Positions 1 through 64,000 of a DNA stretch of 64,000 nt are shown piece by piece (position 1 is the stretch's first letter; each line of letters starts with the position of its first letter). The notes beneath the pieces are model-generated. The model searched no databases, was not told the origin of the DNA, and was given only the letters and a program-made list of their open reading frames with translations. Origin of the DNA: Microbacterium murale (GTDB taxonomy: Bacteria > Actinomycetota > Actinomycetes > Actinomycetales > Microbacteriaceae); contig NZ_BMCM01000006.1 of assembly GCF_014635185.1 (NCBI RefSeq), forward strand, positions 225,830 to 289,829. The letters run 5' to 3'. The position numbers were made by a program, and so were the translations under genes.

Positions 1-2
1 AG

Positions 3-1085
3 TTCTCCGACCAGATCGCCGCCGACGTCTCGCAGGATCTGGCCGAACAGGGCCTCATCCTCGATTCCTTCCAGATCAAGGGCATCACCGACAAGGTCGG
101 CTACATCCAGTCCCTCGGCGCCCCCGAGATCCAGGCGAAGCGCCAGTCGGCCGAGATCTCGCAGACCAACGCCGACCGCGCGATCAACCAGAAGAACATC
201 GCCAACCAAGAAGCCAATCTGATCGAGCAGACCGCTCTCGACACGAACACGGCCAACTCCAACGCCGGCATCGGTCGAGCTCGCGCCGAGGCGGAGCAGG
301 CAGAGAACCTCGCCCGCGAGCAGGCGCAGCAGGCCGTGCTGCAACAGCAGGCCGAGAACCGTCAAGCGCAGCTGGATGCTGACGTCAAGCGTGTCGCCGA
401 CGCCCAGCGCTACGAGGCAGAGACCCGCGCCCAGGCCGAGCTCTACACACGTGAACGGGCCGCAGAGGCCGGTGCTATCGAGCAGGTCAAGCAGGCCGAG
501 GCCCGCACCCGCATCGCCGAGCAGCAGGCCCAGGCCGACCGTGCCCGCGCCGACGGTGAAGCGGCGGCCGCCGTCGCGAAGGCCACCGGTGACGCCGACG
601 CGCTGCGCGCACAGGCCGAGGCAGAAGCCGAGGCCCGCCGTCTGCGCGCCAACGCGGAGGCAGACGCCATCCGCGCCGAGGGTGACGCACGTGCGGCCGC
701 GCTCGAGGCAGAGGCGAAGGCCATCGCATCCAACCAGGAGGCGTTCCTCTCCCAGCGCGTTCTCGACGTGCTGCCGAACATCATGAGCGAATTCGCGAAG
801 GGGTACGCCACGATCGGAAGCGTCTCGATCATCGGCGGTTCCGGCAACGACGGCGCTTCGGATGTCGTCGGCGCCGACAGTGCGAAGGCGCTGAAGTCTG
901 TGTTCGACAGCGTGAGTTCGGCCACCGGCCTCGATCTCGCCGCGATCATCCAGGGTCAGGCCGTCGGCCGCGGCATCGGAGAGAGCATCTCGAATGCCCA
1001 GGCTCCTGCTCCGGCGAAGAAACCGAAGGCGAAGGCGGCCGACTCGGCTGCCGCTCCCCCGCCCCCGCCCGCATCGGCCGAGTAG
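3..1085 (+). CDS. Flotillin-like SPFH protein, C-terminal part
   Basis: The gene is open from the window edge, so the start and the N-terminal SPFH membrane domain are missing; 360 residues are visible. They begin with a FSDQIAADV stretch and pass into a long Ala/Glu/Gln/Arg-rich coiled coil (about residues 40-240). A conserved flotillin tail with LDVLPNIM follows, then a Gly-Ser stretch and a Pro/Ala/Lys-rich end. Flotillins scaffold ordered membrane microdomains from the cytoplasmic face. The coiled coil mediates oligomerisation. A strong hairpin follows the stop, and the next gene is convergent. The family is clear; the cellular role in this strain is inferred. Confidence 0.9.
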   Translation, partial: FSDQIAADVSQDLAEQGLILDSFQIKGITDKVGYIQSLGAPEIQAKRQSAEISQTNADRAINQKNIANQEANLIEQTALDTNTANSNAGIGRARAEAEQAENLAREQAQQAVLQQQAENRQAQLDADVKRVADAQRYEAETRAQAELYTRERAAEAGAIEQVKQAEARTRIAEQQAQADRARADGEAAAAVAKATGDADALRAQAEAEAEARRLRANAEADAIRAEGDARAAALEAEAKAIASNQEAFLSQRVLDVLPNIMSEFAKGYATIGSVSIIGGSGNDGASDVVGADSAKALKSVFDSVSSATGLDLAAIIQGQAVGRGIGESISNAQAPAPAKKPKAKAADSAAAPPPPPASAE

Positions 1086-1095
1086 TCGGCAGACG

Positions 1096-1139
1096 AAGAG
1101 CGGATGCCGCGTGCCACATCGGCCGCGGCATCCGCTCTT
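1096..1139. terminator. Bidirectional hairpin terminator
   Basis: A perfect 16-bp inverted repeat (1096-1111 and 1124-1139, arm AAGAGCGGATGCCGCG) encloses a 12-base loop. On the + strand the right arm ends in CTCTTT. It lies between the convergent flotillin and ABC permease genes, so it can serve both transcripts. Confidence 0.85.
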
Positions 1140-1150
1140 TCTGTTCGCGT

Positions 1151-1885
1151 CTACGGGGTGCGCCGGCGCAGAGTGAGCGATGCCAGCACCAGCGCGCCCA
1201 GCATGAACGCGACGACGATCAACAGCGGGCCGAACACGTCCCACCCCTCGTCTCCCGCGGAGACGGCGTTGATCGTGTCGATCGCGTAGCTCAGCGGCAG
1301 CCAGTCCGAGATCGCGTGCAGCACGTCTGGCATCTGGTCGCGCGGCATGAAGAGTCCGCCGAGGATGATCTGCGGGAACACGAGCAGCGGCATGAACTGC
1401 ACGGCCTGGAACTCGGTCTGTGCGAAGGCACTCGCCAGCAGTCCGAGCGCGGTCCCGAGCAGGGCGTCCACGACCGCCACCAACCCCAGCTGCCACAGCG
1501 GGCCGTCGGTCTCCAGCCCGCAGACCCACACCGCGAACGAGACGGTGATCACGGCCTGCAGCAGCGCCATCAGACCGAACGCCAGTGCGTAGCCGAGGAT
1601 GAAGTCGCTCTTCGCCAGCGGCGTGGTCATCAGCCGCTCCAGCGTTCCCGAGCGACGCTCACGCAGTGTCGTGATCGAGGTGATCAGGAACATCACGATG
1701 AACGGGAACAGCGCGAGGATCGGCCCGCCGAACTGGTCGAACACGCCCTCCTGATCGCTGAAGAGCCACGCGAACAGGCCGACCAGCAGGCTCGGCGCGA
1801 TGAGCATGAGCGCGATGGACCGCGGATCGTGCCGCAGTTGCGCAAGCACGCGCCCCGCGGTGGCGAAGAGCCGGATGCCGTTCAT
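1151..1885 (-). CDS. ABC-2 type transporter permease
   Basis: This 244-residue integral membrane protein has about six hydrophobic segments. Between the second and third lies the TTLRERRSGTLERLMTTP loop, the coupling region typical of ABC2_membrane permeases of the DrrB/NodJ type. Such proteins export drugs, lipids or other small molecules together with a separate ATPase. The start ATG overlaps the stop of the upstream ATPase gene by four bases (ATGA), so the pair is translationally coupled. A TetR gene precedes the pair, which suggests a drug- or ligand-induced exporter. The substrate cannot be read from the sequence. Confidence 0.9.
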   Translation of the reverse strand: MNGIRLFATAGRVLAQLRHDPRSIALMLIAPSLLVGLFAWLFSDQEGVFDQFGGPILALFPFIVMFLITSITTLRERRSGTLERLMTTPLAKSDFILGYALAFGLMALLQAVITVSFAVWVCGLETDGPLWQLGLVAVVDALLGTALGLLASAFAQTEFQAVQFMPLLVFPQIILGGLFMPRDQMPDVLHAISDWLPLSYAIDTINAVSAGDEGWDVFGPLLIVVAFMLGALVLASLTLRRRTP

Positions 1886-2646
1886 TCTCCGGTCTCCTCG
1901 CGGCGCGATCTGCGCGTATCCAGATGGTGCTGCTGATCCCGTTCGATCAGGGCGAGGAAGGCAGCATCCGGATCTTCCGCTCCCGTATCGGCGAGCAGCC
2001 CCTTCGGGGTCGTGTCGGCGATGATGCGGCCTGCACGCATGAGCAGCAGCCGGTCGCAGCGCAGCGCCTCATCCATGACATGACTCGACACCAGCAGCGT
2101 CACTCCGCGCTCGGCGAGACCACGGAACTGCGTCCACAGCTCCGCGCGCAGCACCGGGTCGAGGCCGACGGTCGGCTCGTCGAGTACGACGAGCTCCGGA
2201 GATCCGACCAGCGCCATGGCGAGCGACACGCGGCTGCCCTCGCCGCCGCTGAGTGAGGATACGAGCTGATCCGCCTGCCCTGTGAGCCCGACGTCGGCGA
2301 TCACGCGGTCGACGGCATCGCGTGGCGCGCCGAGCAGCGTCGCGACGTAGCGGAGGTTCTGCCGGATGGTCAGGTCGTCGTACGCCGACGCGTCCTGAGT
2401 GCCGTAGGCGACGCGGTGCCGCAGCACGCGCGATCCGGCGGGTTCGCCGAGCACCGTCACCGTGCCGGATTCGACGCGCTGCACCCCGACGATCGAGCGC
2501 ATCAGGGTGGTCTTGCCGCAACCTGATGGGCCGAGCAGACCGGTGATCTGTCCGCGCGGGATCGACACGTCGACGCCGTCGAAGACGCGCACCTTCCCGC
2601 GTCGCACGCGCAGCTGCGACACCTCAACGCTCGATTTATTCATCAT
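1882..2646 (-). CDS. ABC transporter ATP-binding protein (DrrA-like)
   Basis: This is the nucleotide-binding subunit for the downstream ABC-2 permease. Visible motifs are Walker A GPSGCGKTT, signature SSLSGGEGSRVSLAMAL, Walker B LVVLDEPTVGLDP and the H-loop VSSHVMDE. An open frame extends upstream to 2682, but the ATG at 2646 (ATGATGAATAAA) is preferred. It lies seven bases below a good -10 element, has no Shine-Dalgarno and sits at the predicted transcription start, so the mRNA is probably leaderless. The protein then has 254 residues, usual for the family. The second ATG at 2643 is equally possible. Confidence 0.9.
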   Translation of the reverse strand: MMNKSSVEVSQLRVRRGKVRVFDGVDVSIPRGQITGLLGPSGCGKTTLMRSIVGVQRVESGTVTVLGEPAGSRVLRHRVAYGTQDASAYDDLTIRQNLRYVATLLGAPRDAVDRVIADVGLTGQADQLVSSLSGGEGSRVSLAMALVGSPELVVLDEPTVGLDPVLRAELWTQFRGLAERGVTLLVSSHVMDEALRCDRLLLMRAGRIIADTTPKGLLADTGAEDPDAAFLALIERDQQHHLDTRRSRREETGE

Positions 2647-2682
2647 GTGATGAATTGTGCGCTTCGGATGCTGCGGCGTCAA
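2638..2682 (-). promoter_or_regulatory. Promoter and palindromic operator of the ABC exporter operon
   Basis: On the minus strand TTGACG (2682-2677), a 17-base spacer and CACAAT (2659-2654) form a near-consensus sigma-A promoter. A perfect inverted repeat ATTCATCA-TG-TGATGAAT (2638-2655) overlaps the -10 end, the predicted start point and the first codons. A repressor bound there would block RNA polymerase. The TetR gene immediately upstream is the obvious candidate; this link is inferred. Confidence 0.7.
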
Positions 2683-2705
2683 GCCCCCGGTCAGTCGAAC
2701 AGCGG

Positions 2706-3293
2706 TCAGTCGAAGAGATACCTCTGCACAGTGGGGCCGATCCGCGTCACGAGCTCGTCGACCTCGGCATCCGCGATCGGCGGCAGCTTCAGCACGTAGC
2801 GCGCCATCAGAAGACCCGCGATCTGCGACGCCGCGAGCGTCGAGCGCAGTGCCGCGTCATCCGTATCGAGTGCGCGCGCGATCCGCCCGAGCAGTTCGCG
2901 CGAGAGGAACCCCGCCAACACTGGAGTCGTGAGCTTGCTGCCGATCGCTGCGCGCATCAGGGCGACACCACGGCGGCGCACCTCGGGTTGCTCGAACGCC
3001 TGCAGAACGAAGCGCACCACGCGCTCGCCGACCTCGTCACGCGGACCTGCCAGGATCTCCGGGATCGCCACGTCCGGCCGGATCGGCATGCCCATGGCGG
3101 CCGCGAACAGGTCGGCTTTGGTGCCGAAGTAGTGGTGCACGAGCGCGCTGTCGACACCGGCGCGGGTGGCGATCGCGCGGATCGTCGAGCCGTCGTAGCC
3201 GTGCTCGCCGAACTCGTCGACAGCGGCCGAGATGATCCGTTCGCGGGAATCCGTCTCTCCGCGCGGGCGCCCGCGCCGCCTCACCGTGGCCAT
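2706..3293 (-). CDS. TetR-family transcriptional regulator
   Basis: The 195-residue protein has an N-terminal TetR helix-turn-helix (about residues 15-60), with ERIISAAVDEFGEHGYDGSTIRAIATRAGV and the recognition end LVHHYFGTKADLF. The C-terminal half is a ligand-binding domain of the kind seen in exporter-linked TetR proteins. The gene ends 60 bases before the ABC exporter operon on the same strand, and a palindrome covers that operon's promoter. It most likely represses the exporter and is released by a transported compound. Confidence 0.92.
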   Translation of the reverse strand: MATVRRRGRPRGETDSRERIISAAVDEFGEHGYDGSTIRAIATRAGVDSALVHHYFGTKADLFAAAMGMPIRPDVAIPEILAGPRDEVGERVVRFVLQAFEQPEVRRRGVALMRAAIGSKLTTPVLAGFLSRELLGRIARALDTDDAALRSTLAASQIAGLLMARYVLKLPPIADAEVDELVTRIGPTVQRYLFD

Positions 3294-3358
3294 GTCGCTC
3301 AGCCTACGCGCCGATGTGCGCTCACCATCCGCTCACTGCCGTCGCTCTATTCGCCGTG

Positions 3359-3498
3359 CACCACTCGCTGCGTGAGACCCCATCCCCTGCGTGGTATCTC
3401 ACGCCCAGCATGTTGCGTCCCGCAGCGCCGTCCACAGCCACACCACCCTTTGCATGAGACCCCAACCCCGCCGTGGGGTCTCACGCAGAACCTGTTGC
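3359..3498. repeat. Pair of direct stem-loop repeats in an intergenic region
   Basis: Two related copies of about 58 bases (3359-3416 and 3441-3498) lie in the same orientation, 82 bases apart. Each carries a hairpin. In the second copy it is a perfect 10-bp stem TGAGACCCCA (3455-3464) with TGGGGTCTCA (3474-3483). In the first copy the stem has one mismatch. Both copies start with CACCAC and end with TGTTGC. The rest of 3294-3532 shows no gene. Confidence 0.7.
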
Positions 3499-3532
3499 AC
3501 GACGCCGGGCAGCGACGCGAGAGACTGGAGAG

Positions 3533-6091
3533 ATGACCGTTGCCCCGTTCGACCTGTCGAGGATCGGCCGCGGACTCGCATTCGCGTCCGCTGTCGACGA
3601 TCTGAGCACGGCGCTCGACCACAGCACCTCTGTCGTCGTCAGCTCTCCCCCTGGCACGGGCAAGACGACGCTCGTCCCGCCGATCATCGCCGGTCGCGTC
3701 TCCGGTCGCGTGATCGTGACGCAGCCCCGCCGCGTCGCCGCTCGCGCCGCCGCCCGACGACTCGCGCAGCTGGACGGATCGCCTATCGGCTCCCGTGTCG
3801 GATTCACCGTCCGCGGCGAGCGCCAGGTGGAGCGCTCCGCGTTGATCGAGTTCGTCACCGCCGGTGTGCTGTTGCGCCGCCTGCTCGACGATCCAGGGCT
3901 CGACGGTGTCGGCGCGGTCGTGATCGACGAGGTGCATGAGCGGGCGCTCGAGACGGATCTGCTGATCGGTCTGCTCGGCGAGGTGCGCGAGCTGCGCGAC
4001 GACCTCGTGGTCATCGCCATGTCGGCGACGCTCGATGCCGATCGGTTTGCGACAGTCCTCGGCACGGATGCCGCGCCCACCCCGATCGTGACCCAGACGG
4101 TTCCCGCGCATCCGCTCGATGTGCGATATGCCCCGAGTCCTTCGGCGCGGTTGGACGAACGCGGCGTGACCTGGGCATTCCTGGACCACGTCGCGCGCAC
4201 CGCCGTCGATTCGCATCGCGGCCTGGCAGGCAACACTCCCGAGGCCGACGCCCTCGTGTTCGCACCTGGTGCGCGCGAGGTCTCAGAGATCGCTCGCCGC
4301 ATCCGGAATCTCGCCCCCGAGCTCGACGTCCGCGAGCTGCACGGCCAGGTCCCCGCCGCCGAGCAGGATGCCGTCATCGGCGGCCGCGGGCCGGCGGACC
4401 CCGCCCGGATCATCGTCACGACCTCGCTCGCCGAATCATCGCTGACCGTTCCCGGCGTTCGACTGGTCGTCGACACCTGCCTGTCCCGCGCACCGCAACG
4501 GGATGCGGGGCGGGGCATGAGCGGCCTCGTCACCGGCCCGACATCCCGCGCCTCTGCGACTCAGCGCGCAGGCCGCGCGACCCGTGAGGGGCCAGGTGTC
4601 GTGGTGCGTTGCGTCGACGAACGCACCTTCGCCGCTGCACCAGCGCGGCCGGCTCCGGAGATCGCAACGACGGATCTCACCGACGCCGCACTGCTCCTCG
4701 CCTGCTGGGGCGCACCGGGCGGAGCGGGGCTTCGACTGGTCGATCCGCTTCCGACCGACAGCCTGAACGACGCCACGACTGTACTGCACGGACTCGGCGC
4801 GATCGACGCCGACGGACGGGCGACCGACGACGGACGACAGCTCGCCCGCGTCCCGACCGACCCGCGCCCCGCTCGCGCACTCCGCGACGGCGGCGCGCTG
4901 GTCGGCGGGCCGGCGGCTGCCGAGGTGGTGGCGCTGATCGGGGGCGAGCTCCGCGTCGCGGACGGCGACGTGACATCGACGCTCACCGCACTGCGGAACA
5001 GGCGAAGCCCCGACGCGCGCCGCTGGGAGCAGGAGGTTCGTCGCCTCATGCAGTTCACCTCTCACGCCGGCGACGTTCGAGGAGGATCGGACCAGACCGG
5101 CCTCATCATCGCTCTCGCCTTCCCCGAGCGGATCGCCCGTCGCGTCGATCATTCGGCCGGCGGTGCGACGTTCCTGCTCGCATCCGGCACCCGCGCGGGA
5201 CTGACCGGTCCACTCGCTGGTGCCGAGTGGCTCGCGGTGGCAGACGTCACTCGAGCGCAGGGCCGAGCGGCGGCGGGCACCGGGGCGGTCATCCGTTCGG
5301 CAGCGGTCATCTCGGAGAGCCAGGCGGAACAGGCGGCGACCCATCTGATCACCGACCGCGTCGAGGCGAAGTTCGCGGACGGGCGCGTCGTCGCCCGCCG
5401 CGAGCGCCGGATCGGCGCGATCGTCCGATCATCCGTTCCGGTGCGGGTTCAGGCCGGCGACGGTGGCCGGGATGCCATCCGACGCGCGCTGGAGGAACAA
5501 GGGCTCGGAGTGTTCACGTGGTCGGAGTCGGCGGAGGGGCTGCGGCGGCGGCTGGCGCTACTGCATCGCGAGATCGGCTCCCCGTGGCCGGATGTGTCGG
5601 ATGCTGCGCTCCTAGGTGCCCTCGATTCTTGGCTCGGTCCGGAGCTGGCGACACTTGCCACCGGCACACCGGCCGCGCGGATCGACCTGGCCACGGCGCT
5701 TCGACGGCTGCTGCCATGGCCGGCGGCGGCGGACCTCGACACCCTGGCGCCCGAACGGCTCGAGGTGCCCAGTGGATCACGGATCCGCGTGACGTATCCG
5801 CCGATCGATGATCCCTCGGCTCGCCCTGTCGTTGCCGTGAAGCTGCAGGAGTGCTTCGGGTGGGCGGAGACCCCGCGCCTCGTCGGCGGGCGGGTGCCGG
5901 TGCTGTTCCACCTGCTCTCCCCCGGCGGGCACCCTCTCGCGGTGACCGACGACCTCGCGTCGTTCTGGGCCGGTCCCTACTCCCAGGTGCGGGCGGAGAT
6001 GCGCGGCCGGTACCCGAAGCATCCGTGGCCGGAAGACCCCTGGTCGACCGCTCCCACCCGGCATACGAAGCGCCGGGCCGCCCAGAAGTAG
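3533..6091 (+). CDS. hrpB: ATP-dependent helicase HrpB (DEAH family)
   Basis: This 852-residue DEAH/RHA helicase has Walker A GTGKTT at residues 41-46, DEVH at 132-135, motif III SAT at 164-166, and TSLAESSLT and QRAGRATREGPG in the second RecA lobe. A C-terminal HrpB domain (about 600-830) includes YPPIDDPSARPVVAVKLQE. The start at 3533 is preferred over upstream in-frame codons because GGAGAG lies just before ATG and residue 1 begins the family's N-terminus. HrpB proteins are bacterial RNA/DNA helicases of poorly defined function. The gene stands alone. Confidence 0.93.
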   Translation: MTVAPFDLSRIGRGLAFASAVDDLSTALDHSTSVVVSSPPGTGKTTLVPPIIAGRVSGRVIVTQPRRVAARAAARRLAQLDGSPIGSRVGFTVRGERQVERSALIEFVTAGVLLRRLLDDPGLDGVGAVVIDEVHERALETDLLIGLLGEVRELRDDLVVIAMSATLDADRFATVLGTDAAPTPIVTQTVPAHPLDVRYAPSPSARLDERGVTWAFLDHVARTAVDSHRGLAGNTPEADALVFAPGAREVSEIARRIRNLAPELDVRELHGQVPAAEQDAVIGGRGPADPARIIVTTSLAESSLTVPGVRLVVDTCLSRAPQRDAGRGMSGLVTGPTSRASATQRAGRATREGPGVVVRCVDERTFAAAPARPAPEIATTDLTDAALLLACWGAPGGAGLRLVDPLPTDSLNDATTVLHGLGAIDADGRATDDGRQLARVPTDPRPARALRDGGALVGGPAAAEVVALIGGELRVADGDVTSTLTALRNRRSPDARRWEQEVRRLMQFTSHAGDVRGGSDQTGLIIALAFPERIARRVDHSAGGATFLLASGTRAGLTGPLAGAEWLAVADVTRAQGRAAAGTGAVIRSAAVISESQAEQAATHLITDRVEAKFADGRVVARRERRIGAIVRSSVPVRVQAGDGGRDAIRRALEEQGLGVFTWSESAEGLRRRLALLHREIGSPWPDVSDAALLGALDSWLGPELATLATGTPAARIDLATALRRLLPWPAAADLDTLAPERLEVPSGSRIRVTYPPIDDPSARPVVAVKLQECFGWAETPRLVGGRVPVLFHLLSPGGHPLAVTDDLASFWAGPYSQVRAEMRGRYPKHPWPEDPWSTAPTRHTKRRAAQK

Positions 6092-6111
6092 CCGGTCACG
6101 CGTTCGCGATC

Positions 6112-6196
6112 GTGCACAACTTCGGACGTGGCATCCGACACGCCGCGAATCTCGCAGAACGTACGGCGCGTCGCATCCGTCATCCGAAGTTGTGCT
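6112..6196. repeat. Long imperfect palindrome between hrpB and sdaA
   Basis: The outer arms GCACAACTTCGGA and TCCGAAGTTGTGC match perfectly. Inside them a second pairing (GCATCCGACACGCCG against CGGCGCGTCGCATCC) has about three mismatches. The 85-base element lies between two convergent genes and could act as a bidirectional terminator or be a mobile palindromic repeat. There is no T tract, so the terminator role is uncertain. Confidence 0.65.
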
Positions 6197-6221
6197 CGCG
6201 ACGTCGCGGAGAACCCGTGAA

Positions 6222-7796
6222 TCAGCACTCGATGACGTTGACCGCGAGACCGCCCTCGCTCGTCTCCTTGTACTTCGTCGACATGTCGATCCCGGTCTGG
6301 CGCATCGTCTCGACGACAGCGTCCAGTGACACGTAATGCTCGCCGTCGCCGCGCAGCGCGAGGCGCGCGGCCGTGACCGCGGTGGATGCCGCGATCGCAT
6401 TCCGCTCGATGCAAGGGATCTGCACGAGACCGCCGATCGGGTCGCACGTGAGGCCGAGGTGGTGCTCCATCGCGATCTCCGCGGCGTTCTCGATCTGCCG
6501 ATTGGTACCGCCCATCACGGCGGTGAGACCACCGGCGGCCATCGCGCAGGCGGATCCGACCTCCGCCTGGCATCCGCCTTCGGCCCCGGAGATCGACGCG
6601 TTGGCCTTGAACAGCGATCCGAGAGCGGTGGCCGTGAGCAGGAATCGACGGATGCCGCGGCGACGGTTCGCCTCGGCGATCTGCCCGGGATCGGTGTTCT
6701 GCCGTTTCGACTCGCCTTCAGCTCGCTCAACGCGTTTCGTCTCGCTGCGCTCGCTCAACGACCCGTGGAAACTGTCCTCGCTCAACGACCCGCGGGTGGC
6801 CCCCTGCGAGAAGCCGAGGAGGGCACTGCCGACCAGTTCGCCGTAAGGCGTGACGGCGTTGCCGGAACCGAGGCCGGAGTCGGCGAGGAACCGCCACCAG
6901 TACATCGCGACCGCGGGGAGGATGCCGGCGGCGCCGTTCGTCGGAGCAGTGACGACCCGTCCGCCGGCGGCGTTCTCCTCATTCACCGCGAGCGCGAAGG
7001 CGCCGAGCCACTCGCCCGGGATCTCGCGGCCGCCCTCTGCCTCGACGGCGTCCAGTTGCGCACGGATCGCGCCGGCGCGACGCTTCACCTTGAGTATGCC
7101 TGGCAGCACACCGTCGGCGTGCAGTCCGGCGTCCACGCAAGCGGCCATCGCATCCCAGATCGCGTCGAGGCCGGCGGCGAGCTCTTCCTCCGAGCGCATC
7201 GCGAGTTCGTTCTCGCGCGCGACATCGGCGATCGTGAAGCCGTGCTCATCGCAGAGGGCAAGCAGGGAGGCGGCATCGGCGTAGCCGAACGGCAGAGGTG
7301 CGGCGCTGACCTGCGCGTCCTCGCCCTCGCGGCGGATGAACCCACCACCGACGGAGTAGTACGTCTCCTCGGCCAGCGCGCTTCCGTCGGCACCGAGGGC
7401 CGTGAGCGTCATCGCATTCGGATGCCCGGGCAGCCGCGTGCGCGGAGCGAACCTGATGTCGCCCTTCTCGAACGCGATGGCATGCGTCCCCCCGATGAGC
7501 AGCGTTTCGCCCGCGGGGAACTCCGTCCACGCCGAACGCACTTCTGCAGGTTCGCAGGTCTCGGGGGTGAGTCCGCGCAGTCCCGCGACGACGGCATCCG
7601 GTGTGCCGTGCCCGATGCCCGTCGCCCCGAGCGAGCCGTACAGCGTGCAGGTCACCCGCGCCACGTCGCCGAGTACAGCGCCGGCGCTCAGGCGTCGAGC
7701 GAAGTCGAGCGCCGCACGCATCGGTCCGACCGTGTGCGAACTCGACGGTCCCACGCCGATGGAGAAGAAGTCGAAAGCCGAGACGTACGCAGTCAC
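6222..7796 (-). CDS. sdaA: L-serine dehydratase (single-chain, iron-sulfur)
   Basis: This enzyme deaminates L-serine to pyruvate and ammonia with a [4Fe-4S] cluster. The beta-type domain comes first (SSSHTVGPM near residue 20), then the alpha-type domain with [29 protein letters not shown] and [14 protein letters not shown]. It ends in a C-terminal cysteine (VIEC), the inhibitory-tail residue known in this family. The start is GTG with GGAGGA upstream. At 524 residues it is longer than the usual 455-470. About 40 of the extra residues (around 330-370) are encoded by a repetitive DNA element inserted in frame. Whether that loop affects activity is unknown. Confidence 0.93.
6703..6791 (-). repeat. 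Repetitive element inserted in frame within sdaA
   Basis: The insert has two head-to-tail units, 6703-6732 and 6733-6763, sharing CGTTTCG and CGCTCAACG on the + strand, and a partial third unit at 6777-6791. On the coding strand the units read GTTGAGCGAG...CGAAACG and encode repeated [20 protein letters not shown] residues. This GTCGTTGAGCGAGCGCAGCG pattern resembles a dispersed repeat common between genes in Microbacteriaceae. Confidence 0.8.
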
Positions 7797-7805
7797 TCCT
7801 CCAGG

Positions 7806-8303
7806 CTACGCTCTGGTCCTGCCGCGAGCGATTCGCTGACGAGTGAAGAATTCTCGGACCCGTCTCGGGAACCAGAGCAGGCACACGATCGCGACATGCA
7901 GCACGTCACCCACGATCACCGGGAGGTAGTACTCAGGTCCCGCCAACGCAGAGGTCACGCTGTTCAGAGTTGCCCCTGCCACCACGATCGTGAGTGTGAT
8001 GCGGGCCCAGTTCCGCCCCCGAAGCACGTTCACCGTCAGCCATACGGCCACGACGGCGTACACCCCGTGCGCCACCGCGGTCGAGATGCGGACGGTCTGC
8101 AGGGCGTTCGCGACAGCGGCGGCCCCCAGCGCGGGTTCGGAACGTTCGATCGATGCTGCGTACGGCTGCGGATCCAGGAACATCGCGATGGGAAGAGCGA
8201 CGAGCACGACGACCAGAGCGAGCACGGCGAGGGCGAGCCACTGCAACGCGCGAGGCGGACGCGACGCGGGTCCGGGTTCACGGGAAGGTGCGGTGATATT
8301 CAT
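7806..8303 (-). CDS. Conserved membrane protein, four predicted helices
   Basis: From the ATG at 8303 the protein has 165 residues and four hydrophobic segments (about 25-45, 75-95, 105-125 and 130-150), ending in an Arg-rich cytoplasmic tail. An earlier in-frame codon at 8324 is possible but lies inside the divergent operator. No enzymatic motif is visible and I do not recognise the family. The gene ends 9 bases before sdaA on the same strand, so the two may be cotranscribed. It is divergent from a TetR gene, which probably controls it. Confidence 0.75.
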   Translation of the reverse strand: MNITAPSREPGPASRPPRALQWLALAVLALVVVLVALPIAMFLDPQPYAASIERSEPALGAAAVANALQTVRISTAVAHGVYAVVAVWLTVNVLRGRNWARITLTIVVAGATLNSVTSALAGPEYYLPVIVGDVLHVAIVCLLWFPRRVREFFTRQRIARGRTRA

Positions 8304-8323
8304 CCGCGCGACGTTACCACACA

Positions 8324-8357
8324 CCTGTACGGTAAAGAAATAGTACAGCCGTATAGG
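8324..8357. promoter_or_regulatory. Inverted-repeat operator between divergent genes
   Basis: CCTGTACGG (8324-8332) and CCGTATAGG (8349-8357) form an inverted repeat with one mismatch and a 16-base spacer. It lies between the divergent membrane protein and TetR starts, where it would cover both promoters. It is the likely autoregulatory site of the TetR gene at 8366. Confidence 0.55.
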
Positions 8358-8365
8358 CTAACGCC

Positions 8366-8959
8366 ATGCCGAAGATCGTCGACCATGCCGCTCGTCGTAC
8401 CGAACTGGCACACGCGTTCTGGAACGTGACCTTGCGAGACGGCATAGCGGCCGCTTCGGTGCGGGGCGTGGCCACCGAGGCGAACTGTTCGCCGGCGGCG
8501 CTGCGCTACTACTTCCCGTCGCAGGACGAACTGCTCGACTTCACCTGGACGTTCGTCCTGGGGCGCGCGCTCGCCCGCGCCGAGGCGCTCGACCTGCCGG
8601 ATTCGCCTCTCGAAGCAGCTCAGGTGCAGCTCGAGCAGTCACTCCCGCTCGATGGCGAGCGTCTCGCGGAAGCGCGTCTGTGGTTCACCGTCGCGTCATC
8701 GGCAGGTTCGAATGAGCGGCTGCAGGCTCGCGTACGAGAACTTCACACACTCCTCAATCGAGGCTGCACGGAGGTGATCCACCGTCTGCGCGAAGCGGGA
8801 GTCGTCGATCCGGCGCGCGACGCCTCGACCGAGGCCGTGCGCCTGCATGCGTTCCTCGACGGGGTGGCCTTCCACATGGCGATGCGTGCAGAAAGCTATT
8901 CCGCCGCCCAGATCCGTGCCATGCTGCGCCGTCACCTCGAAGATCTCGCCTGCCCTTGA
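8366..8959 (+). CDS. TetR-family transcriptional regulator
   Basis: The 197-residue protein has an N-terminal HTH around residues 25-50 (GIAAASVRGVATEANCSPAALRYYFPSQDELL), a TetR signature. The C-terminal part resembles the TetR_C_6 (BetI-like) dimerisation domain, with ARLWFTVASSAG and FLDGVAFHM. It is divergent from the membrane protein gene, and an inverted repeat lies in the 62-base gap, so local repression of that gene and of itself is likely. The inducer is unknown. Confidence 0.9.
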   Translation: MPKIVDHAARRTELAHAFWNVTLRDGIAAASVRGVATEANCSPAALRYYFPSQDELLDFTWTFVLGRALARAEALDLPDSPLEAAQVQLEQSLPLDGERLAEARLWFTVASSAGSNERLQARVRELHTLLNRGCTEVIHRLREAGVVDPARDASTEAVRLHAFLDGVAFHMAMRAESYSAAQIRAMLRRHLEDLACP

Positions 8960-8977
8960 TGCATCGCAGCCAACGAC

Positions 8978-9009
8978 GAATCCCCCACCGCTTTCGCGAC
9001 GGGGGATTC
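8978..9009. terminator. Hairpin terminator between TetR gene and tRNA-Arg
   Basis: GAATCCCCC (8978-8986) and GGGGGATTC (9001-9009) form a perfect 9-bp stem with a 14-base loop. It lies 3' of both the TetR gene (+) and the tRNA (-), so it can end transcripts from either side. Confidence 0.75.
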
Positions 9010-9017
9010 ACACTCTG

Positions 9018-9090
9018 TGCGCCCGAAGGGACTCGAACCCCTAACCTTCTGATCCGTAGTCAGATGCTCTATCCATTGAGCTACGGGCGC
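9018..9090 (-). tRNA. tRNA-Arg(ACG)
   Basis: Read on the minus strand, GCGCCCG (9090-9084) pairs with CGGGCGC (9025-9019), followed by discriminator A. The anticodon arm is TCTGA-CTACGGA-TCAGA, giving anticodon ACG, which is read as ICG after A34 deamination and decodes CGU/CGC/CGA. The T arm has GGTTCGAGTCC. CCA is not encoded. All four stems pair. Confidence 0.95.
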
Positions 9091-9097
9091 ATATCTC

Positions 9098-9121
9098 GGC
9101 CCACATCTCTCGAAGTGGGCC
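9098..9121. terminator. Hairpin upstream of tRNA-Arg
   Basis: GGCCCAC (9098-9104) and GTGGGCC (9115-9121) form a 7-bp stem with a 10-base loop. It lies 45 bases beyond the stop of the minus-strand gene at 9166 and 8 bases before the tRNA 5' end. It may terminate that gene ahead of the tRNA. Confidence 0.5.
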
Positions 9122-9165
9122 TCAGCAAGAATACATGACGAAGCACCCCAACGCGAAACCGGGCG

Positions 9166-9726
9166 TCAGGCGTCCTGCTCGCGCTTGCGCCGCGCGCGCC
9201 GCTCGGATGACAGCGCCTGCAGATCGACGAGCCGCAGCGCCTGCATCCGCGCCTCACGCATGACCGCATAGTCGGGATCCTGGTCGGGGCGCATGCCCTC
9301 GACGTGAAGTCTGCGATCGAGGTTGCTGCGCACATCTGCCCATGCCGCCTCGCGTGCGCCTTCGACGAGAGCACCGAGCTGTTCGGGATCTTCGGCGATC
9401 GCCCGCAGCTTCTCGGCCACGCCGGCCGACTGCTTGGCGCGGCGGCGGAGATTGCGCACATCGCGGTCACGGTAGTCGTGTGTGCTCGACGGATCGGAGT
9501 GCCGCCCCCGTGCGCGCTTGCGCCACGTGGTCACCCGTTCGGCCGCCTGCGCGGACTCGTCGGCCATCGCCAGCAGCGCTTCGCGAGCGTCGGCGAGGTA
9601 TCGCGCGGCGTCGAACACGCCACCCTGGGCGATCGTGCCGACGAGGATACGATTCTTCACCGTCAGGCGCGCCGCAGCCGTTCCGATGGCGACGCCTTCG
9701 GCCACAGCATCCGCAGTTCGTCCCAC
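9166..9726 (-). CDS. Conserved hypothetical Arg/Ala-rich protein
   Basis: This soluble, strongly charged protein of about 186 residues begins with a helical AVAEGVAIGTAAARLTVKN region. Its middle and C-terminus are rich in Arg and Glu (YRDRDVRNLRRRAKQSAGVAEKL, ending SERRARRKREQDA). It looks entirely helical and has no recognisable catalytic motif; I do not know its function. The frame is open to a GTG at 9756. The GTG at 9726 is chosen because AGAGGAGG lies five bases before it, while the upstream codon has no ribosome binding site. Confidence 0.7.
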   Translation of the reverse strand: MGRTADAVAEGVAIGTAAARLTVKNRILVGTIAQGGVFDAARYLADAREALLAMADESAQAAERVTTWRKRARGRHSDPSSTHDYRDRDVRNLRRRAKQSAGVAEKLRAIAEDPEQLGALVEGAREAAWADVRSNLDRRLHVEGMRPDQDPDYAVMREARMQALRLVDLQALSSERRARRKREQDA

Positions 9727-9855
9727 CACAACCTCCTCTGGAGATCGTACCGTCACCGACCGACGCCGGAGGGGGCCAGAATAGAACGCGACAGGTTCTC
9801 CCCACCTGCGATGAAGCGAACGGCGCGCACCCGAAGCGTGCCAGGAGGAGGATGC

Positions 9856-10707
9856 ATGAGCCGGCTGACCCTTGCCGGGAACACCACGGTGATCACCGGT
9901 GCCGCCAGCGGCATGGGTGCGGAGCTCGCACGGTTGCTCGCCGCCTCAGGCGTGCACCTCGCGCTGCTCGATCACAACGCTCCGGCGCTCGCGGCCGTCG
10001 CCGCCGAGCTGACCGGCGCTGCAAGCAACGGCACCGTGACCACCCACGTCATCGATCTGCGCGACGATGACGCCGTCGCCGCGATCGCCGCCGAGGCGAC
10101 CGCCGCGCACCCGAGGATCAACGCACTGATCACGTGCGCCGGATCGTCGATGCTCGGGAGCCTTGAGCAGCTCACAATGGAGGAGATGCGCTGGCTGGTC
10201 GACGTGAACCTCTGGGGCACGGTCTCGATCACGAAGGCCCTGCTGCCGGCATTGCGATCCCGTCCGGCCGCGCACATCATGCACCTCGCCAGCGTCTACG
10301 CCCTCGCAGCACCCGCAGGACGCATCCCCTACTCGATGAGCAAGTTCGCGGTCAGAGGATTCTCCGAAGCACTGCGTCACGAACTCGAGGGCAGCACGGT
10401 CACCGTGGGCGCGGTCTATCCTGCAGGCGTGCGCACGGGAATAATCCTGCACGGCCGATACGCCGCGGCGATCGATCCGGCAGTCGCCGCGCGTGCCGCA
10501 TCTGCGCAGGCAGCGATGTACCACACCGAACCGACGGATGCCGCGGCGCGCATCATCCGTGCAGTCGAACGGCGCAGCATCCGCACGATGGTCGGACGAG
10601 AGGCCCGGCTGATCGACGTGCTGACGCGTCTGATGCCGGCCAGGTACTGGCGTGTGATGCGCGGTTCGCTGCGAGAGGCCACCGATACGACAACACCGGT
10701 GGGCTGA
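9856..10707 (+). CDS. Short-chain dehydrogenase/reductase
   Basis: This 283-residue classical SDR has the cofactor motif TGAASGMG at residues 14-21, a CAG variant of the NNAG motif, and the catalytic YSMSK. Asp at the end of beta-2 (LALLDH) suggests NAD(H) rather than NADP(H). The extended C-terminus with a hydrophobic ARYWRVMRG end is seen in SDRs acting on lipids or other hydrophobic alcohols. The start follows AGGAGGAGG by five bases. The substrate is unknown. The next gene, a GntR regulator, is convergent. Confidence 0.88.
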   Translation: MSRLTLAGNTTVITGAASGMGAELARLLAASGVHLALLDHNAPALAAVAAELTGAASNGTVTTHVIDLRDDDAVAAIAAEATAAHPRINALITCAGSSMLGSLEQLTMEEMRWLVDVNLWGTVSITKALLPALRSRPAAHIMHLASVYALAAPAGRIPYSMSKFAVRGFSEALRHELEGSTVTVGAVYPAGVRTGIILHGRYAAAIDPAVAARAASAQAAMYHTEPTDAAARIIRAVERRSIRTMVGREARLIDVLTRLMPARYWRVMRGSLREATDTTTPVG

Positions 10708-10716
10708 CACCCGGCC

Positions 10717-11364
10717 TCACGCTCCGGCGACTCCGAATCGCTCGAGTGCAGTGAGCGCACCGAGCTCGAGGTGGCGGGTCACGAGTTCGCGCACGAGCTC
10801 GACGTCACGAGCCTGGATCGCCTCATACAGCGCGCGATGTTCCACGGCCTCGGCCATCAGATCCTCGTGCCTCCCGAACAACCACCTCAACCTGGTGACG
10901 AAGACCGCCCCGAGTTCCATGAACATCTCGTTGCCTGCCAGCACCGTCATGTACTCGTGGAACTTCTCTGCCATCGCCATCGCTTCGTGGACCTCGCCCG
11001 CGATCGCAGCGCGCTCTTCGCGCTCAAGCAGTTCGAGCAGCGTCTGCAGGCCTTCGGCGTCGTGACGCTGCGCCGCGTACACGAACAGCAGCGTCTCGAC
11101 CGTGAGTCGCACCTCGGCGAGGTCCTCGATGTCCTTGCGGGTGAATCTTCGTACCGTCGCCCAGCTGCGCGGCCGGGTGGTGACGATGCCCTCGCCGACG
11201 AGAGAGCGGATCGCCTCGCGCACTGGTAGGCGCGAGACGTTCAGCTCCGCCGCGATATCCCTCTCCACCAACCGCGAGCCCGGCAACCGGCGCCCCAGCA
11301 CGATATCGTCCCGCAGCATCCGCGCCACGCGCGCAGACTCGAGTTCTCCGTTTTCCGCCCCCAT
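10717..11364 (-). CDS. GntR-family regulator with FCD domain
   Basis: The 215-residue protein has an N-terminal winged HTH (about residues 8-70, with GSRLVERDIAAELNVSRLPVREAIRSLVGEGIV) and a C-terminal all-helical FCD ligand-binding domain. FCD regulators of the FadR/VanR type usually sense carboxylates and repress catabolic genes. TTTGGTATCC near 11400 upstream of the gene is a plausible binding half-site. It could regulate itself, the convergent SDR or the upstream oxidoreductase. The ligand is unknown. Confidence 0.9.
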   Translation of the reverse strand: MGAENGELESARVARMLRDDIVLGRRLPGSRLVERDIAAELNVSRLPVREAIRSLVGEGIVTTRPRSWATVRRFTRKDIEDLAEVRLTVETLLFVYAAQRHDAEGLQTLLELLEREERAAIAGEVHEAMAMAEKFHEYMTVLAGNEMFMELGAVFVTRLRWLFGRHEDLMAEAVEHRALYEAIQARDVELVRELVTRHLELGALTALERFGVAGA

Positions 11365-11420
11365 TTGGGCATTCTCTCACTCATCTGAGATTCGCACCAG
11401 ATTTGGTATCCCATTCGGGT

Positions 11421-11469
11421 GCGCCTCAAGCCTTGCGCCTCGCGCCTCGCGCCTCAGACCTCGCGCCTC
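11421..11469. repeat. Tandem heptamer repeat (GCGCCTC)
   Basis: Seven consecutive 7-base units run from 11421 to 11469. Five are exact GCGCCTC; units 2 (AAGCCTT) and 6 (AGACCTC) are degenerate. The array fills the gap after the oxidoreductase gene and overlaps its stop codon. A slippage-prone tract is likely. Confidence 0.75.
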
Positions 11470-12109
11470 AGGGCAGGCGGTTCGCCTTGGCCAGGTTCTC
11501 CTCCAGCTCGGCCGCTGTCTGACGCACGACGTACGCCGGGCGATCGCGCTCGACCCGCCACGACTCGCTCAGCGGGCTGACATCCACCGTGTCGAATCCG
11601 AGCTCGTCGTAGAGCGTCGTGACGAAGTCCACGGCCTCGGGGAAATCGCTCGAGGTCGCCAGTGCGCGACGGTTCGGCGCCCCGGCCGCAGCCACGTCCG
11701 TCGTGATGTCGCCGGAGCGGATGTGGTTGAACGCCTTGACGACCTTCGACGTGGGCAGGTGCTCCTGCAGCAGCTGCGAGACGGTCGTCTCACCCTTGTC
11801 CAGAGCCTCGACGCGACCATCGCGCTCGAAGTAGTAGTTGTTGGTGTCGAGCACGATCTTGCCGGCCAGCGGCTCGACCGGGATCTTCGAGAGCGCGTGC
11901 AGCGGCACCGTGACCACGACGATGTCGCCGGCGGCGCCGGCCTCTTCCGCTGTCGCGGCCTTCGCCTTCGGCCCGAGTTCTGCGACCAGATCCGAGAGAG
12001 TCTCCGGTCCGCGTGAGTTCGAGATCACGACGTCGTATCCGGCCGTGATCGCCGCACGGGCGACCTGACTGCCGATGTGCCCTGCACCGATGATTCCTAG
12101 AGTTGTCAT
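11468..12109 (-). CDS. NADPH-dependent F420 reductase-like oxidoreductase
   Basis: The 213-residue protein carries a Rossmann motif GIIGAGHIGSQVAR at the N-terminus, ISNSRGPETL after beta-2 (an NADP-type Arg) and KAFNHIRSGDI in the middle, as in NADP oxidoreductases coenzyme F420-dependent (F420_oxidored family). Members transfer hydride between NADP and F420 or act as imine or ketone reductases. The cofactor partner cannot be decided from sequence alone. It lies upstream of the GntR gene on the same strand, separated by the heptamer array. Confidence 0.83.
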   Translation of the reverse strand: MTTLGIIGAGHIGSQVARAAITAGYDVVISNSRGPETLSDLVAELGPKAKAATAEEAGAAGDIVVVTVPLHALSKIPVEPLAGKIVLDTNNYYFERDGRVEALDKGETTVSQLLQEHLPTSKVVKAFNHIRSGDITTDVAAAGAPNRRALATSSDFPEAVDFVTTLYDELGFDTVDVSPLSESWRVERDRPAYVVRQTAAELEENLAKANRLP

Positions 12110-12170
12110 GTCAGTGGCAACATGACCCCTCCGACGCTATTCCCGCATGACGGAAGATGACGTGCGCACA

Positions 12171-13040
12171 TCACACCTTCGTGAGCCTGCCCTCGGGAAG
12201 GATGCCCATGGCGACGGGCTGCCCGCGGGTGTTCGACCACTGACTCCACGATCCCGGATACACGAGCGCGCGGATGCCGGACTGTTCGAGCGCGAGCGCC
12301 GTGTGCATCGCGGCCACTCCTGAGCCGCAGTACACGGCCACCTCGGTGCCGGCATCCACACCGGCAGTGGCGAAGATGCGGCGCAGTGCATCCGGATGCT
12401 GCAGCCGGCCGTCACCGGTGACCGTCGCCATCGCGGGCAGGTTCACCGCCCCTGGGATGTGCCCGCCGATCGGATCGGTCGCGGTGTGCGCGCCGCTGTA
12501 CTGCTCTGGTGTGCGCACATCGAGCAGCACACCGCCGTCGCGGAACGCCTCGACCTGATCGAGCAGGATCACTCCCGCCGCGTCGCCCGCGAACGTGATT
12601 CCCCCCGGCTCGGGAAGCACATCACCGCGCTCCAGCGGCATGCCCTCGCCGGCCCAGGCGCGGATGCCGCCGTCGAGCACACGCACGTCCACACCGAACC
12701 TTCGCAGCAGCCACCACAGGCGCGCCGCCGGCACGCTGCGGTTGTCGTCGTACGCGACGACGGTGTCGCCGTCGTCGAGACCCCACCCGCGCGCCGCGCG
12801 CTGCAGGTCGTCAGTGTCCGGGAGCGGATGCCGTCCCTCGGCCGGCTCGCCGCGACGAGCGAGCTCATGCTCCAGGTCGACATACACGGCTCCCGGAAGA
12901 TGCGCCGCGAGATACTCCGGCCGTCCCTCAGGGCGATCGAGTCGCCATCGCACGTCGAGCAGCCGCACGACGGGGCCGGTGCCGTGCTCTTCGGCGCGCT
13001 GCAGATGGATCAGCTGCGCCACGCTGACGAGGTGGCTCAT
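12171..13040 (-). CDS. sseA: Two-domain sulfurtransferase (mercaptopyruvate type)
   Basis: Two tandem rhodanese domains occupy about residues 8-130 and 155-285. Only the second carries the catalytic cysteine, near residue 235, in the loop VYCGSGVAA. A CGSGV loop is typical of 3-mercaptopyruvate sulfurtransferases, while thiosulfate sulfurtransferases usually have CRKG. The first domain has Asp in the corresponding place (YDDNRS), as expected for an inactive domain. The ATG at 13040 is preferred over an in-frame codon at 13088 because it starts at the usual family N-terminus. It lies downstream of the Suf genes on the same strand, consistent with a role in sulfur metabolism. Confidence 0.88.
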   Translation of the reverse strand: MSHLVSVAQLIHLQRAEEHGTGPVVRLLDVRWRLDRPEGRPEYLAAHLPGAVYVDLEHELARRGEPAEGRHPLPDTDDLQRAARGWGLDDGDTVVAYDDNRSVPAARLWWLLRRFGVDVRVLDGGIRAWAGEGMPLERGDVLPEPGGITFAGDAAGVILLDQVEAFRDGGVLLDVRTPEQYSGAHTATDPIGGHIPGAVNLPAMATVTGDGRLQHPDALRRIFATAGVDAGTEVAVYCGSGVAAMHTALALEQSGIRALVYPGSWSQWSNTRGQPVAMGILPEGRLTKV

Positions 13041-13149
13041 GTCCCCAGCATCCGCACCGGGGCACCTCAGGTCACGCGATGATGACACGCTCGTTCATGA
13101 AGCGACACACGACGTCACATGGACGTCGGGAAGAGGACGGTACGGCGGC

Positions 13150-14891
<1,742 letters not shown>

Positions 14892-14958
14892 TCAAGTTTC
14901 TCACCCGCACGCGCGCCGAGGGCCCCCGCGACGTCCAGGTCAGGCAGGTGGCGCCGGG

Positions 14959-15135
14959 TCAGGCGGGAGAGTCGTCCGGGTTCAGCGCCTTCAGCGCGTC
15001 CTGCTCGACCGCGTTGTCGGCGTCGAGCTCCTCTTCGGTGGTCTCATCACCGCCCAGCGGCGCGCCCTCGTCGTCCCGCGCGGGGAGGTTCTCGGGGTGG
15101 CGTTCTTCAGCGGGGTCGGCTCGGTGATCGTCCAT
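14959..15135 (-). CDS. Small acidic hypothetical protein
   Basis: From ATG 15135 a 58-residue protein begins MDDHRADPAEERHPENL. It is rich in Asp, Glu and Pro and has no hydrophobic core or motif, so it is probably disordered. An in-frame codon at 15165 would add ten residues. Similar short acidic proteins occur elsewhere in this window (49080 and 57106). I do not recognise its function. It lies between sufS and the divergent GlcD-like gene. Confidence 0.6.
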   Translation of the reverse strand: MDDHRADPAEERHPENLPARDDEGAPLGGDETTEEELDADNAVEQDALKALNPDDSPA

Positions 15136-15239
15136 ACCGGGAACGCTACGCGTGTTGGGGCGCACGCGCCATCCGCGGCTTCGATCATGCGGCGCGGGAG
15201 AGAGCTGTTGTTAGTGTGTGTCCGAGAGGGAAGGACCTC

Positions 15240-16625
15240 ATGCACAGCACTGCCGCTCTGCTCGTCGAACGGCTCATAGCGGAGCTGCCGACCGACGCGG
15301 TGATCACCGATCCCGCTTCCATGGACGCCTACCGCTGGGATCGAGCGAACGATCCGGATGCCGGCACTCCACTGGCCGTGGTGCGGGCGACGTGCACCGA
15401 GGATGTGCAGGCCGCTGTGCGGCTCGCCGCGGCGAGCGGCATCGCAGTCATCCCACGGGGAGCGGGCTCCGGGCTCTCGGGCGGGAGCACGGCGGCGGAC
15501 GGAGCGATCGTGCTCTCGCTGGATCGCATGAGAGAGATCCGCATTGAGCCCGCCACCCGCATGGCCTTCGTGCAACCCGGTGCGTTCAATGCCGAGGTCA
15601 AGGCGGCGGCGGCCGCGCAGGGACTCTGGTATCCGCCGGATCCGTCGTCCTTCGAGTTCTGCTCGATCGGCGGCAACGTCGCCACGAACGCCGGCGGGCT
15701 GTGCTGCGTGAAGTACGGGGTGACGACCGACTACGTGCTCGGGATGACCGTCGTGCTCGCCGACGGTCGCGCCGTGAACCTGGGCGGCCCGCGCGTCAAG
15801 GATGTCGCAGGGCTTTCGCTCACGAAGCTCTTCGTGGGCAGCGAAGGCACCCTCGGCGTCATCACCGAGATCATCCTGCGGCTGGTGCCGCCGCAGAAGC
15901 CTCCGACGACGCTGGTCGCCTCCTTCCCGACGCTGACCGGGGCGACGGACGCGGTGCTTGCGATCACCCGTTCCACTCGTCCGTCGATGCTGGAGTTCAT
16001 GGATCGGCCGACGATCCGCGCCGTCGAGGCCGCGACGCGGATGGGCTTGGACACCGACGCCGCCGCAATGCTGGTGATCCAGTCGGACGACGATCCGGCG
16101 GTGGCCGCGGCCGAGATCGCGATCATCGAACAGATCTGCATGGCGAACGGCACCAGCGAGTGCTACCTCACCGCCGACCCAGACGAGGGCGAGGCATTCG
16201 TGCAGGCCCGCCGCATGGCGATCCCCGCGGTCGAGAAGCAGGGAAGCATCCTGCTGGAGGACGTGGGCGTGCCCATCCCCCGCCTCGGCGACCTCGTGCT
16301 GGGCATCGAGGCGATCTCGGCGGAGCACGACATCACGATCGCGGTGCTGGCTCACGCCGGCGACGGCAACACGCACCCGCTGCTGGTGTTCGATCCGGCC
16401 GATGACGCGCAACGGCAGCGCGCGCACGCCGCCTACGGCAAGGTCATGGATCTCGCGATCGCACTCGGCGGCACGATCACGGGCGAGCACGGCGTCGGCC
16501 GGCTCAAGCAGCCCTGGCTGGAGGACTACCTCGGCGCCGACGTGCTGGAGCTCAATCAGCGCATCAAGCACGCGCTCGACCCGCAGGGCATCCTGAACCC
16601 AGGGGCCGTGTTCGCGCGCCAGTAG
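15240..16625 (+). CDS. FAD-linked oxidase, GlcD family
   Basis: The 461-residue protein has an N-terminal FAD_binding_4 domain (IPRGAGSGLSGGS near residues 75-90, GNVATNAGGLCCVKYG near 145) and a C-terminal FAD-oxidase domain with HAGDGNTHPLLVF and GEHGVGRLKQPWL. This arrangement fits glycolate or D-lactate dehydrogenases (GlcD/Dld type), which oxidise 2-hydroxy acids. No partner iron-sulfur subunit lies beside it, so it may act as a single-chain D-2-hydroxyacid dehydrogenase. The start follows GAGAGGGAAGG. Confidence 0.88.
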   Translation: MHSTAALLVERLIAELPTDAVITDPASMDAYRWDRANDPDAGTPLAVVRATCTEDVQAAVRLAAASGIAVIPRGAGSGLSGGSTAADGAIVLSLDRMREIRIEPATRMAFVQPGAFNAEVKAAAAAQGLWYPPDPSSFEFCSIGGNVATNAGGLCCVKYGVTTDYVLGMTVVLADGRAVNLGGPRVKDVAGLSLTKLFVGSEGTLGVITEIILRLVPPQKPPTTLVASFPTLTGATDAVLAITRSTRPSMLEFMDRPTIRAVEAATRMGLDTDAAAMLVIQSDDDPAVAAAEIAIIEQICMANGTSECYLTADPDEGEAFVQARRMAIPAVEKQGSILLEDVGVPIPRLGDLVLGIEAISAEHDITIAVLAHAGDGNTHPLLVFDPADDAQRQRAHAAYGKVMDLAIALGGTITGEHGVGRLKQPWLEDYLGADVLELNQRIKHALDPQGILNPGAVFARQ

Positions 16626-16633
16626 CGGGGGGC

Positions 16634-16966
16634 CTACGGCGCGGTCCGCTCGTTCTTGATCATTGCGCCGGCCGCGATGAACGTCACGGCCGCGACGATC
16701 TGTGCGGCGACCCAGACCGGGCCGCTGAAGCCGAATGGGAAGATCGGGTTCCAGATCACGGCGACCGCGGCGAAGACGATCGTCCACCACCACTGCCCCG
16801 CCTGCCAGGCGAACCACGCGACGATCACTGCGAGGATCGCGACGAGGAAGAGGATGACCAGCACACCGAACCCCTCGGTGAACAGGGGCGAGACGACGAG
16901 GGCGATCGCCGCGAGCAGGGCGGGTGCGAGAGCGTTGCGCTGCTTCTGCGGTGCGGAAGAGGTCAT
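16634..16966 (-). CDS. Small membrane protein (DUF6804-like)
   Basis: This 110-residue protein has four hydrophobic segments and the Trp-rich WFAWQAGQWWWTIVFAAVAV followed by IWNPIFPFGF. That pattern resembles DUF6804, a family of small actinobacterial membrane proteins of unknown role; the assignment is tentative. ATG 16966 is chosen; an ATG three codons earlier (16975) is also possible. The gene is convergent with the GlcD-like gene, with 8 bases between stops. Confidence 0.72.
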   Translation of the reverse strand: MTSSAPQKQRNALAPALLAAIALVVSPLFTEGFGVLVILFLVAILAVIVAWFAWQAGQWWWTIVFAAVAVIWNPIFPFGFSGPVWVAAQIVAAVTFIAAGAMIKNERTAP

Positions 16967-17006
16967 GTGATCCATCTTCCCGCACTTCCAGTTTACCGGT
17001 GAGGTG

Positions 17007-17027
17007 GGGGCTTGCGGCAAGGGCCCC
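17007..17027 (+). promoter_or_regulatory. Rifamycin-associated element (RAE) upstream of helR
   Basis: GGGGCTTGCGGCAAGG followed by GCCCC matches the known RAE inverted repeat except for one extra G in the right arm. RAEs lie ahead of rifamycin-inducible resistance genes in actinobacteria. Here TTGCGG (17012-17017) inside the element and CATACT (17037-17042) could be -35 and -10 with a 19-base spacer. The match is seen; induction by rifamycin is inferred. Confidence 0.85.
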
Positions 17028-17044
17028 TCGGAGGCGCATACTTG

Positions 17045-17080
17045 TCGATCGTGCGCACGAGTCCCGGTGCGCACGATCGA
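17045..17080 (+). promoter_or_regulatory. Perfect 14-bp hairpin in the helR leader
   Basis: TCGATCGTGCGCAC (17045-17058) and its complement GTGCGCACGATCGA (17067-17080) enclose an 8-base loop. It would form at the very 5' end of the helR mRNA, 12 bases before the start codon and just after the RAE promoter. There is no T tract, so it is not a classical terminator. It may be an attenuator, a pausing signal or an mRNA stabiliser. Confidence 0.75.
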
Positions 17081-17092
17081 TTCGGAGCCGCC

Positions 17093-19234
17093 ATGAATCT
17101 CGCCACCACCAGCGCTTTCCACCTTCCCGACCGCCTTGCCGCCAAATCCGATCCCGCCCTCATCTCGTCCGACGAAGAGCACTTCGCCGCGATCACTCAG
17201 ACCGTCCATGACAGCGTCGCCGACGCATCCGCTCGCCTCGACCGCGCCCTCAGCACCTCCAGTGGTGTCGGCGGTGAAGCGGTGGAGCGCGATCTCGAGA
17301 TCCACCGGCTGAACTCCCGCCTCGCGATGTTCCGCCGCTACGGCATCGACATGTGCCTCGGGCGCATGGTCACGTCCGACGGCGCCCACATCTACATCGG
17401 CCGTCTCGGCCTCACCGGCTCCGACGGTCGTCAGCTGCTCGTCGACTGGCGCGCGCCGGCCGCAGAACCCTTCTTCGGTGCGACGCTCGCCGAGCCGATG
17501 GGCCTGATCAGTCGTCGCCGCTACCGCTGGGCCGGCGGACGCATCAGCGACTACTGGGACGAGGCCTTCACACCCGAAGCTCTGGCTGCCGGCGGCGCCC
17601 TGGATGACCAGTCGTCGTTCATCGCCAGCCTCGGCAGCTCTCGCTCCGCGCGGATGCGGGATGTGCTGGCGACCATCCAGTCAGACCAGGATGCGATCAT
17701 CCGCGCCGGTTCGGAGGGAGCGCTCGTCGTGGACGGCGGCCCTGGCACCGGCAAGACCGTGGTCGCCCTGCACCGCGCCGCATACCTGCTGTACTCCGAC
17801 ACCCGCATCTCCCGCGGCAGCGGGGGCGGCGTGCTCGTGGTCGGGCCGCATCAGCCGTACCTCGCCTATGTCGACGACGTGCTGCCGAGCCTGGGTGAGG
17901 ACCGTGTGCAGACCTGCACGCTGCGCGATCTCGTCCCCGGGTCGGCGGACGTTCCGCCCGAACCCGAGCCCGCCGTCGCACGGCTGAAGGCCGACGGTCG
18001 CCTCGTCGATGCCGTCGCGTCGGCCGTGCGCCTGTACGAGCAGCCGCCTCGACGGGCGACCGTGGCGGAGACCCCGTGGGCAGATCTGCGCGTGCAGATG
18101 CTCGACTGGGAGGAGGCCTTCGACATCGACACGGACGCGCCGCACAATGAGGCGCGCGACGAGGTGTGGGACGCACTGCTGACCATCGTGCTCGACAGGT
18201 TCGAGGAGCAGATCCCCCGTGCGCAACTGCGACGTGCGCTTGCACAGGATGAGGCACTCACCCACACGTTCAACCGCGCCTGGCCGCTGCTCGATCCGCT
18301 GGGCCTGGTGGCGGCGCTGTGGACCAGCCCCGGCTTCCTGAAGCGATGCGCGCCCTGGCTCACCGATGCCGAGGTGCGGCTGCTGCAGCGCGAAGAAGCG
18401 CGAGCGTGGACGGCATCCGATCTTCCGCTTCTCGACGCGGCCACGCGTGAGGTCGGCGACCCGGATGCCGGACGCGTGCGCCGCGAACGCGAGCGCGCGA
18501 AGGCGGCGGAACGCGAGTACCGCGCGGACGTCGCCGACTACCTGATGCAGTCCTCCGACGACGACCTCGGACTCATGTCGATGCTGCGTGGAGAAGATGT
18601 GCAGAACAGCCTCGACGATGACGACGCCCTCCCGCGGGCCGGCAGCGACCTGCTGGCCGGGCCGTTCGCGCACATCATCGTCGACGAGGCGCAGGAGCTG
18701 ACGGATGCCGAGTGGCGGATGCTGCTGAGCCGCTGCCCCTCACGCAGTTTCACGGTGGTCGGCGACCGCGCACAGGCGCGGCACGGCTTCACCGAGTCGT
18801 GGCCGGACAGGCTCTCGCGTGCCGGTCTCAAGGATGTGCACACGGCATCCCTCACGGTGAACTACCGCACGCCGGAGGAGATCATGGCCGAGGCGGAGCC
18901 GGTGATCCGCGCCGCGCTCTCCGACGCGAACGTCCCTACCTCGGTGCGGGCGAGCGGTATCCCCGTGCGCCATGCGGCGGTGCACGAGCGCGACGCCATC
19001 GTCGGCGCGTGGCTGGCCGAGAACTCCGAGGGCACGGCGTGCGTCATCGGCGACGAGACGTTCGCCGCCACCGAGCGGGTGCGCTCGCTCACCCCGGCGC
19101 TGTCGAAGGGACTCGAGTTCGACCTCGTGGTGCTGGTCGAGCCCGAGCGGTTCGGCGGTGGCATCGAAGGCGCGGTCGATCGTTATGTGGCGATGACGCG
19201 TTCGACTCGTGAGCTGGTCGTGCTCACGGCCTGA
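17093..19234 (+). CDS. helR: RNA polymerase recycling ATPase HelR
   Basis: This 713-residue UvrD-like ATPase has Walker A GGPGTGKTVVALHRAAYLLY (near residue 215), HIIVDEAQELTDAEW (Walker B), QARHGF and a final YVAMTRSTRELVVLT motif. The N-terminal coiled coil and MCLGRMV/IYIGRLGL region are as in HelD-type proteins that bind RNA polymerase. HelR displaces rifampicin-bound polymerase from DNA and confers rifamycin tolerance in Streptomyces and mycobacteria. The RAE directly upstream supports HelR rather than another UvrD paralogue. ATG 17093 is used because the hairpin would otherwise lie inside the coding region. Confidence 0.9.
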   Translation: MNLATTSAFHLPDRLAAKSDPALISSDEEHFAAITQTVHDSVADASARLDRALSTSSGVGGEAVERDLEIHRLNSRLAMFRRYGIDMCLGRMVTSDGAHIYIGRLGLTGSDGRQLLVDWRAPAAEPFFGATLAEPMGLISRRRYRWAGGRISDYWDEAFTPEALAAGGALDDQSSFIASLGSSRSARMRDVLATIQSDQDAIIRAGSEGALVVDGGPGTGKTVVALHRAAYLLYSDTRISRGSGGGVLVVGPHQPYLAYVDDVLPSLGEDRVQTCTLRDLVPGSADVPPEPEPAVARLKADGRLVDAVASAVRLYEQPPRRATVAETPWADLRVQMLDWEEAFDIDTDAPHNEARDEVWDALLTIVLDRFEEQIPRAQLRRALAQDEALTHTFNRAWPLLDPLGLVAALWTSPGFLKRCAPWLTDAEVRLLQREEARAWTASDLPLLDAATREVGDPDAGRVRRERERAKAAEREYRADVADYLMQSSDDDLGLMSMLRGEDVQNSLDDDDALPRAGSDLLAGPFAHIIVDEAQELTDAEWRMLLSRCPSRSFTVVGDRAQARHGFTESWPDRLSRAGLKDVHTASLTVNYRTPEEIMAEAEPVIRAALSDANVPTSVRASGIPVRHAAVHERDAIVGAWLAENSEGTACVIGDETFAATERVRSLTPALSKGLEFDLVVLVEPERFGGGIEGAVDRYVAMTRSTRELVVLTA

Positions 19235-19261
19235 TCGGGATCAGGGTCGGGCCGGCAGGGA

Positions 19262-19573
19262 TCACACGGGTGGGAAATGCGGGATCTCGTTCGGCCTCGT
19301 CGATCGAGCGGGAGTCGCGCCCATTGCCACGGCGGCGTCGAGGTCGGCCAGGAGGTCGTCGATGTCCCGGTATCGGGAACGGGTCGGGCAAGGGCTCCGC
19401 AACCAGAGAACCTCGAGTGTGCCGGTGTCGTTGCGGTCGACGTACGCGACGAGGCGTCCTGGATCCGTCTGTTTTCTGGAACCGTCGCTGATCCGCCATG
19501 CGCCGTGTCCGAGCGGGATGACCTCCCAGGTCGTCGACTCGGGCTTCGGAGGCTCCGGGGCTGTCATGGTCAT
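19262..19573 (-). CDS. Conserved hypothetical protein, 103 residues
   Basis: This small soluble protein starts with a Pro-rich tail and continues with TWEVIPLGHGAWRISDG, VAYVDRNDTGTLEVLWL and DIDDLLADLDAAVAM. The central part looks like a compact alpha/beta fold with several Trp. I do not recognise a named family. Its start overlaps the stop of the upstream SDR by four bases (ATGA), so the two are cotranslated and probably respond to the same signal. Confidence 0.72.
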   Translation of the reverse strand: MTMTAPEPPKPESTTWEVIPLGHGAWRISDGSRKQTDPGRLVAYVDRNDTGTLEVLWLRSPCPTRSRYRDIDDLLADLDAAVAMGATPARSTRPNEIPHFPPV

Positions 19574-20448
19574 AATGGTTTCCCTCCAGTCACCGGCAGA
19601 ACAGCGCCGGATACGTACGACGCCTCGCCCGAAGCGAGGTACACATAGGCGCCCGCGAGCTCCGCCGGCTGTCCGGCACGGCCCAGCGGAGTGTCCGCGC
19701 CGAAGTTGCGGATCTTGTCCTCATCCCATCCGGTGCCCGGGATCAGCGGCGTCCAGATGGGGCCGGGGGCGACCGCGTTCACCCGCACTCCGCGGGGCCC
19801 AGCCTCTTCGGCGAGCGCCTTCACGAACGCGACCTGAGCGGCCTTGGTCATGGCGTAGTCGATCAGTCCGGAAGAAGGCTCGAACGATTGGATGGATGCG
19901 GTGACGATGATGCTGGAGCCCGGCTGCAGGTTCGGGAATGCCGCCCGTGCCGAGAACAGCATCCCGGCGAGATTCGTGTCGAAAACGCGGCGCATCGCTT
20001 CGGTGTCCAGGTGCGCGAAGCCCGGCACATCGTGCTGATAGCCCGCGTTCAGGACGAGGATGTCGAGGTCGCCGAGCGCCCGGCGCGCCTCCAGCACGCA
20101 CTCGGTCGCGAACTCCTCATCGCGCACATCACCGGCGAGGCCGAGCCCGGTTCGTCCGGCTTCACGGACCAGGCGCAGGGTCTCGTCAGCATCCGTCTGC
20201 TCCTCCGGCATGTGGACGATGGCGACATCGGCGCCTTCCCGTGCGAATGCGATCGCGACCGCCCGTCCGATCCCGGAGTCTCCTCCGGTGATCAGCGCGT
20301 GCCGTCCGGCCAGGCGCCCGTGGCCCTCGTAGCTGTCCTCGCCGTGATCGGGCGTCGGTCGCATCTGCTCGGTCTGTCCCGGTTGCTTCTGCTGCTGAGC
20401 GGGGAAGCCGTCGTCCGGATGCGCATAGCGGGGATCTTCAGTGTGCAT
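19570..20448 (-). CDS. SDR oxidoreductase, YghA/GSP39-like
   Basis: This 292-residue SDR has a hydrophilic N-terminal extension (HPDDGFPAQQQKQPGQTEQM), then TGGDSGIGRAVA (cofactor), LNAGYQ and the catalytic YAMTK. The long polar N-terminus is characteristic of the YghA and general stress protein 39 branch, often induced by general stress in Gram-positives. The ATG at 20448 is preceded by GAGAGGAG; upstream in-frame codons run through the promoter. A TGTCAACCCC motif lies upstream (20514-20523). The downstream gene is coupled by ATGA. Confidence 0.88.
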   Translation of the reverse strand: MHTEDPRYAHPDDGFPAQQQKQPGQTEQMRPTPDHGEDSYEGHGRLAGRHALITGGDSGIGRAVAIAFAREGADVAIVHMPEEQTDADETLRLVREAGRTGLGLAGDVRDEEFATECVLEARRALGDLDILVLNAGYQHDVPGFAHLDTEAMRRVFDTNLAGMLFSARAAFPNLQPGSSIIVTASIQSFEPSSGLIDYAMTKAAQVAFVKALAEEAGPRGVRVNAVAPGPIWTPLIPGTGWDEDKIRNFGADTPLGRAGQPAELAGAYVYLASGEASYVSGAVLPVTGGKPL

Positions 20449-20513
20449 CAGCACTCCTCTCGGGGGACGGTGAGTGTGATTCGAGCTTCCTTCGCTTCCG
20501 GCGTCGTGCCAAG

Positions 20514-20523
20514 GGGGTTGACA
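20514..20523 (-). promoter_or_regulatory. TGTCAA-SSSS promoter motif, SDR (20448)
   Basis: TGTCAACCCC on the minus strand, 66 bases before the SDR start. The -10-like NAnnnT (GAAGCT) at the shared distance is weak. Confidence 0.5.
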
Positions 20524-20621
20524 CTTCGGCGGGCTAGTGAGATCACGTGCGGATGTCAACGGGGAGGCATCGCGTCGGTCGCCCTGAGAGGATGCGGGGA
20601 CAGCGAACGAAGGGAGCCGAC

Positions 20622-21623
20622 GTGAGCGAAGTGACGATCCTCGCACCGTCCCCGACCCTGACGGTGACCGTCGAGGATCACCCGCAGGGCTCGGAGATCC
20701 ACGTGCATGCCGGTGGGCAGGGTGTGTGGCAGGCCAGGATGCTGCGCAGACTCGACGTCTCGGTGACGATGTGCTGCGTCCTCATCGGAGAGGTCGGCCG
20801 TACCCTGAAGCACCTTCTGGAGGATGAGGGGATCACTGTCGTCGCCGTCGAGCGCGAGGGCCGCGGGTCCGCGTATCTGCACGATCGCCGTCAGGGCCAG
20901 CGCCTCGTGATCGCCGAGGAGGAAGGGGATGCGATCGACCGCCACGCTCGAGACGATCTCTACGGGGCGATGCTGCACAGCAGCGCCGAGTCCAAGGCCG
21001 TTCTTCTCAGCGGTCCGGCCGGCGACGCCACAGTGCCGTCCGACCTCTACCGCCGGCTGACGATCGATCTGCGCAGCGATGGGCGCCTGGTCATCGCCGA
21101 CCTCGCTGGTGAGCGTCTGGAGGCGGTCGTGGAAGGGGGCGTCGATGTGCTCAAGGTCAGTCATGAGGAACTGCGTCGCGATGGCCTCGTGCGCGAGGCG
21201 ACGGTGCCGGAGATCACGCACGCGATGCATGAGCTTCGCAGGCAGGGCGCCGGCGCGGTGATCGTGACGCGGTCATCCGAACCCCTGCTGGTCCTGGGCG
21301 ATCAGGGCCTCATCGAGGTGTCGCTTCCGTCGTTCGAGGAGAACGAGACGCGCGGGGCGGGCGATTCCCTCACCGCAGGCGTCGTGGCCGCGCTCACCCG
21401 CGGCGAGCATCTGCGAGATGCCGTCACGCTCGGCGCGGCCGCCGGCGCGCTGAACGTCACGCGCCACGGGCTCGGCACGGGCGACGCCGATGCGATCACA
21501 CAGCTGCGCGAGCGCGTGCAGGTGCGAGAGCTTCCACAGGGCGACGCGGATGAAGCGCCACGGGGACGAGTCAGTCCCGACGGACTGGCCGCGCTCGCGG
21601 AGGCCGAGACGGAGGAATCATGA
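20622..21623 (+). CDS. PfkB-family sugar kinase (1-phosphofructokinase-like)
   Basis: The 333-residue ribokinase-fold protein has the anion-hole and catalytic motif TRGAGDSLTAG (near residue 246), VDVLKVSHEEL and an N-terminal IHVHAGGQGVWQARMLRRLD resembling the sugar-binding region of 1-phosphofructokinase and tagatose-6-phosphate kinase. It would phosphorylate a sugar or sugar phosphate with ATP; the exact substrate is not visible. The GTG start follows AAGGGAG. Its stop overlaps the surE start (ATGA), an unusual pairing, so a role in nucleoside or phosphate turnover is possible. Confidence 0.83.
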   Translation: MSEVTILAPSPTLTVTVEDHPQGSEIHVHAGGQGVWQARMLRRLDVSVTMCCVLIGEVGRTLKHLLEDEGITVVAVEREGRGSAYLHDRRQGQRLVIAEEEGDAIDRHARDDLYGAMLHSSAESKAVLLSGPAGDATVPSDLYRRLTIDLRSDGRLVIADLAGERLEAVVEGGVDVLKVSHEELRRDGLVREATVPEITHAMHELRRQGAGAVIVTRSSEPLLVLGDQGLIEVSLPSFEENETRGAGDSLTAGVVAALTRGEHLRDAVTLGAAAGALNVTRHGLGTGDADAITQLRERVQVRELPQGDADEAPRGRVSPDGLAALAEAETEES

Positions 21624-22438
21624 CGCACCGGGCGCTGATCACCAACGATGACGGCATCGACGCACCCGGCCTCGTGGCACTGGCGGATGCCGCAGTGCAG
21701 GCCGGGCTCGAGGTCACGATCGCCGCGCCCGCCGCGCAGTCGAGCGGTTCGAGCGCCTCGATCATGGCGAGTGAATCCGATGGACGCATAGCCGTGGACC
21801 GCCGAACGCTGGATGCACTGCCGGACGTGCATGCTTTCGCGGTGCACGGTGGCCCTGGGCTGATCGCGATGATCGCGGCGCGCGGAGCGTTCGGGCCTGC
21901 GCCTGACCTCGTGCTCTCCGGTGTGAATCACGGCGCCAACGTCGGGCGGGCGATCCTGCATTCCGGTACCGTGGGCGCCGCCCTCACCGGCGCGTTGAAC
22001 GGGGCCTGGGCGATGGCCGTGTCACTCGACGTCGGAATGAATCCGCAGGCGTTCCACTGGGACACGGCCGCCCGCGCGGCCATGACGTTGCTTCCCACGC
22101 TGATGGCGCAGCCGCGAGGCACAGCACTCAACGTGAACGCGCCCAACCGCACCGACCCGCGCGGCATCCGCCAGTGCACACTGGCTCCGTTCGGCATCGT
22201 GCAGACGACCGTGGCGGAGAGCGACGAGAGTTACGTGCGCCTCGCCGTCGAGGAGTTGCCGAACATCCCCACGGATGACAGCGACGCCGCGTGCCTCGCC
22301 CAGGGGTGGGTCACGATGACGAGTGTCGACTCGGTCACCGAGCGCCCCATCGACGAGGATCAGCTGATCGGCGGGACCGTCGACATCTCCGCTGTTCCCG
22401 GTGCGGCCCCGGCGTCCGCAGGTTCGGGCACGAGGTAG
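21620..22438 (+). CDS. surE: 5'/3'-nucleotidase SurE
   Basis: This 272-residue SurE has the metal site NDDG at residues 9-12 and the family motifs SGVNHGANVG and HSGTVGAALTGALNG. SurE dephosphorylates nucleoside monophosphates and some polyphosphates and is linked to stationary-phase survival. It is coupled to the PfkB gene upstream. Its last 79 bases overlap the opposite-strand DUF7882 gene at 22360, so the C-terminal Ala/Pro-rich tail is constrained by two reading frames. Confidence 0.93.
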   Translation: MTHRALITNDDGIDAPGLVALADAAVQAGLEVTIAAPAAQSSGSSASIMASESDGRIAVDRRTLDALPDVHAFAVHGGPGLIAMIAARGAFGPAPDLVLSGVNHGANVGRAILHSGTVGAALTGALNGAWAMAVSLDVGMNPQAFHWDTAARAAMTLLPTLMAQPRGTALNVNAPNRTDPRGIRQCTLAPFGIVQTTVAESDESYVRLAVEELPNIPTDDSDAACLAQGWVTMTSVDSVTERPIDEDQLIGGTVDISAVPGAAPASAGSGTR

Positions 22439-22710
22439 AGGCCGGCCGGTGAGTTCGCCGTGAAGGCGAGCGCGTCGACCCATGCGCGATTCACTGAGGG
22501 CTGTCGCCCGCCGTAGTACTTGTAGACGATCGAGCTGCCGGGATGCACCCACACCGTCGTGCGGCCGCCGCCCACACTGGCGTCTTCGCGCCAGCTGAAC
22601 GCGAAAGGCTCACCGCGCCGCAGCTTCGCGCTGATCACGAGCTGCATGTGCAGCAGCGCACGGTCTTCGATCTCGACCTTGACGCCGCCCTCGTAGATGA
22701 ACTTGCCCAT
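22360..22710 (-). CDS. DUF7882 family protein (copy 1)
   Basis: The 116-residue protein begins MGKFIYEGGVKVEIEDRALL and contains the shared pattern EDRAL-H-KLRR-E-F-SW-GR-T-W-HP-N-W. It is the most divergent of three paralogues in the window (others at 52446 and 55101). Members are sometimes annotated as ATP-dependent DNA ligases, but the protein is far too short and lacks the ligase KxDG motif. The function is unknown; the fold looks like a small beta-rich domain. Its C-terminus is antisense to the end of surE. Confidence 0.83.
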   Translation of the reverse strand: MGKFIYEGGVKVEIEDRALLHMQLVISAKLRRGEPFAFSWREDASVGGGRTTVWVHPGSSIVYKYYGGRQPSVNRAWVDALAFTANSPAGLYLVPEPADAGAAPGTAEMSTVPPIS

Positions 22711-22824
22711 CGTGCCCCGACTTCCGTGCTGTTTCGTGCTCCTGCGCCAGTGCGCTCGCGCCCTGTGGATAGCCTACTAAGTCGTCATCGCTCCCAACTG
22801 CGCGCTAGCCCCGCGTAGGCCCGC

Positions 22825-22834
22825 GGTCAAGGCC
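22825..22834 (+). promoter_or_regulatory. GTCAA-SSSS promoter motif, FHA-like gene
   Basis: GGTCAAGGCC at 22825-22834 with TAGCCT (22859-22864) as a -10, about 33 bases from GTCAA, and the start codon at 22897. Confidence 0.55.
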
Positions 22835-22896
22835 CTCCTGTGCGGTTCCGGGGCCGCATAGCCTTGCGGTTCCAGTGAGTTCGAAGGGAGCCGGAC

Positions 22897-23394
22897 ATGA
22901 CCGATCAGACCGCGCCAGGGTACAAGCCGACCACGACCCACGCGGAATGGGGCGCGGGCGACCCGCGGCTGCTCATCTCGCGTGAGGACGATCGCAGCGT
23001 GCACCACATCACGACCGACACCGTGCGCATCGGTCTCGCTGACGGCAATGAGCTCCGACTCGACGACACGGACCCCGTGCACGCGACGATCACCCACGAC
23101 GAGCGGGACGAGTACGTGCTCACCCTGCACGGCGCGGGAGAGATGAACGCGAATCCGCTGTCCGCCGAGACGGACGGCGGCGACCGATCGGAGATCCTCC
23201 GTACCGGGGCTCGCTTCACGGCTGGGCCGTGGACCCTCGTGTTCAGCAGAGACGAGTTCGCGGATCACGGCCGCCCCTTCGGCGGCCGCGAGGGCGGCGA
23301 GTTCGATGATCAGCCACCGCAGCCGGCCCGACCGGATTACTCCCCGTCCGACGGCGACGGCCCCGATGGCGGGATGGAAGTGAAGGACGGCTGA
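22897..23394 (+). CDS. FHA-like domain protein
   Basis: The 165-residue protein has a region (about 30-120) reading VRIGLADGNELRLDD, HATITHDERDEYVLTLHG and RTGARFTAGPWTLVFSRDEFAD. The order resembles a forkhead-associated beta sandwich, although the classical GR..S..H signature is only partly present. The C-terminus is acidic, Gly/Pro-rich and probably disordered. FHA domains bind phosphothreonine; binding here is unproven. A motif-bearing promoter precedes the gene, and GAAGGGAG gives a good ribosome site. Confidence 0.7.
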   Translation: MTDQTAPGYKPTTTHAEWGAGDPRLLISREDDRSVHHITTDTVRIGLADGNELRLDDTDPVHATITHDERDEYVLTLHGAGEMNANPLSAETDGGDRSEILRTGARFTAGPWTLVFSRDEFADHGRPFGGREGGEFDDQPPQPARPDYSPSDGDGPDGGMEVKDG

Positions 23395-23402
23395 CTCGAA
23401 GC

Positions 23403-23412
23403 TGTCAACCCC
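23403..23412 (+). promoter_or_regulatory. TGTCAA-SSSS promoter motif, CBS gene
   Basis: TGTCAACCCC with the -10-like TATCGT about 34 bases from GTCAA. One of the two clearest examples of the shared arrangement. Confidence 0.65.
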
Positions 23413-23481
23413 CTCCGCACCCGCCGCCCGGCACACCTATCGTGACGCGAACCGGATGCACATGACGAGAGAGGAAAGAAG

Positions 23482-23928
23482 ATGACGCTTACGCGGGACA
23501 TCATGACTCCTGCACCGCGGTGCATCGGCGAGAACGACTCACTGAGTATCGCGGCATCGCTCATGTCCGAACTCGATGTGGGAGCACTGCCGATCTGCGG
23601 CGAGGACACGAAGCTGAAAGGCATGCTCACCGACCGCGACATCGTGGTCAGGGCTGTCGCCGAAGGCCTCGATCCCGAAAGCACCCCCGCACGCGCACTC
23701 GCAATGGGCAAGCCCGTGACCGTCGATGCCGCCGATGACATCCAGGACGCGCTCCAGAAGATGCGAGAGCACCGGATCCGGCGGCTTCCCGTCATCGAGA
23801 ATCGCCTGCTGGTCGGAATCATCAGTCAGGCTGACATAGCGCGTTCGCTGGCACCGGAGACCACCGGTGAGACTGTCGAGAGCATCTCTCGGCCGGAACC
23901 GAGTGTCCAGTATGCAACCCGCCGATGA
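23482..23928 (+). CDS. CBS-pair domain protein (Hrp1-like)
   Basis: This 148-residue stand-alone CBS pair has motif 1 at about residues 7-62 (DIMTPAPRCIGENDSLSIAA to KGMLTDRDIVVRAVAEG) and motif 2 at about 75-130 (PVTVDAADDIQDALQKM to VGIISQADIARSL). It resembles the hypoxic response protein Hrp1 of Mycobacterium in length and layout. CBS pairs bind adenine nucleotides and act as energy or stress sensors. The 3' end overlaps the cinA start, so the two are cotranscribed from a TGTCAA-type promoter. Confidence 0.9.
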   Translation: MTLTRDIMTPAPRCIGENDSLSIAASLMSELDVGALPICGEDTKLKGMLTDRDIVVRAVAEGLDPESTPARALAMGKPVTVDAADDIQDALQKMREHRIRRLPVIENRLLVGIISQADIARSLAPETTGETVESISRPEPSVQYATRR

Positions 23929-24424
23929 CATCGGCCGGCTCGGTCAGTTGGCTATCACGCACGAACTTCGTATCGCTGTGGTCGAGTCGCTCACATCGGG
24001 CGGTCTGGCGCATGCGATCGGTGCGGGCGAGGAAGCGAGCCGATGGTTCGCAGGGGGCATCGTCGCGTATATGACCGACGTCAAGCAGCACCTGCTGAAA
24101 CTGACGGCAGGGGTCGACCCGTGCTCTGTTGAATGCGCCGAGCAGCTTGCTGTCGGTGGCCTTGAATTGTTCGCGGCCGATGTCTGCATCTCCACAACCG
24201 GTGTCGGCGGGCCCGACCCAGAGGACGGGCACCCCCCGGGAACGGTCTATCTGGGCTGGGCGACGCACGATCAGCAAGGGCATGAACACCTCCAGCTCGA
24301 CGGTGGTCCCGACGCGGTGCTGGCCGCGACGGTCGACGCCGCCCTCCATCTCCTGCGTGCCCGCGCAGAACAGCTCGCCCACCATGCCGACGCTGTCGGC
24401 GTATGGTCCCACCACCCGATGTGA
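23912..24424 (+). CDS. CinA family protein (C-terminal type)
   Basis: This 170-residue protein corresponds to the CinA C-terminal domain alone. Motifs are VVESLTSGGLAHAIG, WFAGGIVAYMTDVKQHLL and VCISTTGVGGPDPEDGHPPGTVYLGW. Related enzymes deamidate nicotinamide mononucleotide (PncC). The canonical SAESCTGG is here VESLTSGG, with the key Ser kept. ATG 23912 lies within the 3' end of the CBS gene, which suggests coupling. Competence-linked CinA carries an additional N-terminal domain not present here. Confidence 0.85.
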   Translation: MQPADDIGRLGQLAITHELRIAVVESLTSGGLAHAIGAGEEASRWFAGGIVAYMTDVKQHLLKLTAGVDPCSVECAEQLAVGGLELFAADVCISTTGVGGPDPEDGHPPGTVYLGWATHDQQGHEHLQLDGGPDAVLAATVDAALHLLRARAEQLAHHADAVGVWSHHPM

Positions 24425-24460
24425 CCTAGGACTCGACATCGAAACTGAAGGAGACGAATC

Positions 24461-24733
24461 ATGCCACGCGGCGCGAACTCACGTTTGAAGGACCCGGAGC
24501 TGTACGAGGAGCTCCGCGACGACGGCGCCTCGAAAGAGAAGGCGGCACGCATATCGAACGCCACCGGCGGGACCAAACGCGGGCGGTCGGAGGTCGGCCG
24601 ACGCGGCGGCGAGGCCGGCGACTACGACGACTGGACGGTCGACGAGTTGCGCGGTCGCGCCAAGGAACTCGGCCTCACCGGATACTCCAAGAAGCGGAAG
24701 TCCGAGCTCATCGACGCGCTTCGGAACCACTGA
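24461..24733 (+). CDS. Rho N-terminal/SAP-like small basic protein
   Basis: The 90-residue protein has a charged N-terminal half (LKDPELYEELRDDGASKEKAARISNATGG) and a C-terminal Rho_N/SAP-like helix-turn-helix WTVDELRGRAKELGLTGYSKKRKSELIDALR. Such domains bind nucleic acid, and short proteins of this layout are common in actinobacteria next to stress genes. GAAGGAGACGAATC precedes the ATG. It follows cinA by 36 bases and may belong to the same transcript. Its last 26 bases overlap the convergent oxidase gene. Confidence 0.83.
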   Translation: MPRGANSRLKDPELYEELRDDGASKEKAARISNATGGTKRGRSEVGRRGGEAGDYDDWTVDELRGRAKELGLTGYSKKRKSELIDALRNH

Positions 24734-26006
24734 TCGTCAGCACGCGATCGAGGTGGCTGTTGCGGAACTTCCCCGCGGGGTCGACGCGCGCGGCGAGCGC
24801 CGCGAAGTCGCCAAGGCGGTGGAAGCCTGCAGCCTGATCGAATCCGGTCGAGTAGACCTTGCCCCAGTGCGCGCGCGGCGCGAAGGGGCGAAGCGCCGCC
24901 TCGATCTCCGGCAGGATGGCGGCGACTTCGGCAGGAAGCTGGCGCCAGGTGAAGTGGATGGCGAGCCGTCCGCCGCCCTCGCCCCCGCTGAGCCAGAGGT
25001 CGTCCCCCGCGAAAGTGCGGAACTCGCTCACGTGCAACAGCGGGTCGATCCGGTCGCCGAGCGGGCGGATGGCGCGCAGCGCATCGACTGCCACCGCACG
25101 GGGCACGAAGAACTCGGACTGGATCTCGTCGCCACCGGCGCTTGGGTCACGGTCGAAGCGGAAATGCGCGAGCCGCGTCGACCATGCACCGCGCGTACCC
25201 AGCGGCGTCATGTTGTCATCTGGTGCATCGCCGGTGATGATGGCGTGCACTTCGGCGGCGACTCGCTCTCCGCCGAACGCCCTCGGCGCAGCATCCGCTG
25301 ACCCGCCCTGATCCGTGAGAGCGCGATGTTTGAGCCACAGCGTCGACAGCGTCGACTGCGCCCATTTGCCGAGCACGCTGACGCTGTACGCCGACGCCAT
25401 GATCTCGTCGAACTCCGCAAGGAAAGTGTCCCAACCCAAGCCGGTGTACACCTGCTGCGTCACGTCGTACGTCGGTTCGATCGCCAGCTGCAGCCTGGTG
25501 ATGACCCCGAGAGCGCCGAGCGCGACGACGCTGCCGTCGAAATCGGGGTCGCCGGCGTGGATCCACGTCAGCTCGCCGTCTGCGCCGATGCGCTCGATGC
25601 CGCGCACAGCTGTCGACAGCACGCCGTTGCCGTCGCCGGAGCCGTGGGTGGCGGTCGCTGTCGCGCCCGCCACGGAGATGTGGGGCAGCGAGCCGAGGTT
25701 GTGCAGCCCCCAGCCGTGCTCGTGCAGGAACGCGGCGACGGCTCCGTACGGCGCCGCGCCGGGCACGGTGACCGTCTGCGTGGTCTCATCGAGTTCGAAC
25801 GGTGAGACGACATCGCGGAGCGAGATGAGCTGGGGAGCATCGGCGAGGTCGTTGAAGGAGTGGCCGGTGCCCAGCGCTCTGATCCGAGATGCATCCGCGA
25901 CGAGCTGCTGCGCCTCGGGGATGTCTCGCGGGCGCAGGACCGTCGTCGGCGTGAAGACGACGTTGCCCGCCCAGTTGCTGATCGCGTTGCGGCCTGTGAG
26001 TGTCAT
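24708..26006 (-). CDS. FAD-dependent alditol oxidase
   Basis: This 432-residue flavoprotein of the vanillyl-alcohol oxidase fold begins with an FAD domain. GTGHSFN contains the histidine that carries covalent FAD in alditol oxidases. The C-terminal ALO domain ends with RPFAPRAHWGKVY (HWGK motif) and FRNSHLDRVL. Related enzymes oxidise xylitol, sorbitol or other alditols with O2, releasing H2O2. ATG 26006 is chosen as the usual N-terminus; the frame is open to 26057. Polyol substrates are also expected for the 31-41 kb operon, but no direct link is visible. Confidence 0.88.
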   Translation of the reverse strand: MTLTGRNAISNWAGNVVFTPTTVLRPRDIPEAQQLVADASRIRALGTGHSFNDLADAPQLISLRDVVSPFELDETTQTVTVPGAAPYGAVAAFLHEHGWGLHNLGSLPHISVAGATATATHGSGDGNGVLSTAVRGIERIGADGELTWIHAGDPDFDGSVVALGALGVITRLQLAIEPTYDVTQQVYTGLGWDTFLAEFDEIMASAYSVSVLGKWAQSTLSTLWLKHRALTDQGGSADAAPRAFGGERVAAEVHAIITGDAPDDNMTPLGTRGAWSTRLAHFRFDRDPSAGGDEIQSEFFVPRAVAVDALRAIRPLGDRIDPLLHVSEFRTFAGDDLWLSGGEGGGRLAIHFTWRQLPAEVAAILPEIEAALRPFAPRAHWGKVYSTGFDQAAGFHRLGDFAALAARVDPAGKFRNSHLDRVLTISGSEARR

Positions 26007-26058
26007 TCGTCCATCATGCCGTGACGGATGCCCGTCGGTTGCCGGATGCCGTCGCACA

Positions 26059-26625
26059 TCACTTCCGCGGCAGCACGGTCAGCACGCGCTGGATGTGATC
26101 GCGGAACTCCATCATGTACGCACGCAGGAACTCCTCGGTATCCGGCTTCGTGACCGTGCCGTCGTCGTGGAAGACGTCTTCGGTGAAGTGGATGTAGGCC
26201 TCCGGCGCCGTCATGTGGCGGGTGTTGCAGAACGCCAGTACCGCCCGGAGGCTCTGCTGCGCGACGGCGGTGCCGATGACCCCGATGGATGCTCCGATGA
26301 CAGCCGTCGGCATATGGTCGAAGGAATTCTCTCCCCAGGGGCGCGAAGCCCAGTCGATCGCGTTCTTGAGCGCGCCGGGGATCGATCGGTTGTATTCCGG
26401 TGTCACGAAGAGGATCGCGTCGCTCGCGCCGATCGCGTCCTTCAGAGCACGCGCTTCTGCGGGGTAGTCGGCGTCATGATCGGGGCTGTAGAGCGCAAGG
26501 TCGCCGATAGGGATCTCGGTGAATTCCAGATCATCCGGTGCAACCCGGATGAGCGCCTTGGACAGCACGCGATTGATCGACGTCGACGACAGGCTTCCGA
26601 CGAAATAGCCGACTTTGTACGACAT
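26059..26625 (-). CDS. NADPH-dependent FMN reductase
   Basis: This 188-residue flavodoxin-like protein has the FMN phosphate loop GSLSSTSINR and the family motif PEYNRSIPGALKNAIDW. Members reduce FMN, quinones, chromate or azo dyes with NAD(P)H. It is separated from the upstream + strand genes by a divergent promoter region. It lies 52 bases before the oxidase on the same strand and could be cotranscribed with it. Confidence 0.92.
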   Translation of the reverse strand: MSYKVGYFVGSLSSTSINRVLSKALIRVAPDDLEFTEIPIGDLALYSPDHDADYPAEARALKDAIGASDAILFVTPEYNRSIPGALKNAIDWASRPWGENSFDHMPTAVIGASIGVIGTAVAQQSLRAVLAFCNTRHMTAPEAYIHFTEDVFHDDGTVTKPDTEEFLRAYMMEFRDHIQRVLTVLPRK

Positions 26626-26721
26626 GGGTTCTCCTCACGACTCGAGCGAATGCCTCCAGTGTGCGCTCACGACCTCGCGTACGGAAGGCTCCCCGCCGCA
26701 GATGCCGACCCTGAGGGCTGT

Positions 26722-26731
26722 TGTCAAGGGT
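26722..26731 (+). promoter_or_regulatory. TGTCAA-SSSS promoter motif, small membrane protein operon
   Basis: TGTCAAGGGT, 57 bases before the start at 26788. A -10-like CAGGAT lies at the shared distance but is a weak match. Confidence 0.5.
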
Positions 26732-26787
26732 GCTTCCCTGCTCGCTCTCGTGCGACAGGATCGTCTCAAGGGCGGAGAGGAGCCGAC

Positions 26788-26901
26788 ATGTCAGGTGACG
26801 GTGAGACAAGAAGTGCGATGCGCACCGCGTTCTGGTCGTGGACGGTGATCATCGTTGTCGGACTCGCGGTCATGATCATCCTGCCGCTGATCGGCCGTTG
26901 A
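26788..26901 (+). CDS. Small single-pass membrane protein, 37 residues
   Basis: A short frame with a strong ribosome site (GGAGAGGAG) encodes MSGDGETRSAMRTAFWSW followed by one hydrophobic segment TVIIVVGLAVMIILPLIGR. It ends five bases before the DUF6766 gene, so the two are cotranslated. It could be a subunit or regulator of that membrane protein. The coding case rests on the ribosome site, the clear helix and tight spacing. Confidence 0.65.
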   Translation: MSGDGETRSAMRTAFWSWTVIIVVGLAVMIILPLIGR

Positions 26902-26906
26902 TCGCC

Positions 26907-27584
26907 ATGCGTCATTTCCTCCGCACCAGCAGTCTCAGCCTCGCGTCCCTGATCATCTTCGTGCTCGCACTCCTCGGCCAGTCCTTCGCCGGTCACGCGT
27001 ACAACAACGAAGAGCTCATGCAGCACGGACAGGCGCCGGTGACGTACATCGACTTCGTCACTTCGTCGGACTTCCTCGTCGATGTCGCAGAGAACTGGCA
27101 GTCCGAGTTCCTCCAGTTCTTCCTCTTCATCCTGGCGACGATCTGGCTGATCCAGCGCGGATCGCCCGAGTCGAAGAAGTACGGCGACGAAGGCACCGGA
27201 ACCGATGAAGAACAGATGGTGGGCGCGCACGCCAGGGCCGACTCTCCCCGCTGGGCGAAGGTGCGAGGCGTGCGCCTGTGGATCTACTCGAACTCCCTGT
27301 TGATCGCGATGGGAACTGTCTTCCTGCTCTCGTGGCTGGCGCAGTCCCTCGCCGGCCATGTCGTGGCCAATCAGGAGAACGCGCAGCACGGCGTGCCGCT
27401 GGAGACGTGGGGCGACTACATCGTCTCCCCTGACTTCTGGAACCGCACTCTGCAGAATTGGCAGTCCGAGTTCCTCGCCGTCGGCGCGATGGTCGCGTTC
27501 TCGATCTACCTCCGCCAGCGGGGCTCCAGCGAATCGAAGCCCGTCGGCGTCCCCCATCACATCAGCAGCGTCGAATCGGAGTGA
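26907..27584 (+). CDS. DUF6766 family membrane protein with internal duplication
   Basis: The 225-residue protein has four transmembrane segments arranged as two repeats. Each repeat reads helix, Q-S-AGH, N-E-QHG, S-DF, NWQSEFL, helix, QRGS-ESK (about residues 5-90 and 120-215). The conserved extracytoplasmic HG and DF residues might bind a metal or haem, but this is speculation. DUF6766 has no known function. It is part of a four-gene cluster with a lipoprotein and a CDF transporter. An in-frame TTG at 26898 overlaps the previous stop; ATG 26907 is preferred. Confidence 0.82.
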   Translation: MRHFLRTSSLSLASLIIFVLALLGQSFAGHAYNNEELMQHGQAPVTYIDFVTSSDFLVDVAENWQSEFLQFFLFILATIWLIQRGSPESKKYGDEGTGTDEEQMVGAHARADSPRWAKVRGVRLWIYSNSLLIAMGTVFLLSWLAQSLAGHVVANQENAQHGVPLETWGDYIVSPDFWNRTLQNWQSEFLAVGAMVAFSIYLRQRGSSESKPVGVPHHISSVESE

Positions 27585-27587
27585 GAG

Positions 27588-28058
27588 ATGGCGACTCGAC
27601 TACAGGGCGTTCTGCTGATCTTTGCCATGACCGTGAGCCTGGTGGGATGCGGCATGACGGTACCCACAGATCCCGACAGCACGTTGCAGCAGGTCTCCGG
27701 AGGAGATCTCCGAGTGGGCGTCTCCCCCGCCGAAGGTCTCGCCGACGTTTCGACAGACGCGCCGACCGGACCGCTCGTCGATCTCGTCGACACGTTCGCC
27801 GACTCCCTCGACGCCGACGTCGAATGGACGATCGATAGCGAGGAGACACTCGTCGGGATGCTGGAGGAGGACGATCTCGACCTCGTGGTCGGTGGATTCA
27901 CCGACCAGACGCCGTGGATCGACCGCGCCGGCGTCACACGTGGATACACCGGCATCCCTGGCGCGGACGGTCGTTCCATCGTCATGCTGGTGCCGCTCGG
28001 CGAGAATGCGTTCTTGTCAGAGCTGGAGCTGTTTCTCGACACGGAGGTCGGCTCGTGA
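27588..28058 (+). CDS. Lipoprotein with partial solute-binding domain
   Basis: The 156-residue protein has a signal peptide ending in lipobox LVGC (Cys21). It then shows the first part of an amino-acid-type periplasmic binding fold (GGDLRVGVSPAEGL, PLVDLVDTFADSL, DLDLVVGGFTDQTPWIDRAGVTRGY). The family normally needs about 220 residues, so only one lobe plus a linker is present. The GTGA overlap with the CDF gene suggests it serves the transporter, perhaps as a surface sensor or metal collector. That role is inferred. Confidence 0.8.
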   Translation: MATRLQGVLLIFAMTVSLVGCGMTVPTDPDSTLQQVSGGDLRVGVSPAEGLADVSTDAPTGPLVDLVDTFADSLDADVEWTIDSEETLVGMLEEDDLDLVVGGFTDQTPWIDRAGVTRGYTGIPGADGRSIVMLVPLGENAFLSELELFLDTEVGS

Positions 28059-29053
28059 GCACCTATCACCAGTTCGGCCGCGCCGACCTTCCCCCTGAGC
28101 AGGAACGAGCGTTGAAGAAAGCGGTGCGGTGGGAGTACGCCACGATCGTGTACACCACCGTGACGATCATCCTCGTCGCCTTCGTCGTCGGCAACTCCCA
28201 GGCGATGCGAACCGCGTGGATCGAGGACATGCTGTCCCTCATCCCGCAGCTCGCGTTCCTCATCGCGCTGATCTTCGTGCGACGCCGGCCGACTCTGAAG
28301 CACCCGTACGGCATGCACCGTGCGATGGGTGTAGGGCATCTGGTCGCCGGCGTCGCGCTTCTCGCGGTCGGCCTGAACCTTGCGTTCGAAGCCATCTCCG
28401 GGCTGGTCGCGGCGGAGCACCCGACAATCGGCACCGTCAATCTCTTCGGACAGACCATCTGGTTGGGCTGGCTCATGGTCCTCGTCATGACCATCATCGT
28501 CGTCGGCCCGCTCATCTACGGCCACGCGAAGTCGAAGCTCGCACCCGTGCTGCACAACAAGATCCTCTACGCAGACGCCGACATGGCGAAAGCCGATTGG
28601 CAGACCAACGCAGCCTCGATCGTCGGTGTACTCGGTGTCGGCGTCGGGCTGTGGTGGCTCGACGGCGTCGCTGCGCTTTTCATCTCGCTCGGCATCATCT
28701 GGGACGGCTTCCGCAACGCAAAAGGCGCTGTCGTCGACCTCATGGATCAGCGGGCCCGCACCTACGACGACAAGCACCCGCATCCGCTGGCGAACGACAT
28801 CGTCGAGCATCTTCGCGCACAGTCCTGGATCGCGGACGCGGCCGTGCGCATGCGCGACGAGGGTCAGGTGTTCCACGTCGAGGCGTTCATCATCCCTCGA
28901 CGGCGGCGAGTATCGCTCGCCAAGATCGACCAGGCCTCCGACAGCATCGCTGCAATGGACTGGAAGCTTCAGGACGTCGTTGTCGTCCCCTGCGACCGAC
29001 TGCCCGATGAGGCGGACCGGGGCCTGATCGCCGCCTACGACAAGCCCGATTGA
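28055..29053 (+). CDS. Cation diffusion facilitator family transporter
   Basis: The 332-residue protein has six predicted helices, the family motif KHPYGMHRAMGVGHL between helices 2 and 3, and ILYADADMAKADWQTNAASIVGVLG with metal-site Asp in helix 5. A cytoplasmic C-terminal domain of about 90 residues follows. CDF proteins export Zn, Fe, Mn or Co using the proton gradient; the metal cannot be told from these residues. The GTG start overlaps the lipoprotein stop. The pairing with a solute-binding-like lipoprotein recurs in other bacteria. Confidence 0.88.
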   Translation: MSTYHQFGRADLPPEQERALKKAVRWEYATIVYTTVTIILVAFVVGNSQAMRTAWIEDMLSLIPQLAFLIALIFVRRRPTLKHPYGMHRAMGVGHLVAGVALLAVGLNLAFEAISGLVAAEHPTIGTVNLFGQTIWLGWLMVLVMTIIVVGPLIYGHAKSKLAPVLHNKILYADADMAKADWQTNAASIVGVLGVGVGLWWLDGVAALFISLGIIWDGFRNAKGAVVDLMDQRARTYDDKHPHPLANDIVEHLRAQSWIADAAVRMRDEGQVFHVEAFIIPRRRRVSLAKIDQASDSIAAMDWKLQDVVVVPCDRLPDEADRGLIAAYDKPD

Positions 29054-29075
29054 ACTGGGTCGGGGGCCTCCACGC

Positions 29076-29213
29076 TCACAGTTCGACGCGCAGCGTATCC
29101 GGCTCGGTTTCGGCGACCTCAGGGTGACGCGCGAGGTTCACGATCGCGGCGATCAGACCGCCCCAGACCGTGACCATCGCGATGATCATCATGATGATGG
29201 CTGTGGTGGTCAT
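29076..29213 (-). CDS. metS: MetS-like small subunit of NSS transporter
   Basis: The 45-residue protein has one hydrophobic segment starting MTTTAIIMMIIAMVTVWGGL and an acidic C-terminus. The pattern and position match MetS, the small subunit of the MetPS methionine/alanine importer of Corynebacterium. The ATG overlaps the stop of the transporter gene (ATGA). Confidence 0.88.
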   Translation of the reverse strand: MTTTAIIMMIIAMVTVWGGLIAAIVNLARHPEVAETEPDTLRVEL

Positions 29214-30844
29214 GCGCCCAGTCCCTTCTCGTGCGACGTCTCGTGCGGCGTGGCGGTGCGGATCGTGCCGGTCTCGGGGTCGGCATCGTAATGCTCGACC
29301 TCGAGGAACTCGTCGTAGTCGGGATCGTCCTTGGCATGCGAGCGTCCGCTCCATGGCATGAGCGAGAGCAGGATGCCGATCACGACGAGGGCGATCACCA
29401 TGCCCCAGCCGAAGACGCCGAGGAACCAGGTCGGGTAGCCGCCGTACGGCTCGGAGATCTTCGTGATGAGTTCGCTGATCAGAAGATACCCGAGCACGAT
29501 CGGGGCGAGCACGCCGACCAGCAGCACCCAGATCCGCCCGACGGGGAAGCTCGAGCGCCGGTTCAGGTGGTCTCTCAACGCGGGCAGCTTGTGGAACACC
29601 CACGCGACCACGATGACCGCGACCAGGGCGACCGCCATGATCCCGAAGGCATTGACGAACGCATCTGCCGTGTCGAGCACCGTGAGCGCCGTCGTCGTGG
29701 AGAAGAGCGCCATCGAGATCACCGCGAGCGGGATCGACACGGTCAGCGTCGTGCGCACGCGGCCCCAGTTCAACTTGTCCTGCAGGGCGGCGACGATGAC
29801 CTCGAGGATGGAGATGAGCGAGGTGACCCCGGCGAACACCAGCGCTCCGAAGAACAGGACGCCGATGATCGAGCCACCGGTCGCCTGCGAGACGATGGTC
29901 GGGAACGCGACGAACGCGAGTCCGATTCCCGACGATGCCACGCCGGACACGTCCGTCCCCTGCGCCTGCGCCATGAATCCCAGCGCGGCGAACACACCGA
30001 TGCCGGCGAGGATCTCGAAGCCCGAGTTGGCGAACGCCACGACCAGTCCGGAGCCGGTCAGGTCGGTCTTGCGCTTGAGGTACGACGAGTAGGTCACCAT
30101 GATGCCGAAGGCGACCGAGAGGGAGAAGAAGATGTGCCCGTACGCCGATGCCCACACTCCTGGATCGGCCAGTGCCTCCCAGTTGGGGGTGAAGAACGCG
30201 TTGAGGCCGTCCATTGCTCCTGGCAGGAAGAGCGACTGCACGACGAGGATCGCGAACATGACGGTGAGCAGCGGCATGAGGATCATGTTCGCCCTGCCGA
30301 TGCCGCGTTTGACGCCGAGAGCCATGATCACGATCACGACGAGCCAGACGACGATCAGCGGGATGCCGACCTGCGGCACGAAGTCTGTGGATATCCCGCC
30401 TTCGGCGACGTCTGCGGACTGCAGGAAGTCGGTGAAGAAGAAGTCGTTCTCGTTGCCCGCTCCCCAGGTGAGCTGCGCGGAGAACCAGGTGTACATCGCC
30501 GCCCACGCGATGATGACCGCGTAGTACACGGCGATCACGACGCAGATGAGCACCTGCCACCATCCGAGCGGCTCTGCCGCACGATGGATGCGCCGGAATG
30601 CGAGCGGAGCAGAGCCGCGGAAGCGGTGTCCGATCGCGTAGTCGAAGAACAGCAGCGGGATGCCGGCGGTCAGAAGCGCGCACAGATACGGGATGAGGAA
30701 CGCCCCACCGCCGCCCTCGTACGCGACGTAGGGGAAGCGCCAGATGTTCCCGAGCCCGACGGCGGAGCCGATCGCCGAGAGGATGAACACATTGCGTGAG
30801 CCGAAGGCCTCACGTTTGCGGGTCTGCGTCGTTGCGGTGGCCAT
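29210..30844 (-). CDS. metP: Sodium-dependent amino-acid transporter (MetP-like, NSS family)
   Basis: The 544-residue protein has about 12 transmembrane helices and the NSS hallmark GSAVGLGNIWRFPYVAYEGGGGAFLIPY in the first two helices, which carries the sodium and substrate sites. The C-terminus is long and charged. With the MetS-like subunit downstream it is probably a Na+-coupled methionine/alanine importer. The substrate is taken from the Corynebacterium pair, not shown here. Confidence 0.92.
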   Translation of the reverse strand: MATATTQTRKREAFGSRNVFILSAIGSAVGLGNIWRFPYVAYEGGGGAFLIPYLCALLTAGIPLLFFDYAIGHRFRGSAPLAFRRIHRAAEPLGWWQVLICVVIAVYYAVIIAWAAMYTWFSAQLTWGAGNENDFFFTDFLQSADVAEGGISTDFVPQVGIPLIVVWLVVIVIMALGVKRGIGRANMILMPLLTVMFAILVVQSLFLPGAMDGLNAFFTPNWEALADPGVWASAYGHIFFSLSVAFGIMVTYSSYLKRKTDLTGSGLVVAFANSGFEILAGIGVFAALGFMAQAQGTDVSGVASSGIGLAFVAFPTIVSQATGGSIIGVLFFGALVFAGVTSLISILEVIVAALQDKLNWGRVRTTLTVSIPLAVISMALFSTTTALTVLDTADAFVNAFGIMAVALVAVIVVAWVFHKLPALRDHLNRRSSFPVGRIWVLLVGVLAPIVLGYLLISELITKISEPYGGYPTWFLGVFGWGMVIALVVIGILLSLMPWSGRSHAKDDPDYDEFLEVEHYDADPETGTIRTATPHETSHEKGLGA

Positions 30845-30899
30845 GCCCGAGACGTTACCTCAGACCGGACAACGGCGTCACGAAGTGCGGGCGATCGAA

Positions 30900-31718
30900 T
30901 CAGCGTGCGGCGGCAGGACGGCGCGCGATGTGCACGTTGACCCCGGCATCCTGCATTCGCTCGATGTGCCGCCGTTCCGTGGCTGCGTCGACAACGACCA
31001 CGTCGAAGTCGGCCAGCGGCAGCATCGCATGCAGGGCGCGCTTGTCGAATTTGGTCCGATCCGCGAGCAGCACGCGCTTGCTCGCAGACTCGAACATCGC
31101 TCGCTTCACGTCGACGGTCTCAAGAGTCTGGTGGAAGCAGATGTCATCCACGATCGCCGAGGTCGACATGACGAAGAGATCGGCGCGCATCTCGGCGATC
31201 TCGCGCACGGTGATGCGCCCCATGAAGGCACTGCACCAGTTGTAGAACTCGCCGCCGAGGCCGATCATCTCGATGCCGCGCATACCGCGCAGTTCATTCA
31301 TGATCGTCAGCGTGTTGGTGATGACCGTCAGCGGCGTCTTCGTGTGCAGATGCGGAAGCAGATGCATCGTCGACGTCGAATCATCGAGGATGATCGCCTG
31401 CCCCGGTTCGACGAACTCCATGGCGGCGAGCGCCATCGCCTCCTTCTCGGCCTGCTGACGACCCACGCGGTACACATCGCTGGATTCCACCAGCGCGGTG
31501 GAACTGGCGGTCGCCACCCCTCTGCTCTTGCGCAGCAGTCCGCGATCCTCCAGTTCATCGAGATCACGATGGACCGTCATGACGCTGATGTCGAACCGCT
31601 CGGCGATCTGCTCGATGCGCATGGATCCCGCGGCCATCACGGCCTCGCTGATGGCGAGCTGACGCGACTGCTGCCGGCCCGTTCGCGAGGGCACGGCTGG
31701 GGAACTGCTGGTCGTCAC
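30900..31718 (-). CDS. DeoR-family regulator of the polyol operon
   Basis: The 272-residue protein has an N-terminal DeoR HTH (RQLAISEAVMAAGSMRIEQIAERFDISVMTVHRDLDELEDRGLL) and a C-terminal DeoR sensor domain with ILDDSTST and VLLADRTKFDKRAL. DeoR sensors bind sugar phosphates. The GTG at 31718 follows GGGAGAAG and overlaps the upstream isomerase stop (GTGA), so it is the last gene of the tetritol-type operon. It probably represses that operon until a phosphorylated intermediate appears. GTTAC repeats near 40.4 kb are candidate sites. Confidence 0.88.
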   Translation of the reverse strand: MTTSSSPAVPSRTGRQQSRQLAISEAVMAAGSMRIEQIAERFDISVMTVHRDLDELEDRGLLRKSRGVATASSTALVESSDVYRVGRQQAEKEAMALAAMEFVEPGQAIILDDSTSTMHLLPHLHTKTPLTVITNTLTIMNELRGMRGIEMIGLGGEFYNWCSAFMGRITVREIAEMRADLFVMSTSAIVDDICFHQTLETVDVKRAMFESASKRVLLADRTKFDKRALHAMLPLADFDVVVVDAATERRHIERMQDAGVNVHIARRPAAAR

Positions 31719-32530
31719 GGTTCTTCTCCCTCTCGATGTGTCCCGACGGCCTCGTCGATGATGCTCGCGAACGCCTGTGGTTCGTGGGCGAATCGGCCGA
31801 GGAACAATCCGTCGACACCTGAGGAGAGCGTACTGAGCAGTCCGGGTTTCGCGCTCCCGCCGTAGATCACCGCCGCGCCGGCAAGACCGCGCCGCGCGAG
31901 GTGAGAGCGCAGTTGTGCGACGACCGCCGTCACATGCTCGGGGGCGGCGGGCTCGGCCTGTCCGATCGCCCATTCCGGCTCGTAGGCGACGACGAGATCG
32001 TCGAGGTCGTCGGCATCCGCGATCGCCGATTCGATCTGCGCGATGCAGGTCTCGCCCGCGAGGTCCGCCTCCTGCTGGGTCTCTTCGCCGACGCACAGCA
32101 CGGGCGTGAGGCCGTTGCGCACGGCGGCGGCGAGCTTGCGCCGGATGATCGCATCGTCTTCACCGAAGACGTGCCTGCGTTCCGCATGGCCGACTTCGAC
32201 GTACCGGCATCCGAGTCGCGCGAGGTCGGCGCCGCTGACCGCGCCGGTGTAGGCACCCCGCTCAGCCCAGAACAGGTCCTGCGCCCCCACGGAGATCGGC
32301 GAGCCGGCGACGGCGGTGATCACGCGATCCAGCGCGGGAAGCGACGGAAGGATGAACAGCCGAACATCCCCCGCGACGACTGCGGGATGAGCGCGTGCGA
32401 TCTCTGCGAGAGACGTGGCCCACGCGACGCTCGCGTCGACGTCGAGATAGAGCTTGAGGCTGGCCCCGAGCAGAACAGGCCGAACAGTCTCCTGCTGCGA
32501 GGAGCGGGACGGTCCGTCGGCGTCAGCCAC
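31715..32530 (-). CDS. TPI-like isomerase (candidate L-erythrulose-1-P isomerase)
   Basis: The 271-residue TIM-barrel protein has the triosephosphate isomerase motifs [10 protein letters not shown] (catalytic His near residue 115), AYEPEWAIG (catalytic Glu near 182) and VIYGGSAKP (phosphate loop). Small departures from the glycolytic consensus (GHSERR, AYEPVW) and the operon context suggest the EryH/LerI branch, which converts L-erythrulose 1-phosphate to D-erythrulose 4-phosphate. The GTG start overlaps the rpiB-like stop by eight bases. Housekeeping TPI remains possible but unlikely. Confidence 0.85.
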
Positions 32531-33002
32531 AGGTCCCGGTGGCCTCATAGCCGTTGATGACGGCGACCTTCTGCGCCGACGCGGACGACTCGTCGAATTC
32601 GTATCCGAGCCATTCGCGCGCGAGCCGGCGTGCCAGTTCGAGCCCCACCACTCGCTGACCGAACGTGAGCACCTGGGCGTTGTTGCTGAGCACGCTGCGC
32701 TCGACGCTGTAGCTGTCGTGCGCGGTGACTGCGCGGATGCCGGGGACTTTGTTCGCCGCGATCGCGACGCCGAGCCCCGTGCCGCATACCAGCAGCGCAC
32801 GGTCGGCTTCGCCGTCGCGCACCTTCTCGGCCGCGGCGATCGCGACGACCGGATATGCCGCACCGCCGCTCGCGTCGACGCCGACGTCGATCACCTCAGC
32901 GACCCGCGGGTCGTTCTGCAGATCCTTCTTGAGCGCTTCCTTGTACTCGAACCCCGCGTCATCGGATCCGATGACGATTCGCCATTCACGTGTCATGTTC
33001 AA
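32523..33002 (-). CDS. RpiB-like isomerase (candidate erythrulose-4-P isomerase)
   Basis: The 159-residue RpiB/LacAB protein has [13 protein letters not shown] at the N-terminus, the catalytic base Cys73 in [16 protein letters not shown] and phosphate-binding [19 protein letters not shown]. RpiB enzymes interconvert aldose and ketose phosphates. Next to a TPI-like isomerase and a DhaK-type kinase it most likely makes D-erythrose 4-phosphate from D-erythrulose 4-phosphate, as EryI does. ATGA overlap with the kinase gene shows coupling. Confidence 0.88.
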
Positions 33003-34771
33003 TCCTTCTCTGTGCCGCTGTCGTCTGCGAGCACCTTGTTGTCCTGCTCTGCGAGCAGCCGGCCCGCAACGGTCATCGCCCGTGCGAGCGAGATCGCGCC
33101 GGGGTCGGGAGTGCCCAGGCTCTTCTCCATGTGCGGTCGTGCGCGCCCGAGACGGGGAAGAAGAGCGGATGTCGCTTCTGCTGCGCTCGTGGCGTCAGCG
33201 GCCGCTGCCACCCACGCCGACGCCAGCGTCGCGCCTGCGGCGACGCGCGCGGTCAGGCCCTCGGCGAAAGGCACGAGTGCGTCGACCATGGTCTTGTCTC
33301 CCACCGCGGCTTTGCCGTATCCCTGAATCGCGGCACGCGCGGCGTCCACGGCGGATGCGACATCCTGCGCCTGCGGCCGGATCTCGTCACCGAGACGCTC
33401 CCCCGCTGCGCGAAGCGCCGCACCCCAGAGAGCGCCGGAGGTGCCACCGGCCTTGTCGGCCCAGGCGTCTCCCGCACGGCTGAGCACTGTGCCCGCACCT
33501 GCGCCGCCTTCAACAGCCTCCTTTGCCGCCGCAGCGCCGGCACGTGCACCGCGCTGCATACCGATGCCATGATCGCCGTCGCCGGCGATCGCATCGAGTC
33601 GGCCCAGTTCGTCGACGTCACGATCGATCATGTCGCGGATGGTGTCCACGATCGCGAGGGCGACGACGCCGACCTCGATGGAATCCTGCGAGGCCGCGGG
33701 AATGACGTCGGCGCCGAGGCCGGCTTCCTGGACGACGTCGACTACGGCGTCCACGCCGGACGATTCGACGGCGCCCTTGCGGTACGCCGGAGTGTAGGTG
33801 GGCGAAGCCCAGGCTGCCTCGAGCTCATCATCCAGCCAGAACAGGGTCAGCGAGACGCCCGCCATCTCGAAGCTCGTCGCGTACTCGCCCACCTCGGGTT
33901 CGACGACCGTGACGCCGGCGTCACCCAGGAGCTCGGTCACCGTGGCGTAGATCACGAACAGCTCCTCGGACTTGACCGCACCGAGGCCGTTCAGGATGAC
34001 CGCGGCCTGCGCGCCGTCGACGGCGACGCCGTCGGGCACCTCACCCAGCAGCCCTTCGACGAGCAGCGCAGCGATCTCCCGCGCCGATGGCAGCGGCACG
34101 ACCGAGATGCCCGGTTCCCCATGGATACCCATCCCGACGGCCATGTGCCCGGACGGGACGGTGAAGAGCGGCTCGGACGCGCCGGGGAGCGTGCAACCGG
34201 AGAACGCCACGCCGATCGACCGGGTGCGATCGTTGGCTCGGCCGGCGATGTCGGCGACCTCATCGAGCGTCATCCCCCGCTCGGCGGCCCACGACGCGGC
34301 ACGGAACACCGCAAGGTCTCCGGCGATGCCGCGACGCTTCGACTTCTCCTCGGGGGAAGCGCTGTAGATGTCGTCCGTCACCCGAACGGTTCGGCACGGG
34401 ATGCCCTCGTCGCGCAGCCGCTGCTCGGCCTGATCGAAGTTGAGCACGTCGCCGGCGTAGTTCCCATAGCTGAGGAGAACACCCGCCTCGGTGGCGACCG
34501 ACTTGGCGACCGAGTAGATCTGCTGTGCGCTCGGCGAGGCGAAGACGTTGCCCATCGCCGCACCGTGCGCGAGGCCGGCTCCGACCAGTCCGGCGAAGGC
34601 GGGATAGTGTCCCGATCCGCCTCCGATGACGATCGCGACCTCCCCGGACGGCGTGGCCTGTGCCCGGGCGACGCCACCGGCGACCCGCCGCACCAGTGTG
34701 CTGTGCGCGGCGACGAAACCGATCACGGATTCGTCCGCGAAATCGGCGGGGTCGTTCAGAACGTAACTCAT
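32999..34771 (-). CDS. DhaK-DhaL fusion kinase (candidate erythrulose kinase)
   Basis: The 590-residue ATP-dependent dihydroxyacetone-kinase family protein has DhaK with GGGSGHYP (51-57) and the substrate-binding His217 in GIHGEP. The linker leads to DhaL (from about residue 375) with GDGDHG near 400 for Mg-ATP. Classical substrates are dihydroxyacetone and glyceraldehyde; the LerK/DerK branch in Mycobacterium phosphorylates erythrulose. The neighbouring tetrose isomerases favour erythrulose. ATG 34771 follows GAGAGG; an in-frame codon at 34786 is less likely. Confidence 0.85.
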
Positions 34772-34816
34772 GTTGCCTCTCGTCAATCCCTCTTGAGATC
34801 GGGACGAAGTGTGTGG

Positions 34817-34850
34817 GCGGGGACGGATGCTGATGGGCTTCCGCCCCCGC
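34817..34850 (-). other. Stem-loop after the binding-protein gene
   Basis: GCGGGG (34817-34822) and CCCCGC (34845-34850) form an outer stem, with GGA/TCC pairing inside, in the 106-base gap after the solute-binding protein gene. Such hairpins commonly protect the mRNA of abundant binding proteins and lower read-through to the next genes. Confidence 0.5.
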
Positions 34851-34877
34851 GTTCACCGCATGGAAGCGCGGTGGGCT

Positions 34878-35870
34878 CTACTCGGTGTAGGTGAAGGGTT
34901 CCGTCATCTTGTCGGCGTTGTCCTTCGTGATGAGGATGCAGTCGAACGACTGCTTCTCGGTCTCCGGAGCTGTGCCGGTGCGGATGTACTCGTCGGCGAG
35001 CTCAACGGCTTCCTTGGAGAACACGGCGACAGGCTGGAGGACGGTGTACGCCATCTCGCCCGCGATGACCGCGGAGACGGCATCCGGTGCGCCGTCGAAG
35101 CCGCCGACGACGACGCCCTCGAGCTTGCCGGCTTCCTTGAGCGCTGCGACCGCGCCGAGCGCCATCTCGTCGTTGCCCGACATGACGCCGGTCAGTGACG
35201 GGTTGGACTGCAGCAGCGACTGCATCTTGTCGTGACCCTTGGTGCGGTCCCAGTCCGCGACCTCTTCCCCGACCTCGACGAGCTCGGGGTACTGGCTGAT
35301 GACGGTCTGGAAGCCGTTTGAGCGGGTCTGCGCGTTGTTGTCGGACGGAGCGCCGAACAGTTCGACGTACTCACCGGCCTCGCCCATCTGGGTCACCCAC
35401 TCCTGGGCGCCGATCGCGGCGCCCTGAGCGTTGTTCGACACCAGCTGCGCCTTCGCGATGCCGGCCTCGTTGATCTCCGCATTCACGAGGAACACCGGGA
35501 TCCCCGCGGCTTCGGCTTTCTTCACAGCCGCGATCGAACCATCGGCGTTCGCCGGGTCGAGGATGATCGCGACGGACTTGTTCGCGATCGCCGTGTCGAT
35601 GAGGGTGTTCTCGGTGTTGGTGTCGCCCTTGTGCGCACCGACACTGGACTCGTAACCGAGTTCTTCAGCGGTCGCAGCGGCGACGTCGCCCTCCGTCTTC
35701 CAGTAGGGGTTGGCCGGGTCGTTCACGATGATCGTGATGAGGCCGCCGGCTTCTCCGCCTTCGGCATCGTCCGTCGGAGCAGCGTCCGTGCTGCCTCCGG
35801 CGCATCCGGCGAGCGAGATGATCAGAGCGCCTGCAGCGATGATCGAGGCAATTGCCTTCTTGCGCATCAT
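34878..35870 (-). CDS. CUT2 sugar/polyol ABC transporter binding lipoprotein
   Basis: The 330-residue protein has a signal peptide with lipobox LAGC (Cys23), a Gly/Asp/Glu-rich linker, then a Peripla_BP_4 (RbsB-like) fold. It includes IIVNDPANPYWKTEGDVA, ILDPANADGSIAAVKKAEAAGIPVFLVNAEI and MSGNDEMALGAVAALKEAGK. It delivers ligand to the RbsC/RbsA-type subunits encoded upstream in the same operon. By context the ligand is a tetritol such as erythritol or threitol (ThpA-like). That is inferred. Confidence 0.9.
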   Translation of the reverse strand: MMRKKAIASIIAAGALIISLAGCAGGSTDAAPTDDAEGGEAGGLITIIVNDPANPYWKTEGDVAAATAEELGYESSVGAHKGDTNTENTLIDTAIANKSVAIILDPANADGSIAAVKKAEAAGIPVFLVNAEINEAGIAKAQLVSNNAQGAAIGAQEWVTQMGEAGEYVELFGAPSDNNAQTRSNGFQTVISQYPELVEVGEEVADWDRTKGHDKMQSLLQSNPSLTGVMSGNDEMALGAVAALKEAGKLEGVVVGGFDGAPDAVSAVIAGEMAYTVLQPVAVFSKEAVELADEYIRTGTAPETEKQSFDCILITKDNADKMTEPFTYTE

Positions 35871-35917
35871 TTGATGCGTCCTTTCTCTTGGTGGGTATTA
35901 CAGGGTCTGTGTGCTGG

Positions 35918-37015
35918 TCACTTTGTGCCTACCGGCTCCGACGTCTTGTCGGTCGCCTTCGTCGGCTTCGGGCCTGTTGAGGCCGGCCGGCGGCGCCGTC
36001 CGTACTGCAGGCTGTTCAGGAGCACGGCAACGACGATCACCGCGCCGATGAAGACCATCTGCCAATAGGCGGAGACGCCGACGATGACAAGTCCGTCGGA
36101 CAGGAAGCCGATCACGAACGCACCGAGCAGCGTGCCGCGCACGTTGCCGCGGCCACCCATCAGGGATGCACCACCGATCACGACCGCGGCGATCGCCGTC
36201 AGCTCGTATGTGTTGCCCGCCGTCGGGCTGGCGCTGGTCAGGGTGGAGGCGAGGATGAGGCCTGCGATCGCGGCACAGACGCCGGAGATGACGTAGACCC
36301 AGATCTTGACGCCGCGCACCGGCACGCCCGAGAGCTCCGCTGCGCGCTCGTTGCCGCCGGAGGCGTACAGCCAGCGGCCGAAACGGGTGCGACCGAGTAC
36401 GAAGCCGAGCACGATCGCGATCAGAGCCATGATGATGACGCCGATCGGGATGTTCAGGACGCGGTTGAAGCCGAGCCATTCGAAGCCGGTGTTGCCCAGC
36501 GCCTCGTCACCCGAGAGGTCGTTGATGGTCAGGCCGTTGGTCATCAGAAGAGCAAGACCGCGCACCACGTACAGCATGCCCAAGGTCGCCACGAAAGGAG
36601 CGACCTTGAACCTGGACACGAGGATTCCGTTGACGAGACCCACGGCTGCACCGACGGCGCAGGAGATGACCACGACCACGGGGATGCTCGGATACAGGAC
36701 CACGCCGAAGATGTTGATCGGCACGCCCTGCATGAGGAAGCCGGCGATCACCGCGGAGAAGCCCAGCGTTGATCCGACCGAGAGGTCGATGCCGCCGTTG
36801 AGCACGACCAACAGCATCCCGAGTCCGAGGATGGCGTAGATCGCCACGTGGGAGGACATGATCAGGATGTTGTCGAACGTGAGGTAGTTCGGCGACATCA
36901 GCGAGAACACCACGATGATCAGGATCAGGGCGAGAAATGCCCTGCCCTCGATGAGCACTCGCGCGAGAGAGAACTTCTTCTTGTTGTTGATGATGGCAGT
37001 CGTTGTCGTCGTCAT
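35918..37015 (-). CDS. CUT2 ABC transporter permease (RbsC-like)
   Basis: The 365-residue BPD_transp_2 permease has 8-10 helices. It includes LNGGIDLSVGSTLGFSAVIAG, the conserved loop of ribose-type permeases, and ELTAIAAVVIGGASLMGGRGNVRGTLLGAFVIG, which contacts the ATPase. The C-terminal tail is basic. It lies between the ATPase and binding-protein genes and forms the membrane channel of the importer. Confidence 0.93.
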   Translation of the reverse strand: MTTTTTAIINNKKKFSLARVLIEGRAFLALILIIVVFSLMSPNYLTFDNILIMSSHVAIYAILGLGMLLVVLNGGIDLSVGSTLGFSAVIAGFLMQGVPINIFGVVLYPSIPVVVVISCAVGAAVGLVNGILVSRFKVAPFVATLGMLYVVRGLALLMTNGLTINDLSGDEALGNTGFEWLGFNRVLNIPIGVIIMALIAIVLGFVLGRTRFGRWLYASGGNERAAELSGVPVRGVKIWVYVISGVCAAIAGLILASTLTSASPTAGNTYELTAIAAVVIGGASLMGGRGNVRGTLLGAFVIGFLSDGLVIVGVSAYWQMVFIGAVIVVAVLLNSLQYGRRRRPASTGPKPTKATDKTSEPVGTK

Positions 37016-37037
37016 TGTCGGTCCGTTCTCAAATTCT

Positions 37038-38561
37038 CTAAGCGGCCACGGCCTCGCCGGAGGCGGCCATGATCATTTCCTTCGTGGCGTCCGGACCGAA
37101 CTCGGCGGAGATCTGGCCGCGTCGCAGGACGATGATGCGGTGAGCGATGCTGAGGCACTCGCCGACCTCGGATGTCGAGTACACGACGGCGAGGCCCTCG
37201 CGGGCACGCTCGGCGAGAAGCCTGAACACCTCGCCCTTCGCACCGATGTCGATGCCGCGGCTCGGCTCGTCCAGAAGCATCACGCGGGGATCGGTCGCGA
37301 CGACCTTCCCGATGACCACCTTCTGCTGGTTCCCTCCGGAGAGCGAGCCGATCGGCAGTTCGGGCCCGGGTGTCTTCACGGTCACGGTGCGGATGAGGTC
37401 CTGGGCGATCTTCTTCTCGGTGCGACGCGAGAGCACGCCGTTGACGATCGAGTTCCCGAGGCTGGCGAGCGTGAGGTTGGTACCGACGTCGAACGTCTGC
37501 ACCAGCCCGTCGCGCTGCCGGTCCTCAGGTACGAGCCCGATCCCGAGCGCGATGCGCTCAGCGATCGAATCATCGCCCAGCGCGGTACCGTCCAGCAGGA
37601 TCTCTCCACCATCGATCCGATCGCGCCCGGCGACCGCCTCGAGGAGTTCGGTCCGGCCTGCGCCCATCAACCCGTAGAGGCAGACGATCTCGCCGGCCCT
37701 GACGTCCAGGCTGAGTCCGTTGACGATCGATCGTTCCGGGTTCTCCGGATCGAGGACACGGAGGTCCCGGATGCTGAGAATGGTCTCGCCGAACTCGTAA
37801 CCGCTGGGCGGCGAGCCGAGATCGAAGTTATCGCCGACCATGTTCCGCACGATCCATTCGAGATCGATATTGGCTCGTTCGTCCTTGGCCGTCATGGATC
37901 CGTCGCGCAGGACGACGGCGTGATCGGTGACCTCGAGCGCCTCTTCGAGGTGGTGGGAGATGTAGACGATGGCCACACCACGCGCGGTGAGGTCGTGGAT
38001 GATCCCGAAGAGGATCTCCACCTCGGCCGCAGCGAGTGCAGAGGTCGGCTCATCCATGATGAGGATTCGCGAGTTCACCGACAGCGCACGAGCGATCTCG
38101 ATGATCTGCTGCTGGCCGACGCGCAGATCGTTGACATGCGTCTCCGGTTCGACGCCGGGGAGCAGATCGGCGAGGAGCTCGCGCGTCTGTCGAGCCTCCT
38201 CTGCGAAGTCGATCCCGAAGGGACCGGTGATCTCGCGCCCCATGAAGATGTTGTCGCGCACCGAGAGGTTGGGAGCAAGACTGAGCTCCTGGTGGATGAT
38301 CGAGATGCCGCGATCGCGCGCGTCGTTCGTGGAGTGGAACACGACAGGTTCGCCGTCGAGGACGATCTCGCCGGACGTCGGTTGCTCGACACCCGACAGG
38401 ATCTTCATGAGCGTCGATTTGCCGGCGCCGTTCTCTCCGAAGAGGGTCGTCACGGTTCCTCGACGGATCTCGAAGTTCACGCCCTTCAGCGCCCTGGTGC
38501 CGCCGTAGGTCTTGACGACGTTGCGTGCCTCGAGGACGACATCGTCGAAGTCGTCGCTCAT
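37038..38561 (-). CDS. CUT2 ABC transporter ATPase (RbsA-like, tandem domains)
   Basis: The 507-residue protein holds two ATPase domains. The first has GENGAGKSTLMKIL (near residue 40), DLRVGQQQIIEIARAL and ILIMDEPTSAL. The second has a degenerate Walker A (GLMGAGRTELLEAVAG), SLSGGNQQKVVIGK and MLLDEPSRGIDIGAK. The degenerate second site is normal for RbsA/MglA. It powers import through the RbsC-like permease. Its start overlaps the DUF2291 stop by four bases. Confidence 0.93.
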   Translation of the reverse strand: MSDDFDDVVLEARNVVKTYGGTRALKGVNFEIRRGTVTTLFGENGAGKSTLMKILSGVEQPTSGEIVLDGEPVVFHSTNDARDRGISIIHQELSLAPNLSVRDNIFMGREITGPFGIDFAEEARQTRELLADLLPGVEPETHVNDLRVGQQQIIEIARALSVNSRILIMDEPTSALAAAEVEILFGIIHDLTARGVAIVYISHHLEEALEVTDHAVVLRDGSMTAKDERANIDLEWIVRNMVGDNFDLGSPPSGYEFGETILSIRDLRVLDPENPERSIVNGLSLDVRAGEIVCLYGLMGAGRTELLEAVAGRDRIDGGEILLDGTALGDDSIAERIALGIGLVPEDRQRDGLVQTFDVGTNLTLASLGNSIVNGVLSRRTEKKIAQDLIRTVTVKTPGPELPIGSLSGGNQQKVVIGKVVATDPRVMLLDEPSRGIDIGAKGEVFRLLAERAREGLAVVYSTSEVGECLSIAHRIIVLRRGQISAEFGPDATKEMIMAASGEAVAA

Positions 38562-39229
38562 TGCACGCTCAGTTCGACGGGTGTCACGAGCCAGGAGCTC
38601 GGATTGATCAACGTGAACGCACCGGTGACCTCGATCGTCTTCCCGGTCAGGGCAGCAGTGTCGACATCGGCGAGCACCTGCGTCTTCAGCTCTTCATTCA
38701 GCGCCGCTGCCGCGTTCTGGAAGTCGATCTGATTGATGAACTGCCCGAACTCGATCTCACCGGTCGCATCGCGCAACTCGGTGCCGTTGATGGCGGGGCC
38801 GGTCTGCACCCGGATCAGGAGCCCTTCAGGAAGCCCTTCGACCGCCACGTCGTAGATCCCGGACTGTCCTTCGCCGACGACGCCGGTGAACGTTGTGGTG
38901 TAGACGGGGCCGCCGGAGCTCTGCACGGCGTACTCCTCAGCGGCCGCTGCCGGATCCGTCGCGATGTCTGCCGCGAGCACGTCTGCATCGACGGCGCTCT
39001 CGACGATGGCGGACTGCACCGTGGGGAAGTTCTCGGCACCATAGGTGGCCGGGTCGAACTTCTCCGTACCCTGTGCGAGCGGGTCATCGGCCGGAACGAC
39101 TCGTGTCCCCAGCACCAGGCCGAGGATCACGACGACGATCACTCCGATCCAGATGCCGCGCTTCGCATTGCGCGACAGCGATCGCTGCGCCTTCCTGACC
39201 GGCGGGCTCACCGTGGTCGACGCGCTCAC
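38558..39229 (-). CDS. DUF2291 family protein, membrane-anchored
   Basis: The 223-residue protein has one N-terminal helix (GIWIGVIVVVILGLVLGTRVV) and an extracytoplasmic domain with FDPATYGAENFPTVQSAI, GPVYTTTFTGVVGEGQSGIYDV and GTELRDATGEIEFGQFINQIDFQNAAAALN. These are the signature stretches of DUF2291, a family found almost only with CUT2 sugar transporters. Its biochemical role is unknown. It is coupled to genes on both sides by ATGA/GTGA overlaps. Confidence 0.88.
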   Translation of the reverse strand: MSASTTVSPPVRKAQRSLSRNAKRGIWIGVIVVVILGLVLGTRVVPADDPLAQGTEKFDPATYGAENFPTVQSAIVESAVDADVLAADIATDPAAAAEEYAVQSSGGPVYTTTFTGVVGEGQSGIYDVAVEGLPEGLLIRVQTGPAINGTELRDATGEIEFGQFINQIDFQNAAAALNEELKTQVLADVDTAALTGKTIEVTGAFTLINPSSWLVTPVELSVQ

Positions 39230-40260
39230 GGGATCAGCACCCTGGACTCGGTGTCGTTCGGTCGGATCTGGAGCTTGCGCCCCGAGCCGCGACGGAACAG
39301 CTCCAGTGCCTCTTCGTAATCATCGAGGATGAACGAGTGGCTGATCATCGCCTCGGCGTTGATCGCACCGGCTTCGAACATCTCGACCGCGCGCCCGAAG
39401 GAGTTCAGGACCGCCATCGTCCCGACGATCGAGATCTCGTCGCGGTACACGCGGAACGGCGAGAACTTAGCGGTGCCGTCGGCGGGAGCGACGCCGAAGT
39501 CCTGGAAGAACCCGGCGGGCTTGACGCGGGTCAGCGCGTCTTCGATCGCGCGCAGGTTGCCGGTGCAGTCGATGACGACGTCCCACTTCTCGCGGTCGGC
39601 GTCATCAGCGGACGTGTACCGCAGCTCGATGCCGCATTCCTCCGCGACTGCGAGACGGTCGGGGTTCAGGTCGACGATGCTGACCGATGCCGCGCCGGCG
39701 CGGGTGGCCAGCTGAGCCATCAGCAGTCCCATCGTGCCTGCCCCGTAGACGAGGACGTGGTCGCCGATGCGGCGGGGCAGCACGTCCCAACCGCGGATCG
39801 CGCAGGCGAGGGGCTCGATGAGAGCGGCCTGGTAGAGATCAGTCTCCGGCTTGAGCTTGTAGACGTTGCCGGCGGGCGCGGTGAAGTATTCCTGCGAAGC
39901 TCCGTCTGAGGCGACGACGCCGAGGCCGTTCCAGAATCGGCAGAGGTTCTGGTGTCCGTTGAGACAGAACTCGCACTCACCACAGGTGGTGCTGGGGTTG
40001 ATCGCGACGTGGTCGCCGACTTTGAAGTCGAACACACCGCTGTTGACCCCGTCACCGAGCGCGACGATGGTGCCGGTCGCCTCGTGGCCGGGGACGAGCG
40101 GGAAGACGGTGCCTTCGAACTCGCCGTCGAAGACGTGCGTGTCCGTTCCGCAGATGCCGACGGCTGCCGTCTCGATCAGGATCTCTTTATAACCGGGCGT
40201 GGGCTTGGGCCGCTCTTCGAGGGACAGCTGCCCCTCGGCGGTGAATACAACTGCTCGCAT
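39226..40260 (-). CDS. Zinc-dependent MDR polyol dehydrogenase
   Basis: The 344-residue medium-chain dehydrogenase has catalytic zinc residues in GICGTDTHVFDGEF and PGHEATG, the structural zinc loop CGECEFCLNGHQNLC, and the NAD motif GAGTMGLLMAQLA followed by VDLNPDR, where Asp indicates NAD. It is the first gene of the nine-gene operon. By comparison with the tetritol pathway it would oxidise erythritol or L-threitol to L-erythrulose. ATG 40260 follows GGGAGCAAAG. Confidence 0.88.
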   Translation of the reverse strand: MRAVVFTAEGQLSLEERPKPTPGYKEILIETAAVGICGTDTHVFDGEFEGTVFPLVPGHEATGTIVALGDGVNSGVFDFKVGDHVAINPSTTCGECEFCLNGHQNLCRFWNGLGVVASDGASQEYFTAPAGNVYKLKPETDLYQAALIEPLACAIRGWDVLPRRIGDHVLVYGAGTMGLLMAQLATRAGAASVSIVDLNPDRLAVAEECGIELRYTSADDADREKWDVVIDCTGNLRAIEDALTRVKPAGFFQDFGVAPADGTAKFSPFRVYRDEISIVGTMAVLNSFGRAVEMFEAGAINAEAMISHSFILDDYEEALELFRRGSGRKLQIRPNDTESRVLIP

Positions 40261-40323
40261 CTTTGCTCCCGAATCTGCGTCTCCCGCGACGCGAACACTG
40301 TCTCGCCGTTGGGATGTGTCGAT

Positions 40324-40442
40324 GTAACGGGTGGCAGCTCCTGGCCGTGCCGGAGATCCACCGGAGAGGTTCGACTCTCGTGTTACGTTTCCGTGATCAG
40401 ATACCATGACCACGTTACATTCACCATACGTCGCGGTAATAT
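40324..40442. promoter_or_regulatory. Divergent promoter region with GTTAC sites
   Basis: GTTAC occurs at 40382-40386 (GTTACGTTTCC) and 40414-40418 (GTTACATTCAC), exactly 32 bases apart, and inverted as GTAAC at 40324-40328. The second copy lies in a plausible -35 (TTACAT, 40415-40420) with a 16-base spacer and -10 TAATAT (40437-40442) for the rightward dehydrogenase. The sites are candidates for the DeoR regulator at the end of the operon. Confidence 0.5.
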
Positions 40443-40507
40443 CGAGTGTCAAGAGAGCCGTCGATAGCGAATGGCATCGGCGAAAACCGCACCGAGGAGA
40501 CCGCTTC

Positions 40508-41554
40508 ATGACTGCAACGACGCACATTCCCGAGCACATGTTCGCGGGCGTGCTCGTCCGGCCCGGCCACGTCGAAGTTCAGGAACGCCGCGTGCCGACA
40601 CCGGCACCCGACGAGGTTCTCGTCAAAGTCACCGCGGTGGGCGTCTGCGGCTCGGACGTGCACTTCTTTCACGAAGGGCGTCTCGGGGACTGGGTCGTGG
40701 ACGAGCCGCTCGTACTCGGCCACGAGTCCGGCGGTGTGATCGTCGCGGTGGGTGCGGATGTCGCGCCGGAACGCGTGGGCGAGCGGGTTTCGATCGAGCC
40801 GCAGCACCCGTCCACGACTTCCGCCGAGACGCTGCGGGGCGACTACAACCTCGACCCGCACATGCGCTTCTACGCCGTGCCGGGAACGGATGGCGCGTTC
40901 CAGGAGTACGTCACGATCCAGAGCCATTTCGCCTTCGCGATTCCCGACTCGGTGAGCGATTGGGCGGCCGCCCTGCTCGAGCCCTTGTCAGTGGCCGTGG
41001 CGACGGGCCGCAAGGCCGCGTTCTCCGTCGGCGACCGCGTGCTGATCACTGGAGCGGGGCCGGTCGGCCTCGCAGTCGCGCAGGTGGCCAGGGCATCCGG
41101 CGCCGCGGAGGTACTCGTGTCCGACATCAGCGAAGCGCGGCGACACGCTGCGCTTCGCTTCGGCGCGACGACAGCTCTGGATCCGGTCGCCGACGCGGAT
41201 GCGATCCGCTCCGCCGGCGCCGATTCGTTCGTGGACGCCTCGGGCGCCGCGGCCGCAGTGCGCAGCGGGATCGATGCGCTTCGTCCGGGCGGACGCGCCG
41301 TGCTCGTAGGGATGGGTCTGCCGGAGCTGGCGTTGCCGATCACGCAGATCCAGAACAAGGAACTCGTACTGACGGGAGTCTTCCGTTACGCGAACACGTG
41401 GCCTGCGGCCATCTCCCTCGTCGCATCAGGACGGGTGGACCTGGACGGGATGGTCACGGGCACGTTCTCGCTCGACCGCGTAAAGGATGCGCTCGAATCG
41501 ACGACCGATCCCGACACGATCAAGTCGGTCGTGGAACCGCACCGCCGTAGTTAG
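40508..41554 (+). CDS. MDR polyol dehydrogenase lacking the structural zinc site
   Basis: The 348-residue sorbitol-dehydrogenase-like enzyme has catalytic zinc residues in GVCGSDVHFFHEGRLG and LGHESGG, and the NAD motif GAGPVGLAVAQVARASG followed by VSDISEAR. The loop that usually holds four structural cysteines reads QHPSTTSAETLRGDYNLDPH, without cysteine, as in xylitol/sorbitol dehydrogenases. It is divergent from the tetritol operon and shares its control region, so it is probably a second polyol or threitol dehydrogenase of the same pathway. GAGGAG precedes the ATG. Confidence 0.87.
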   Translation: MTATTHIPEHMFAGVLVRPGHVEVQERRVPTPAPDEVLVKVTAVGVCGSDVHFFHEGRLGDWVVDEPLVLGHESGGVIVAVGADVAPERVGERVSIEPQHPSTTSAETLRGDYNLDPHMRFYAVPGTDGAFQEYVTIQSHFAFAIPDSVSDWAAALLEPLSVAVATGRKAAFSVGDRVLITGAGPVGLAVAQVARASGAAEVLVSDISEARRHAALRFGATTALDPVADADAIRSAGADSFVDASGAAAAVRSGIDALRPGGRAVLVGMGLPELALPITQIQNKELVLTGVFRYANTWPAAISLVASGRVDLDGMVTGTFSLDRVKDALESTTDPDTIKSVVEPHRRS

Positions 41555-41605
41555 CCGGACATCGGTTCGCGTCGAGCTACTCCTCCTGATTCGTGCAACG
41601 GAGGC

Positions 41606-43294
41606 TTACTCGCCCGAACTATCCAACCGCGCAAGTGAGCCGACCAGTTCCTGCGTGTAGGCATGCGCCGGTTCGCGGAAGATCCGGTCCGCATCGCCCT
41701 GCTCGACGACGACGCCGTCCTTCATCACGAGCATCCGATCGCTCATGTGGTGGATGACCCCGAGATCGTGCGAGATGAACAGGTAGCTCAGGGCGTACTC
41801 GTTCTGCAGATCGACGAGGAGGTCGAGGATCTGTGCCTGCACCGAGACATCCAGCGCTGAGACGGCCTCATCGAGCACGAGGATCTCCGGCGATGTCGCC
41901 AGAGCGCGCGCGATGGCGATGCGCTGGCGCTGACCGCCGGAAAGGCGCAACGGGAATCTCTCCGCCATGGCAGCCGGCAGCGCGACCTGCGCGAGCAGAT
42001 CGCGCACTCGCTGCGCCTTCTGGTTGCGGTTCAGCCCGGCATCCGCCGGGATCGCGTCGAGCAGGATCCGCTCGGCGTTCCATCGCGGATCGAACGAGCT
42101 CAGCGGGTCCTGATAGACCACGCCGATGTGCGGCCGCAGCGCCCGGCGACGCTGCTCGGAGACGGTCGACCAGGGTTGATCCAGCAGCCGTACCTCTCCC
42201 GCATCCGCGCTCTCGAGTGCGAGCGCGATGCGGGCCGTCGTGCTCTTGCCGGAGCCGGACTCCCCCACAATGCCCAGCGTCTCTCCGCGGTGCAGCGTGA
42301 ACGAGACGCGATCGACGGCTCGTGTGAGTCGTCCGTCCGGTGTGACGAAGGTCTTCACGAGATCACGCGCTTCGAGCACCGGCTCGCCCCGCTCCCCGCT
42401 CGAGGCGCGCGCCAGATGCAGGTTGGGCACCGCGCTCGCGTGCGGTGCCAGCCGCTCACCGCGGGTGTGTCCGCCGGGAACGGCATCCACGAGGCTCTGG
42501 GTGTACGGATCCTGCGGAGAACCGAGAACGGCGGCAGCCGCACCCTGCTCGACGACCCGACCGTCGCGCATGACGAGGATGTCGTCTGCGAGGCTCGCCA
42601 CGACCGAGAGGTCGTGGCTGATCAGGATGATCGAGGTGCCACGGGATTTGGCGTCGTTGAGCAGCGACAGCACCTGGGCCTGGACCGTCACGTCGAGGGC
42701 GGTTGTCGGCTCGTCGGCGATGATCACCTCGGGGTCGAGGGCGAGTGCGGATGCGATGAGGGCGCGCTGACGAAGACCACCGGAGAGTTCATCCGGACGC
42801 TGTCGCGCTCGCTGCTCAGGACGGGGCACGTCGACGCTGGCGAGCAGGTCGATCACCTTGCGCTTGCGGGCGGCCCGGTCGCGCCATCCGTGCAGTCGCA
42901 GCGCCTCGCCGATCTCCGCACCGACTGCTCGAAGCGGATCGAGCGAGACGAGCGCATCCTGCTGGATGAATCCGATCCGCCGGCCGCGGATGCTCCGCCA
43001 GGATCGGTCGGTCTGCTGGGCGAGGTCGACCTCGCCCAGGCGGATCTCGCCCTCCACGACCGCGCCGGTCCCCGTCAGCCCGACGAGGGTGCGTGCGGTG
43101 ACGCTCTTGCCCGAACCGGATTCGCCGACGATCGCGACGCAGCGCCCAGGGCCCAGGTCGAACGACACCCCGTGGACGATCTCGCGGACGTTCCCGCCGT
43201 GCGCGAAGCCGACGCGCAGGTCTCTCACGATCAGCCGTGGCGGAGCGGTCTGCTCCTCGACCGGAACCTCTTCGGCCAGTTCGGCGATGTTCAT
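41606..43294 (-). CDS. Peptide/nickel-class ABC transporter ATPase, fused tandem
   Basis: The 562-residue protein joins DppD-like and DppF-like ATPases in one chain. Walker A GESGSGKS occurs near residues 55 and 340. Signatures are DELSGGLRQRALIASAL and LRLSGGQRQRIAIARAL; Walker B motifs are VIIADEPTTALDV and ILVLDEAVSALDV. It powers the importer encoded just upstream. The start ATG lies immediately past the permease stop (GAATGACATG). A single fused ATPase is common in actinobacterial systems of this class. Confidence 0.92.
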   Translation of the reverse strand: MNIAELAEEVPVEEQTAPPRLIVRDLRVGFAHGGNVREIVHGVSFDLGPGRCVAIVGESGSGKSVTARTLVGLTGTGAVVEGEIRLGEVDLAQQTDRSWRSIRGRRIGFIQQDALVSLDPLRAVGAEIGEALRLHGWRDRAARKRKVIDLLASVDVPRPEQRARQRPDELSGGLRQRALIASALALDPEVIIADEPTTALDVTVQAQVLSLLNDAKSRGTSIILISHDLSVVASLADDILVMRDGRVVEQGAAAAVLGSPQDPYTQSLVDAVPGGHTRGERLAPHASAVPNLHLARASSGERGEPVLEARDLVKTFVTPDGRLTRAVDRVSFTLHRGETLGIVGESGSGKSTTARIALALESADAGEVRLLDQPWSTVSEQRRRALRPHIGVVYQDPLSSFDPRWNAERILLDAIPADAGLNRNQKAQRVRDLLAQVALPAAMAERFPLRLSGGQRQRIAIARALATSPEILVLDEAVSALDVSVQAQILDLLVDLQNEYALSYLFISHDLGVIHHMSDRMLVMKDGVVVEQGDADRIFREPAHAYTQELVGSLARLDSSGE

Positions 43295-43295
43295 G

Positions 43296-44144
43296 TCATT
43301 CGCCCTTCTCAAGACTGTTCTGGATGTGCTTGCCGAGACTCGTCGCGGTCAGTGCGAGGACGAGGATGACGAGGCCGGGTACGAACGTCAGCCACGGTGC
43401 CTGCAGGATGTAGGCGCGTCCCGCATCGAGCAGGGCACCCCATTCGGACGATGGCGGCGCGACGCCGAGACCGAGGAAGGCCAGACCGGACGCCCACACG
43501 ATCGACTGCCCGATGGCCATCGTGAACACGGCGACCAGGGGCCGGATCGCGTTCGGCAGCACGTGGCGCGTCAGGATGCGGCCACGGCTGTGCCCCAACG
43601 CCCGTGCCGCCTCGACGTAGCCGGCGTTCTTCGCCGAGAGGATCTGCCCCCGGACCATGCGGGCGTAGCCGGGGGCGGTGCTGACGCCGACGGCGATGAC
43701 CTGCGTCCAGGCTGAGGCGCCGAGGATCGACACGAGCAGCAGTGCCAGCAGCAGGATCGGGAAGGCGAACACGACCTCGATGCCACGGTTGACGATCGCC
43801 GAGGTGAACCGGTCGCCGAGGGCGGCCAGCGACCCCAGGACGAGCGCGAAGATCAGCGCGATCCCCGCCGCCCCGATTCCGATCAGTAGCGACTCGTGTG
43901 TGCCGTGCACGATCCGGCTGTACAGGTCGCGGCCCGACTCGTCGGTGCCGAACCAGTGCGACAGCGACGGCGGACGCAGGGCATCCGCGAAGTTCTGCGC
44001 GGTGGGGTCGGCTGTGGCGAGCACCGTCGGAGCGAGCGCGGCAAGAGCGAAGAAGCCGGCGAGCGCGATCGCGACGATCAGGCCGGGGCTGATCCGGCGC
44101 CGCGATCTGGGTGACTCGACGGCTTTCGGTGCGGCGAGGGTCAT
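43296..44144 (-). CDS. Peptide/nickel-class ABC permease (DppC-like)
   Basis: The 282-residue BPD_transp_1 permease has six helices, the N-terminal DPTAQNFADALRPPSLSHWFGTDESGRDLYSR segment that is the hallmark of OppC/DppC, and the EAA loop EAARALGHSRGRILTRHVLPNAI. It pairs with the DppB-like permease upstream (ATGA overlap) and the fused ATPase downstream. Confidence 0.93.
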   Translation of the reverse strand: MTLAAPKAVESPRSRRRISPGLIVAIALAGFFALAALAPTVLATADPTAQNFADALRPPSLSHWFGTDESGRDLYSRIVHGTHESLLIGIGAAGIALIFALVLGSLAALGDRFTSAIVNRGIEVVFAFPILLLALLLVSILGASAWTQVIAVGVSTAPGYARMVRGQILSAKNAGYVEAARALGHSRGRILTRHVLPNAIRPLVAVFTMAIGQSIVWASGLAFLGLGVAPPSSEWGALLDAGRAYILQAPWLTFVPGLVILVLALTATSLGKHIQNSLEKGE

Positions 44145-45154
44145 GACTGCTCCAGCCTCGGGTCGATGAGCGTGTATACGACGTCCACGAGCAGGTTCAC
44201 GATGACGTACAGCAGCGCGACGAGGATCACGATGCCGGTGACGACCGGCATGTCCTGAGCGCCGACCGCGGCGACCAGAGTCTTCCCGATGCCGGGTCGC
44301 GAGTAGATCTGTTCGACGATCACGGCGCCCGACACCGTCGCGCCGATCGCCCAGCCGGTGAGGGTGATGGCCGGCAGCGCGGCGTGGCGCAGCACGTGCC
44401 GCAGTCGGATCTGCAGATCGCCCATGCCGCGCATCCGAGCGCTGAGCACGAACGGCTGTTCCAGCGCTCGCTCGTACTCGGTGCGCACCGACTGCCCCAT
44501 GAACCCGGCCAGCGGGATGGCGAGTGTCAGCGCAGGAAGCACGATGCCGTCGATGCCGCTGCCGCCCATCACCGGGAACCAGCCCAGCGACAGTGCGAAG
44601 ATCAGGAGCAGCAGGATGCCGAGCCAGTACGGCGGCAGTGCCGCGTTGATCGTGTCGATCACCGATCCCACTGTCCGCACCCGCGGACCGCGACCAGCGG
44701 TGAGCGTGACCCAGACGACCATGATCACCCAGGCCAACACGATCGCGACCAGGCTGAGTGTGACGGTCGCCCCCAGCTGCTCGCCGATCAGATCCCAGAC
44801 CGGCCGGAACTGCTGGTACGACATGCCGAGGTCGCCACGGAGGAGTCCGCCGATGTAGTTCAGGTACTGCACGACGATCGGGTGATCGAGCCCGTAGGCA
44901 TCGACGATGGGAGCGAGCTCCGCCGTGGTGCGCTCCTGCGCCTGGCCGGTGCGGATGTTGAGGATCGCGGTGGCGCGGTCGCCCGGCAGGGCGACCTGGG
45001 CGAGGAAGGCGGCGGTCGCGGCGCCCCACAGCACCACCACCGCCCCGAGCAGGCGCGACGCGATCAGGCGGGTGCGGCGACTGCGGCGGCGAGCGGCGGT
45101 CCCGGCATCCGGTGCCGCCAGCTCGGCGGCGTCACTCGACGAAGTAAGCGTCAT
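44141..45154 (-). CDS. Peptide/nickel-class ABC permease (DppB-like)
   Basis: The 337-residue BPD_transp_1 permease has a short Arg-rich N-terminus, a first helix LLGAVVVLWGAATAAFLAQVALPGD and the EAA-type loop MRGMGDLQIRLRHVLRHAALPAITLTGW. Length and domain order fit OppB/DppB. Its start lies 23 bases inside the 3' end of the binding-protein gene, so expression is coupled. Confidence 0.92.
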   Translation of the reverse strand: MTLTSSSDAAELAAPDAGTAARRRSRRTRLIASRLLGAVVVLWGAATAAFLAQVALPGDRATAILNIRTGQAQERTTAELAPIVDAYGLDHPIVVQYLNYIGGLLRGDLGMSYQQFRPVWDLIGEQLGATVTLSLVAIVLAWVIMVVWVTLTAGRGPRVRTVGSVIDTINAALPPYWLGILLLLIFALSLGWFPVMGGSGIDGIVLPALTLAIPLAGFMGQSVRTEYERALEQPFVLSARMRGMGDLQIRLRHVLRHAALPAITLTGWAIGATVSGAVIVEQIYSRPGIGKTLVAAVGAQDMPVVTGIVILVALLYVIVNLLVDVVYTLIDPRLEQS

Positions 45155-46778
45155 AGAACGTCGGTCCTCCCTGTGCGTTCTCCTGCCACACGTCCTTCAG
45201 ATGAGGACTGACTCCGAGCGTGCTCAGGCGGTCGTACAGTCCGAATGCGGTCGCGTGCTCTGCGATGTACTCCTGCGCCTGCTCGTAGAGCGCGTTCTGC
45301 GCGTCGACGTCGGTCGTGGAGTTCGCCTCGAGGATCAGCGCCTCGAGCTCGGGGTCGTCATAGAAGGCGCTGTTCGAGAAGTTCGGGTTCTCCTCGGTGC
45401 TCGGCCGCCACGTGATGTAGAGGATGCCGGCGTTGACCGAGGTCCAGTACCCAGCCGAGATGTCGTAGGAGTCCGGGCCGGCGTACTTGCCCGCCCAGGT
45501 CTCCGTCGGCGGTACGGGGATCAGTTCGACCTTGAAGCCGGTCGCCTTGGCCTGTTCCTGCACCGCCTGGAAGATCGCGGCACCGTCGGCGTTGATGATC
45601 GTGCCGGCGTTGTACGGGAAGACCACGTCGAGCGTCTTGCCGTCCTTGACGCGGTAGCCGTCGGCGTCGCGGTCGGCCCAGCCGGCTTCGTCGAGGAGTC
45701 GGTTCGCCTCATCGGGGTCGTAGTCGTAGTAGTCGGCGGCTGCCTGACTGTATCCGGGCGTGGCCTGACTGACCGAGCCGTTGCCCTCGTAAGGGATCAC
45801 ACCGTGACCGATGGTCTCGACGATGCTCTCGCGGTCGAGACTGTAGATGAACGCCTTGCGCAGACTCTCATCGGAGAACGGCTCACGACTCGTGTTGAAC
45901 GAGATCTGCTGCGGACGGCCGGGAGTGACGTACTTGAGCAGATCCCACTGCTCGTCCTCGAGACCCTGCCATTCCAGCGAGGGGACGTCATAGATCGCAT
46001 CCGCCTCTCCGGAGCGCAGCGCCGAGACGCGGGTGACGCCGTCGGCGACGAACCGCCAGTCGATCTGGTCGACGTAGGCGGCGCCGGTGTGCTTCGCGTT
46101 CGCCGGAGCAGAGGTGTAGTCGTCGTTGCGGGCGAGCAGCACGTTCTCGCCGCGGTTCCATTCCTCCACGACGAACGCACCGGAGCCGATCGGCTGCTCG
46201 CAGTTCTCCTCGTCAGTGCGGGTCTCCAGTGCGTTCTGGGACTGGATGCCGAAGTACGACTGCGAGAGGTTCTCGAGGAAGCGCGGGTAGGGCTGGGAGA
46301 GATGGATCGCCACCGTGAGGTCGTCGACCGCCTCGGCCGATGCGTAGTATCCGCCGAGCCAGACGGCGGCGGTGCTGTTGCCGCCTGCGACCCAGTAATC
46401 GAAGTTGTAGGCGACGGCCTCCGCGTCGACGGGTGTGCCGTCGGTGAACGAGACGTCGTCCTTGAGGGCCAATGTATACGTCAGGCCGTCATCTGACGCC
46501 TCCCAGCTCTCGGCCAGCCAGGGAACGACCTGGCCGTCGTCATCGAGCGAGACGAGGTTGTCGAGGAACTGGTACGAGATGTACGCCTGCTCGATCCAGC
46601 CGCCGAAGAGGCACTGCGGCTCCTGCTGGTGGGCGTAGACGATCGTGCCGCCGTCGACGCGCTCGGCGTCGGCCGCCGGCACGACGGCCGACGCGGTACC
46701 GCAGGCGGTGAGGCCGATCAACGCCGCGGCAAGGGTCACGGATATCGTTGTGGACCGGCGGATGCTGAGTGTTCTCAT
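45132..46778 (-). CDS. Family 5 solute-binding lipoprotein
   Basis: The 548-residue SBP_bac_5 protein has a signal peptide with lipobox LTAC (Cys26). Characteristic stretches are LVSLDDDGQVVPWLAESWEASDDGLTYTLAL, FTDGTPVDAEAVAYNFDYW, GSGAFVVEEWNRGENVLLARNDDY and FNTSREPFSDESLRKAFIYSLDR. It captures the ligand of the DppBC-type importer. The divergent flavin monooxygenase suggests an organosulfur or aminopolycarboxylate compound rather than a peptide. The ligand is not visible in the sequence. Confidence 0.92.
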   Translation of the reverse strand: MRTLSIRRSTTISVTLAAALIGLTACGTASAVVPAADAERVDGGTIVYAHQQEPQCLFGGWIEQAYISYQFLDNLVSLDDDGQVVPWLAESWEASDDGLTYTLALKDDVSFTDGTPVDAEAVAYNFDYWVAGGNSTAAVWLGGYYASAEAVDDLTVAIHLSQPYPRFLENLSQSYFGIQSQNALETRTDEENCEQPIGSGAFVVEEWNRGENVLLARNDDYTSAPANAKHTGAAYVDQIDWRFVADGVTRVSALRSGEADAIYDVPSLEWQGLEDEQWDLLKYVTPGRPQQISFNTSREPFSDESLRKAFIYSLDRESIVETIGHGVIPYEGNGSVSQATPGYSQAAADYYDYDPDEANRLLDEAGWADRDADGYRVKDGKTLDVVFPYNAGTIINADGAAIFQAVQEQAKATGFKVELIPVPPTETWAGKYAGPDSYDISAGYWTSVNAGILYITWRPSTEENPNFSNSAFYDDPELEALILEANSTTDVDAQNALYEQAQEYIAEHATAFGLYDRLSTLGVSPHLKDVWQENAQGGPTFYDAYFVE

Positions 46779-46878
46779 CAGGCGCGATGCCTTTCGTGGT
46801 GGATGCAGAAGGTGTGGATGCTGTGGTGAAGGACGACACCGAGCATGGCGATGTGCGTCTCACAGACGAAGAGTGAGC

Positions 46879-46913
46879 GTCATGCGGCGCCGCGAATCGT
46901 CATAGTTCGTCAT
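46879..46913. promoter_or_regulatory. Triple CGTCAT repeat in the divergent promoter region
   Basis: CGTCAT occurs at 46879, 46898 and 46908 in the 235-base gap between the importer operon and the monooxygenase gene. The copies are direct and the spacing is uneven. They may be regulator sites, but the unit is short and chance is possible. I see no riboswitch fold or other element in the gap. Confidence 0.3.
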
Positions 46914-47013
46914 GCAACAGGCCAGATCGCCATCCGGCGCGCGCTACGGCCACGAGACAGGGCAGTATCGACACCGGCTCGCGTTCGTCGAGCGCAGAAG
47001 GAGCATCCTCGCC

Positions 47014-48423
47014 ATGTCGGAGCCCAAGCGCCTCATCCTCAACCTGTTCGAGATGAACTGCGTGAGCCACATCACGCACGGTCTGTGGCGCCTGCCCGAC
47101 AACAGTCGTACCCGGTTCAACGACATCGAATACTGGACGGAATTGGCAAAGCTGCTGGAGTCCGGTGGGTTCGACGCCGTGTTCCTCGCCGACGTGATCG
47201 GCGCGTACGACGTCTTCCGCGGCGGGCCGGAGACCGCCATCCGCGAGGGGCTCCAGATCCCGAGCAACGACCCGATGCTGGTGGTGCCGGCGATGGCGGC
47301 GGTCACGAAGCACCTCGGCTTCGGCATCACGTTCTCGACTTCTTACGAGCCGCCGTTCGCATTCGCGCGGCGCATGTCGACGCTCGACCACCTCACCAAG
47401 GGCAGGGTCGGCTGGAACATCGTCACCTCGTATCTGCCGAACGCGGCGCGCAACTTCGGGCTCTCCGGCGAGATCGACCACGACACCCGCTACGAGATCG
47501 CTGACGAGTACCTCGACGTGCTCTACAAGCTGTGGGAGGGCTCGTGGGACGACGACGCCGTGATCGAGGATCGCGAGAACAACGTCTACGCCGATCCGTC
47601 GAAGATCCGCTACATCAACCACGAGGGAACGCGCTATTCGGTCGCGGGCCCGCATCTGTCTTCGCCCTCGCGGCAGCGCACGCCGTTCCTCATCCAGGCG
47701 ACGCAGTCATCGCGCGGAATCGAGTTCGCCGGCCGTCACGCGGAGGTGATCTTCACCGGTGGCACGTCCTTCGAGCAGGTCAGCGGAACGATCGCCAAGA
47801 TCCGCGATGAGCTGGAGCGCCAGGGCCGCCCTCGCGACGCGATCAAGTTCGTCGTCGGCGCCACCGTCATCGTCGCGGAGACGCGGGAGGAGGCCGAAGC
47901 GAAGCTGCGTGAGTACGACGAGTACGCCAGCATCGAGGGCGTCCTCGCCCATGCGAGCCTGCCATTCGACCCGACCGCCCACGACGGAGACATCACGCTC
48001 GGCGAAGCGCTGCGCCGCGAGGGCCGCGGTGACGACGTGCAATCAGCGTTCCTGCCGAAGGATCTGACGATCGCCGAGTTCCTGAAGAGCATGACCGGGT
48101 TCCACCGCAAGCCGTTCATGGCGGTGGGCTCCGCCACCGACGTCGCCGACGAGATCGAGAGCTGGCTGGACGAGCACGACATCGACGGCATCAACCTCGT
48201 CCAGTACCACAGCTACGACACGGCGAGGGATTTCATCGAGCACGCGGTGCCTGAACTCCGTCGCCGCGGACGGTTGCGCGACGCGTACGTTCCGGGTGAG
48301 ACACTGCGCGAACGCGTGCATGGTGCGGGTCCCCGGGTGCCAGATACGCACCCCGCTGCGCAGTTCCGCGGCGGCCGGAACCTCGTGGAGGACGTCGTCC
48401 CCGAACTCGCGTCACCGGTGTGA
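47014..48423 (+). CDS. FMN-dependent monooxygenase, NtaA/DmoA family
   Basis: The 469-residue luciferase-like protein contains the NtaA/SnaA/DszA/DmoA hallmarks: LNLFEMNCVSHITHGLWRLP at the N-terminus, GRVGWNIVTSYLPNAARNFG, TPFLIQATQSSRGIEFAGRHAEVIFTGG and a C-terminal DGINLVQYH. These enzymes use FMNH2 from a separate reductase to oxidise substrates such as nitrilotriacetate, EDTA, dimethyl sulfide or dibenzothiophene sulfone. A flavin reductase is encoded downstream (convergent, 48484). The start follows AAGGAG; the upstream open frame to 46912 lacks family similarity. Confidence 0.88.
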   Translation: MSEPKRLILNLFEMNCVSHITHGLWRLPDNSRTRFNDIEYWTELAKLLESGGFDAVFLADVIGAYDVFRGGPETAIREGLQIPSNDPMLVVPAMAAVTKHLGFGITFSTSYEPPFAFARRMSTLDHLTKGRVGWNIVTSYLPNAARNFGLSGEIDHDTRYEIADEYLDVLYKLWEGSWDDDAVIEDRENNVYADPSKIRYINHEGTRYSVAGPHLSSPSRQRTPFLIQATQSSRGIEFAGRHAEVIFTGGTSFEQVSGTIAKIRDELERQGRPRDAIKFVVGATVIVAETREEAEAKLREYDEYASIEGVLAHASLPFDPTAHDGDITLGEALRREGRGDDVQSAFLPKDLTIAEFLKSMTGFHRKPFMAVGSATDVADEIESWLDEHDIDGINLVQYHSYDTARDFIEHAVPELRRRGRLRDAYVPGETLRERVHGAGPRVPDTHPAAQFRGGRNLVEDVVPELASPV

Positions 48424-48483
48424 TGATCGCCCCGGCGGCATGCCCTGCGGCCGCCAGGTCGCGGCTCGAAGACTGAGTGCGGA

Positions 48484-49083
48484 CTAAGCGGCGGGGTACC
48501 CCGAGTCGCGCAGCAGTCCTGCCAGGTGGACCGCGTTGGTCAGCGAGGTCGTGATCGACGCGCTGACCTTCTCGGGCGTCTGCTCCAGGTCCTTGTAGTC
48601 GGTCGTGTGCATCGCCTCGCCGTTCCAGTACACGCATCCCTGTGCCGGAACCGTGAAGCCGACGTCGTTCAGCGTCTGGAAGAGTATGGCGGTGATGTGA
48701 TGCGCGCCGTCCTCGTTTCCCACGACACCGGCGACGGCGACCTTGTCGAACAGGATCGGGCGCCCGTCGGCATCCGTCTCGCTCAGTTCCGCGTCGAGGC
48801 GCTCGAGTACGCGCTGGGCGACGCTCGAGTGCTGCCCGAGCCAGGTCGGCGTCACGAACACCAGGATGTCGGCATCGAGAACCTTCTCGCGCAGCGACGG
48901 CCACTCGTCGCCCTCTCCCATGTCCTTCTCCACGCCGGGAAGGATCACGTGGTCGACCGCCCGGATGCTGTCGCAGGTCACGCCCTTGTCGGTGAGGAAC
49001 GTCGACATCTGACTGCCGAGCAGGTCTGAACTCGACTCCGCAGGTGACGGCTTGAGCGTGCAGTTGATGACGAGCGCCCTCAT
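48484..49083 (-). CDS. Flavodoxin-fold NAD(P)H reductase
   Basis: The 199-residue protein begins ALVINCTLKPSPAESSSDLL, a flavodoxin-type FMN loop, with VFVTPTWLGQHSSVAQRVLERLD and AVAGVVGNEDGAHHITAILFQTL in the middle, as in the NADPH-dependent FMN reductase superfamily. It could supply reduced flavin to the neighbouring monooxygenase, but it is coupled instead to the small acidic gene upstream (ATGA) under a TGTCAA-type promoter. A general quinone or flavin reductase role is equally likely. Confidence 0.83.
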   Translation of the reverse strand: MRALVINCTLKPSPAESSSDLLGSQMSTFLTDKGVTCDSIRAVDHVILPGVEKDMGEGDEWPSLREKVLDADILVFVTPTWLGQHSSVAQRVLERLDAELSETDADGRPILFDKVAVAGVVGNEDGAHHITAILFQTLNDVGFTVPAQGCVYWNGEAMHTTDYKDLEQTPEKVSASITTSLTNAVHLAGLLRDSGYPAA

Positions 49084-49445
49084 GCGGAGTCTCCGTCGCG
49101 CACGTCAGGACGCCGTGTTCCCACGCCCGGTTCGTCGTTCAGTGGAGAGCGATCCGGGATCGAGGCCTCGTCGTCCGGATCGACCTGCACCGCGTCCACC
49201 GACCCGGAATCCGCTCCCGCCCCGCCCGCGGGTACGTCGGCGGCGAGCACATCCGGCTGGTCCTCGACGGCCGGCTCACTCAGCGACGACTCCTCCTCGC
49301 TTGCGAGGCGGTCGGCTTCGGCACTGTCGATCCGGTTCTCGTCAACGTCCGGATCGAGCACGGCGTCGCCGTCGACCTCCACTGTCGCCTGCTCGTCTCG
49401 GTCGTCATCGGGAAGTGGCACCGACGCCATGTTCGGGTTCGACAT
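49080..49445 (-). CDS. Acidic disordered protein, 121 residues
   Basis: The protein is dominated by Asp, Glu, Ser, Pro and Val (DDDRDEQATVEVDGDAVLDPD, EADRLASEEESSLSEPA) with no hydrophobic core, so it is probably intrinsically disordered. It resembles in style the small acidic proteins at 14959 and 57106. Function is unknown. ATG 49445 follows GAAAGGATGCGATC. It is the first gene after the promoter at 49503, and its stop overlaps the reductase start. Confidence 0.68.
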   Translation of the reverse strand: MSNPNMASVPLPDDDRDEQATVEVDGDAVLDPDVDENRIDSAEADRLASEEESSLSEPAVEDQPDVLAADVPAGGAGADSGSVDAVQVDPDDEASIPDRSPLNDEPGVGTRRPDVRDGDSA

Positions 49446-49502
49446 GATCGCATCCTTTCGTCTGATGCGCTCACGCTAGCCCCGCCGTCGACCGCGCCCG
49501 AG

Positions 49503-49512
49503 TGGGTTGACC
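49503..49512 (-). promoter_or_regulatory. GTCAA-SSSS promoter motif, acidic protein operon
   Basis: GGTCAACCCA on the minus strand with TAGCGT about 33 bases downstream, 58 bases before the start. One of the clearest examples. Confidence 0.65.
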
Positions 49513-49537
49513 ACCGCTCTTTCCGAGGGTATAGAAC

Positions 49538-50020
49538 TCAGCCCACGCCGCCGTCGAGGCTCTTGCGCATGAACAGCTGGGCCGTTCCGTCACCCTGATC
49601 CACCCGCTCGGCGACCCGGTATCCGCAGCTCTCGTACAGTCTCACGTTGGCCTCGCTCAGGCTGCCGGTGAACAGCTCTGCTTCCGGCGCTCGCGCGTCG
49701 CGTTCGGCGGCCTCGAGAAGGCTTCTGCCGATCCCGGAGCCCTGCATGTCGGGGGCGATGGCGATCCGTCCGATGAGAAGCAGGTCATCCGTCTCCCTGA
49801 CGCGGATCGCGCCGACCAGTCGCGGCCCCACCCTGGCGACCCAGCCGTTCGCGTCCGCCAACTCCGCGCGCAGCTCTTCCAGCGTCTGCGTGAGGGGCGG
49901 CATGTCGGCCGTGCCGTAGATCAGGGCTTCCGAGGCGAAGGCTGCTCGCTGAACCGTGAGCACCTCACCGGCGTCGGCCGGTGAGATCCGCGACAGGATG
50001 ATCTCCGGCTCACTCGCCAT
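49538..50020 (-). CDS. GNAT-family N-acetyltransferase
   Basis: The 160-residue protein has the acetyl-CoA motif IAIAPDMQGSGIGRSLLEAAERDA and a C-terminal ANVRLYESCGYRVAER, the standard GNAT fold. The acceptor cannot be predicted. It starts inside the last codons of the APC permease gene (11-base overlap), so it is cotranscribed and may act on the transported compound. Confidence 0.88.
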   Translation of the reverse strand: MASEPEIILSRISPADAGEVLTVQRAAFASEALIYGTADMPPLTQTLEELRAELADANGWVARVGPRLVGAIRVRETDDLLLIGRIAIAPDMQGSGIGRSLLEAAERDARAPEAELFTGSLSEANVRLYESCGYRVAERVDQGDGTAQLFMRKSLDGGVG

Positions 50021-51335
50021 GAGACACCCCGCTTCGCCGCCGCGCCCATTGCGCGAGTGCGAAGAGTCCGAGGCCGACCACTAGCAACCCTGCGCCGAAC
50101 AGCCACACGATCCCGCGCTGCTGCGTCAGCAGCAGGATGCAGGAGGCGATCCCGAGCACTGGCACGAACGTCCATACCCGGAAGTGGTCGTGCTCGACCC
50201 GATCCCTGCGCAGCACGAGCACCGAGACGTTGGCGCTAAGGAAGACGAAGAGCAGCAGGAGCACCACCGTCTCGGCCAATGTCGCGAGGTCGCCGATCAG
50301 CGTCAGCAGCATCGCCACGATCGTCGTTGCCAAGATCGCCACCCACGGGGTCTTCCTGCGCGGAAGCACCTTACCGAGCGCATCGGGCAGGAGACCCTGC
50401 TCCGCCATCCCATAGGCCAGCCGGCTCGCCATGATCATCGTGAGCAGTGCGCCGTTGGCGACGGCGATCAGCGCGATCAGGCTGAAAAGCCACGACGGCA
50501 CCCCGACACCTGTCGCCTCGACGACGGCGAGCAGCGGGCCGGTGGACTGCTGAAGCTCGTCGGCGGGAAGAGCCACCGCACTGGCCAGCCCCACGAGCAC
50601 GTAGACGGCGCCCGCGGTGAGGAGCGCCGCGAACAGCGCCTTCGGATAGGTCTTCGACGGTTCCTTGACCTCTTCGATCACGTTCGCCGACGTCTCGAAT
50701 CCGACGAACGAGTAGTAGGCGATGATCGCGCCTCCCAGCACGGCGAATCCGACCCCGGTGCCCTCCGGCGTCTCCATGGCACGGGATGCATCGCCGCCAC
50801 CACCGGCCATGAAGAAACCGACGACGGCGATGACGATCACGAGCCCGCTCAGCTCGATCGCCGTCATCACGAGGTTCGCGCCCATCGACTCGCGGATGCC
50901 GCGCGCATTGACCGCGGCGACGATGACGAGGAAGACCATCGCGGCAGGAATGGGAGGAACCGGGAGGAACGTCTGAAGGTAGTCCCCCGCGAAGGCGATC
51001 GCGAGCCCGGCCGCACTCACCACTCCGGCAGCGAGCATGCTGAAGCCGACCAGGAACGACACGATGCGACTGTGGAACGCCCGCTCGGCGAAGACAGCCG
51101 CGCCGCCGGCGCGCGGATACTTCGTGACGAGTTCGGCGTAGGAGCCTGCCGTCAGAAGCGCGAGCAGCAACGCGAGCAGAAGCGGCGCCCACAGCATCCC
51201 GCCGACCTCTTCGGAGAGCACTCCCATGAGCGCGTAGATCCCGGCGCCGAGAACATCGCCCAGAATGAAGGCGAAGAGCATCGGTCCGGTGATCGCGCGA
51301 CGCAGTCTCGAGGGCGCTTCTGTCTCTTTCGTCAT
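50010..51335 (-). CDS. APC-family amino-acid/amine permease
   Basis: The 441-residue protein has about 12 helices and the APC signature GPMLFAFILGDVLGAGIYALMG in the first helix, EVGGMLWAPLLLALLLALLTAGSYAELV, and YYSFVGFETSANVIEEVKEPSKTYPKAL in the middle, which is the amino-acid permease motif. It imports or exchanges amino acids or amines; the substrate is unknown. A GNAT gene is coupled downstream, and a TGTCAA-type promoter lies 37 bases upstream. Confidence 0.9.
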   Translation of the reverse strand: MTKETEAPSRLRRAITGPMLFAFILGDVLGAGIYALMGVLSEEVGGMLWAPLLLALLLALLTAGSYAELVTKYPRAGGAAVFAERAFHSRIVSFLVGFSMLAAGVVSAAGLAIAFAGDYLQTFLPVPPIPAAMVFLVIVAAVNARGIRESMGANLVMTAIELSGLVIVIAVVGFFMAGGGGDASRAMETPEGTGVGFAVLGGAIIAYYSFVGFETSANVIEEVKEPSKTYPKALFAALLTAGAVYVLVGLASAVALPADELQQSTGPLLAVVEATGVGVPSWLFSLIALIAVANGALLTMIMASRLAYGMAEQGLLPDALGKVLPRRKTPWVAILATTIVAMLLTLIGDLATLAETVVLLLLFVFLSANVSVLVLRRDRVEHDHFRVWTFVPVLGIASCILLLTQQRGIVWLFGAGLLVVGLGLFALAQWARRRSGVSHGE

Positions 51336-51371
51336 CGCCCAAATCTAGAGGCCGCCCTGGGCGCTCTCACA

Positions 51372-51381
51372 GCCCTTGACA
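51372..51381 (-). promoter_or_regulatory. TGTCAA-SSSS promoter motif, APC permease
   Basis: TGTCAAGGGC on the minus strand with TAGATT about 33 bases downstream and the start at 51335. The transcript leader would be very short. Confidence 0.6.
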
Positions 51382-51393
51382 ACGGTGCGGCGT

Positions 51394-52377
51394 TCATGGG
51401 GTCTGATCGTCGTGCGCCTCTTCCACCCGTATCCGACGAGCCTCCGCCACATCGGCCCTGTCCTTGCGCACCACCACGGCGATCCGGCTGGCGTCCCGCA
51501 GCGGCAGCTGCACCTGGGTCTCAGCGGGCACGCCCCGACGAAGCTCGCGGATGCGCTCCAGTTCCGTGTCGAACTCCACTCCGACCAGCAAGGCCATGTT
51601 CGCGATCCACATCCACAGCGCGAAGACGATGACTGCGGCGAACGAACCGTAGACACGTTCGTAGTTCGCGAAGTTGGCCACGTAGAGGCCGAAGCCGGCA
51701 GAGGCGACTGCGAGCACGGCGATCGCCACCGCCGCGCCGAGGCTGATCAAGCGGAACCGCGGCGGCCGGATGTTCGGGCTGAAGTAATAGAGGAACGCGA
51801 CGACGAACACGACGAGCACGACGAGCAGTGGCCATCTCACGACGCGCCAGACGAACAGCACGCTCTCCCCGAGCCCCAGCGCGTTCCCCACGGCGTGCGC
51901 GACCGGCCCGGAACCCACGATCAGCAGGACCGCGATCACGGCACAGACGATGGTGACCACGGCGATGACGAGCTGGATCGGCACGAGCGTCCAGAGACGC
52001 CGCCCCTCTTCGACGCCGTAGATCCGGTTCATTCCGCGCCCGAGCACGCCGACGTAGCGCGACACCGACCAGATCGACAGCAGCACTCCGAAGACGAGCA
52101 GAAGGCCGGACATACGCAGGTCGGCGAGTTCTCCGAGGAAGTCGCTGAGCCCGCTCGCTGCTTCCTCCGGCGCGATCGCACGCGTGACATCGACGAGAAT
52201 CTGCGCCGTCTCGTCATCGCGCCCGAGCACGCTGAGGACCGAGAACCCCACCATCGTGGCCGGAAGCAGCGCGAGGATCGCGTAGAAGGCGAGGCTCGCC
52301 GCGACGTCGGCACAGCCGTCGGCCAAGAACGCGCGGAAGATCCGTCGGAGGATGAAGGCCGTTGAGCGCGTGGTCAT
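51394..52377 (-). CDS. YihY/BrkB-family membrane protein
   Basis: The 327-residue protein has six helices with the family motifs DVAASLAFYAILALLPATMVGFSVL, SRYVGVLGRGMNRIYGVEEGR, YYFSPNIRPPRFRLISLGAAVAI and SFAAVIVFALWMWIANMALLVGVEFDTELER. The family (formerly RNase BN) is of unknown transport function and is often stress-related. ATG 52377 is preferred over an upstream frame start at 52449, which overlaps the DUF7882 gene and the promoter. Confidence 0.88.
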   Translation of the reverse strand: MTTRSTAFILRRIFRAFLADGCADVAASLAFYAILALLPATMVGFSVLSVLGRDDETAQILVDVTRAIAPEEAASGLSDFLGELADLRMSGLLLVFGVLLSIWSVSRYVGVLGRGMNRIYGVEEGRRLWTLVPIQLVIAVVTIVCAVIAVLLIVGSGPVAHAVGNALGLGESVLFVWRVVRWPLLVVLVVFVVAFLYYFSPNIRPPRFRLISLGAAVAIAVLAVASAGFGLYVANFANYERVYGSFAAVIVFALWMWIANMALLVGVEFDTELERIRELRRGVPAETQVQLPLRDASRIAVVVRKDRADVAEARRIRVEEAHDDQTP

Positions 52378-52413
52378 CCCCACACTCTCGTGCTTCGCCG
52401 CCGCGGCACCATG

Positions 52414-52423
52414 CCCCTTGACA
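52414..52423 (-). promoter_or_regulatory. TGTCAA-SSSS promoter motif, BrkB gene
   Basis: TGTCAAGGGG on the minus strand, 37 bases before the start at 52377. The -10-like GAGAGT at the shared distance is imperfect. Confidence 0.55.
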
Positions 52424-52445
52424 CCGCGTCTGCGCACAGCCCGAG

Positions 52446-52757
52446 TCACTCCTGTGTCTCGAGCACCTCATCGATCAGGGAGATGCCACCCGTCGAATTC
52501 GCGGTGTGCATGAGCTCTTCGATCCATCGCGCGTTCAGCGGTCCGGCCTCCGGCTCGTCGAACACGAAGCGCAGAGGGATCGACGGGTGAACCCAGATCG
52601 TGGAGCGCCCGACGGCGTCGCCGTCGGCGTGCTTCCACGACATGGTGAACGATTCCTGGCGACGGAGCTTCGTCGCGATGACGACCTTGAGGTGCGCCAG
52701 CGCGCGGTCCTCTACGTGAATCGGATCCGCTGACCCGCCGTACTGAATCGAACCCAT
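52446..52757 (-). CDS. DUF7882 family protein (copy 2)
   Basis: The 103-residue protein starts MGSIQYGGSADPIHVEDRAL. It shares with copy 3 (55101) VVIAT-LRR-ESFT-SW, GRSTIW-HPSIPLRFVF, N-RWIE-LM and STGGI. The two are clearly more similar to each other than to copy 1, which points to a recent duplication or parallel retention. The function is unknown. It lies between the FUSC and BrkB genes on the same strand. ATG 52757 is chosen by alignment with the other copies. Confidence 0.82.
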   Translation of the reverse strand: MGSIQYGGSADPIHVEDRALAHLKVVIATKLRRQESFTMSWKHADGDAVGRSTIWVHPSIPLRFVFDEPEAGPLNARWIEELMHTANSTGGISLIDEVLETQE

Positions 52758-52801
52758 ACGCTGACCGTAGCGCATGACGGATGCTGCTTCGAACGCCGTG
52801 T

Positions 52802-53926
52802 TCAGGTGTCGACATCGCCCCTGGGTGCGCGCTCTCGCCCCTGCTGCTCATCGCGCGAGCGCAACAGCAGCAGTATCCGCCGCAGATGCATGCCGATGAC
52901 GACTCCCGGGCCGATCGCCTGCCCTGAGTTGACGGCGATCCTGTTCACCTCTTCGAGCAGGAGACGAACCGCCCTCGCTGCGCCTTCGCGCGATCGATGC
53001 GCTTCGGCGCTGTCATCGTCATCCTGTTCGATGCAGTCGGCGACTCGCTGACATGCTTCGCTCAGCGGGTCTGCCAGGTCCGCATCAAGACCCAGTCCTC
53101 CCGGCCTTTCCCAGATCGCGTCGGCGAGCGTTTCCGAGATGTCGCGGGTGCGCACGGCGATCAGCTCGAGCACCTCCAGCCGATCGTGCACATCGGAGGT
53201 GCCATGCCGACCGCGCATAGCCCTCGGGTTTCCCTTACGGCTCGTGTCGGCCTCGACCAGCGCCCGCCGCACCTCCCGCGACGTGTCGGCCAGGGCCGCG
53301 GCATCCCTCACCCATGCGTCGCGTTCCGGCGGCCACGATTCCGACACCGCCTCGCCGATGTCGTGCAGGTGCCTGGCGAGCTGTCTGCGAAAAGCGGCCA
53401 CGCGGGCTGCGGCGACACCGGTGAGAATGCGAGGGGCGATGAGCAGGTTGACCGCGAGGCCGACCGCCACTCCGACCGCCATCTGGGTGAGGTATCCCAG
53501 CGAGTAATCGTCTGAGTTCTGGCCGCCGATGATCAGCACGAACAGCGCGGCGATCGGCACGTACTCCTGCCCTACGCCGAACCAGCCCGTGCCCGACAGC
53601 AGCACGCCGATCCCGGCGACGAGCGGTATCGTCCACCAGTTCGGTCCGACCGTCACGACCACGACGAGCGCGAGTCCGATGCCGACGGCGAGCCCGAGCA
53701 GGGTCTGCAATCCCGACTTGGCGGACTCCATCAACGTCGGATACATGCTCAGCAGGGCACCGAGCGGGGCATAGTACGGATATTCGTCCGTCACACCGGG
53801 CATATGCGGTGCGATGGCCCAGGCGATCCCGACCGCAAGGGCAGCTTTGGCAGCCAGCAGCAGGCGGGCGGACTGGAAGGCGCTCCTCAGCGTCTCGAAC
53901 CGTTCACGGGTCACGCCGGATGACAT
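52802..53926 (-). CDS. FUSC-family (aromatic acid exporter-like) membrane protein
   Basis: The 374-residue protein has six N-terminal helices (about residues 20-170) with YPYYAPLGALLSMYPTLMESAKSGLQTLLGLAVG, a hallmark of the FUSC/ArAE family. A cytoplasmic helical C-terminal half ends in an Arg-rich tail. Family members export aromatic acids or support envelope integrity. The start overlaps a 21-codon leader ORF (53911-53976) with the only good ribosome site nearby, so translation is probably coupled to that leader. Confidence 0.85.
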   Translation of the reverse strand: MSSGVTRERFETLRSAFQSARLLLAAKAALAVGIAWAIAPHMPGVTDEYPYYAPLGALLSMYPTLMESAKSGLQTLLGLAVGIGLALVVVVTVGPNWWTIPLVAGIGVLLSGTGWFGVGQEYVPIAALFVLIIGGQNSDDYSLGYLTQMAVGVAVGLAVNLLIAPRILTGVAAARVAAFRRQLARHLHDIGEAVSESWPPERDAWVRDAAALADTSREVRRALVEADTSRKGNPRAMRGRHGTSDVHDRLEVLELIAVRTRDISETLADAIWERPGGLGLDADLADPLSEACQRVADCIEQDDDDSAEAHRSREGAARAVRLLLEEVNRIAVNSGQAIGPGVVIGMHLRRILLLLRSRDEQQGRERAPRGDVDT

Positions 53927-53976
53927 CGGCGTCTGCCCACTGCTCTGTCCGGTTCCGGATCACCATTCACGAGCAT
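53911..53976 (-). CDS. Leader ORF overlapping the FUSC start
   Basis: GAAGAGGAG precedes an ATG at 53976 that opens a 21-residue frame (MLVNGDPEPDRAVGRRRC and three more). It ends 15 bases inside the FUSC gene, in a different frame. FUSC itself has no good ribosome site. Translational coupling or regulation is the likely role; the peptide may have no function of its own. Confidence 0.4.
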   Translation of the reverse strand: MLVNGDPEPDRAVGRRRCHPA

Positions 53977-54034
53977 GACGGCTCCTCTTCTCGACGTGGA
54001 CCCTCAGTCTGGACTTCGCAGGCGATGACGGCCA

Positions 54035-54044
54035 GGGGTTGACA
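54035..54044 (-). promoter_or_regulatory. TGTCAA-SSSS promoter motif, FUSC gene
   Basis: TGTCAACCCC on the minus strand with CAGACT about 32 bases downstream, 59 bases before the leader ORF. Confidence 0.5.
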
Positions 54045-54087
54045 TCGCGGGGCGCGTCGATCGCAGTGCATGCCGGGCGCGGGCGGC

Positions 54088-54890
54088 TCAGACCGTTCGC
54101 CAGTCGTGCGAGGTGACGGCGGCTCCGGCCTGCGGCCCCATCTGGAGCATGCCCCCGTCGATGACCAGTGTCGTGCCGGAGATGTACCCGGCCTCCGGTG
54201 AGGCCAGGAACGCGATGAGCGCCGCGACCTCGCGGGCGTCTCCCGGGCGTCCAAGAGGAATGCCAGGTTGATCGATCTGCCTCGGGTCGACGTCCGCCTG
54301 ACCGGAAGCGGCCGTCGCGATCGCTCCCGGCGCGACGCTCACCGCGCTGATCCCGTGAACGCCGAGCTCGAGTGCCAGGTTCTTCATGAGCCCGTTGAGA
54401 CCGTGCTTGGCAGCGTCGTATGCGCTGTAGCCGACCATGGGCTGATGCGCGTGCACGCTGGTCACCGCGATGAGCCTGCCCCTCGGCCTGCGGCGACCAT
54501 TGAGCGCGCAGCGCGCTGCAGGCATATGAATGCGCCGGTCAGATCGGTGTCGAAGACGCGGTTCCATTCCTCGAGTGAGAGGTCGAGGAACGGAGTGTGC
54601 GTGCCGATGCCCGAGTTGTTGACGAAGACCTCGAGGCCGCCGAGTTCTTCGATGATCGCGTCGATGATGTCGCCGCAACCCGGAATGTCCGTCACATCGA
54701 GCTGGGCGACGACGGCCCTGGAGCCGTGACTGCGCACCTCGGCCGCGGTCTGCTCGGCGCCTTCCCGGTCGGTGTGCCAGGTGACAGCGACGTCATGGCC
54801 GGCGGCGGCGAGTGCGACCGCTGTCGCACGGCCGATGCCCGAGTCCGACCCTGTGACGATCGCGCGATGCGGTCCGCGCTCAGCGCTCAT
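54088..54890 (-). pseudogene. SDR oxidoreductase with a frameshift
   Basis: The 5' part reads MSAERGPHRAIVTGSDSGIGRA (cofactor motif), NNSGIG and RVFDTDLTGAFICLQRAARSM, then runs into a stop at 54462. The 3' part continues in another frame with RLIAVTSVHAHQPMVGYSAYDAAKHGL (catalytic Ser, Tyr, Lys) and an intact C-terminus. One extra G in the GGGG run at 54479-54482 would join the two into a normal SDR of about 268 residues. It is therefore a recent frameshift, a slippage site or a sequencing error. A leader ORF overlaps the start. Confidence 0.8.
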
Positions 54891-54951
54891 CGCGTGCCTC
54901 GGCATCGTCTGTCCACCGGAGCGCTGCGTTGCCTCGCTGAGATTCGGACAT
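54880..54951 (-). CDS. Leader ORF overlapping the frameshifted SDR start
   Basis: GAGGAGGAG lies seven bases before an ATG at 54951 that opens a 23-residue frame beginning MSESQRGNAALRWTDD. It ends 11 bases inside the SDR gene in another frame. The SDR start at 54890 has no comparable ribosome site. The arrangement repeats that of the FUSC gene next door. Confidence 0.4.
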   Translation of the reverse strand: MSESQRGNAALRWTDDAEARDER

Positions 54952-55017
54952 GATCGTTCTCCTCCTCGCTCGTCACTCGTCTGTGCAGTTTCATCCCGAC
55001 GAGCCGCTTCGCCATCG

Positions 55018-55027
55018 GGGGTTGACA
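55018..55027 (-). promoter_or_regulatory. TGTCAA-SSSS promoter motif, frameshifted SDR
   Basis: TGTCAACCCC on the minus strand, 67 bases before the leader ORF. The -10-like GAAACT is two bases off the shared spacing. Confidence 0.45.
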
Positions 55028-55100
55028 TCGCCGGACGGTCCAGTCGCCGGGAGGTGATCAGGTGCTTCTGACTTTGAGACTCGAGGTCTACCGTTCTGTC

Positions 55101-55412
55101 ATGGGCACTCTTTACTACAACAGCACCGGAACGCCGATCCACATCGAGGATCGGGCCCTCGCGCATCTGAAGGTCGTCATCGCCACACGGCTCCGCCGAC
55201 ACGAGAGCTTCACCCTGTCCTGGCGGCATCCCGACGGCGAACCCGTCGGTCGCTCCACGATCTGGCTGCACCCCTCGATACCCCTGCGCTTCGTGTTCGA
55301 GGAACCGGAGCCGCCTGCACTCAACGGCCGCTGGATCGAAGACCTCATGAACTCCGTGAGTTCGACGGGCGGTATCGTCCTCGTCGAAGAGATGACCGAA
55401 CCGAACGAATAG
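55101..55412 (+). CDS. DUF7882 family protein (copy 3)
   Basis: The 103-residue protein starts MGTLYYNSTGTPIHIEDRAL and ends in an acidic tail. It is closely similar to copy 2 at 52446 over its whole length. TACCGT just before the ATG and TTCTGA 17 bases upstream of it could be a promoter for a nearly leaderless mRNA. Function is unknown. An open frame extends upstream to 55062, but ATG 55101 matches the start of the other copies. Confidence 0.82.
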   Translation: MGTLYYNSTGTPIHIEDRALAHLKVVIATRLRRHESFTLSWRHPDGEPVGRSTIWLHPSIPLRFVFEEPEPPALNGRWIEDLMNSVSSTGGIVLVEEMTEPNE

Positions 55413-55425
55413 TCTCCGGTCGCCG

Positions 55426-55728
55426 TCACCCTGACGGGTTATCCAGCGGCATGCCGTCCTCGTCGGTCGTCTCGGGCAGTCCGTCCGAACGCGCGGGCCG
55501 GTCGCCGACGACGGCCACACCGTCATCCGGCCCGCCGCCGTCTGTGATCACGCCGCTCGGCGTCGCCTCCTCGACGGTATGCCGAGACCCGTGCTGCCTG
55601 GCGAAGTCGAGGCCCGCGGCGACGGCCTCTTCTCGGCTGCTGAAGCTGAGGGAGAGCTCGTTGGCTCCCTCAACCTCGTTGACCCATTGGCCCTGTTTGT
55701 CCCTGGTGACAACATCCAGATGCGACAA
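55426..55728 (-). CDS. DUF2188-like protein
   Basis: The 100-residue protein reads SHLDVVTRDKQGQWVNEVEGANELSLSFSSREEAVAAGLDFARQHGSRHTV with an acidic C-terminal tail. The order W-N-EG-S-F-EA-A-A fits DUF2188, small beta-alpha proteins of unknown role. It starts with TTG, preceded by GGGAGGTAGGG. A motif-bearing promoter lies 79 bases upstream, back to back with that of the dehydrogenase gene. Confidence 0.75.
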   Translation of the reverse strand: MSHLDVVTRDKQGQWVNEVEGANELSLSFSSREEAVAAGLDFARQHGSRHTVEEATPSGVITDGGGPDDGVAVVGDRPARSDGLPETTDEDGMPLDNPSG

Positions 55729-55806
55729 TTCCCTACCTCCCGGTGCGACGTCGTTCTCGGTTTCTGATCCGCCGCCACGCTAAGACGGTTCACGCCCGTC
55801 ATCGAG

Positions 55807-55816
55807 GCCCTTGACA
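55807..55816 (-). promoter_or_regulatory. TGTCAA-SSSS promoter motif, DUF2188 gene
   Basis: TGTCAAGGGC on the minus strand with TAGCGT about 33 bases downstream; one of the clearest examples. Confidence 0.65.
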
Positions 55817-55851
55817 GCGCGATGGTGCCGGCTCCGACAACTTCACCCTCT

Positions 55852-55861
55852 TGTCAACCCG
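55852..55861 (+). promoter_or_regulatory. TGTCAA-SSSS promoter motif, MDR dehydrogenase
   Basis: TGTCAACCCG on the + strand with GAATGT about 33 bases downstream, 56 bases before the start. It faces away from the copy at 55807, giving a divergent pair. Confidence 0.55.
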
Positions 55862-55916
55862 TTTGGCGTAGGCCGGCTCGTCTGCGAATGTCGCGGGACG
55901 AGAGAGGGAGGATGAC

Positions 55917-57092
55917 ATGAAGGCACTCACCTGGCAGGGCAAGCGCAACGTCACAGTGGAAGAGGTCGCCGACCCGGTCATCGAACAGCCGACGGATGCC
56001 GTCATCAGGGTGACCTCGTCGGCCATCTGCGGCTCCGACCTTCACCTTTACGAGTTGTTGGGACCGTTCATCGACCGCGGAGACATCCTCGGCCATGAGC
56101 CGATGGGCACGGTCGTGGAGATCGGATCGGATGTGGCGGAGCTTGCTGTCGGCGACCGCGTCGTGATCCCGTTCAACATCGCCTGCGGGCACTGCTTCAT
56201 GTGCCGTCATGGTCTGCAGTCGCAGTGCGAGACGACGCAGGTCCGCGAATACGGCAGCGGTGCCGCGCTGTTCGGCTACACGAAGCTGTACGGCCAGGTT
56301 CCCGGCGGGCAGGCGGAATACCTTCGCGTGCCGCTCGCCGACTACAACCACATCCGCGTCGGGGCGGACCTCCCCGACGATCGATACCTCTACCTGAGCG
56401 ACATCCTTCCCACCGCGTGGCAGGGCGTCGAATACGCGCATGTGCCCGAAGGCGGCACGCTCGCGATCATGGGGCTCGGCCCGGTCGGCCAGTTCGTCTC
56501 CCGCATCGGCATCCACCGCGGATATCGTGTGCTCGCGGTCGATCCGGTGCCGGAACGTCGCGAGATGGCCGAGCGGCACGGTGTGCTGACGTACGACCTG
56601 ACAGACACGGTGGTCGATGAACTCCGCGACCTCACCGACGGGCGCGGCGCCGATTCGGTCGTCGATGCCGTCGGGCTGGAGGCGCACGGTTCCGCCGGAA
56701 TCGGTCTGATGCAGCAGGCAGTAGGTCTGCTGCCGGATGCGGTCGCCAGGCCCATGCTCGACAAAGCGGGGGTGGATCGGCTCGCGGCGCTGTACGCGTC
56801 GATCGATCTCGTGCGCCGAGGCGGCACAGTGTCGCTCAGTGGCGTCTACGCTGGCGACGCCGACATCCTGCCGATGAAGACGATGTTCGACAAGCAGCTG
56901 AGTCTGCGCATGGGGCAGTGCAATGTGAAGCGCTGGATCGACGATCTGCTTCCGCTCGTCGAGGATCCTGCCGATCCACTGGGCGTAATGGACCTCGCGA
57001 CGCACCACGCCTCGCTCGACGAGGCACCGGATCTCTACGCAACCTTCCAGCGCAAGGAGGACGGTTGCATCAAGGTCGTACTGAACCCCTGA
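55917..57092 (+). CDS. MDR dehydrogenase, glutathione-independent formaldehyde dehydrogenase-like
   Basis: The 391-residue zinc dehydrogenase has SSAICGSDLHLYE and GHEPMGTVVEIG (catalytic zinc), ACGHCFMCRHGLQSQC (structural zinc), and MGLGPVGQFVSRIGIHRGYRVLAVDPVPER (NAD, Asp after beta-2). The insert after residue 240 (VDAVGLEAHGSAGIGLMQ) and the length match the formaldehyde dismutase/FDH-like branch. It may detoxify aldehydes. GGGAGGATGAC precedes the ATG. Confidence 0.87.
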   Translation: MKALTWQGKRNVTVEEVADPVIEQPTDAVIRVTSSAICGSDLHLYELLGPFIDRGDILGHEPMGTVVEIGSDVAELAVGDRVVIPFNIACGHCFMCRHGLQSQCETTQVREYGSGAALFGYTKLYGQVPGGQAEYLRVPLADYNHIRVGADLPDDRYLYLSDILPTAWQGVEYAHVPEGGTLAIMGLGPVGQFVSRIGIHRGYRVLAVDPVPERREMAERHGVLTYDLTDTVVDELRDLTDGRGADSVVDAVGLEAHGSAGIGLMQQAVGLLPDAVARPMLDKAGVDRLAALYASIDLVRRGGTVSLSGVYAGDADILPMKTMFDKQLSLRMGQCNVKRWIDDLLPLVEDPADPLGVMDLATHHASLDEAPDLYATFQRKEDGCIKVVLNP

Positions 57093-57105
57093 CCGTATCC
57101 GCCGG

Positions 57106-57282
57106 TCAAAGACGGCGAGGCGGTGGGTTCTGAGAATCCTTGGGATCCGCCACTGCGGGTGTGCCTTCGTCGACGCCGTCAGGTGTGATCGGCTCGAAGC
57201 CGGAGTCGTCCTCCCTCGTCTCTTCGAGAGGCACATCGGTCAGCTGCTGTTCTTCGCGTGGGTCTTTCGCATCAGACATCAT
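57106..57282 (-). CDS. Small acidic protein, 58 residues
   Basis: From ATG 57282, preceded by GGAAGGA at good spacing, the frame reads MMSDAKDPREEQQLTDVPLE, continues acidic and ends NPPPRRL. It is hydrophilic and probably disordered. A GTCAA-type promoter lies 55 bases upstream. It resembles in style the acidic proteins at 14959 and 49080. Function is unknown. Coding is supported by the ribosome site, promoter and composition, not by a known family. Confidence 0.6.
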   Translation of the reverse strand: MMSDAKDPREEQQLTDVPLEETREDDSGFEPITPDGVDEGTPAVADPKDSQNPPPRRL

Positions 57283-57336
57283 GGATTCCTTCCGTTGGTC
57301 AATACACCTTGCCCGGGGAACCGTGCGGGGTGCCAG

Positions 57337-57346
57337 GGCCTTGACT
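57337..57346 (-). promoter_or_regulatory. GTCAA-SSSS promoter motif, small acidic protein
   Basis: AGTCAAGGCC on the minus strand with CAAGGT about 34 bases downstream, before the small gene at 57282. Confidence 0.5.
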
Positions 57347-57363
57347 CCCGCGTGGGAGGAGGG

Positions 57364-57726
57364 TCACTCGTCGCGTCCGGCCTTGCGGTCGATCCCGTCG
57401 AGAAGGTCTTTGAGAGCCTTCTCGACGGAGTCGTGCTTGTACTGCCCCGCACGACTCTCTCCCGAGATGACCGCGCACCGGTGCAGCTTGCTGAAGTCGC
57501 CATATGGAAAGTGGTAGCGACCCTTCGTGTCCTCCCCCATGTCGGTGTCCTCGCCGAGATGCCACTTCGCGAATTCGGCGAGTCCGTTCTTCTCGATGAA
57601 GTCGTTCTCCTGGTCGGTCGTCGGGGCGTGCTCGCTCCAGTCGTCGCGCTCGTCGTCGGTGAATTCGCCACGGCGCAGCAAACCGCGGGCGTGCGTCAGG
57701 GCTGCTTCGTTCAGTTGCATGGCCAT
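57364..57726 (-). CDS. Conserved hypothetical protein, 120 residues
   Basis: The protein reads LNEAALTHARGLLRRGEFTDDERDDWSEHAPTTDQENDFIE, EFAKWHLGED, TKGRYHFPYGDFSKLHRCAVISGESRAGQYKH and a helical end. The conserved acidic/aromatic pattern occurs in small hypothetical proteins of many soil bacteria; no function is known to me. GAGAGGAG precedes the ATG. It follows the phosphoketolase gene by two bases, so the two are probably one transcript. Confidence 0.8.
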   Translation of the reverse strand: MAMQLNEAALTHARGLLRRGEFTDDERDDWSEHAPTTDQENDFIEKNGLAEFAKWHLGEDTDMGEDTKGRYHFPYGDFSKLHRCAVISGESRAGQYKHDSVEKALKDLLDGIDRKAGRDE

Positions 57727-57728
57727 TG

Positions 57729-60116
57729 TCAGGCTCCTCTCGCTTCTCTCGCTTCTCTCTGCGTTTCACTCGTGAAGGTCCAGTCCGCGATCGCGGGGAT
57801 GTCGACGCCGTGCTCGCGGGTGTGGCGGCGTGCGTCCTCGCGCGCTGTCACGAACCCGGCACGGACATCCGCCACTTTCTCGGCAAGTCCCGGCACGCGG
57901 TCGATCGCGTCGATCGCGAGTCCGTAGCGGTCGATGTCGTTGAGCATCAGCATGTCGAACGGGGTCGTGGTGGTGCCGCGCTCCTTGTAGCCGTGCACGT
58001 GCAGGTTGTCGTGTCCGCGGCGCTTGTACGCGAGGCGATGGATCAGTGAGGCGTAGCCGTGATAGGCGAAGACGACGGGGCGATCGGTCGTGAAGAGGGC
58101 ATCGAAGGCGGCATCATCGAGCCCTGCCGGATGCTGTTCAGACGTCTGCAGTGTGGCGAGATCGACGACATTCACGACGCGGATCTTCAGGTCAGGGATG
58201 CTGTCGCGCAGCAGCTCCGCGGCGGCGATGACCTCCTGCGTGGGCACGTCGCCGGCGGCGGCCAGCACGACATCGGGACTCTCGCCCTCTTGCACGGTGC
58301 CGGCCCACGCCAGCTCTCCCAGCCCCCGCTGCACGTGCTCGCGAGCATCGTCGATGCTCAGCCATTGCGGGGCCGGTTTCTTGCCGGCGACGACGACGTT
58401 GATGCGGTCGGTGGCGTCGAGGCACTGCGACATCGTGACCAGCAGCGTGTTGGCATCGAACGGCAGATACACGCGCACGATGTCGACGCTCTTGTTCAGC
58501 ACATGATCGATGAACCCGGGATCCTGATGGGTGAAGCCGTTGTGATCCTGCTGCCACACATGACTCGACAGCAGATACGTGAACGCGGGCAGCGGCTCGC
58601 GCCACGCGACGCCCGCAGATGCCTCCAGCCACTTCGCGTGCTGATTGAACATCGAGTCGACGATGTGGATGAACGCCTCGTACGAGGTGAAGACCCCGTG
58701 CCGACCGGTGAGCGTGTACCCCTCGAGCCAGCCCTGGCACAGATGCTCGCTCAGCACCTCCATCACGCGTCCGTGCGGCGCGAGATGCTCGTCCACCGGT
58801 TCGACGCCGGCGTTCCACTGCTTCTCGGTCGCCTCGAAAACGGCAGGAGCCAGACGGTTCGACTCGAGTTCATCCGGGCTGAAGATGCGGAACGTCTCGG
58901 GGTTTCGGGCGATGACGTCGGCGAACCAGCCTCCGAGCACTTCCATCGCACCCGCATCCGAGCCACCGGGAGAGTCGACGGCGACGGCGCGCGCGTCGAG
59001 CCCCGGGATGTCGAGCGGCCGACGGATGCCGTTGGCCTGCGGGATCGCGCTCATTCGCCGCACGCCCTCAGGGCCCCAGCCGGATGTGGAGTCGTGCGGT
59101 GATCCGGCGTCGTCGAACAGCTCCGCGGGTCGATACGAGCGCAGCCAGTCCTCCAGCATCCGCCGGTGTGAGTCGTCTCCGCGCACGTCGCTGAGGGGAA
59201 CCTGGTGGGAGCGCCATGTGCCTTCGACAGGTTTGCCGTCGACCTCTTCGGGGCCGGTCCATCCCTTGGGTGAGCGGAGCACGATCATCGGCCACGGAAC
59301 GCGCTCGCCGCCGTCGGCGGCGGCAGCGCGCACGCGTTCGATGCCGTCGAAAGCACGGTCCAAGGCCTCGGCGAATCGCGCGTGCGCGTCGGTCGATGGC
59401 TCGGTCGCGGTGATGGTGACGAAGATCGGGTCGTATCCGTATCCGGTCATGAGCGCCGCCAGTTCCGGCTCCGGGATGCGCGCGAGGAGCGTGGGGTTCG
59501 CGATCTTCCAGCCGTTGAGGTGCAGGATCGGCAGCACCATGCCGTCGCGCCGCGGATCGAGGAACTTGTTGCCGTGCCATGCCGTGGCCAGCGGTCCGGT
59601 CTCCGCTTCGCCGTCTCCGACCACGCACACGACCGTGAGGGCGGGATCGTCGAGCGCGGCGCCGAATGCGTGCGCGAGCGAGTAGCCGAGCTCGCCGCCC
59701 TCCTGGATGGAACCCGGAGTCTCGGGAGCGGTGTGGCTCGGCACGCCGCCGGGGTATGAGAACTGCTGGAAGAGGCTCCGCATGCCTGCGGCATCCTGCG
59801 GCACGTCGTCGTAGAGCTCCGAGTAGGTGCCGTCGAGCCAGGCGTTCGCATTCATCGCCGGACCACCATGGCCCGGCCCGGCGATGAAGAGCACCGGCTC
59901 ATCGCGCTCGACGATGACGCGGTTCAGGTGCGCGTAGACGAGGTTGATCCCAGGCACGGTTCCGAAGTGGCCCAGTAGACGCGGCTTCACGTCGTCGGCG
60001 CTCAACGGTCGTGCGAGCAGCGCGTCGTCCTGCAGATAGATCTGCCCGACGCTCAGGTAATTCGCCGCGCGCCACCAGCGGTCGATCCGGTCGAGGGCCT
60101 CGGGGTTCGCAGTCAT
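57729..60116 (-). CDS. xfp: Xylulose-5-P/fructose-6-P phosphoketolase
   Basis: The 795-residue thiamine diphosphate enzyme has GHGGPAMNANAWLDGTYSELY, VVGDGEAETGPLATAWHGNKFLDP (TPP-binding GDGE) and the C-terminal phosphoketolase domain with ASLIHRLAYKRRGHDNLHVHGYKERGTTTTPFDM. It splits xylulose 5-phosphate, and usually fructose 6-phosphate, to acetyl phosphate plus glyceraldehyde 3-phosphate or erythrose 4-phosphate. Erythrose 4-phosphate from the tetritol pathway could connect through the pentose pathway. ATG 60116 is at the family N-terminus. Confidence 0.95.
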   Translation of the reverse strand: MTANPEALDRIDRWWRAANYLSVGQIYLQDDALLARPLSADDVKPRLLGHFGTVPGINLVYAHLNRVIVERDEPVLFIAGPGHGGPAMNANAWLDGTYSELYDDVPQDAAGMRSLFQQFSYPGGVPSHTAPETPGSIQEGGELGYSLAHAFGAALDDPALTVVCVVGDGEAETGPLATAWHGNKFLDPRRDGMVLPILHLNGWKIANPTLLARIPEPELAALMTGYGYDPIFVTITATEPSTDAHARFAEALDRAFDGIERVRAAAADGGERVPWPMIVLRSPKGWTGPEEVDGKPVEGTWRSHQVPLSDVRGDDSHRRMLEDWLRSYRPAELFDDAGSPHDSTSGWGPEGVRRMSAIPQANGIRRPLDIPGLDARAVAVDSPGGSDAGAMEVLGGWFADVIARNPETFRIFSPDELESNRLAPAVFEATEKQWNAGVEPVDEHLAPHGRVMEVLSEHLCQGWLEGYTLTGRHGVFTSYEAFIHIVDSMFNQHAKWLEASAGVAWREPLPAFTYLLSSHVWQQDHNGFTHQDPGFIDHVLNKSVDIVRVYLPFDANTLLVTMSQCLDATDRINVVVAGKKPAPQWLSIDDAREHVQRGLGELAWAGTVQEGESPDVVLAAAGDVPTQEVIAAAELLRDSIPDLKIRVVNVVDLATLQTSEQHPAGLDDAAFDALFTTDRPVVFAYHGYASLIHRLAYKRRGHDNLHVHGYKERGTTTTPFDMLMLNDIDRYGLAIDAIDRVPGLAEKVADVRAGFVTAREDARRHTREHGVDIPAIADWTFTSETQREAREARGA

Positions 60117-60123
60117 GTCCCCC

Positions 60124-60152
60124 TCGATACGCACGTTCTCCAGCGCTGTCAA
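60124..60152 (-). promoter_or_regulatory. Sigma-A type promoter of xfp
   Basis: On the minus strand TTGACA (60152-60147), a 17-base spacer and TATCGA (60129-60124) place the start point about at the ATG (60116), so the transcript is leaderless or nearly so. GAGGGGG just upstream would then lie outside the mRNA. Confidence 0.6.
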
Positions 60153-60177
60153 GGGGGGCGACAGCTATGTCAGAGTC

Positions 60178-61032
60178 CTATTGTCTGCGCCAGGAGTACT
60201 CCGGTTCGAAGCCCAGCAGCGAGCGGGCCTTCTCGATGGAGAGCAGGGTGTCGTTGATGCCGAGTTCTCCGTGGATCTCCACGCCGGGAAAGACCTCGCC
60301 GACCAGCTCGGTGTTGGTGCGGGTCATCACGGTGTCCGCGGCGGCGATGATGTAGCGCTCGAATCCCGGTTCGCGCTGTCCACGCGTGATCGCCTTGAGC
60401 ACCGCCTGCGCTCCGTCGCGCGCGTCGATGTAGCCCCACAGATTCCACTTGCGCAGTAGCGGATCGGAGTCGTAGGAGGGGAACTCGGCATAGTCGGCCG
60501 GTTCCATCACATTGGAGAATCGCAGCGCCTGGATGGACAGATCCGGATGCCAGCGCACGAGCTGGATCGCCAACTGCTCCTCAAGGTGCTTCGAGAGGGA
60601 GTAGTTGGACTCCGGACGCGTGACGTCCTCGTCGACCGGGATGTACGGGGGCGGGACATCGAACGGAAGCCCCAGGACGGTCTCACTCGATGCGGTCACG
60701 ATCGTCCGCACTCCTGCACGAATCGCCGCACGGAACACGTTGTACGTGACGGTCATGTTGTTGTGGAACGTGGCGGCATCAGGATGCAGCCCCGGCGCCG
60801 GAATGGCCGCCAGGTGCACGACAGCGTCGAACGTCTGCGGATGCTCGTCGGCGCCCATCAGGGCGTCGACGGTCTGCCCGTAGTCGGTCAGATCCACCTG
60901 GATGAAGCCTGGGCCACGATCGCCCGAGCGATCGAGGTTGACCACGACGTTGCCTGCCTCACGCAGCACCCGGACGACGGTTCGACCGAGCTTGCCCGAG
61001 CCGCCCGTGACGGCGATCGTCATCGCGCTCAT
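60178..61032 (-). CDS. NAD-dependent epimerase/dehydratase family protein
   Basis: The 284-residue extended SDR has TGGSGKLGRTVVRVL (NAD), HLAAIPAPG, ASSETVLG and catalytic YSLSKHLEEQLA. The pattern resembles uronate dehydrogenases and UDP-sugar epimerase relatives that act on free sugars. The exact substrate is unknown. The ATG at 61032 has GGAGG four bases upstream and overlaps the AKR stop (ATGA), so the two enzymes are coexpressed, perhaps for sugar or sugar-acid use under the LysR regulator. Confidence 0.85.
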   Translation of the reverse strand: MSAMTIAVTGGSGKLGRTVVRVLREAGNVVVNLDRSGDRGPGFIQVDLTDYGQTVDALMGADEHPQTFDAVVHLAAIPAPGLHPDAATFHNNMTVTYNVFRAAIRAGVRTIVTASSETVLGLPFDVPPPYIPVDEDVTRPESNYSLSKHLEEQLAIQLVRWHPDLSIQALRFSNVMEPADYAEFPSYDSDPLLRKWNLWGYIDARDGAQAVLKAITRGQREPGFERYIIAAADTVMTRTNTELVGEVFPGVEIHGELGINDTLLSIEKARSLLGFEPEYSWRRQ

Positions 61033-62081
61033 CTACCTCCACCGATCTTGCGGTGACGCTGCGCGACGCCGGGTGCACCGTACGGGTAGTCATCCGTACG
61101 CGGCGTGCTCACCGCGGTCAGGCTCTCGATCTCCGTCGCGTCCAGCGTCAGAGCCGTCGCGCCCATGTTGTCGCGGAGCTGCTCGACCGAACGCGCGCCG
61201 AGGATCACGGAGGTCACCGCCGGCTGCGCGGCAAGCCATGCGAGCGCGACCTGCGAAGGCGACGCCTCATGCGCCTCGGCGATACCGGTCAGCGTGTCGA
61301 TGATCTGCCAGGTGCGCGGGTCGGCGTTTCGCTTCTCCCACGCCTCCATGCCGCGGTCCGGGTTCTCGCCGAGGCGCGTGGTTCCGGTCGGTGCCACGTC
61401 ACGCCGGTACTTGCCGCTGAGCCAACCGCCGCCGAGCGGCGACCATGGCAGCAGGCCGATGCCGGCGTCGAGCGCCGCAGGGACGACCTCGTGCTCGATG
61501 CCGCGGACGAGGAGGCTGTACTGCGGCTGCAGCGTGATCGGCAGGTTCCAGCCGTGCCGCTCGGCGAGCGATGTCGCCTTGGTGAGCTGCCATCCGGTGA
61601 AGTTCGAGAATCCGTAGTACCCGATCTTCCCCTGTGTGATCGCGTCATCGAGGAAGCGCACCGTCTCGTCGAGAGGTGTGATCGCATCCCACGCATGCAT
61701 CTGGTACAGGTCGATGTGCTCGACGCCGAGGCGTCGCAGGGAGTTGTCCAACGCCGTGCGCAGGTGGCGCCTGGACGTGCCGAGATCGTTCGGCCCTTCG
61801 CCCATCGGGAACCGGCCCTTGGTGGCGATGACGAGCTGGGCGGCTTCGGCCGGATGTGCCGTGAGCCATCGCCCGATGATCTCCTCACTGCTACCGGCGC
61901 TGTAGACGTCGGCGGTGTCGATGAAGTTGCCGCCGCCTTCGATGTACGCGTCGATGATGGCGTGAGAGGTCGCCTCGTCTGCTTCGGCACCGAAGGTCAT
62001 CGTGCCGAGCGCGTGTTCGAACACGACGGCGCCACTGCGGCCGAGCGGGCGATAGGCGGCTGAGTTCTGTGCTGTGCTCAT
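61029..62081 (-). CDS. Aldo/keto reductase
   Basis: The 350-residue AKR barrel has DTADVYSAGSSEEIIGRWL (catalytic Asp and Tyr), VIATKGRF (Lys), QMHAWDAITPLDET (His) and a C-terminal VILGARSVEQLRDNMGA (NADPH phosphate site). This is the YajO/YhdN-like branch that reduces aldehydes or sugars. It is divergent from a LysR gene and coupled to the epimerase-like gene downstream. Confidence 0.92.
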   Translation of the reverse strand: MSTAQNSAAYRPLGRSGAVVFEHALGTMTFGAEADEATSHAIIDAYIEGGGNFIDTADVYSAGSSEEIIGRWLTAHPAEAAQLVIATKGRFPMGEGPNDLGTSRRHLRTALDNSLRRLGVEHIDLYQMHAWDAITPLDETVRFLDDAITQGKIGYYGFSNFTGWQLTKATSLAERHGWNLPITLQPQYSLLVRGIEHEVVPAALDAGIGLLPWSPLGGGWLSGKYRRDVAPTGTTRLGENPDRGMEAWEKRNADPRTWQIIDTLTGIAEAHEASPSQVALAWLAAQPAVTSVILGARSVEQLRDNMGATALTLDATEIESLTAVSTPRTDDYPYGAPGVAQRHRKIGGGR

Positions 62082-62144
62082 GCGGCGAGCTCCTAGGTCT
62101 GGTCGATGGTGCGTGCGATCTCCAAGCTACGGTTCACATTGTTA

Positions 62145-62157
62145 TCTGTCCAACAGA
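62145..62157. promoter_or_regulatory. Candidate LysR operator
   Basis: TCTGT-CCA-ACAGA is a small dyad within an AT-rich stretch (TTATCTGTCCAACAGAAGAA) between the divergent aldo/keto reductase and LysR genes. LysR boxes (T-N11-A) usually lie in this position. Identity is inferred from location and symmetry. Confidence 0.45.
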
Positions 62158-62209
62158 AGAATATTGTTGATCTCACAAGCACAGCTCATGAATGTCGAGG
62201 GAGTCGAGG

Positions 62210-63106
62210 ATGGATCTGAGGCAGATGGAGTACTTCGTCGCTCTCGCCGAGGAGAATCAGTTCACGCGAGCAGCGGAGATCACACGGGTCTCGCAATCCG
62301 GTCTGTCGGCAGCCATCAAGAGCCTCGAAGACGACCTGGACACGAAGCTGTTCACCCGCACGACGCGTCGAGTCGAGCTCACTGCGGCCGGCCACGCGCT
62401 GTTCCCGCACGCGCGAAATCTCCTCGCTGAGGCCAATGCCGGCCGCGACGCGGTCGCCGCGACGATCGGAAGGTTCGCCGGTGCTCTGCGCGTGGGCGCC
62501 GAGCAATGCCTCGGATCCGTGAACGTGCCGGAGCTGGTGGAGCGATTCCATCGCCGGCACCGTGAAGTCGAGATCACCTTCACTCAGGCGGGCAGTGGCG
62601 ATCTGCTCCGAAGGATGCGCGATGGTGAGATCGACCTGGCGTTCGTCGCAGGGACCCCCGAGACGACGGACCCGCGGCTTCGCCTGACGGGACTGGACCA
62701 CGCGACTCTCGCTGCGGAGCCGCTCGTACTGCTGGCTCCGCCCGAGCATCCGCTCGCGTCTCAGAAGTCGGTCACCTGGGACGACCTGCACGATCGCACC
62801 TTCATCGACCTCGATGACTCCTGGGCCATCAGGGTCGTCACAGACGAGATCTTCGCGAAGAAGAAGATCCCACGCCGAGTGGCCTTCACCGTCAGCGACA
62901 TCCATGCTCTCGTCGACATGATCAACCGGGGACTCGGCATCGCGATCGTGCCGCAATCGGTCTCGCGCAAGGACATCGCCGCAGATCTTCGCATCCTGAG
63001 TCTGGAGCAGCGCGATGCGATCTGGACGGTGAGCGCCGCCTACGCCCACTCAGAGAAGGTCTCGGGCCTCACGGCGGAGTTCCTCAGCCTCGCCGAATCG
63101 CGCTGA
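62210..63106 (+). CDS. LysR-family transcriptional regulator
   Basis: The 298-residue protein has an N-terminal HTH (MDLRQMEYFVALAEENQFTRAAEITRVSQSGLSAAIKSLEDDLDTKLFTRTTRRVELT) and a LysR substrate domain (about residues 90-295). It is divergent from the aldo/keto reductase-epimerase pair and probably activates it in response to a small-molecule inducer. ATG 62210 gives the standard LysR N-terminus; an in-frame ATG at 62192 would add six residues. Confidence 0.93.
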   Translation: MDLRQMEYFVALAEENQFTRAAEITRVSQSGLSAAIKSLEDDLDTKLFTRTTRRVELTAAGHALFPHARNLLAEANAGRDAVAATIGRFAGALRVGAEQCLGSVNVPELVERFHRRHREVEITFTQAGSGDLLRRMRDGEIDLAFVAGTPETTDPRLRLTGLDHATLAAEPLVLLAPPEHPLASQKSVTWDDLHDRTFIDLDDSWAIRVVTDEIFAKKKIPRRVAFTVSDIHALVDMINRGLGIAIVPQSVSRKDIAADLRILSLEQRDAIWTVSAAYAHSEKVSGLTAEFLSLAESR

Positions 63107-63190
63107 GCCTGGAGCCGAGCGGCGGCCCCGCCGAATGCGCCGTTGGCACAAATAGCCGGCAGGGCATTACGCCTCTGATCAGGGATTCAG

Positions 63191-63256
63191 TGGCGGAGAC
63201 GAGGGGATTTGAACCCCTGGACCCCTTGCGAGGTCTCCACCTTAGCAGGGTGGTGA
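63191..63256 (-). pseudogene. 3' fragment of tRNA-Ser(GCT), putative attachment site
   Basis: Read on the minus strand, the anticodon arm CCACC-CTGCTAA-GGTGG (63253-63237, anticodon GCT), the serine-type long variable arm GACCTC-GCAA-GGGGTC, the T arm AGGGG-TTCAAAT-CCCCT and the 3' acceptor strand CGTCTCC plus G and CCA (63191) are intact. The 5' part that should supply GGAGACG and a D arm is not there; the sequence from about 63257 upward does not pair properly. This is the pattern left when an element integrates into a tRNA gene. A very degenerate complete tRNA is less likely. Confidence 0.7.
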
Positions 63257-63650
63257 ACGTGGCCTGATGCACTGCACTACCGAGGACGCACGCTGCCCTA
63301 CTCTTGCCTGACATGCGCGTGTTTCCAGGAATCTCCGTCCCGCCGAGGCGCAACCGACCACGCACGCCAACGGCCGTCACGCTCGCTAGAATCGGCCATC
63401 TCGGGACGCACCGGACACTTTTCGGACACTTGGACTCGGCGCGGAACAGGATCGTGGACATGACCAGAGCTGCCCACATCTTCGGCAAGCCAACGCCACT
63501 TCGTCGGAGATAGCAGGAGCATGGCTTGATCCCGCGACCTCACGCTATGAATTCGAGTGTCGTCAGTGTCTGGATACGTTAGACCCGTCTCGACACAACT
63601 AGCCCTGACCAGGTATTTGGGACTGCTGCACGAATAGGTGACAGTTCTAG
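63257..63650. other. Geneless stretch inside putative element
   Basis: No frame here has a convincing start, ribosome site or family similarity. A direct repeat CGGACACTT occurs twice at about 63412-63430, which could be an integrase arm site. Base composition is lower in GC than the neighbouring chromosome, especially from 63520 to 63650. GTGAC-GTCAC near 63640-63656 forms a small dyad next to the transposase 3' end. Confidence 0.4.
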
Positions 63651-64000
63651 TCACGCCGCTAGTGCGACGGTCGTGTTCATGATGGTCTCGAATTCGATGG
63701 GCGTCAAACGTCCCAGGGCGGCCTGTCGGCGTCGCCGGTGATAGGTCCGTTCGATCCAGGTCGCGATCGCGATGCGCAGCTGCTCGCGGGTGGTCCAGGA
63801 GCGACGGTCGAGGACGTTCTTCTGCAACAGGGCGAAGAACGACTCCATTGCGGCGTTGTCGCCGCATGACGCCACCCGTCCCATTGATCCGACCAGTCGA
63901 TGACGGGACAGCGCACGCAGGAACTTCCGACTTCGGAACTGGCCGTATTCAACCGGTCGTCGCAACGATTGTTTGTTGGGTCGATCGTAGTAGCTCTTCG
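63651..64000 (-). pseudogene. IS3-family transposase remnant (3' end of OrfB)
   Basis: The C-terminal part of an rve-type integrase is clear: GQFRSRKFLRALSRHRLVGSMGRVASCGDNAAMESFFALLQKNVLDRR holds the last catalytic Glu (MESF), followed by WIERTYHRRRRQAALGRLTPIEFE. Upstream the frame stays open to the window edge but reads KSYYDRPNKQSLRRPVEY instead of the expected HSDRGS motif with the second catalytic Asp. The gene is thus truncated or fused to unrelated sequence and inactive. Confidence 0.8.

Follow-up and report, generated by a model that had tools for sequence, protein, structure and literature searches.

Organization of the locus

The 64 kb stretch of the Microbacterium murale genome analysed here (the window) contains thirteen sites at which a box of the TGTCAA-SSSS type is followed by a -10-like hexamer and a gene. 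Twelve of these had been proposed as promoters of a stress regulon in an initial annotation and all twelve were located, each facing its gene; the thirteenth, 20554(+), had been missed. The sites are listed below with the -10-like hexamer, its distance in bases from the G of GTCAA and the gene behind; minus-strand sites are named by the 5' end of the motif. Three DUF7882 genes and one DUF7218/Rho_N gene in the same region are included.

20484..20523, minus strand: TGTCAACCCC, GAAGCT (33), before SDR gene 20448-19573
20554..20593, plus strand: TGTCAACGGG, GAGGAT (33), before PfkB-family kinase gene 20622-21623 (thirteenth site)
22360..22710, minus strand: DUF7882 gene, transcribed divergently from the 22825 promoter; no box was found in the 230 bases before it
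22825..22864, plus strand: GGTCAAGGCC, TAGCCT (33), before gene 22897-23394 (FHA-like in the initial annotation)
23403..23443, plus strand: TGTCAACCCC, TATCGT (34), before CBS-domain gene 23482-23928
24461..24733, plus strand: DUF7218/Rho_N gene, no box seen upstream in the window
26722..26761, plus strand: TGTCAAGGGT, CAGGAT (33), before DUF6766 gene 26838-27584
49473..49512, minus strand: GGTCAACCCA, TAGCGT (33), before small acidic protein gene 49445-49080 and FMN_red gene 49083-48484
51342..51381, minus strand: TGTCAAGGGC, TAGATT (33), before APC permease gene 51335-50010
52384..52423, minus strand: TGTCAAGGGG, GAGAGT (33), before BrkB gene 52377-51394, leaderless type
52446..52757, minus strand: DUF7882 gene, between the FUSC and BrkB genes
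54006..54044, minus strand: TGTCAACCCC, CAGACT (32), before FUSC gene 53926-52802 and then a DUF7882 gene
54987..55027, minus strand: TGTCAACCCC, GAAACT (34), before a second SDR gene, divergent from DUF7882 gene 55101
55101..55412, plus strand: DUF7882 gene, transcribed divergently from the 55027 promoter; no box was found in the 230 bases before it
55777..55816, minus strand: TGTCAAGGGC, TAGCGT (33), before DUF2188 gene 55728-55426
55852..55891, plus strand: TGTCAACCCG, GAATGT (33), before zinc-type MDR dehydrogenase gene 55917-57092
57306..57346, minus strand: AGTCAAGGCC, CAAGGT (34), before small acidic protein gene 57279-57106

Box and spaced hexamer

GTCAA is present in all twelve originally proposed sites and is followed in each by CC or GG and a further G/C, in agreement with the G/C run initially described. 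The leading T of the proposed TGTCAA core occurs at nine of them, with GGTCAA at 22825 and 49512 and AGTCAA at 57346, so that this position is variable. The NAnnnT hexamer, expected about 33 bases from GTCAA, lies at 32 (54044), 34 (23403, 55027 and 57346) or 33 bases (the other eight sites); several of the hexamers are poor (GAAACT, CAGACT and GAAGCT).

TGTCAASSS occurs 11 times in the window compared with 3.05 in dinucleotide shuffles, and none of 100 shuffles contained 11 or more. GTCAA(CC|GG)S is accompanied by NAnnnT at 32-34 bases in 12 of 16 occurrences, which are identical to the twelve proposed sites (the remaining four are 11740-, 15596+, 43793- and 60147+); at the random NAnnnT rate in the window of 0.0776 per site (7.8%), the binomial P is ~6e-11. 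Four of 35 occurrences in a 400 kb sample of the M. murale genome form the same composite, and four control offset bands gave 0-1 matches in the window and 2-6 in the 400 kb sample. The window makes up 1.6% of the genome and holds ten of its 23 copies of TGTCAA(CCC|GGG); two of the 13 copies outside it (L035 and L038) appear promoter-like by eye. The bare TGTCAASSS is not in excess genome-wide (99 copies versus 111 for the reversed pattern). According to the initial annotation, a genome-wide scan would count against the motif if it were equally frequent inside coding regions or on the wrong strand: within the window and the 400 kb sample the composite withstands this check, but the bare 9-mer would fail it across the genome. 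The signal is carried by the composite of box and spaced -10 and by the CCCC form.

Promoter architecture

Sites in relatives were collected by TGTCAACCCC alone and display the same spacing. Among 114 of them, TAnnnT lies at offsets 32, 33 and 34 in 6, 21 and 13 cases, respectively, the remaining offsets between 20 and 47 give eight cases in total, and NAnnnT lies at 32-34 in 64 of 113. In 70 sites, ATG and GTG triplets peak 46-47 bases past the box T, with 18 occurrences, which is the pattern expected of leaderless mRNA; in the window, the APC permease gene starts 6 bases past its -10 and is likewise of the leaderless type. With the transcription start deduced from the -10 and these leaderless-type starts, the box is placed near -46 to -37, immediately upstream of and beside a poor -35. 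The initial suggestion of an activator-type box at this position is supported by the fixed spacing and by the start-codon peak. A T is present at the -35 in 26 of 44 sites (selected for having a -10), and the gap to the -10 is 24 bases from SSSS and 28 bases from TGTCAA.

Upstream of the box no sequence is conserved: across 44 sites, none of 30 positions exceeds 0.19 bits. A palindromic dimer site of the CRP or DosR type was rejected, since this region contains no second half-site. A divergent promoter was also considered, as TGTCAA is TTGACA reversed, and was rejected because there is no conservation where a divergent -10 would lie.

Each promoter would combine a SigA-type -10 (at best TAnnnT, often TAGCGT), a poor -35 whose second base is T, and a box [T]GTCAA-SSSS that spans roughly -46 to -37 and abuts the -35 on its upstream side. 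The predicted activator would bind one major groove, contact sigma region 4 and compensate for the poor -35; such a contact is suggested by the constant spacing, by the presence of one asymmetric half-site only and by the distance of one helical turn from the -35. We infer activation, not repression, and the sigma contact from this geometry.

Distribution

In 59 Microbacterium genomes TGTCAACCCC occurs 275 times compared with 34 for the reversed control, and in the 14 own-family genomes of a sample of the class the counts are 68 and 9 (summed by hand). TGTCAAGGGC is present in the window but is no commoner in the genus than its reversed control (162 versus 191; hand sum). A search of 84,980 species with the composite pattern matched 41 stretches, 40 of which are from Microbacteriaceae (seven named genera); the motif, expected in the genus by the initial annotation, is spread over the family. 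The excess of the box is weaker by eye outside the genus, and some excess is seen in single genomes of other families, for example G128 (14 versus 5) and G282 (10 versus 1). Among 30 Dps promoters picked by homology, five contain the full box, six a shortened CAA-SSSS and 19 neither; with the full box in five of 30, it is not fixed across genera. The composite box is restricted to one family, the Microbacteriaceae.

Target genes

The first genes behind 84 boxes of relatives include 11 ferritin-like/Dps, eight SDR, seven TspO, six DJ-1, six CBS and six DUF7218 genes (tallied by family, for the best 25 of 45 families); catalases, DJ-1/PfpI and a Pyrid_ox_like protein are also present. These classical stress families agree with the stress-like character initially ascribed to the downstream genes.

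Close orthologues lie behind relatives' boxes for four of 13 window targets, compared with none of 11 control genes. They are the SDR gene 20448-19573 (eight long rows and one short ORF behind TGTCAACCCC, of which rows L073 and L123 appear to be one site counted twice), the CBS gene (seven rows, of which L072 and L123 appear to be one site), the APC permease gene (four orthologues behind TGTCAACCCC) and gene 22897-23394, whose FHA label found no Pfam match but whose orthologue lies behind TGTCAACCCC in L244. The FMN_red gene, second at 49512, has an orthologue immediately behind the box in L025 and L156, and the DUF7218/Rho_N gene has orthologues preceded by a box in six relatives. For eight of the 13 targets no orthologue was found behind relatives' boxes: the PfkB-family kinase, DUF6766, BrkB, FUSC, DUF2188, MDR dehydrogenase and both small acidic protein genes. 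By eye, a DUF6766-like gene lies behind CGTCAACCCC in L276 and an MDR-like gene behind TGTCAACCCC in L274. The reading frame of the second SDR gene (behind 55027) is interrupted.

The promoter element is common to unlinked genes and its targets, judged by family names, are protective proteins of several kinds, as in a general stress regulon. The regulons of Bacillus SigB and mycobacterial SigF contain similar kinds of target (Dps, catalase, DJ-1/PfpI, SDR, CBS and Pyrid_ox_like proteins). A stress function is predicted here from the gene families. A stress signal, presumed to exist, would switch the regulon on through the activator, and the targets would include Dps, catalases, DJ-1/PfpI, SDRs, CBS and small acidic proteins. 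The box, its spacing and orientation, the family restriction of the composite and the conserved targets are computational observations; in our judgement the sites probably serve as activator boxes in a Microbacteriaceae general stress regulon. Its promoters would be of the housekeeping type, with a predicted activator sitting one helical turn to the upstream side of sigma region 4.

Sigma factors and alternative readings

No sigma-B/F-type factor was seen in the M. murale genome: the best match to the SigB/F/G model scores 131.5 bits against a cut-off of 234 and lies in the frame read as SigA. The model exceeds its cut-off in none of 149 family genomes, with near-cut-off matches (197-228 bits) in 17 and one weaker match (164). 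It does not separate primary-like (group 2) SigB from SigA; on our own reading of the sigma matches, M. murale has no group 2 SigB. Sigma-B/F systems use a dedicated sigma factor, whereas the promoters here have a housekeeping-like -10 and a fixed upstream box. A box acting as the -35 of an alternative sigma factor would explain the fixed distance to a -10-like hexamer, but sigma factors space their -35 and -10 by about 16-19 bases, and the 24 (SSSS) or 28 (TGTCAA) bases measured here, the housekeeping-like -10 and the lack of a SigB/F/G match above cut-off in the 149 family genomes led us to reject this reading as highly improbable. Chance, or the composition of a GC-rich genome, would account for the background frequency of the bare TGTCAASSS; it is rejected, with virtually no probability left to it, by the composite statistics, the targets conserved behind relatives' boxes and the confinement of the composite to one family. 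That the box is a repressor operator is very unlikely: repressor sites usually overlap the region from -35 to +1 and vary in position, whereas the strict spacing to the -10 (32-34, mode 33) and the location upstream of the -35 fit a polymerase contact.

By eye, and in the tally of the best 25 of 45 families, no regulator gene was seen repeatedly behind the boxes. Single regulator-like cases are a protein kinase gene (L023) and LacI-, MerR- and TetR-like genes. The initial annotation knew of no described regulator for this site, and the titles searched in the literature likewise give none for a TGTCAA-SSSS box. In PafBC promoters the RecA-NDp motif is separated from the -10 by about 8 bases and has a different sequence; the present box is 24 bases from the -10. 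These DNA-damage promoters similarly carry a non-palindromic activator motif for an actinobacterial stress regulon (PMC6789036, in the part available).

By analogy with WhiB7, a Wbl protein on SigA region 4 might read the box, a reading that we hold to be quite unlikely. Wbl proteins are actinobacterial, and the M. murale genome contains two Wbl matches, which we take from our own reading to be WhiB1 and WhiB2 types; these types are thought to be widespread, but the composite box is confined to a single family, and we know of no Wbl that reads TGTCAA. At WhiB7 promoters, as at those described here, a specific box adjoins the upstream side of the -35 in a SigA-type promoter (PMC3905903, available portion); the WhiB7 box is rich in A and T and recognized by an AT-hook, whereas the present one is TGTCAA with a GC tract. 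Hints from the WhiB3 structure that WhiB3 disfavours an A-track or favours GC (PMC10245118, available portion) would suit the box.

DUF7882

DUF7882 (PF25355) is family-restricted and, in the accessible text of PMC12227055, a proposed cytoplasmic transducer of CryoRhodopsins; the same protein family, in the same bacterial family, is linked to the regulon here. Three of the four M. murale copies are in the window, two of them divergent from box promoters, and copies lie near boxes in several relatives. When neighbours at box loci were clustered, DUF7882 ranked second by number of loci (11 loci, 16 copies), after a cluster whose longest member has 678 residues. The physical linkage of DUF7882 to the regulon has its counterexamples. 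The loci were read for other features, and no rhodopsin gene came to notice in them.

A role of DUF7882 proteins as regulator or obligate signalling partner of the regulon is unlikely but has several points in its favour. In the class sample, whose listing runs in order of kinship and leaves out 166 unmatched genomes, DUF7882 is found in 10 of 11 own-family genomes and in none of 185 others. The genus genomes lacking it (G004, G026 and G043 of 59) include the sole one without TGTCAACCCC; of six TGTCAACCCC sites in the genomes without DUF7882 one is promoter-like, compared with 57 of 91 sites read elsewhere in the genus (Fisher P 0.037), and the box excess is lower in the former genomes (Mann-Whitney P 0.015), both tests being small and the genomes related. 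Against such a role, G397 lacks DUF7882 yet has seven TGTCAACCCC and no controls (by counts of unread sites), and DUF7882 is present in 10 of 12 genomes chosen for lacking the exact box. The predicted model has, on our reading of its listed elements, no helix-turn-helix, and its comparison with the PDB gave no usable match (best E 0.72, probability 0.06); a sequence search for solved relatives with E up to 1 gave none beyond two chance-level matches. The linkage may mark just another stress gene, and island loss would remove DUF7882 and boxes together. It is doubtful that the Microbacteriaceae possess, without sigma-B, a general stress response driven by a single-half-site activator that reads TGTCAA-SSSS at one turn's distance upstream from SigA region 4 and to which DUF7882 proteins carry the stress (and in some species UV) signal.

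Implications

The search for the regulator is made concrete by the box, since one short DNA would serve as bait. The regulon may also be an output of the CryoRhodopsin/DUF7882 pathway, for which the paper naming the family, in its accessible text, calls for future work. If the activator-box reading is true, the general stress regulon of an entire bacterial family would become predictable through a promoter code that can be read, in genomes such as that of M. murale in which no sigma-B was found.

Sites in the window and elsewhere in the genome

The initial annotation proposed twelve promoters in which a box, TGTCAA followed by G/C bases, precedes a −10-like NAnnnT. All twelve (20523−, 22825+, 23403+, 26722+, 49512−, 51381−, 52423−, 54044−, 55027−, 55816−, 55852+ and 57346−) are present in the sequence (G000:C6:225830-289829; genome of 3.90 Mb in 18 contigs), although the TGTCAA start holds for nine only, two reading GGTCAA and one AGTCAA. 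TGTCAASSS occurs 11 times in the window against 3.05 in shuffles, with 0 of 100 shuffles reaching 11. NAnnnT lies at offset 32–34 from the G in 12 of the 16 GTCAA(CC/GG)S motifs of the window (P ~6e-11, random window positions giving 7.8%), and these 12 composites are exactly the proposed sites. One further member of the set lies at 20554(+).

In a 400-kb sample of the same genome, four of 35 GTCAA(CC/GG)S motifs are composites. The composite with TGTCAASSS is found in 10 of 11 cases in the window versus 0 of 4 in the sample, and four other offset bands showed no NAnnnT excess in either. Genome-wide, four of six TGTCAACCCC copies and 10 of 23 TGTCAA(CCC/GGG) copies fall within the window; bare TGTCAASSS is at background (99 versus 111 for the reversed pattern). 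The other 13 TGTCAA(CCC/GGG) and eight TGTCAAGGC sites were read beyond the window. Four appeared promoter-like by eye; in the remainder the −10 is misplaced or absent, or the site apparently lies within coding DNA.

Promoter-like sites beyond the window (by eye)
L035, small acidic protein
L038, SDR
L044 and L045, Dps

Promoter anatomy

Relatives' sites were gathered by TGTCAACCCC alone. NAnnnT stands at 32–34 in 64 of 113 sites, 52 of which also have a start codon 40–115 bases on, and TAnnnT falls at offsets 32, 33 and 34 in 6, 21 and 13 of 114 sites, the remaining offsets of the 20–47 range together giving 8. At 46–47 bases from the box T, 18 of 70 sites have ATG/GTG, against 0–5 for most other offsets; the 12 at offset 38 fit, in our reading, the GTG inside TAGCGTG. 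The chosen start lies 6–8 bases past the −10 in 17 of 114 sites (10, 5 and 2 cases), as counted with a start-codon picker that favoured starts at 44–50. Leaderless mRNA would explain these start-codon positions and would fix +1, placing the box at −46 to −37; we infer the transcription start from such leaderless-type starts. Among 44 sites chosen for a −10, 26 have T at −35 and nothing upstream of the box is conserved (at most 0.19 bits), so the box is read as a single asymmetric half-site ending where the −35 begins.

Two arrangements in relatives differ. At L234 258–301 (−), three TGTCAACCCC copies at 17-base spacing precede a small acidic protein gene, with a −10 at offset 33 for the nearest copy only. 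Before a YtxH-like gene (L018 and L241), the box is followed by a conserved inverted-repeat-like element, TGCCGAAANCGGCATA, which replaces the usual −10 and may be another control site.

Distribution among relatives

In the genus, 58 of 59 genomes carry TGTCAACCCC, with 275 sites versus 34 of the reversed pattern. The 14 own-family genomes in a class sample of 296 have 68 versus 9 (hand sum); in the other 282 the counts are much nearer even (by eye, unsummed), with an excess in some non-family genomes (G128, 14 versus 5; G282, 10 versus 1). Across the family, the 10-mer TGTCAACCCC occurs in 131 of 149 genomes with a smaller excess, judged by eye. Scanning 84,980 species with the composite TGTCAACCCC-N-T-N22-TAGCGT-SG gave 41 stretches, one from Spirosoma and 40 from Microbacteriaceae (Microbacterium, Agromyces, Agrococcus, Klugiella, Microcella, Pseudolysinimonas, Homoserinibacter and unnamed members; six lineages were checked). 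TGTCAAGGGC shows no excess in the genus (162 versus 191, hand sum); evidence for the GGG form therefore comes from the window and from single sites, L112 and L115 among them. Dps promoters located by homology in 30 genomes, all but two from other genera, have the full box in five, a shortened CAA-SSSS in six and neither in 19; the promoter code drifts beyond the genus.

Genes behind the boxes

In relatives, 84 distinct genes that come first after a box were scanned for families, among them ferritin-like/Dps (11), SDR (8), TspO (7), DJ-1/PfpI, CBS and DUF7218 (6 each), BrkB and FMN_red (2 each), and Mn-catalase, catalase and Pyrid_ox_like (one each). Window genes were compared with 104 such first genes at E 1e-5. 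The SDR matched nine rows (one short, two apparently one site), CBS seven (two apparently one site), the APC permease four and the FHA-like protein one; FMN_red, an operon-mate gene, matched two, and DUF7218, itself without a box, six. The targets of 20554, 26722, 49512, 52423, 54044, 55816, 55852 and 57346 had no match in this set at that threshold, nor had 11 control genes of the window. Similar islands were seen in some relatives (larger stretches, genes named by eye).

The 55027 box precedes the gene for the second SDR (54060–54930, −), which is split across two reading frames, through either a true frameshift or a sequencing error. Its eight matches were rejected as orthologues, being the same SDR rows at 30–41% identity.

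Candidate regulators

DUF7882 surfaced through clustering of neighbour genes, and three of the genome's four matches lie in the island.

DUF7882 genes in the window
22360–22710
52446–52757
55101–55412

It occurs in 10 of 11 own-family genomes versus 0 of 185 others in the class sample, and a set of 80 chosen genomes gave 74 matches. In the genus, the three genomes that lack it show box excesses of 0, −1 and 3 versus a mean of 4.3 (Mann–Whitney P 0.015) and promoter-like sites in 1 of 6 versus 57 of 91 cases (P 0.037), both small tests on related genomes. Against such a link, the DUF7882-free G397 has, by pattern count, seven boxes and 0 controls; and of 12 genomes selected because they lack an exact box, 10 have DUF7882. 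Its AlphaFold model (pLDDT 82.7) has no predicted helix-turn-helix by element list, and a PDB structure search with it gave nothing better than E 0.72. The Pfam family was deposited, according to PMC12227055, for presumed cytoplasmic transducers of CryoRhodopsins, themselves proposed there as UV sensors. On this evidence, counterexamples included, we take DUF7882 as a linked protein, possibly with a signalling role, and not as an established regulator. Read by eye, the neighbours of DUF7882 and box genes in relatives include topoisomerase IB-like genes (L274 and L275) and an ATP-dependent DNA ligase-like gene (L275).

None of the 149 family genomes exceeded the cut-off of the NCBIfam SigB/F/G model (17 came near it at 197–228 bits, one reached 164 and the rest at most ~137 bits, including a G000 frame read as SigA); the model is strict, passing 1 of 14 control genomes, and would not distinguish a primary-like SigB from SigA. 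Fifteen sigma-region-4 loci of G000, taken from 24 matches and five of them seen in part, read as SigA, FliA-like, ECF-like proteins and response regulators, with no second primary-like sigma factor seen among them. G000 has two Wbl matches. In one genome, a Ser/Thr protein kinase gene (L023) stands behind a full box with a TAGAGT −10, a possible signalling link.

Proposed mechanism

Most likely, an activator would bind one half-site a single turn upstream of sigma region 4 and on the same face of the DNA, the TGTCAA centre lying near −43.5 and the −35 centre near −33.5; it would make up for a poor −35. We infer activation, the sigma contact and a stress signal. The closest precedent for the box position is WhiB7 (PMC3905903, PMC10245118 and the review PMC6282962). 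No description of this box or control was found in the open PMC text searched. A general stress regulon is of a known kind; controlling one in this way is new as far as we have seen.
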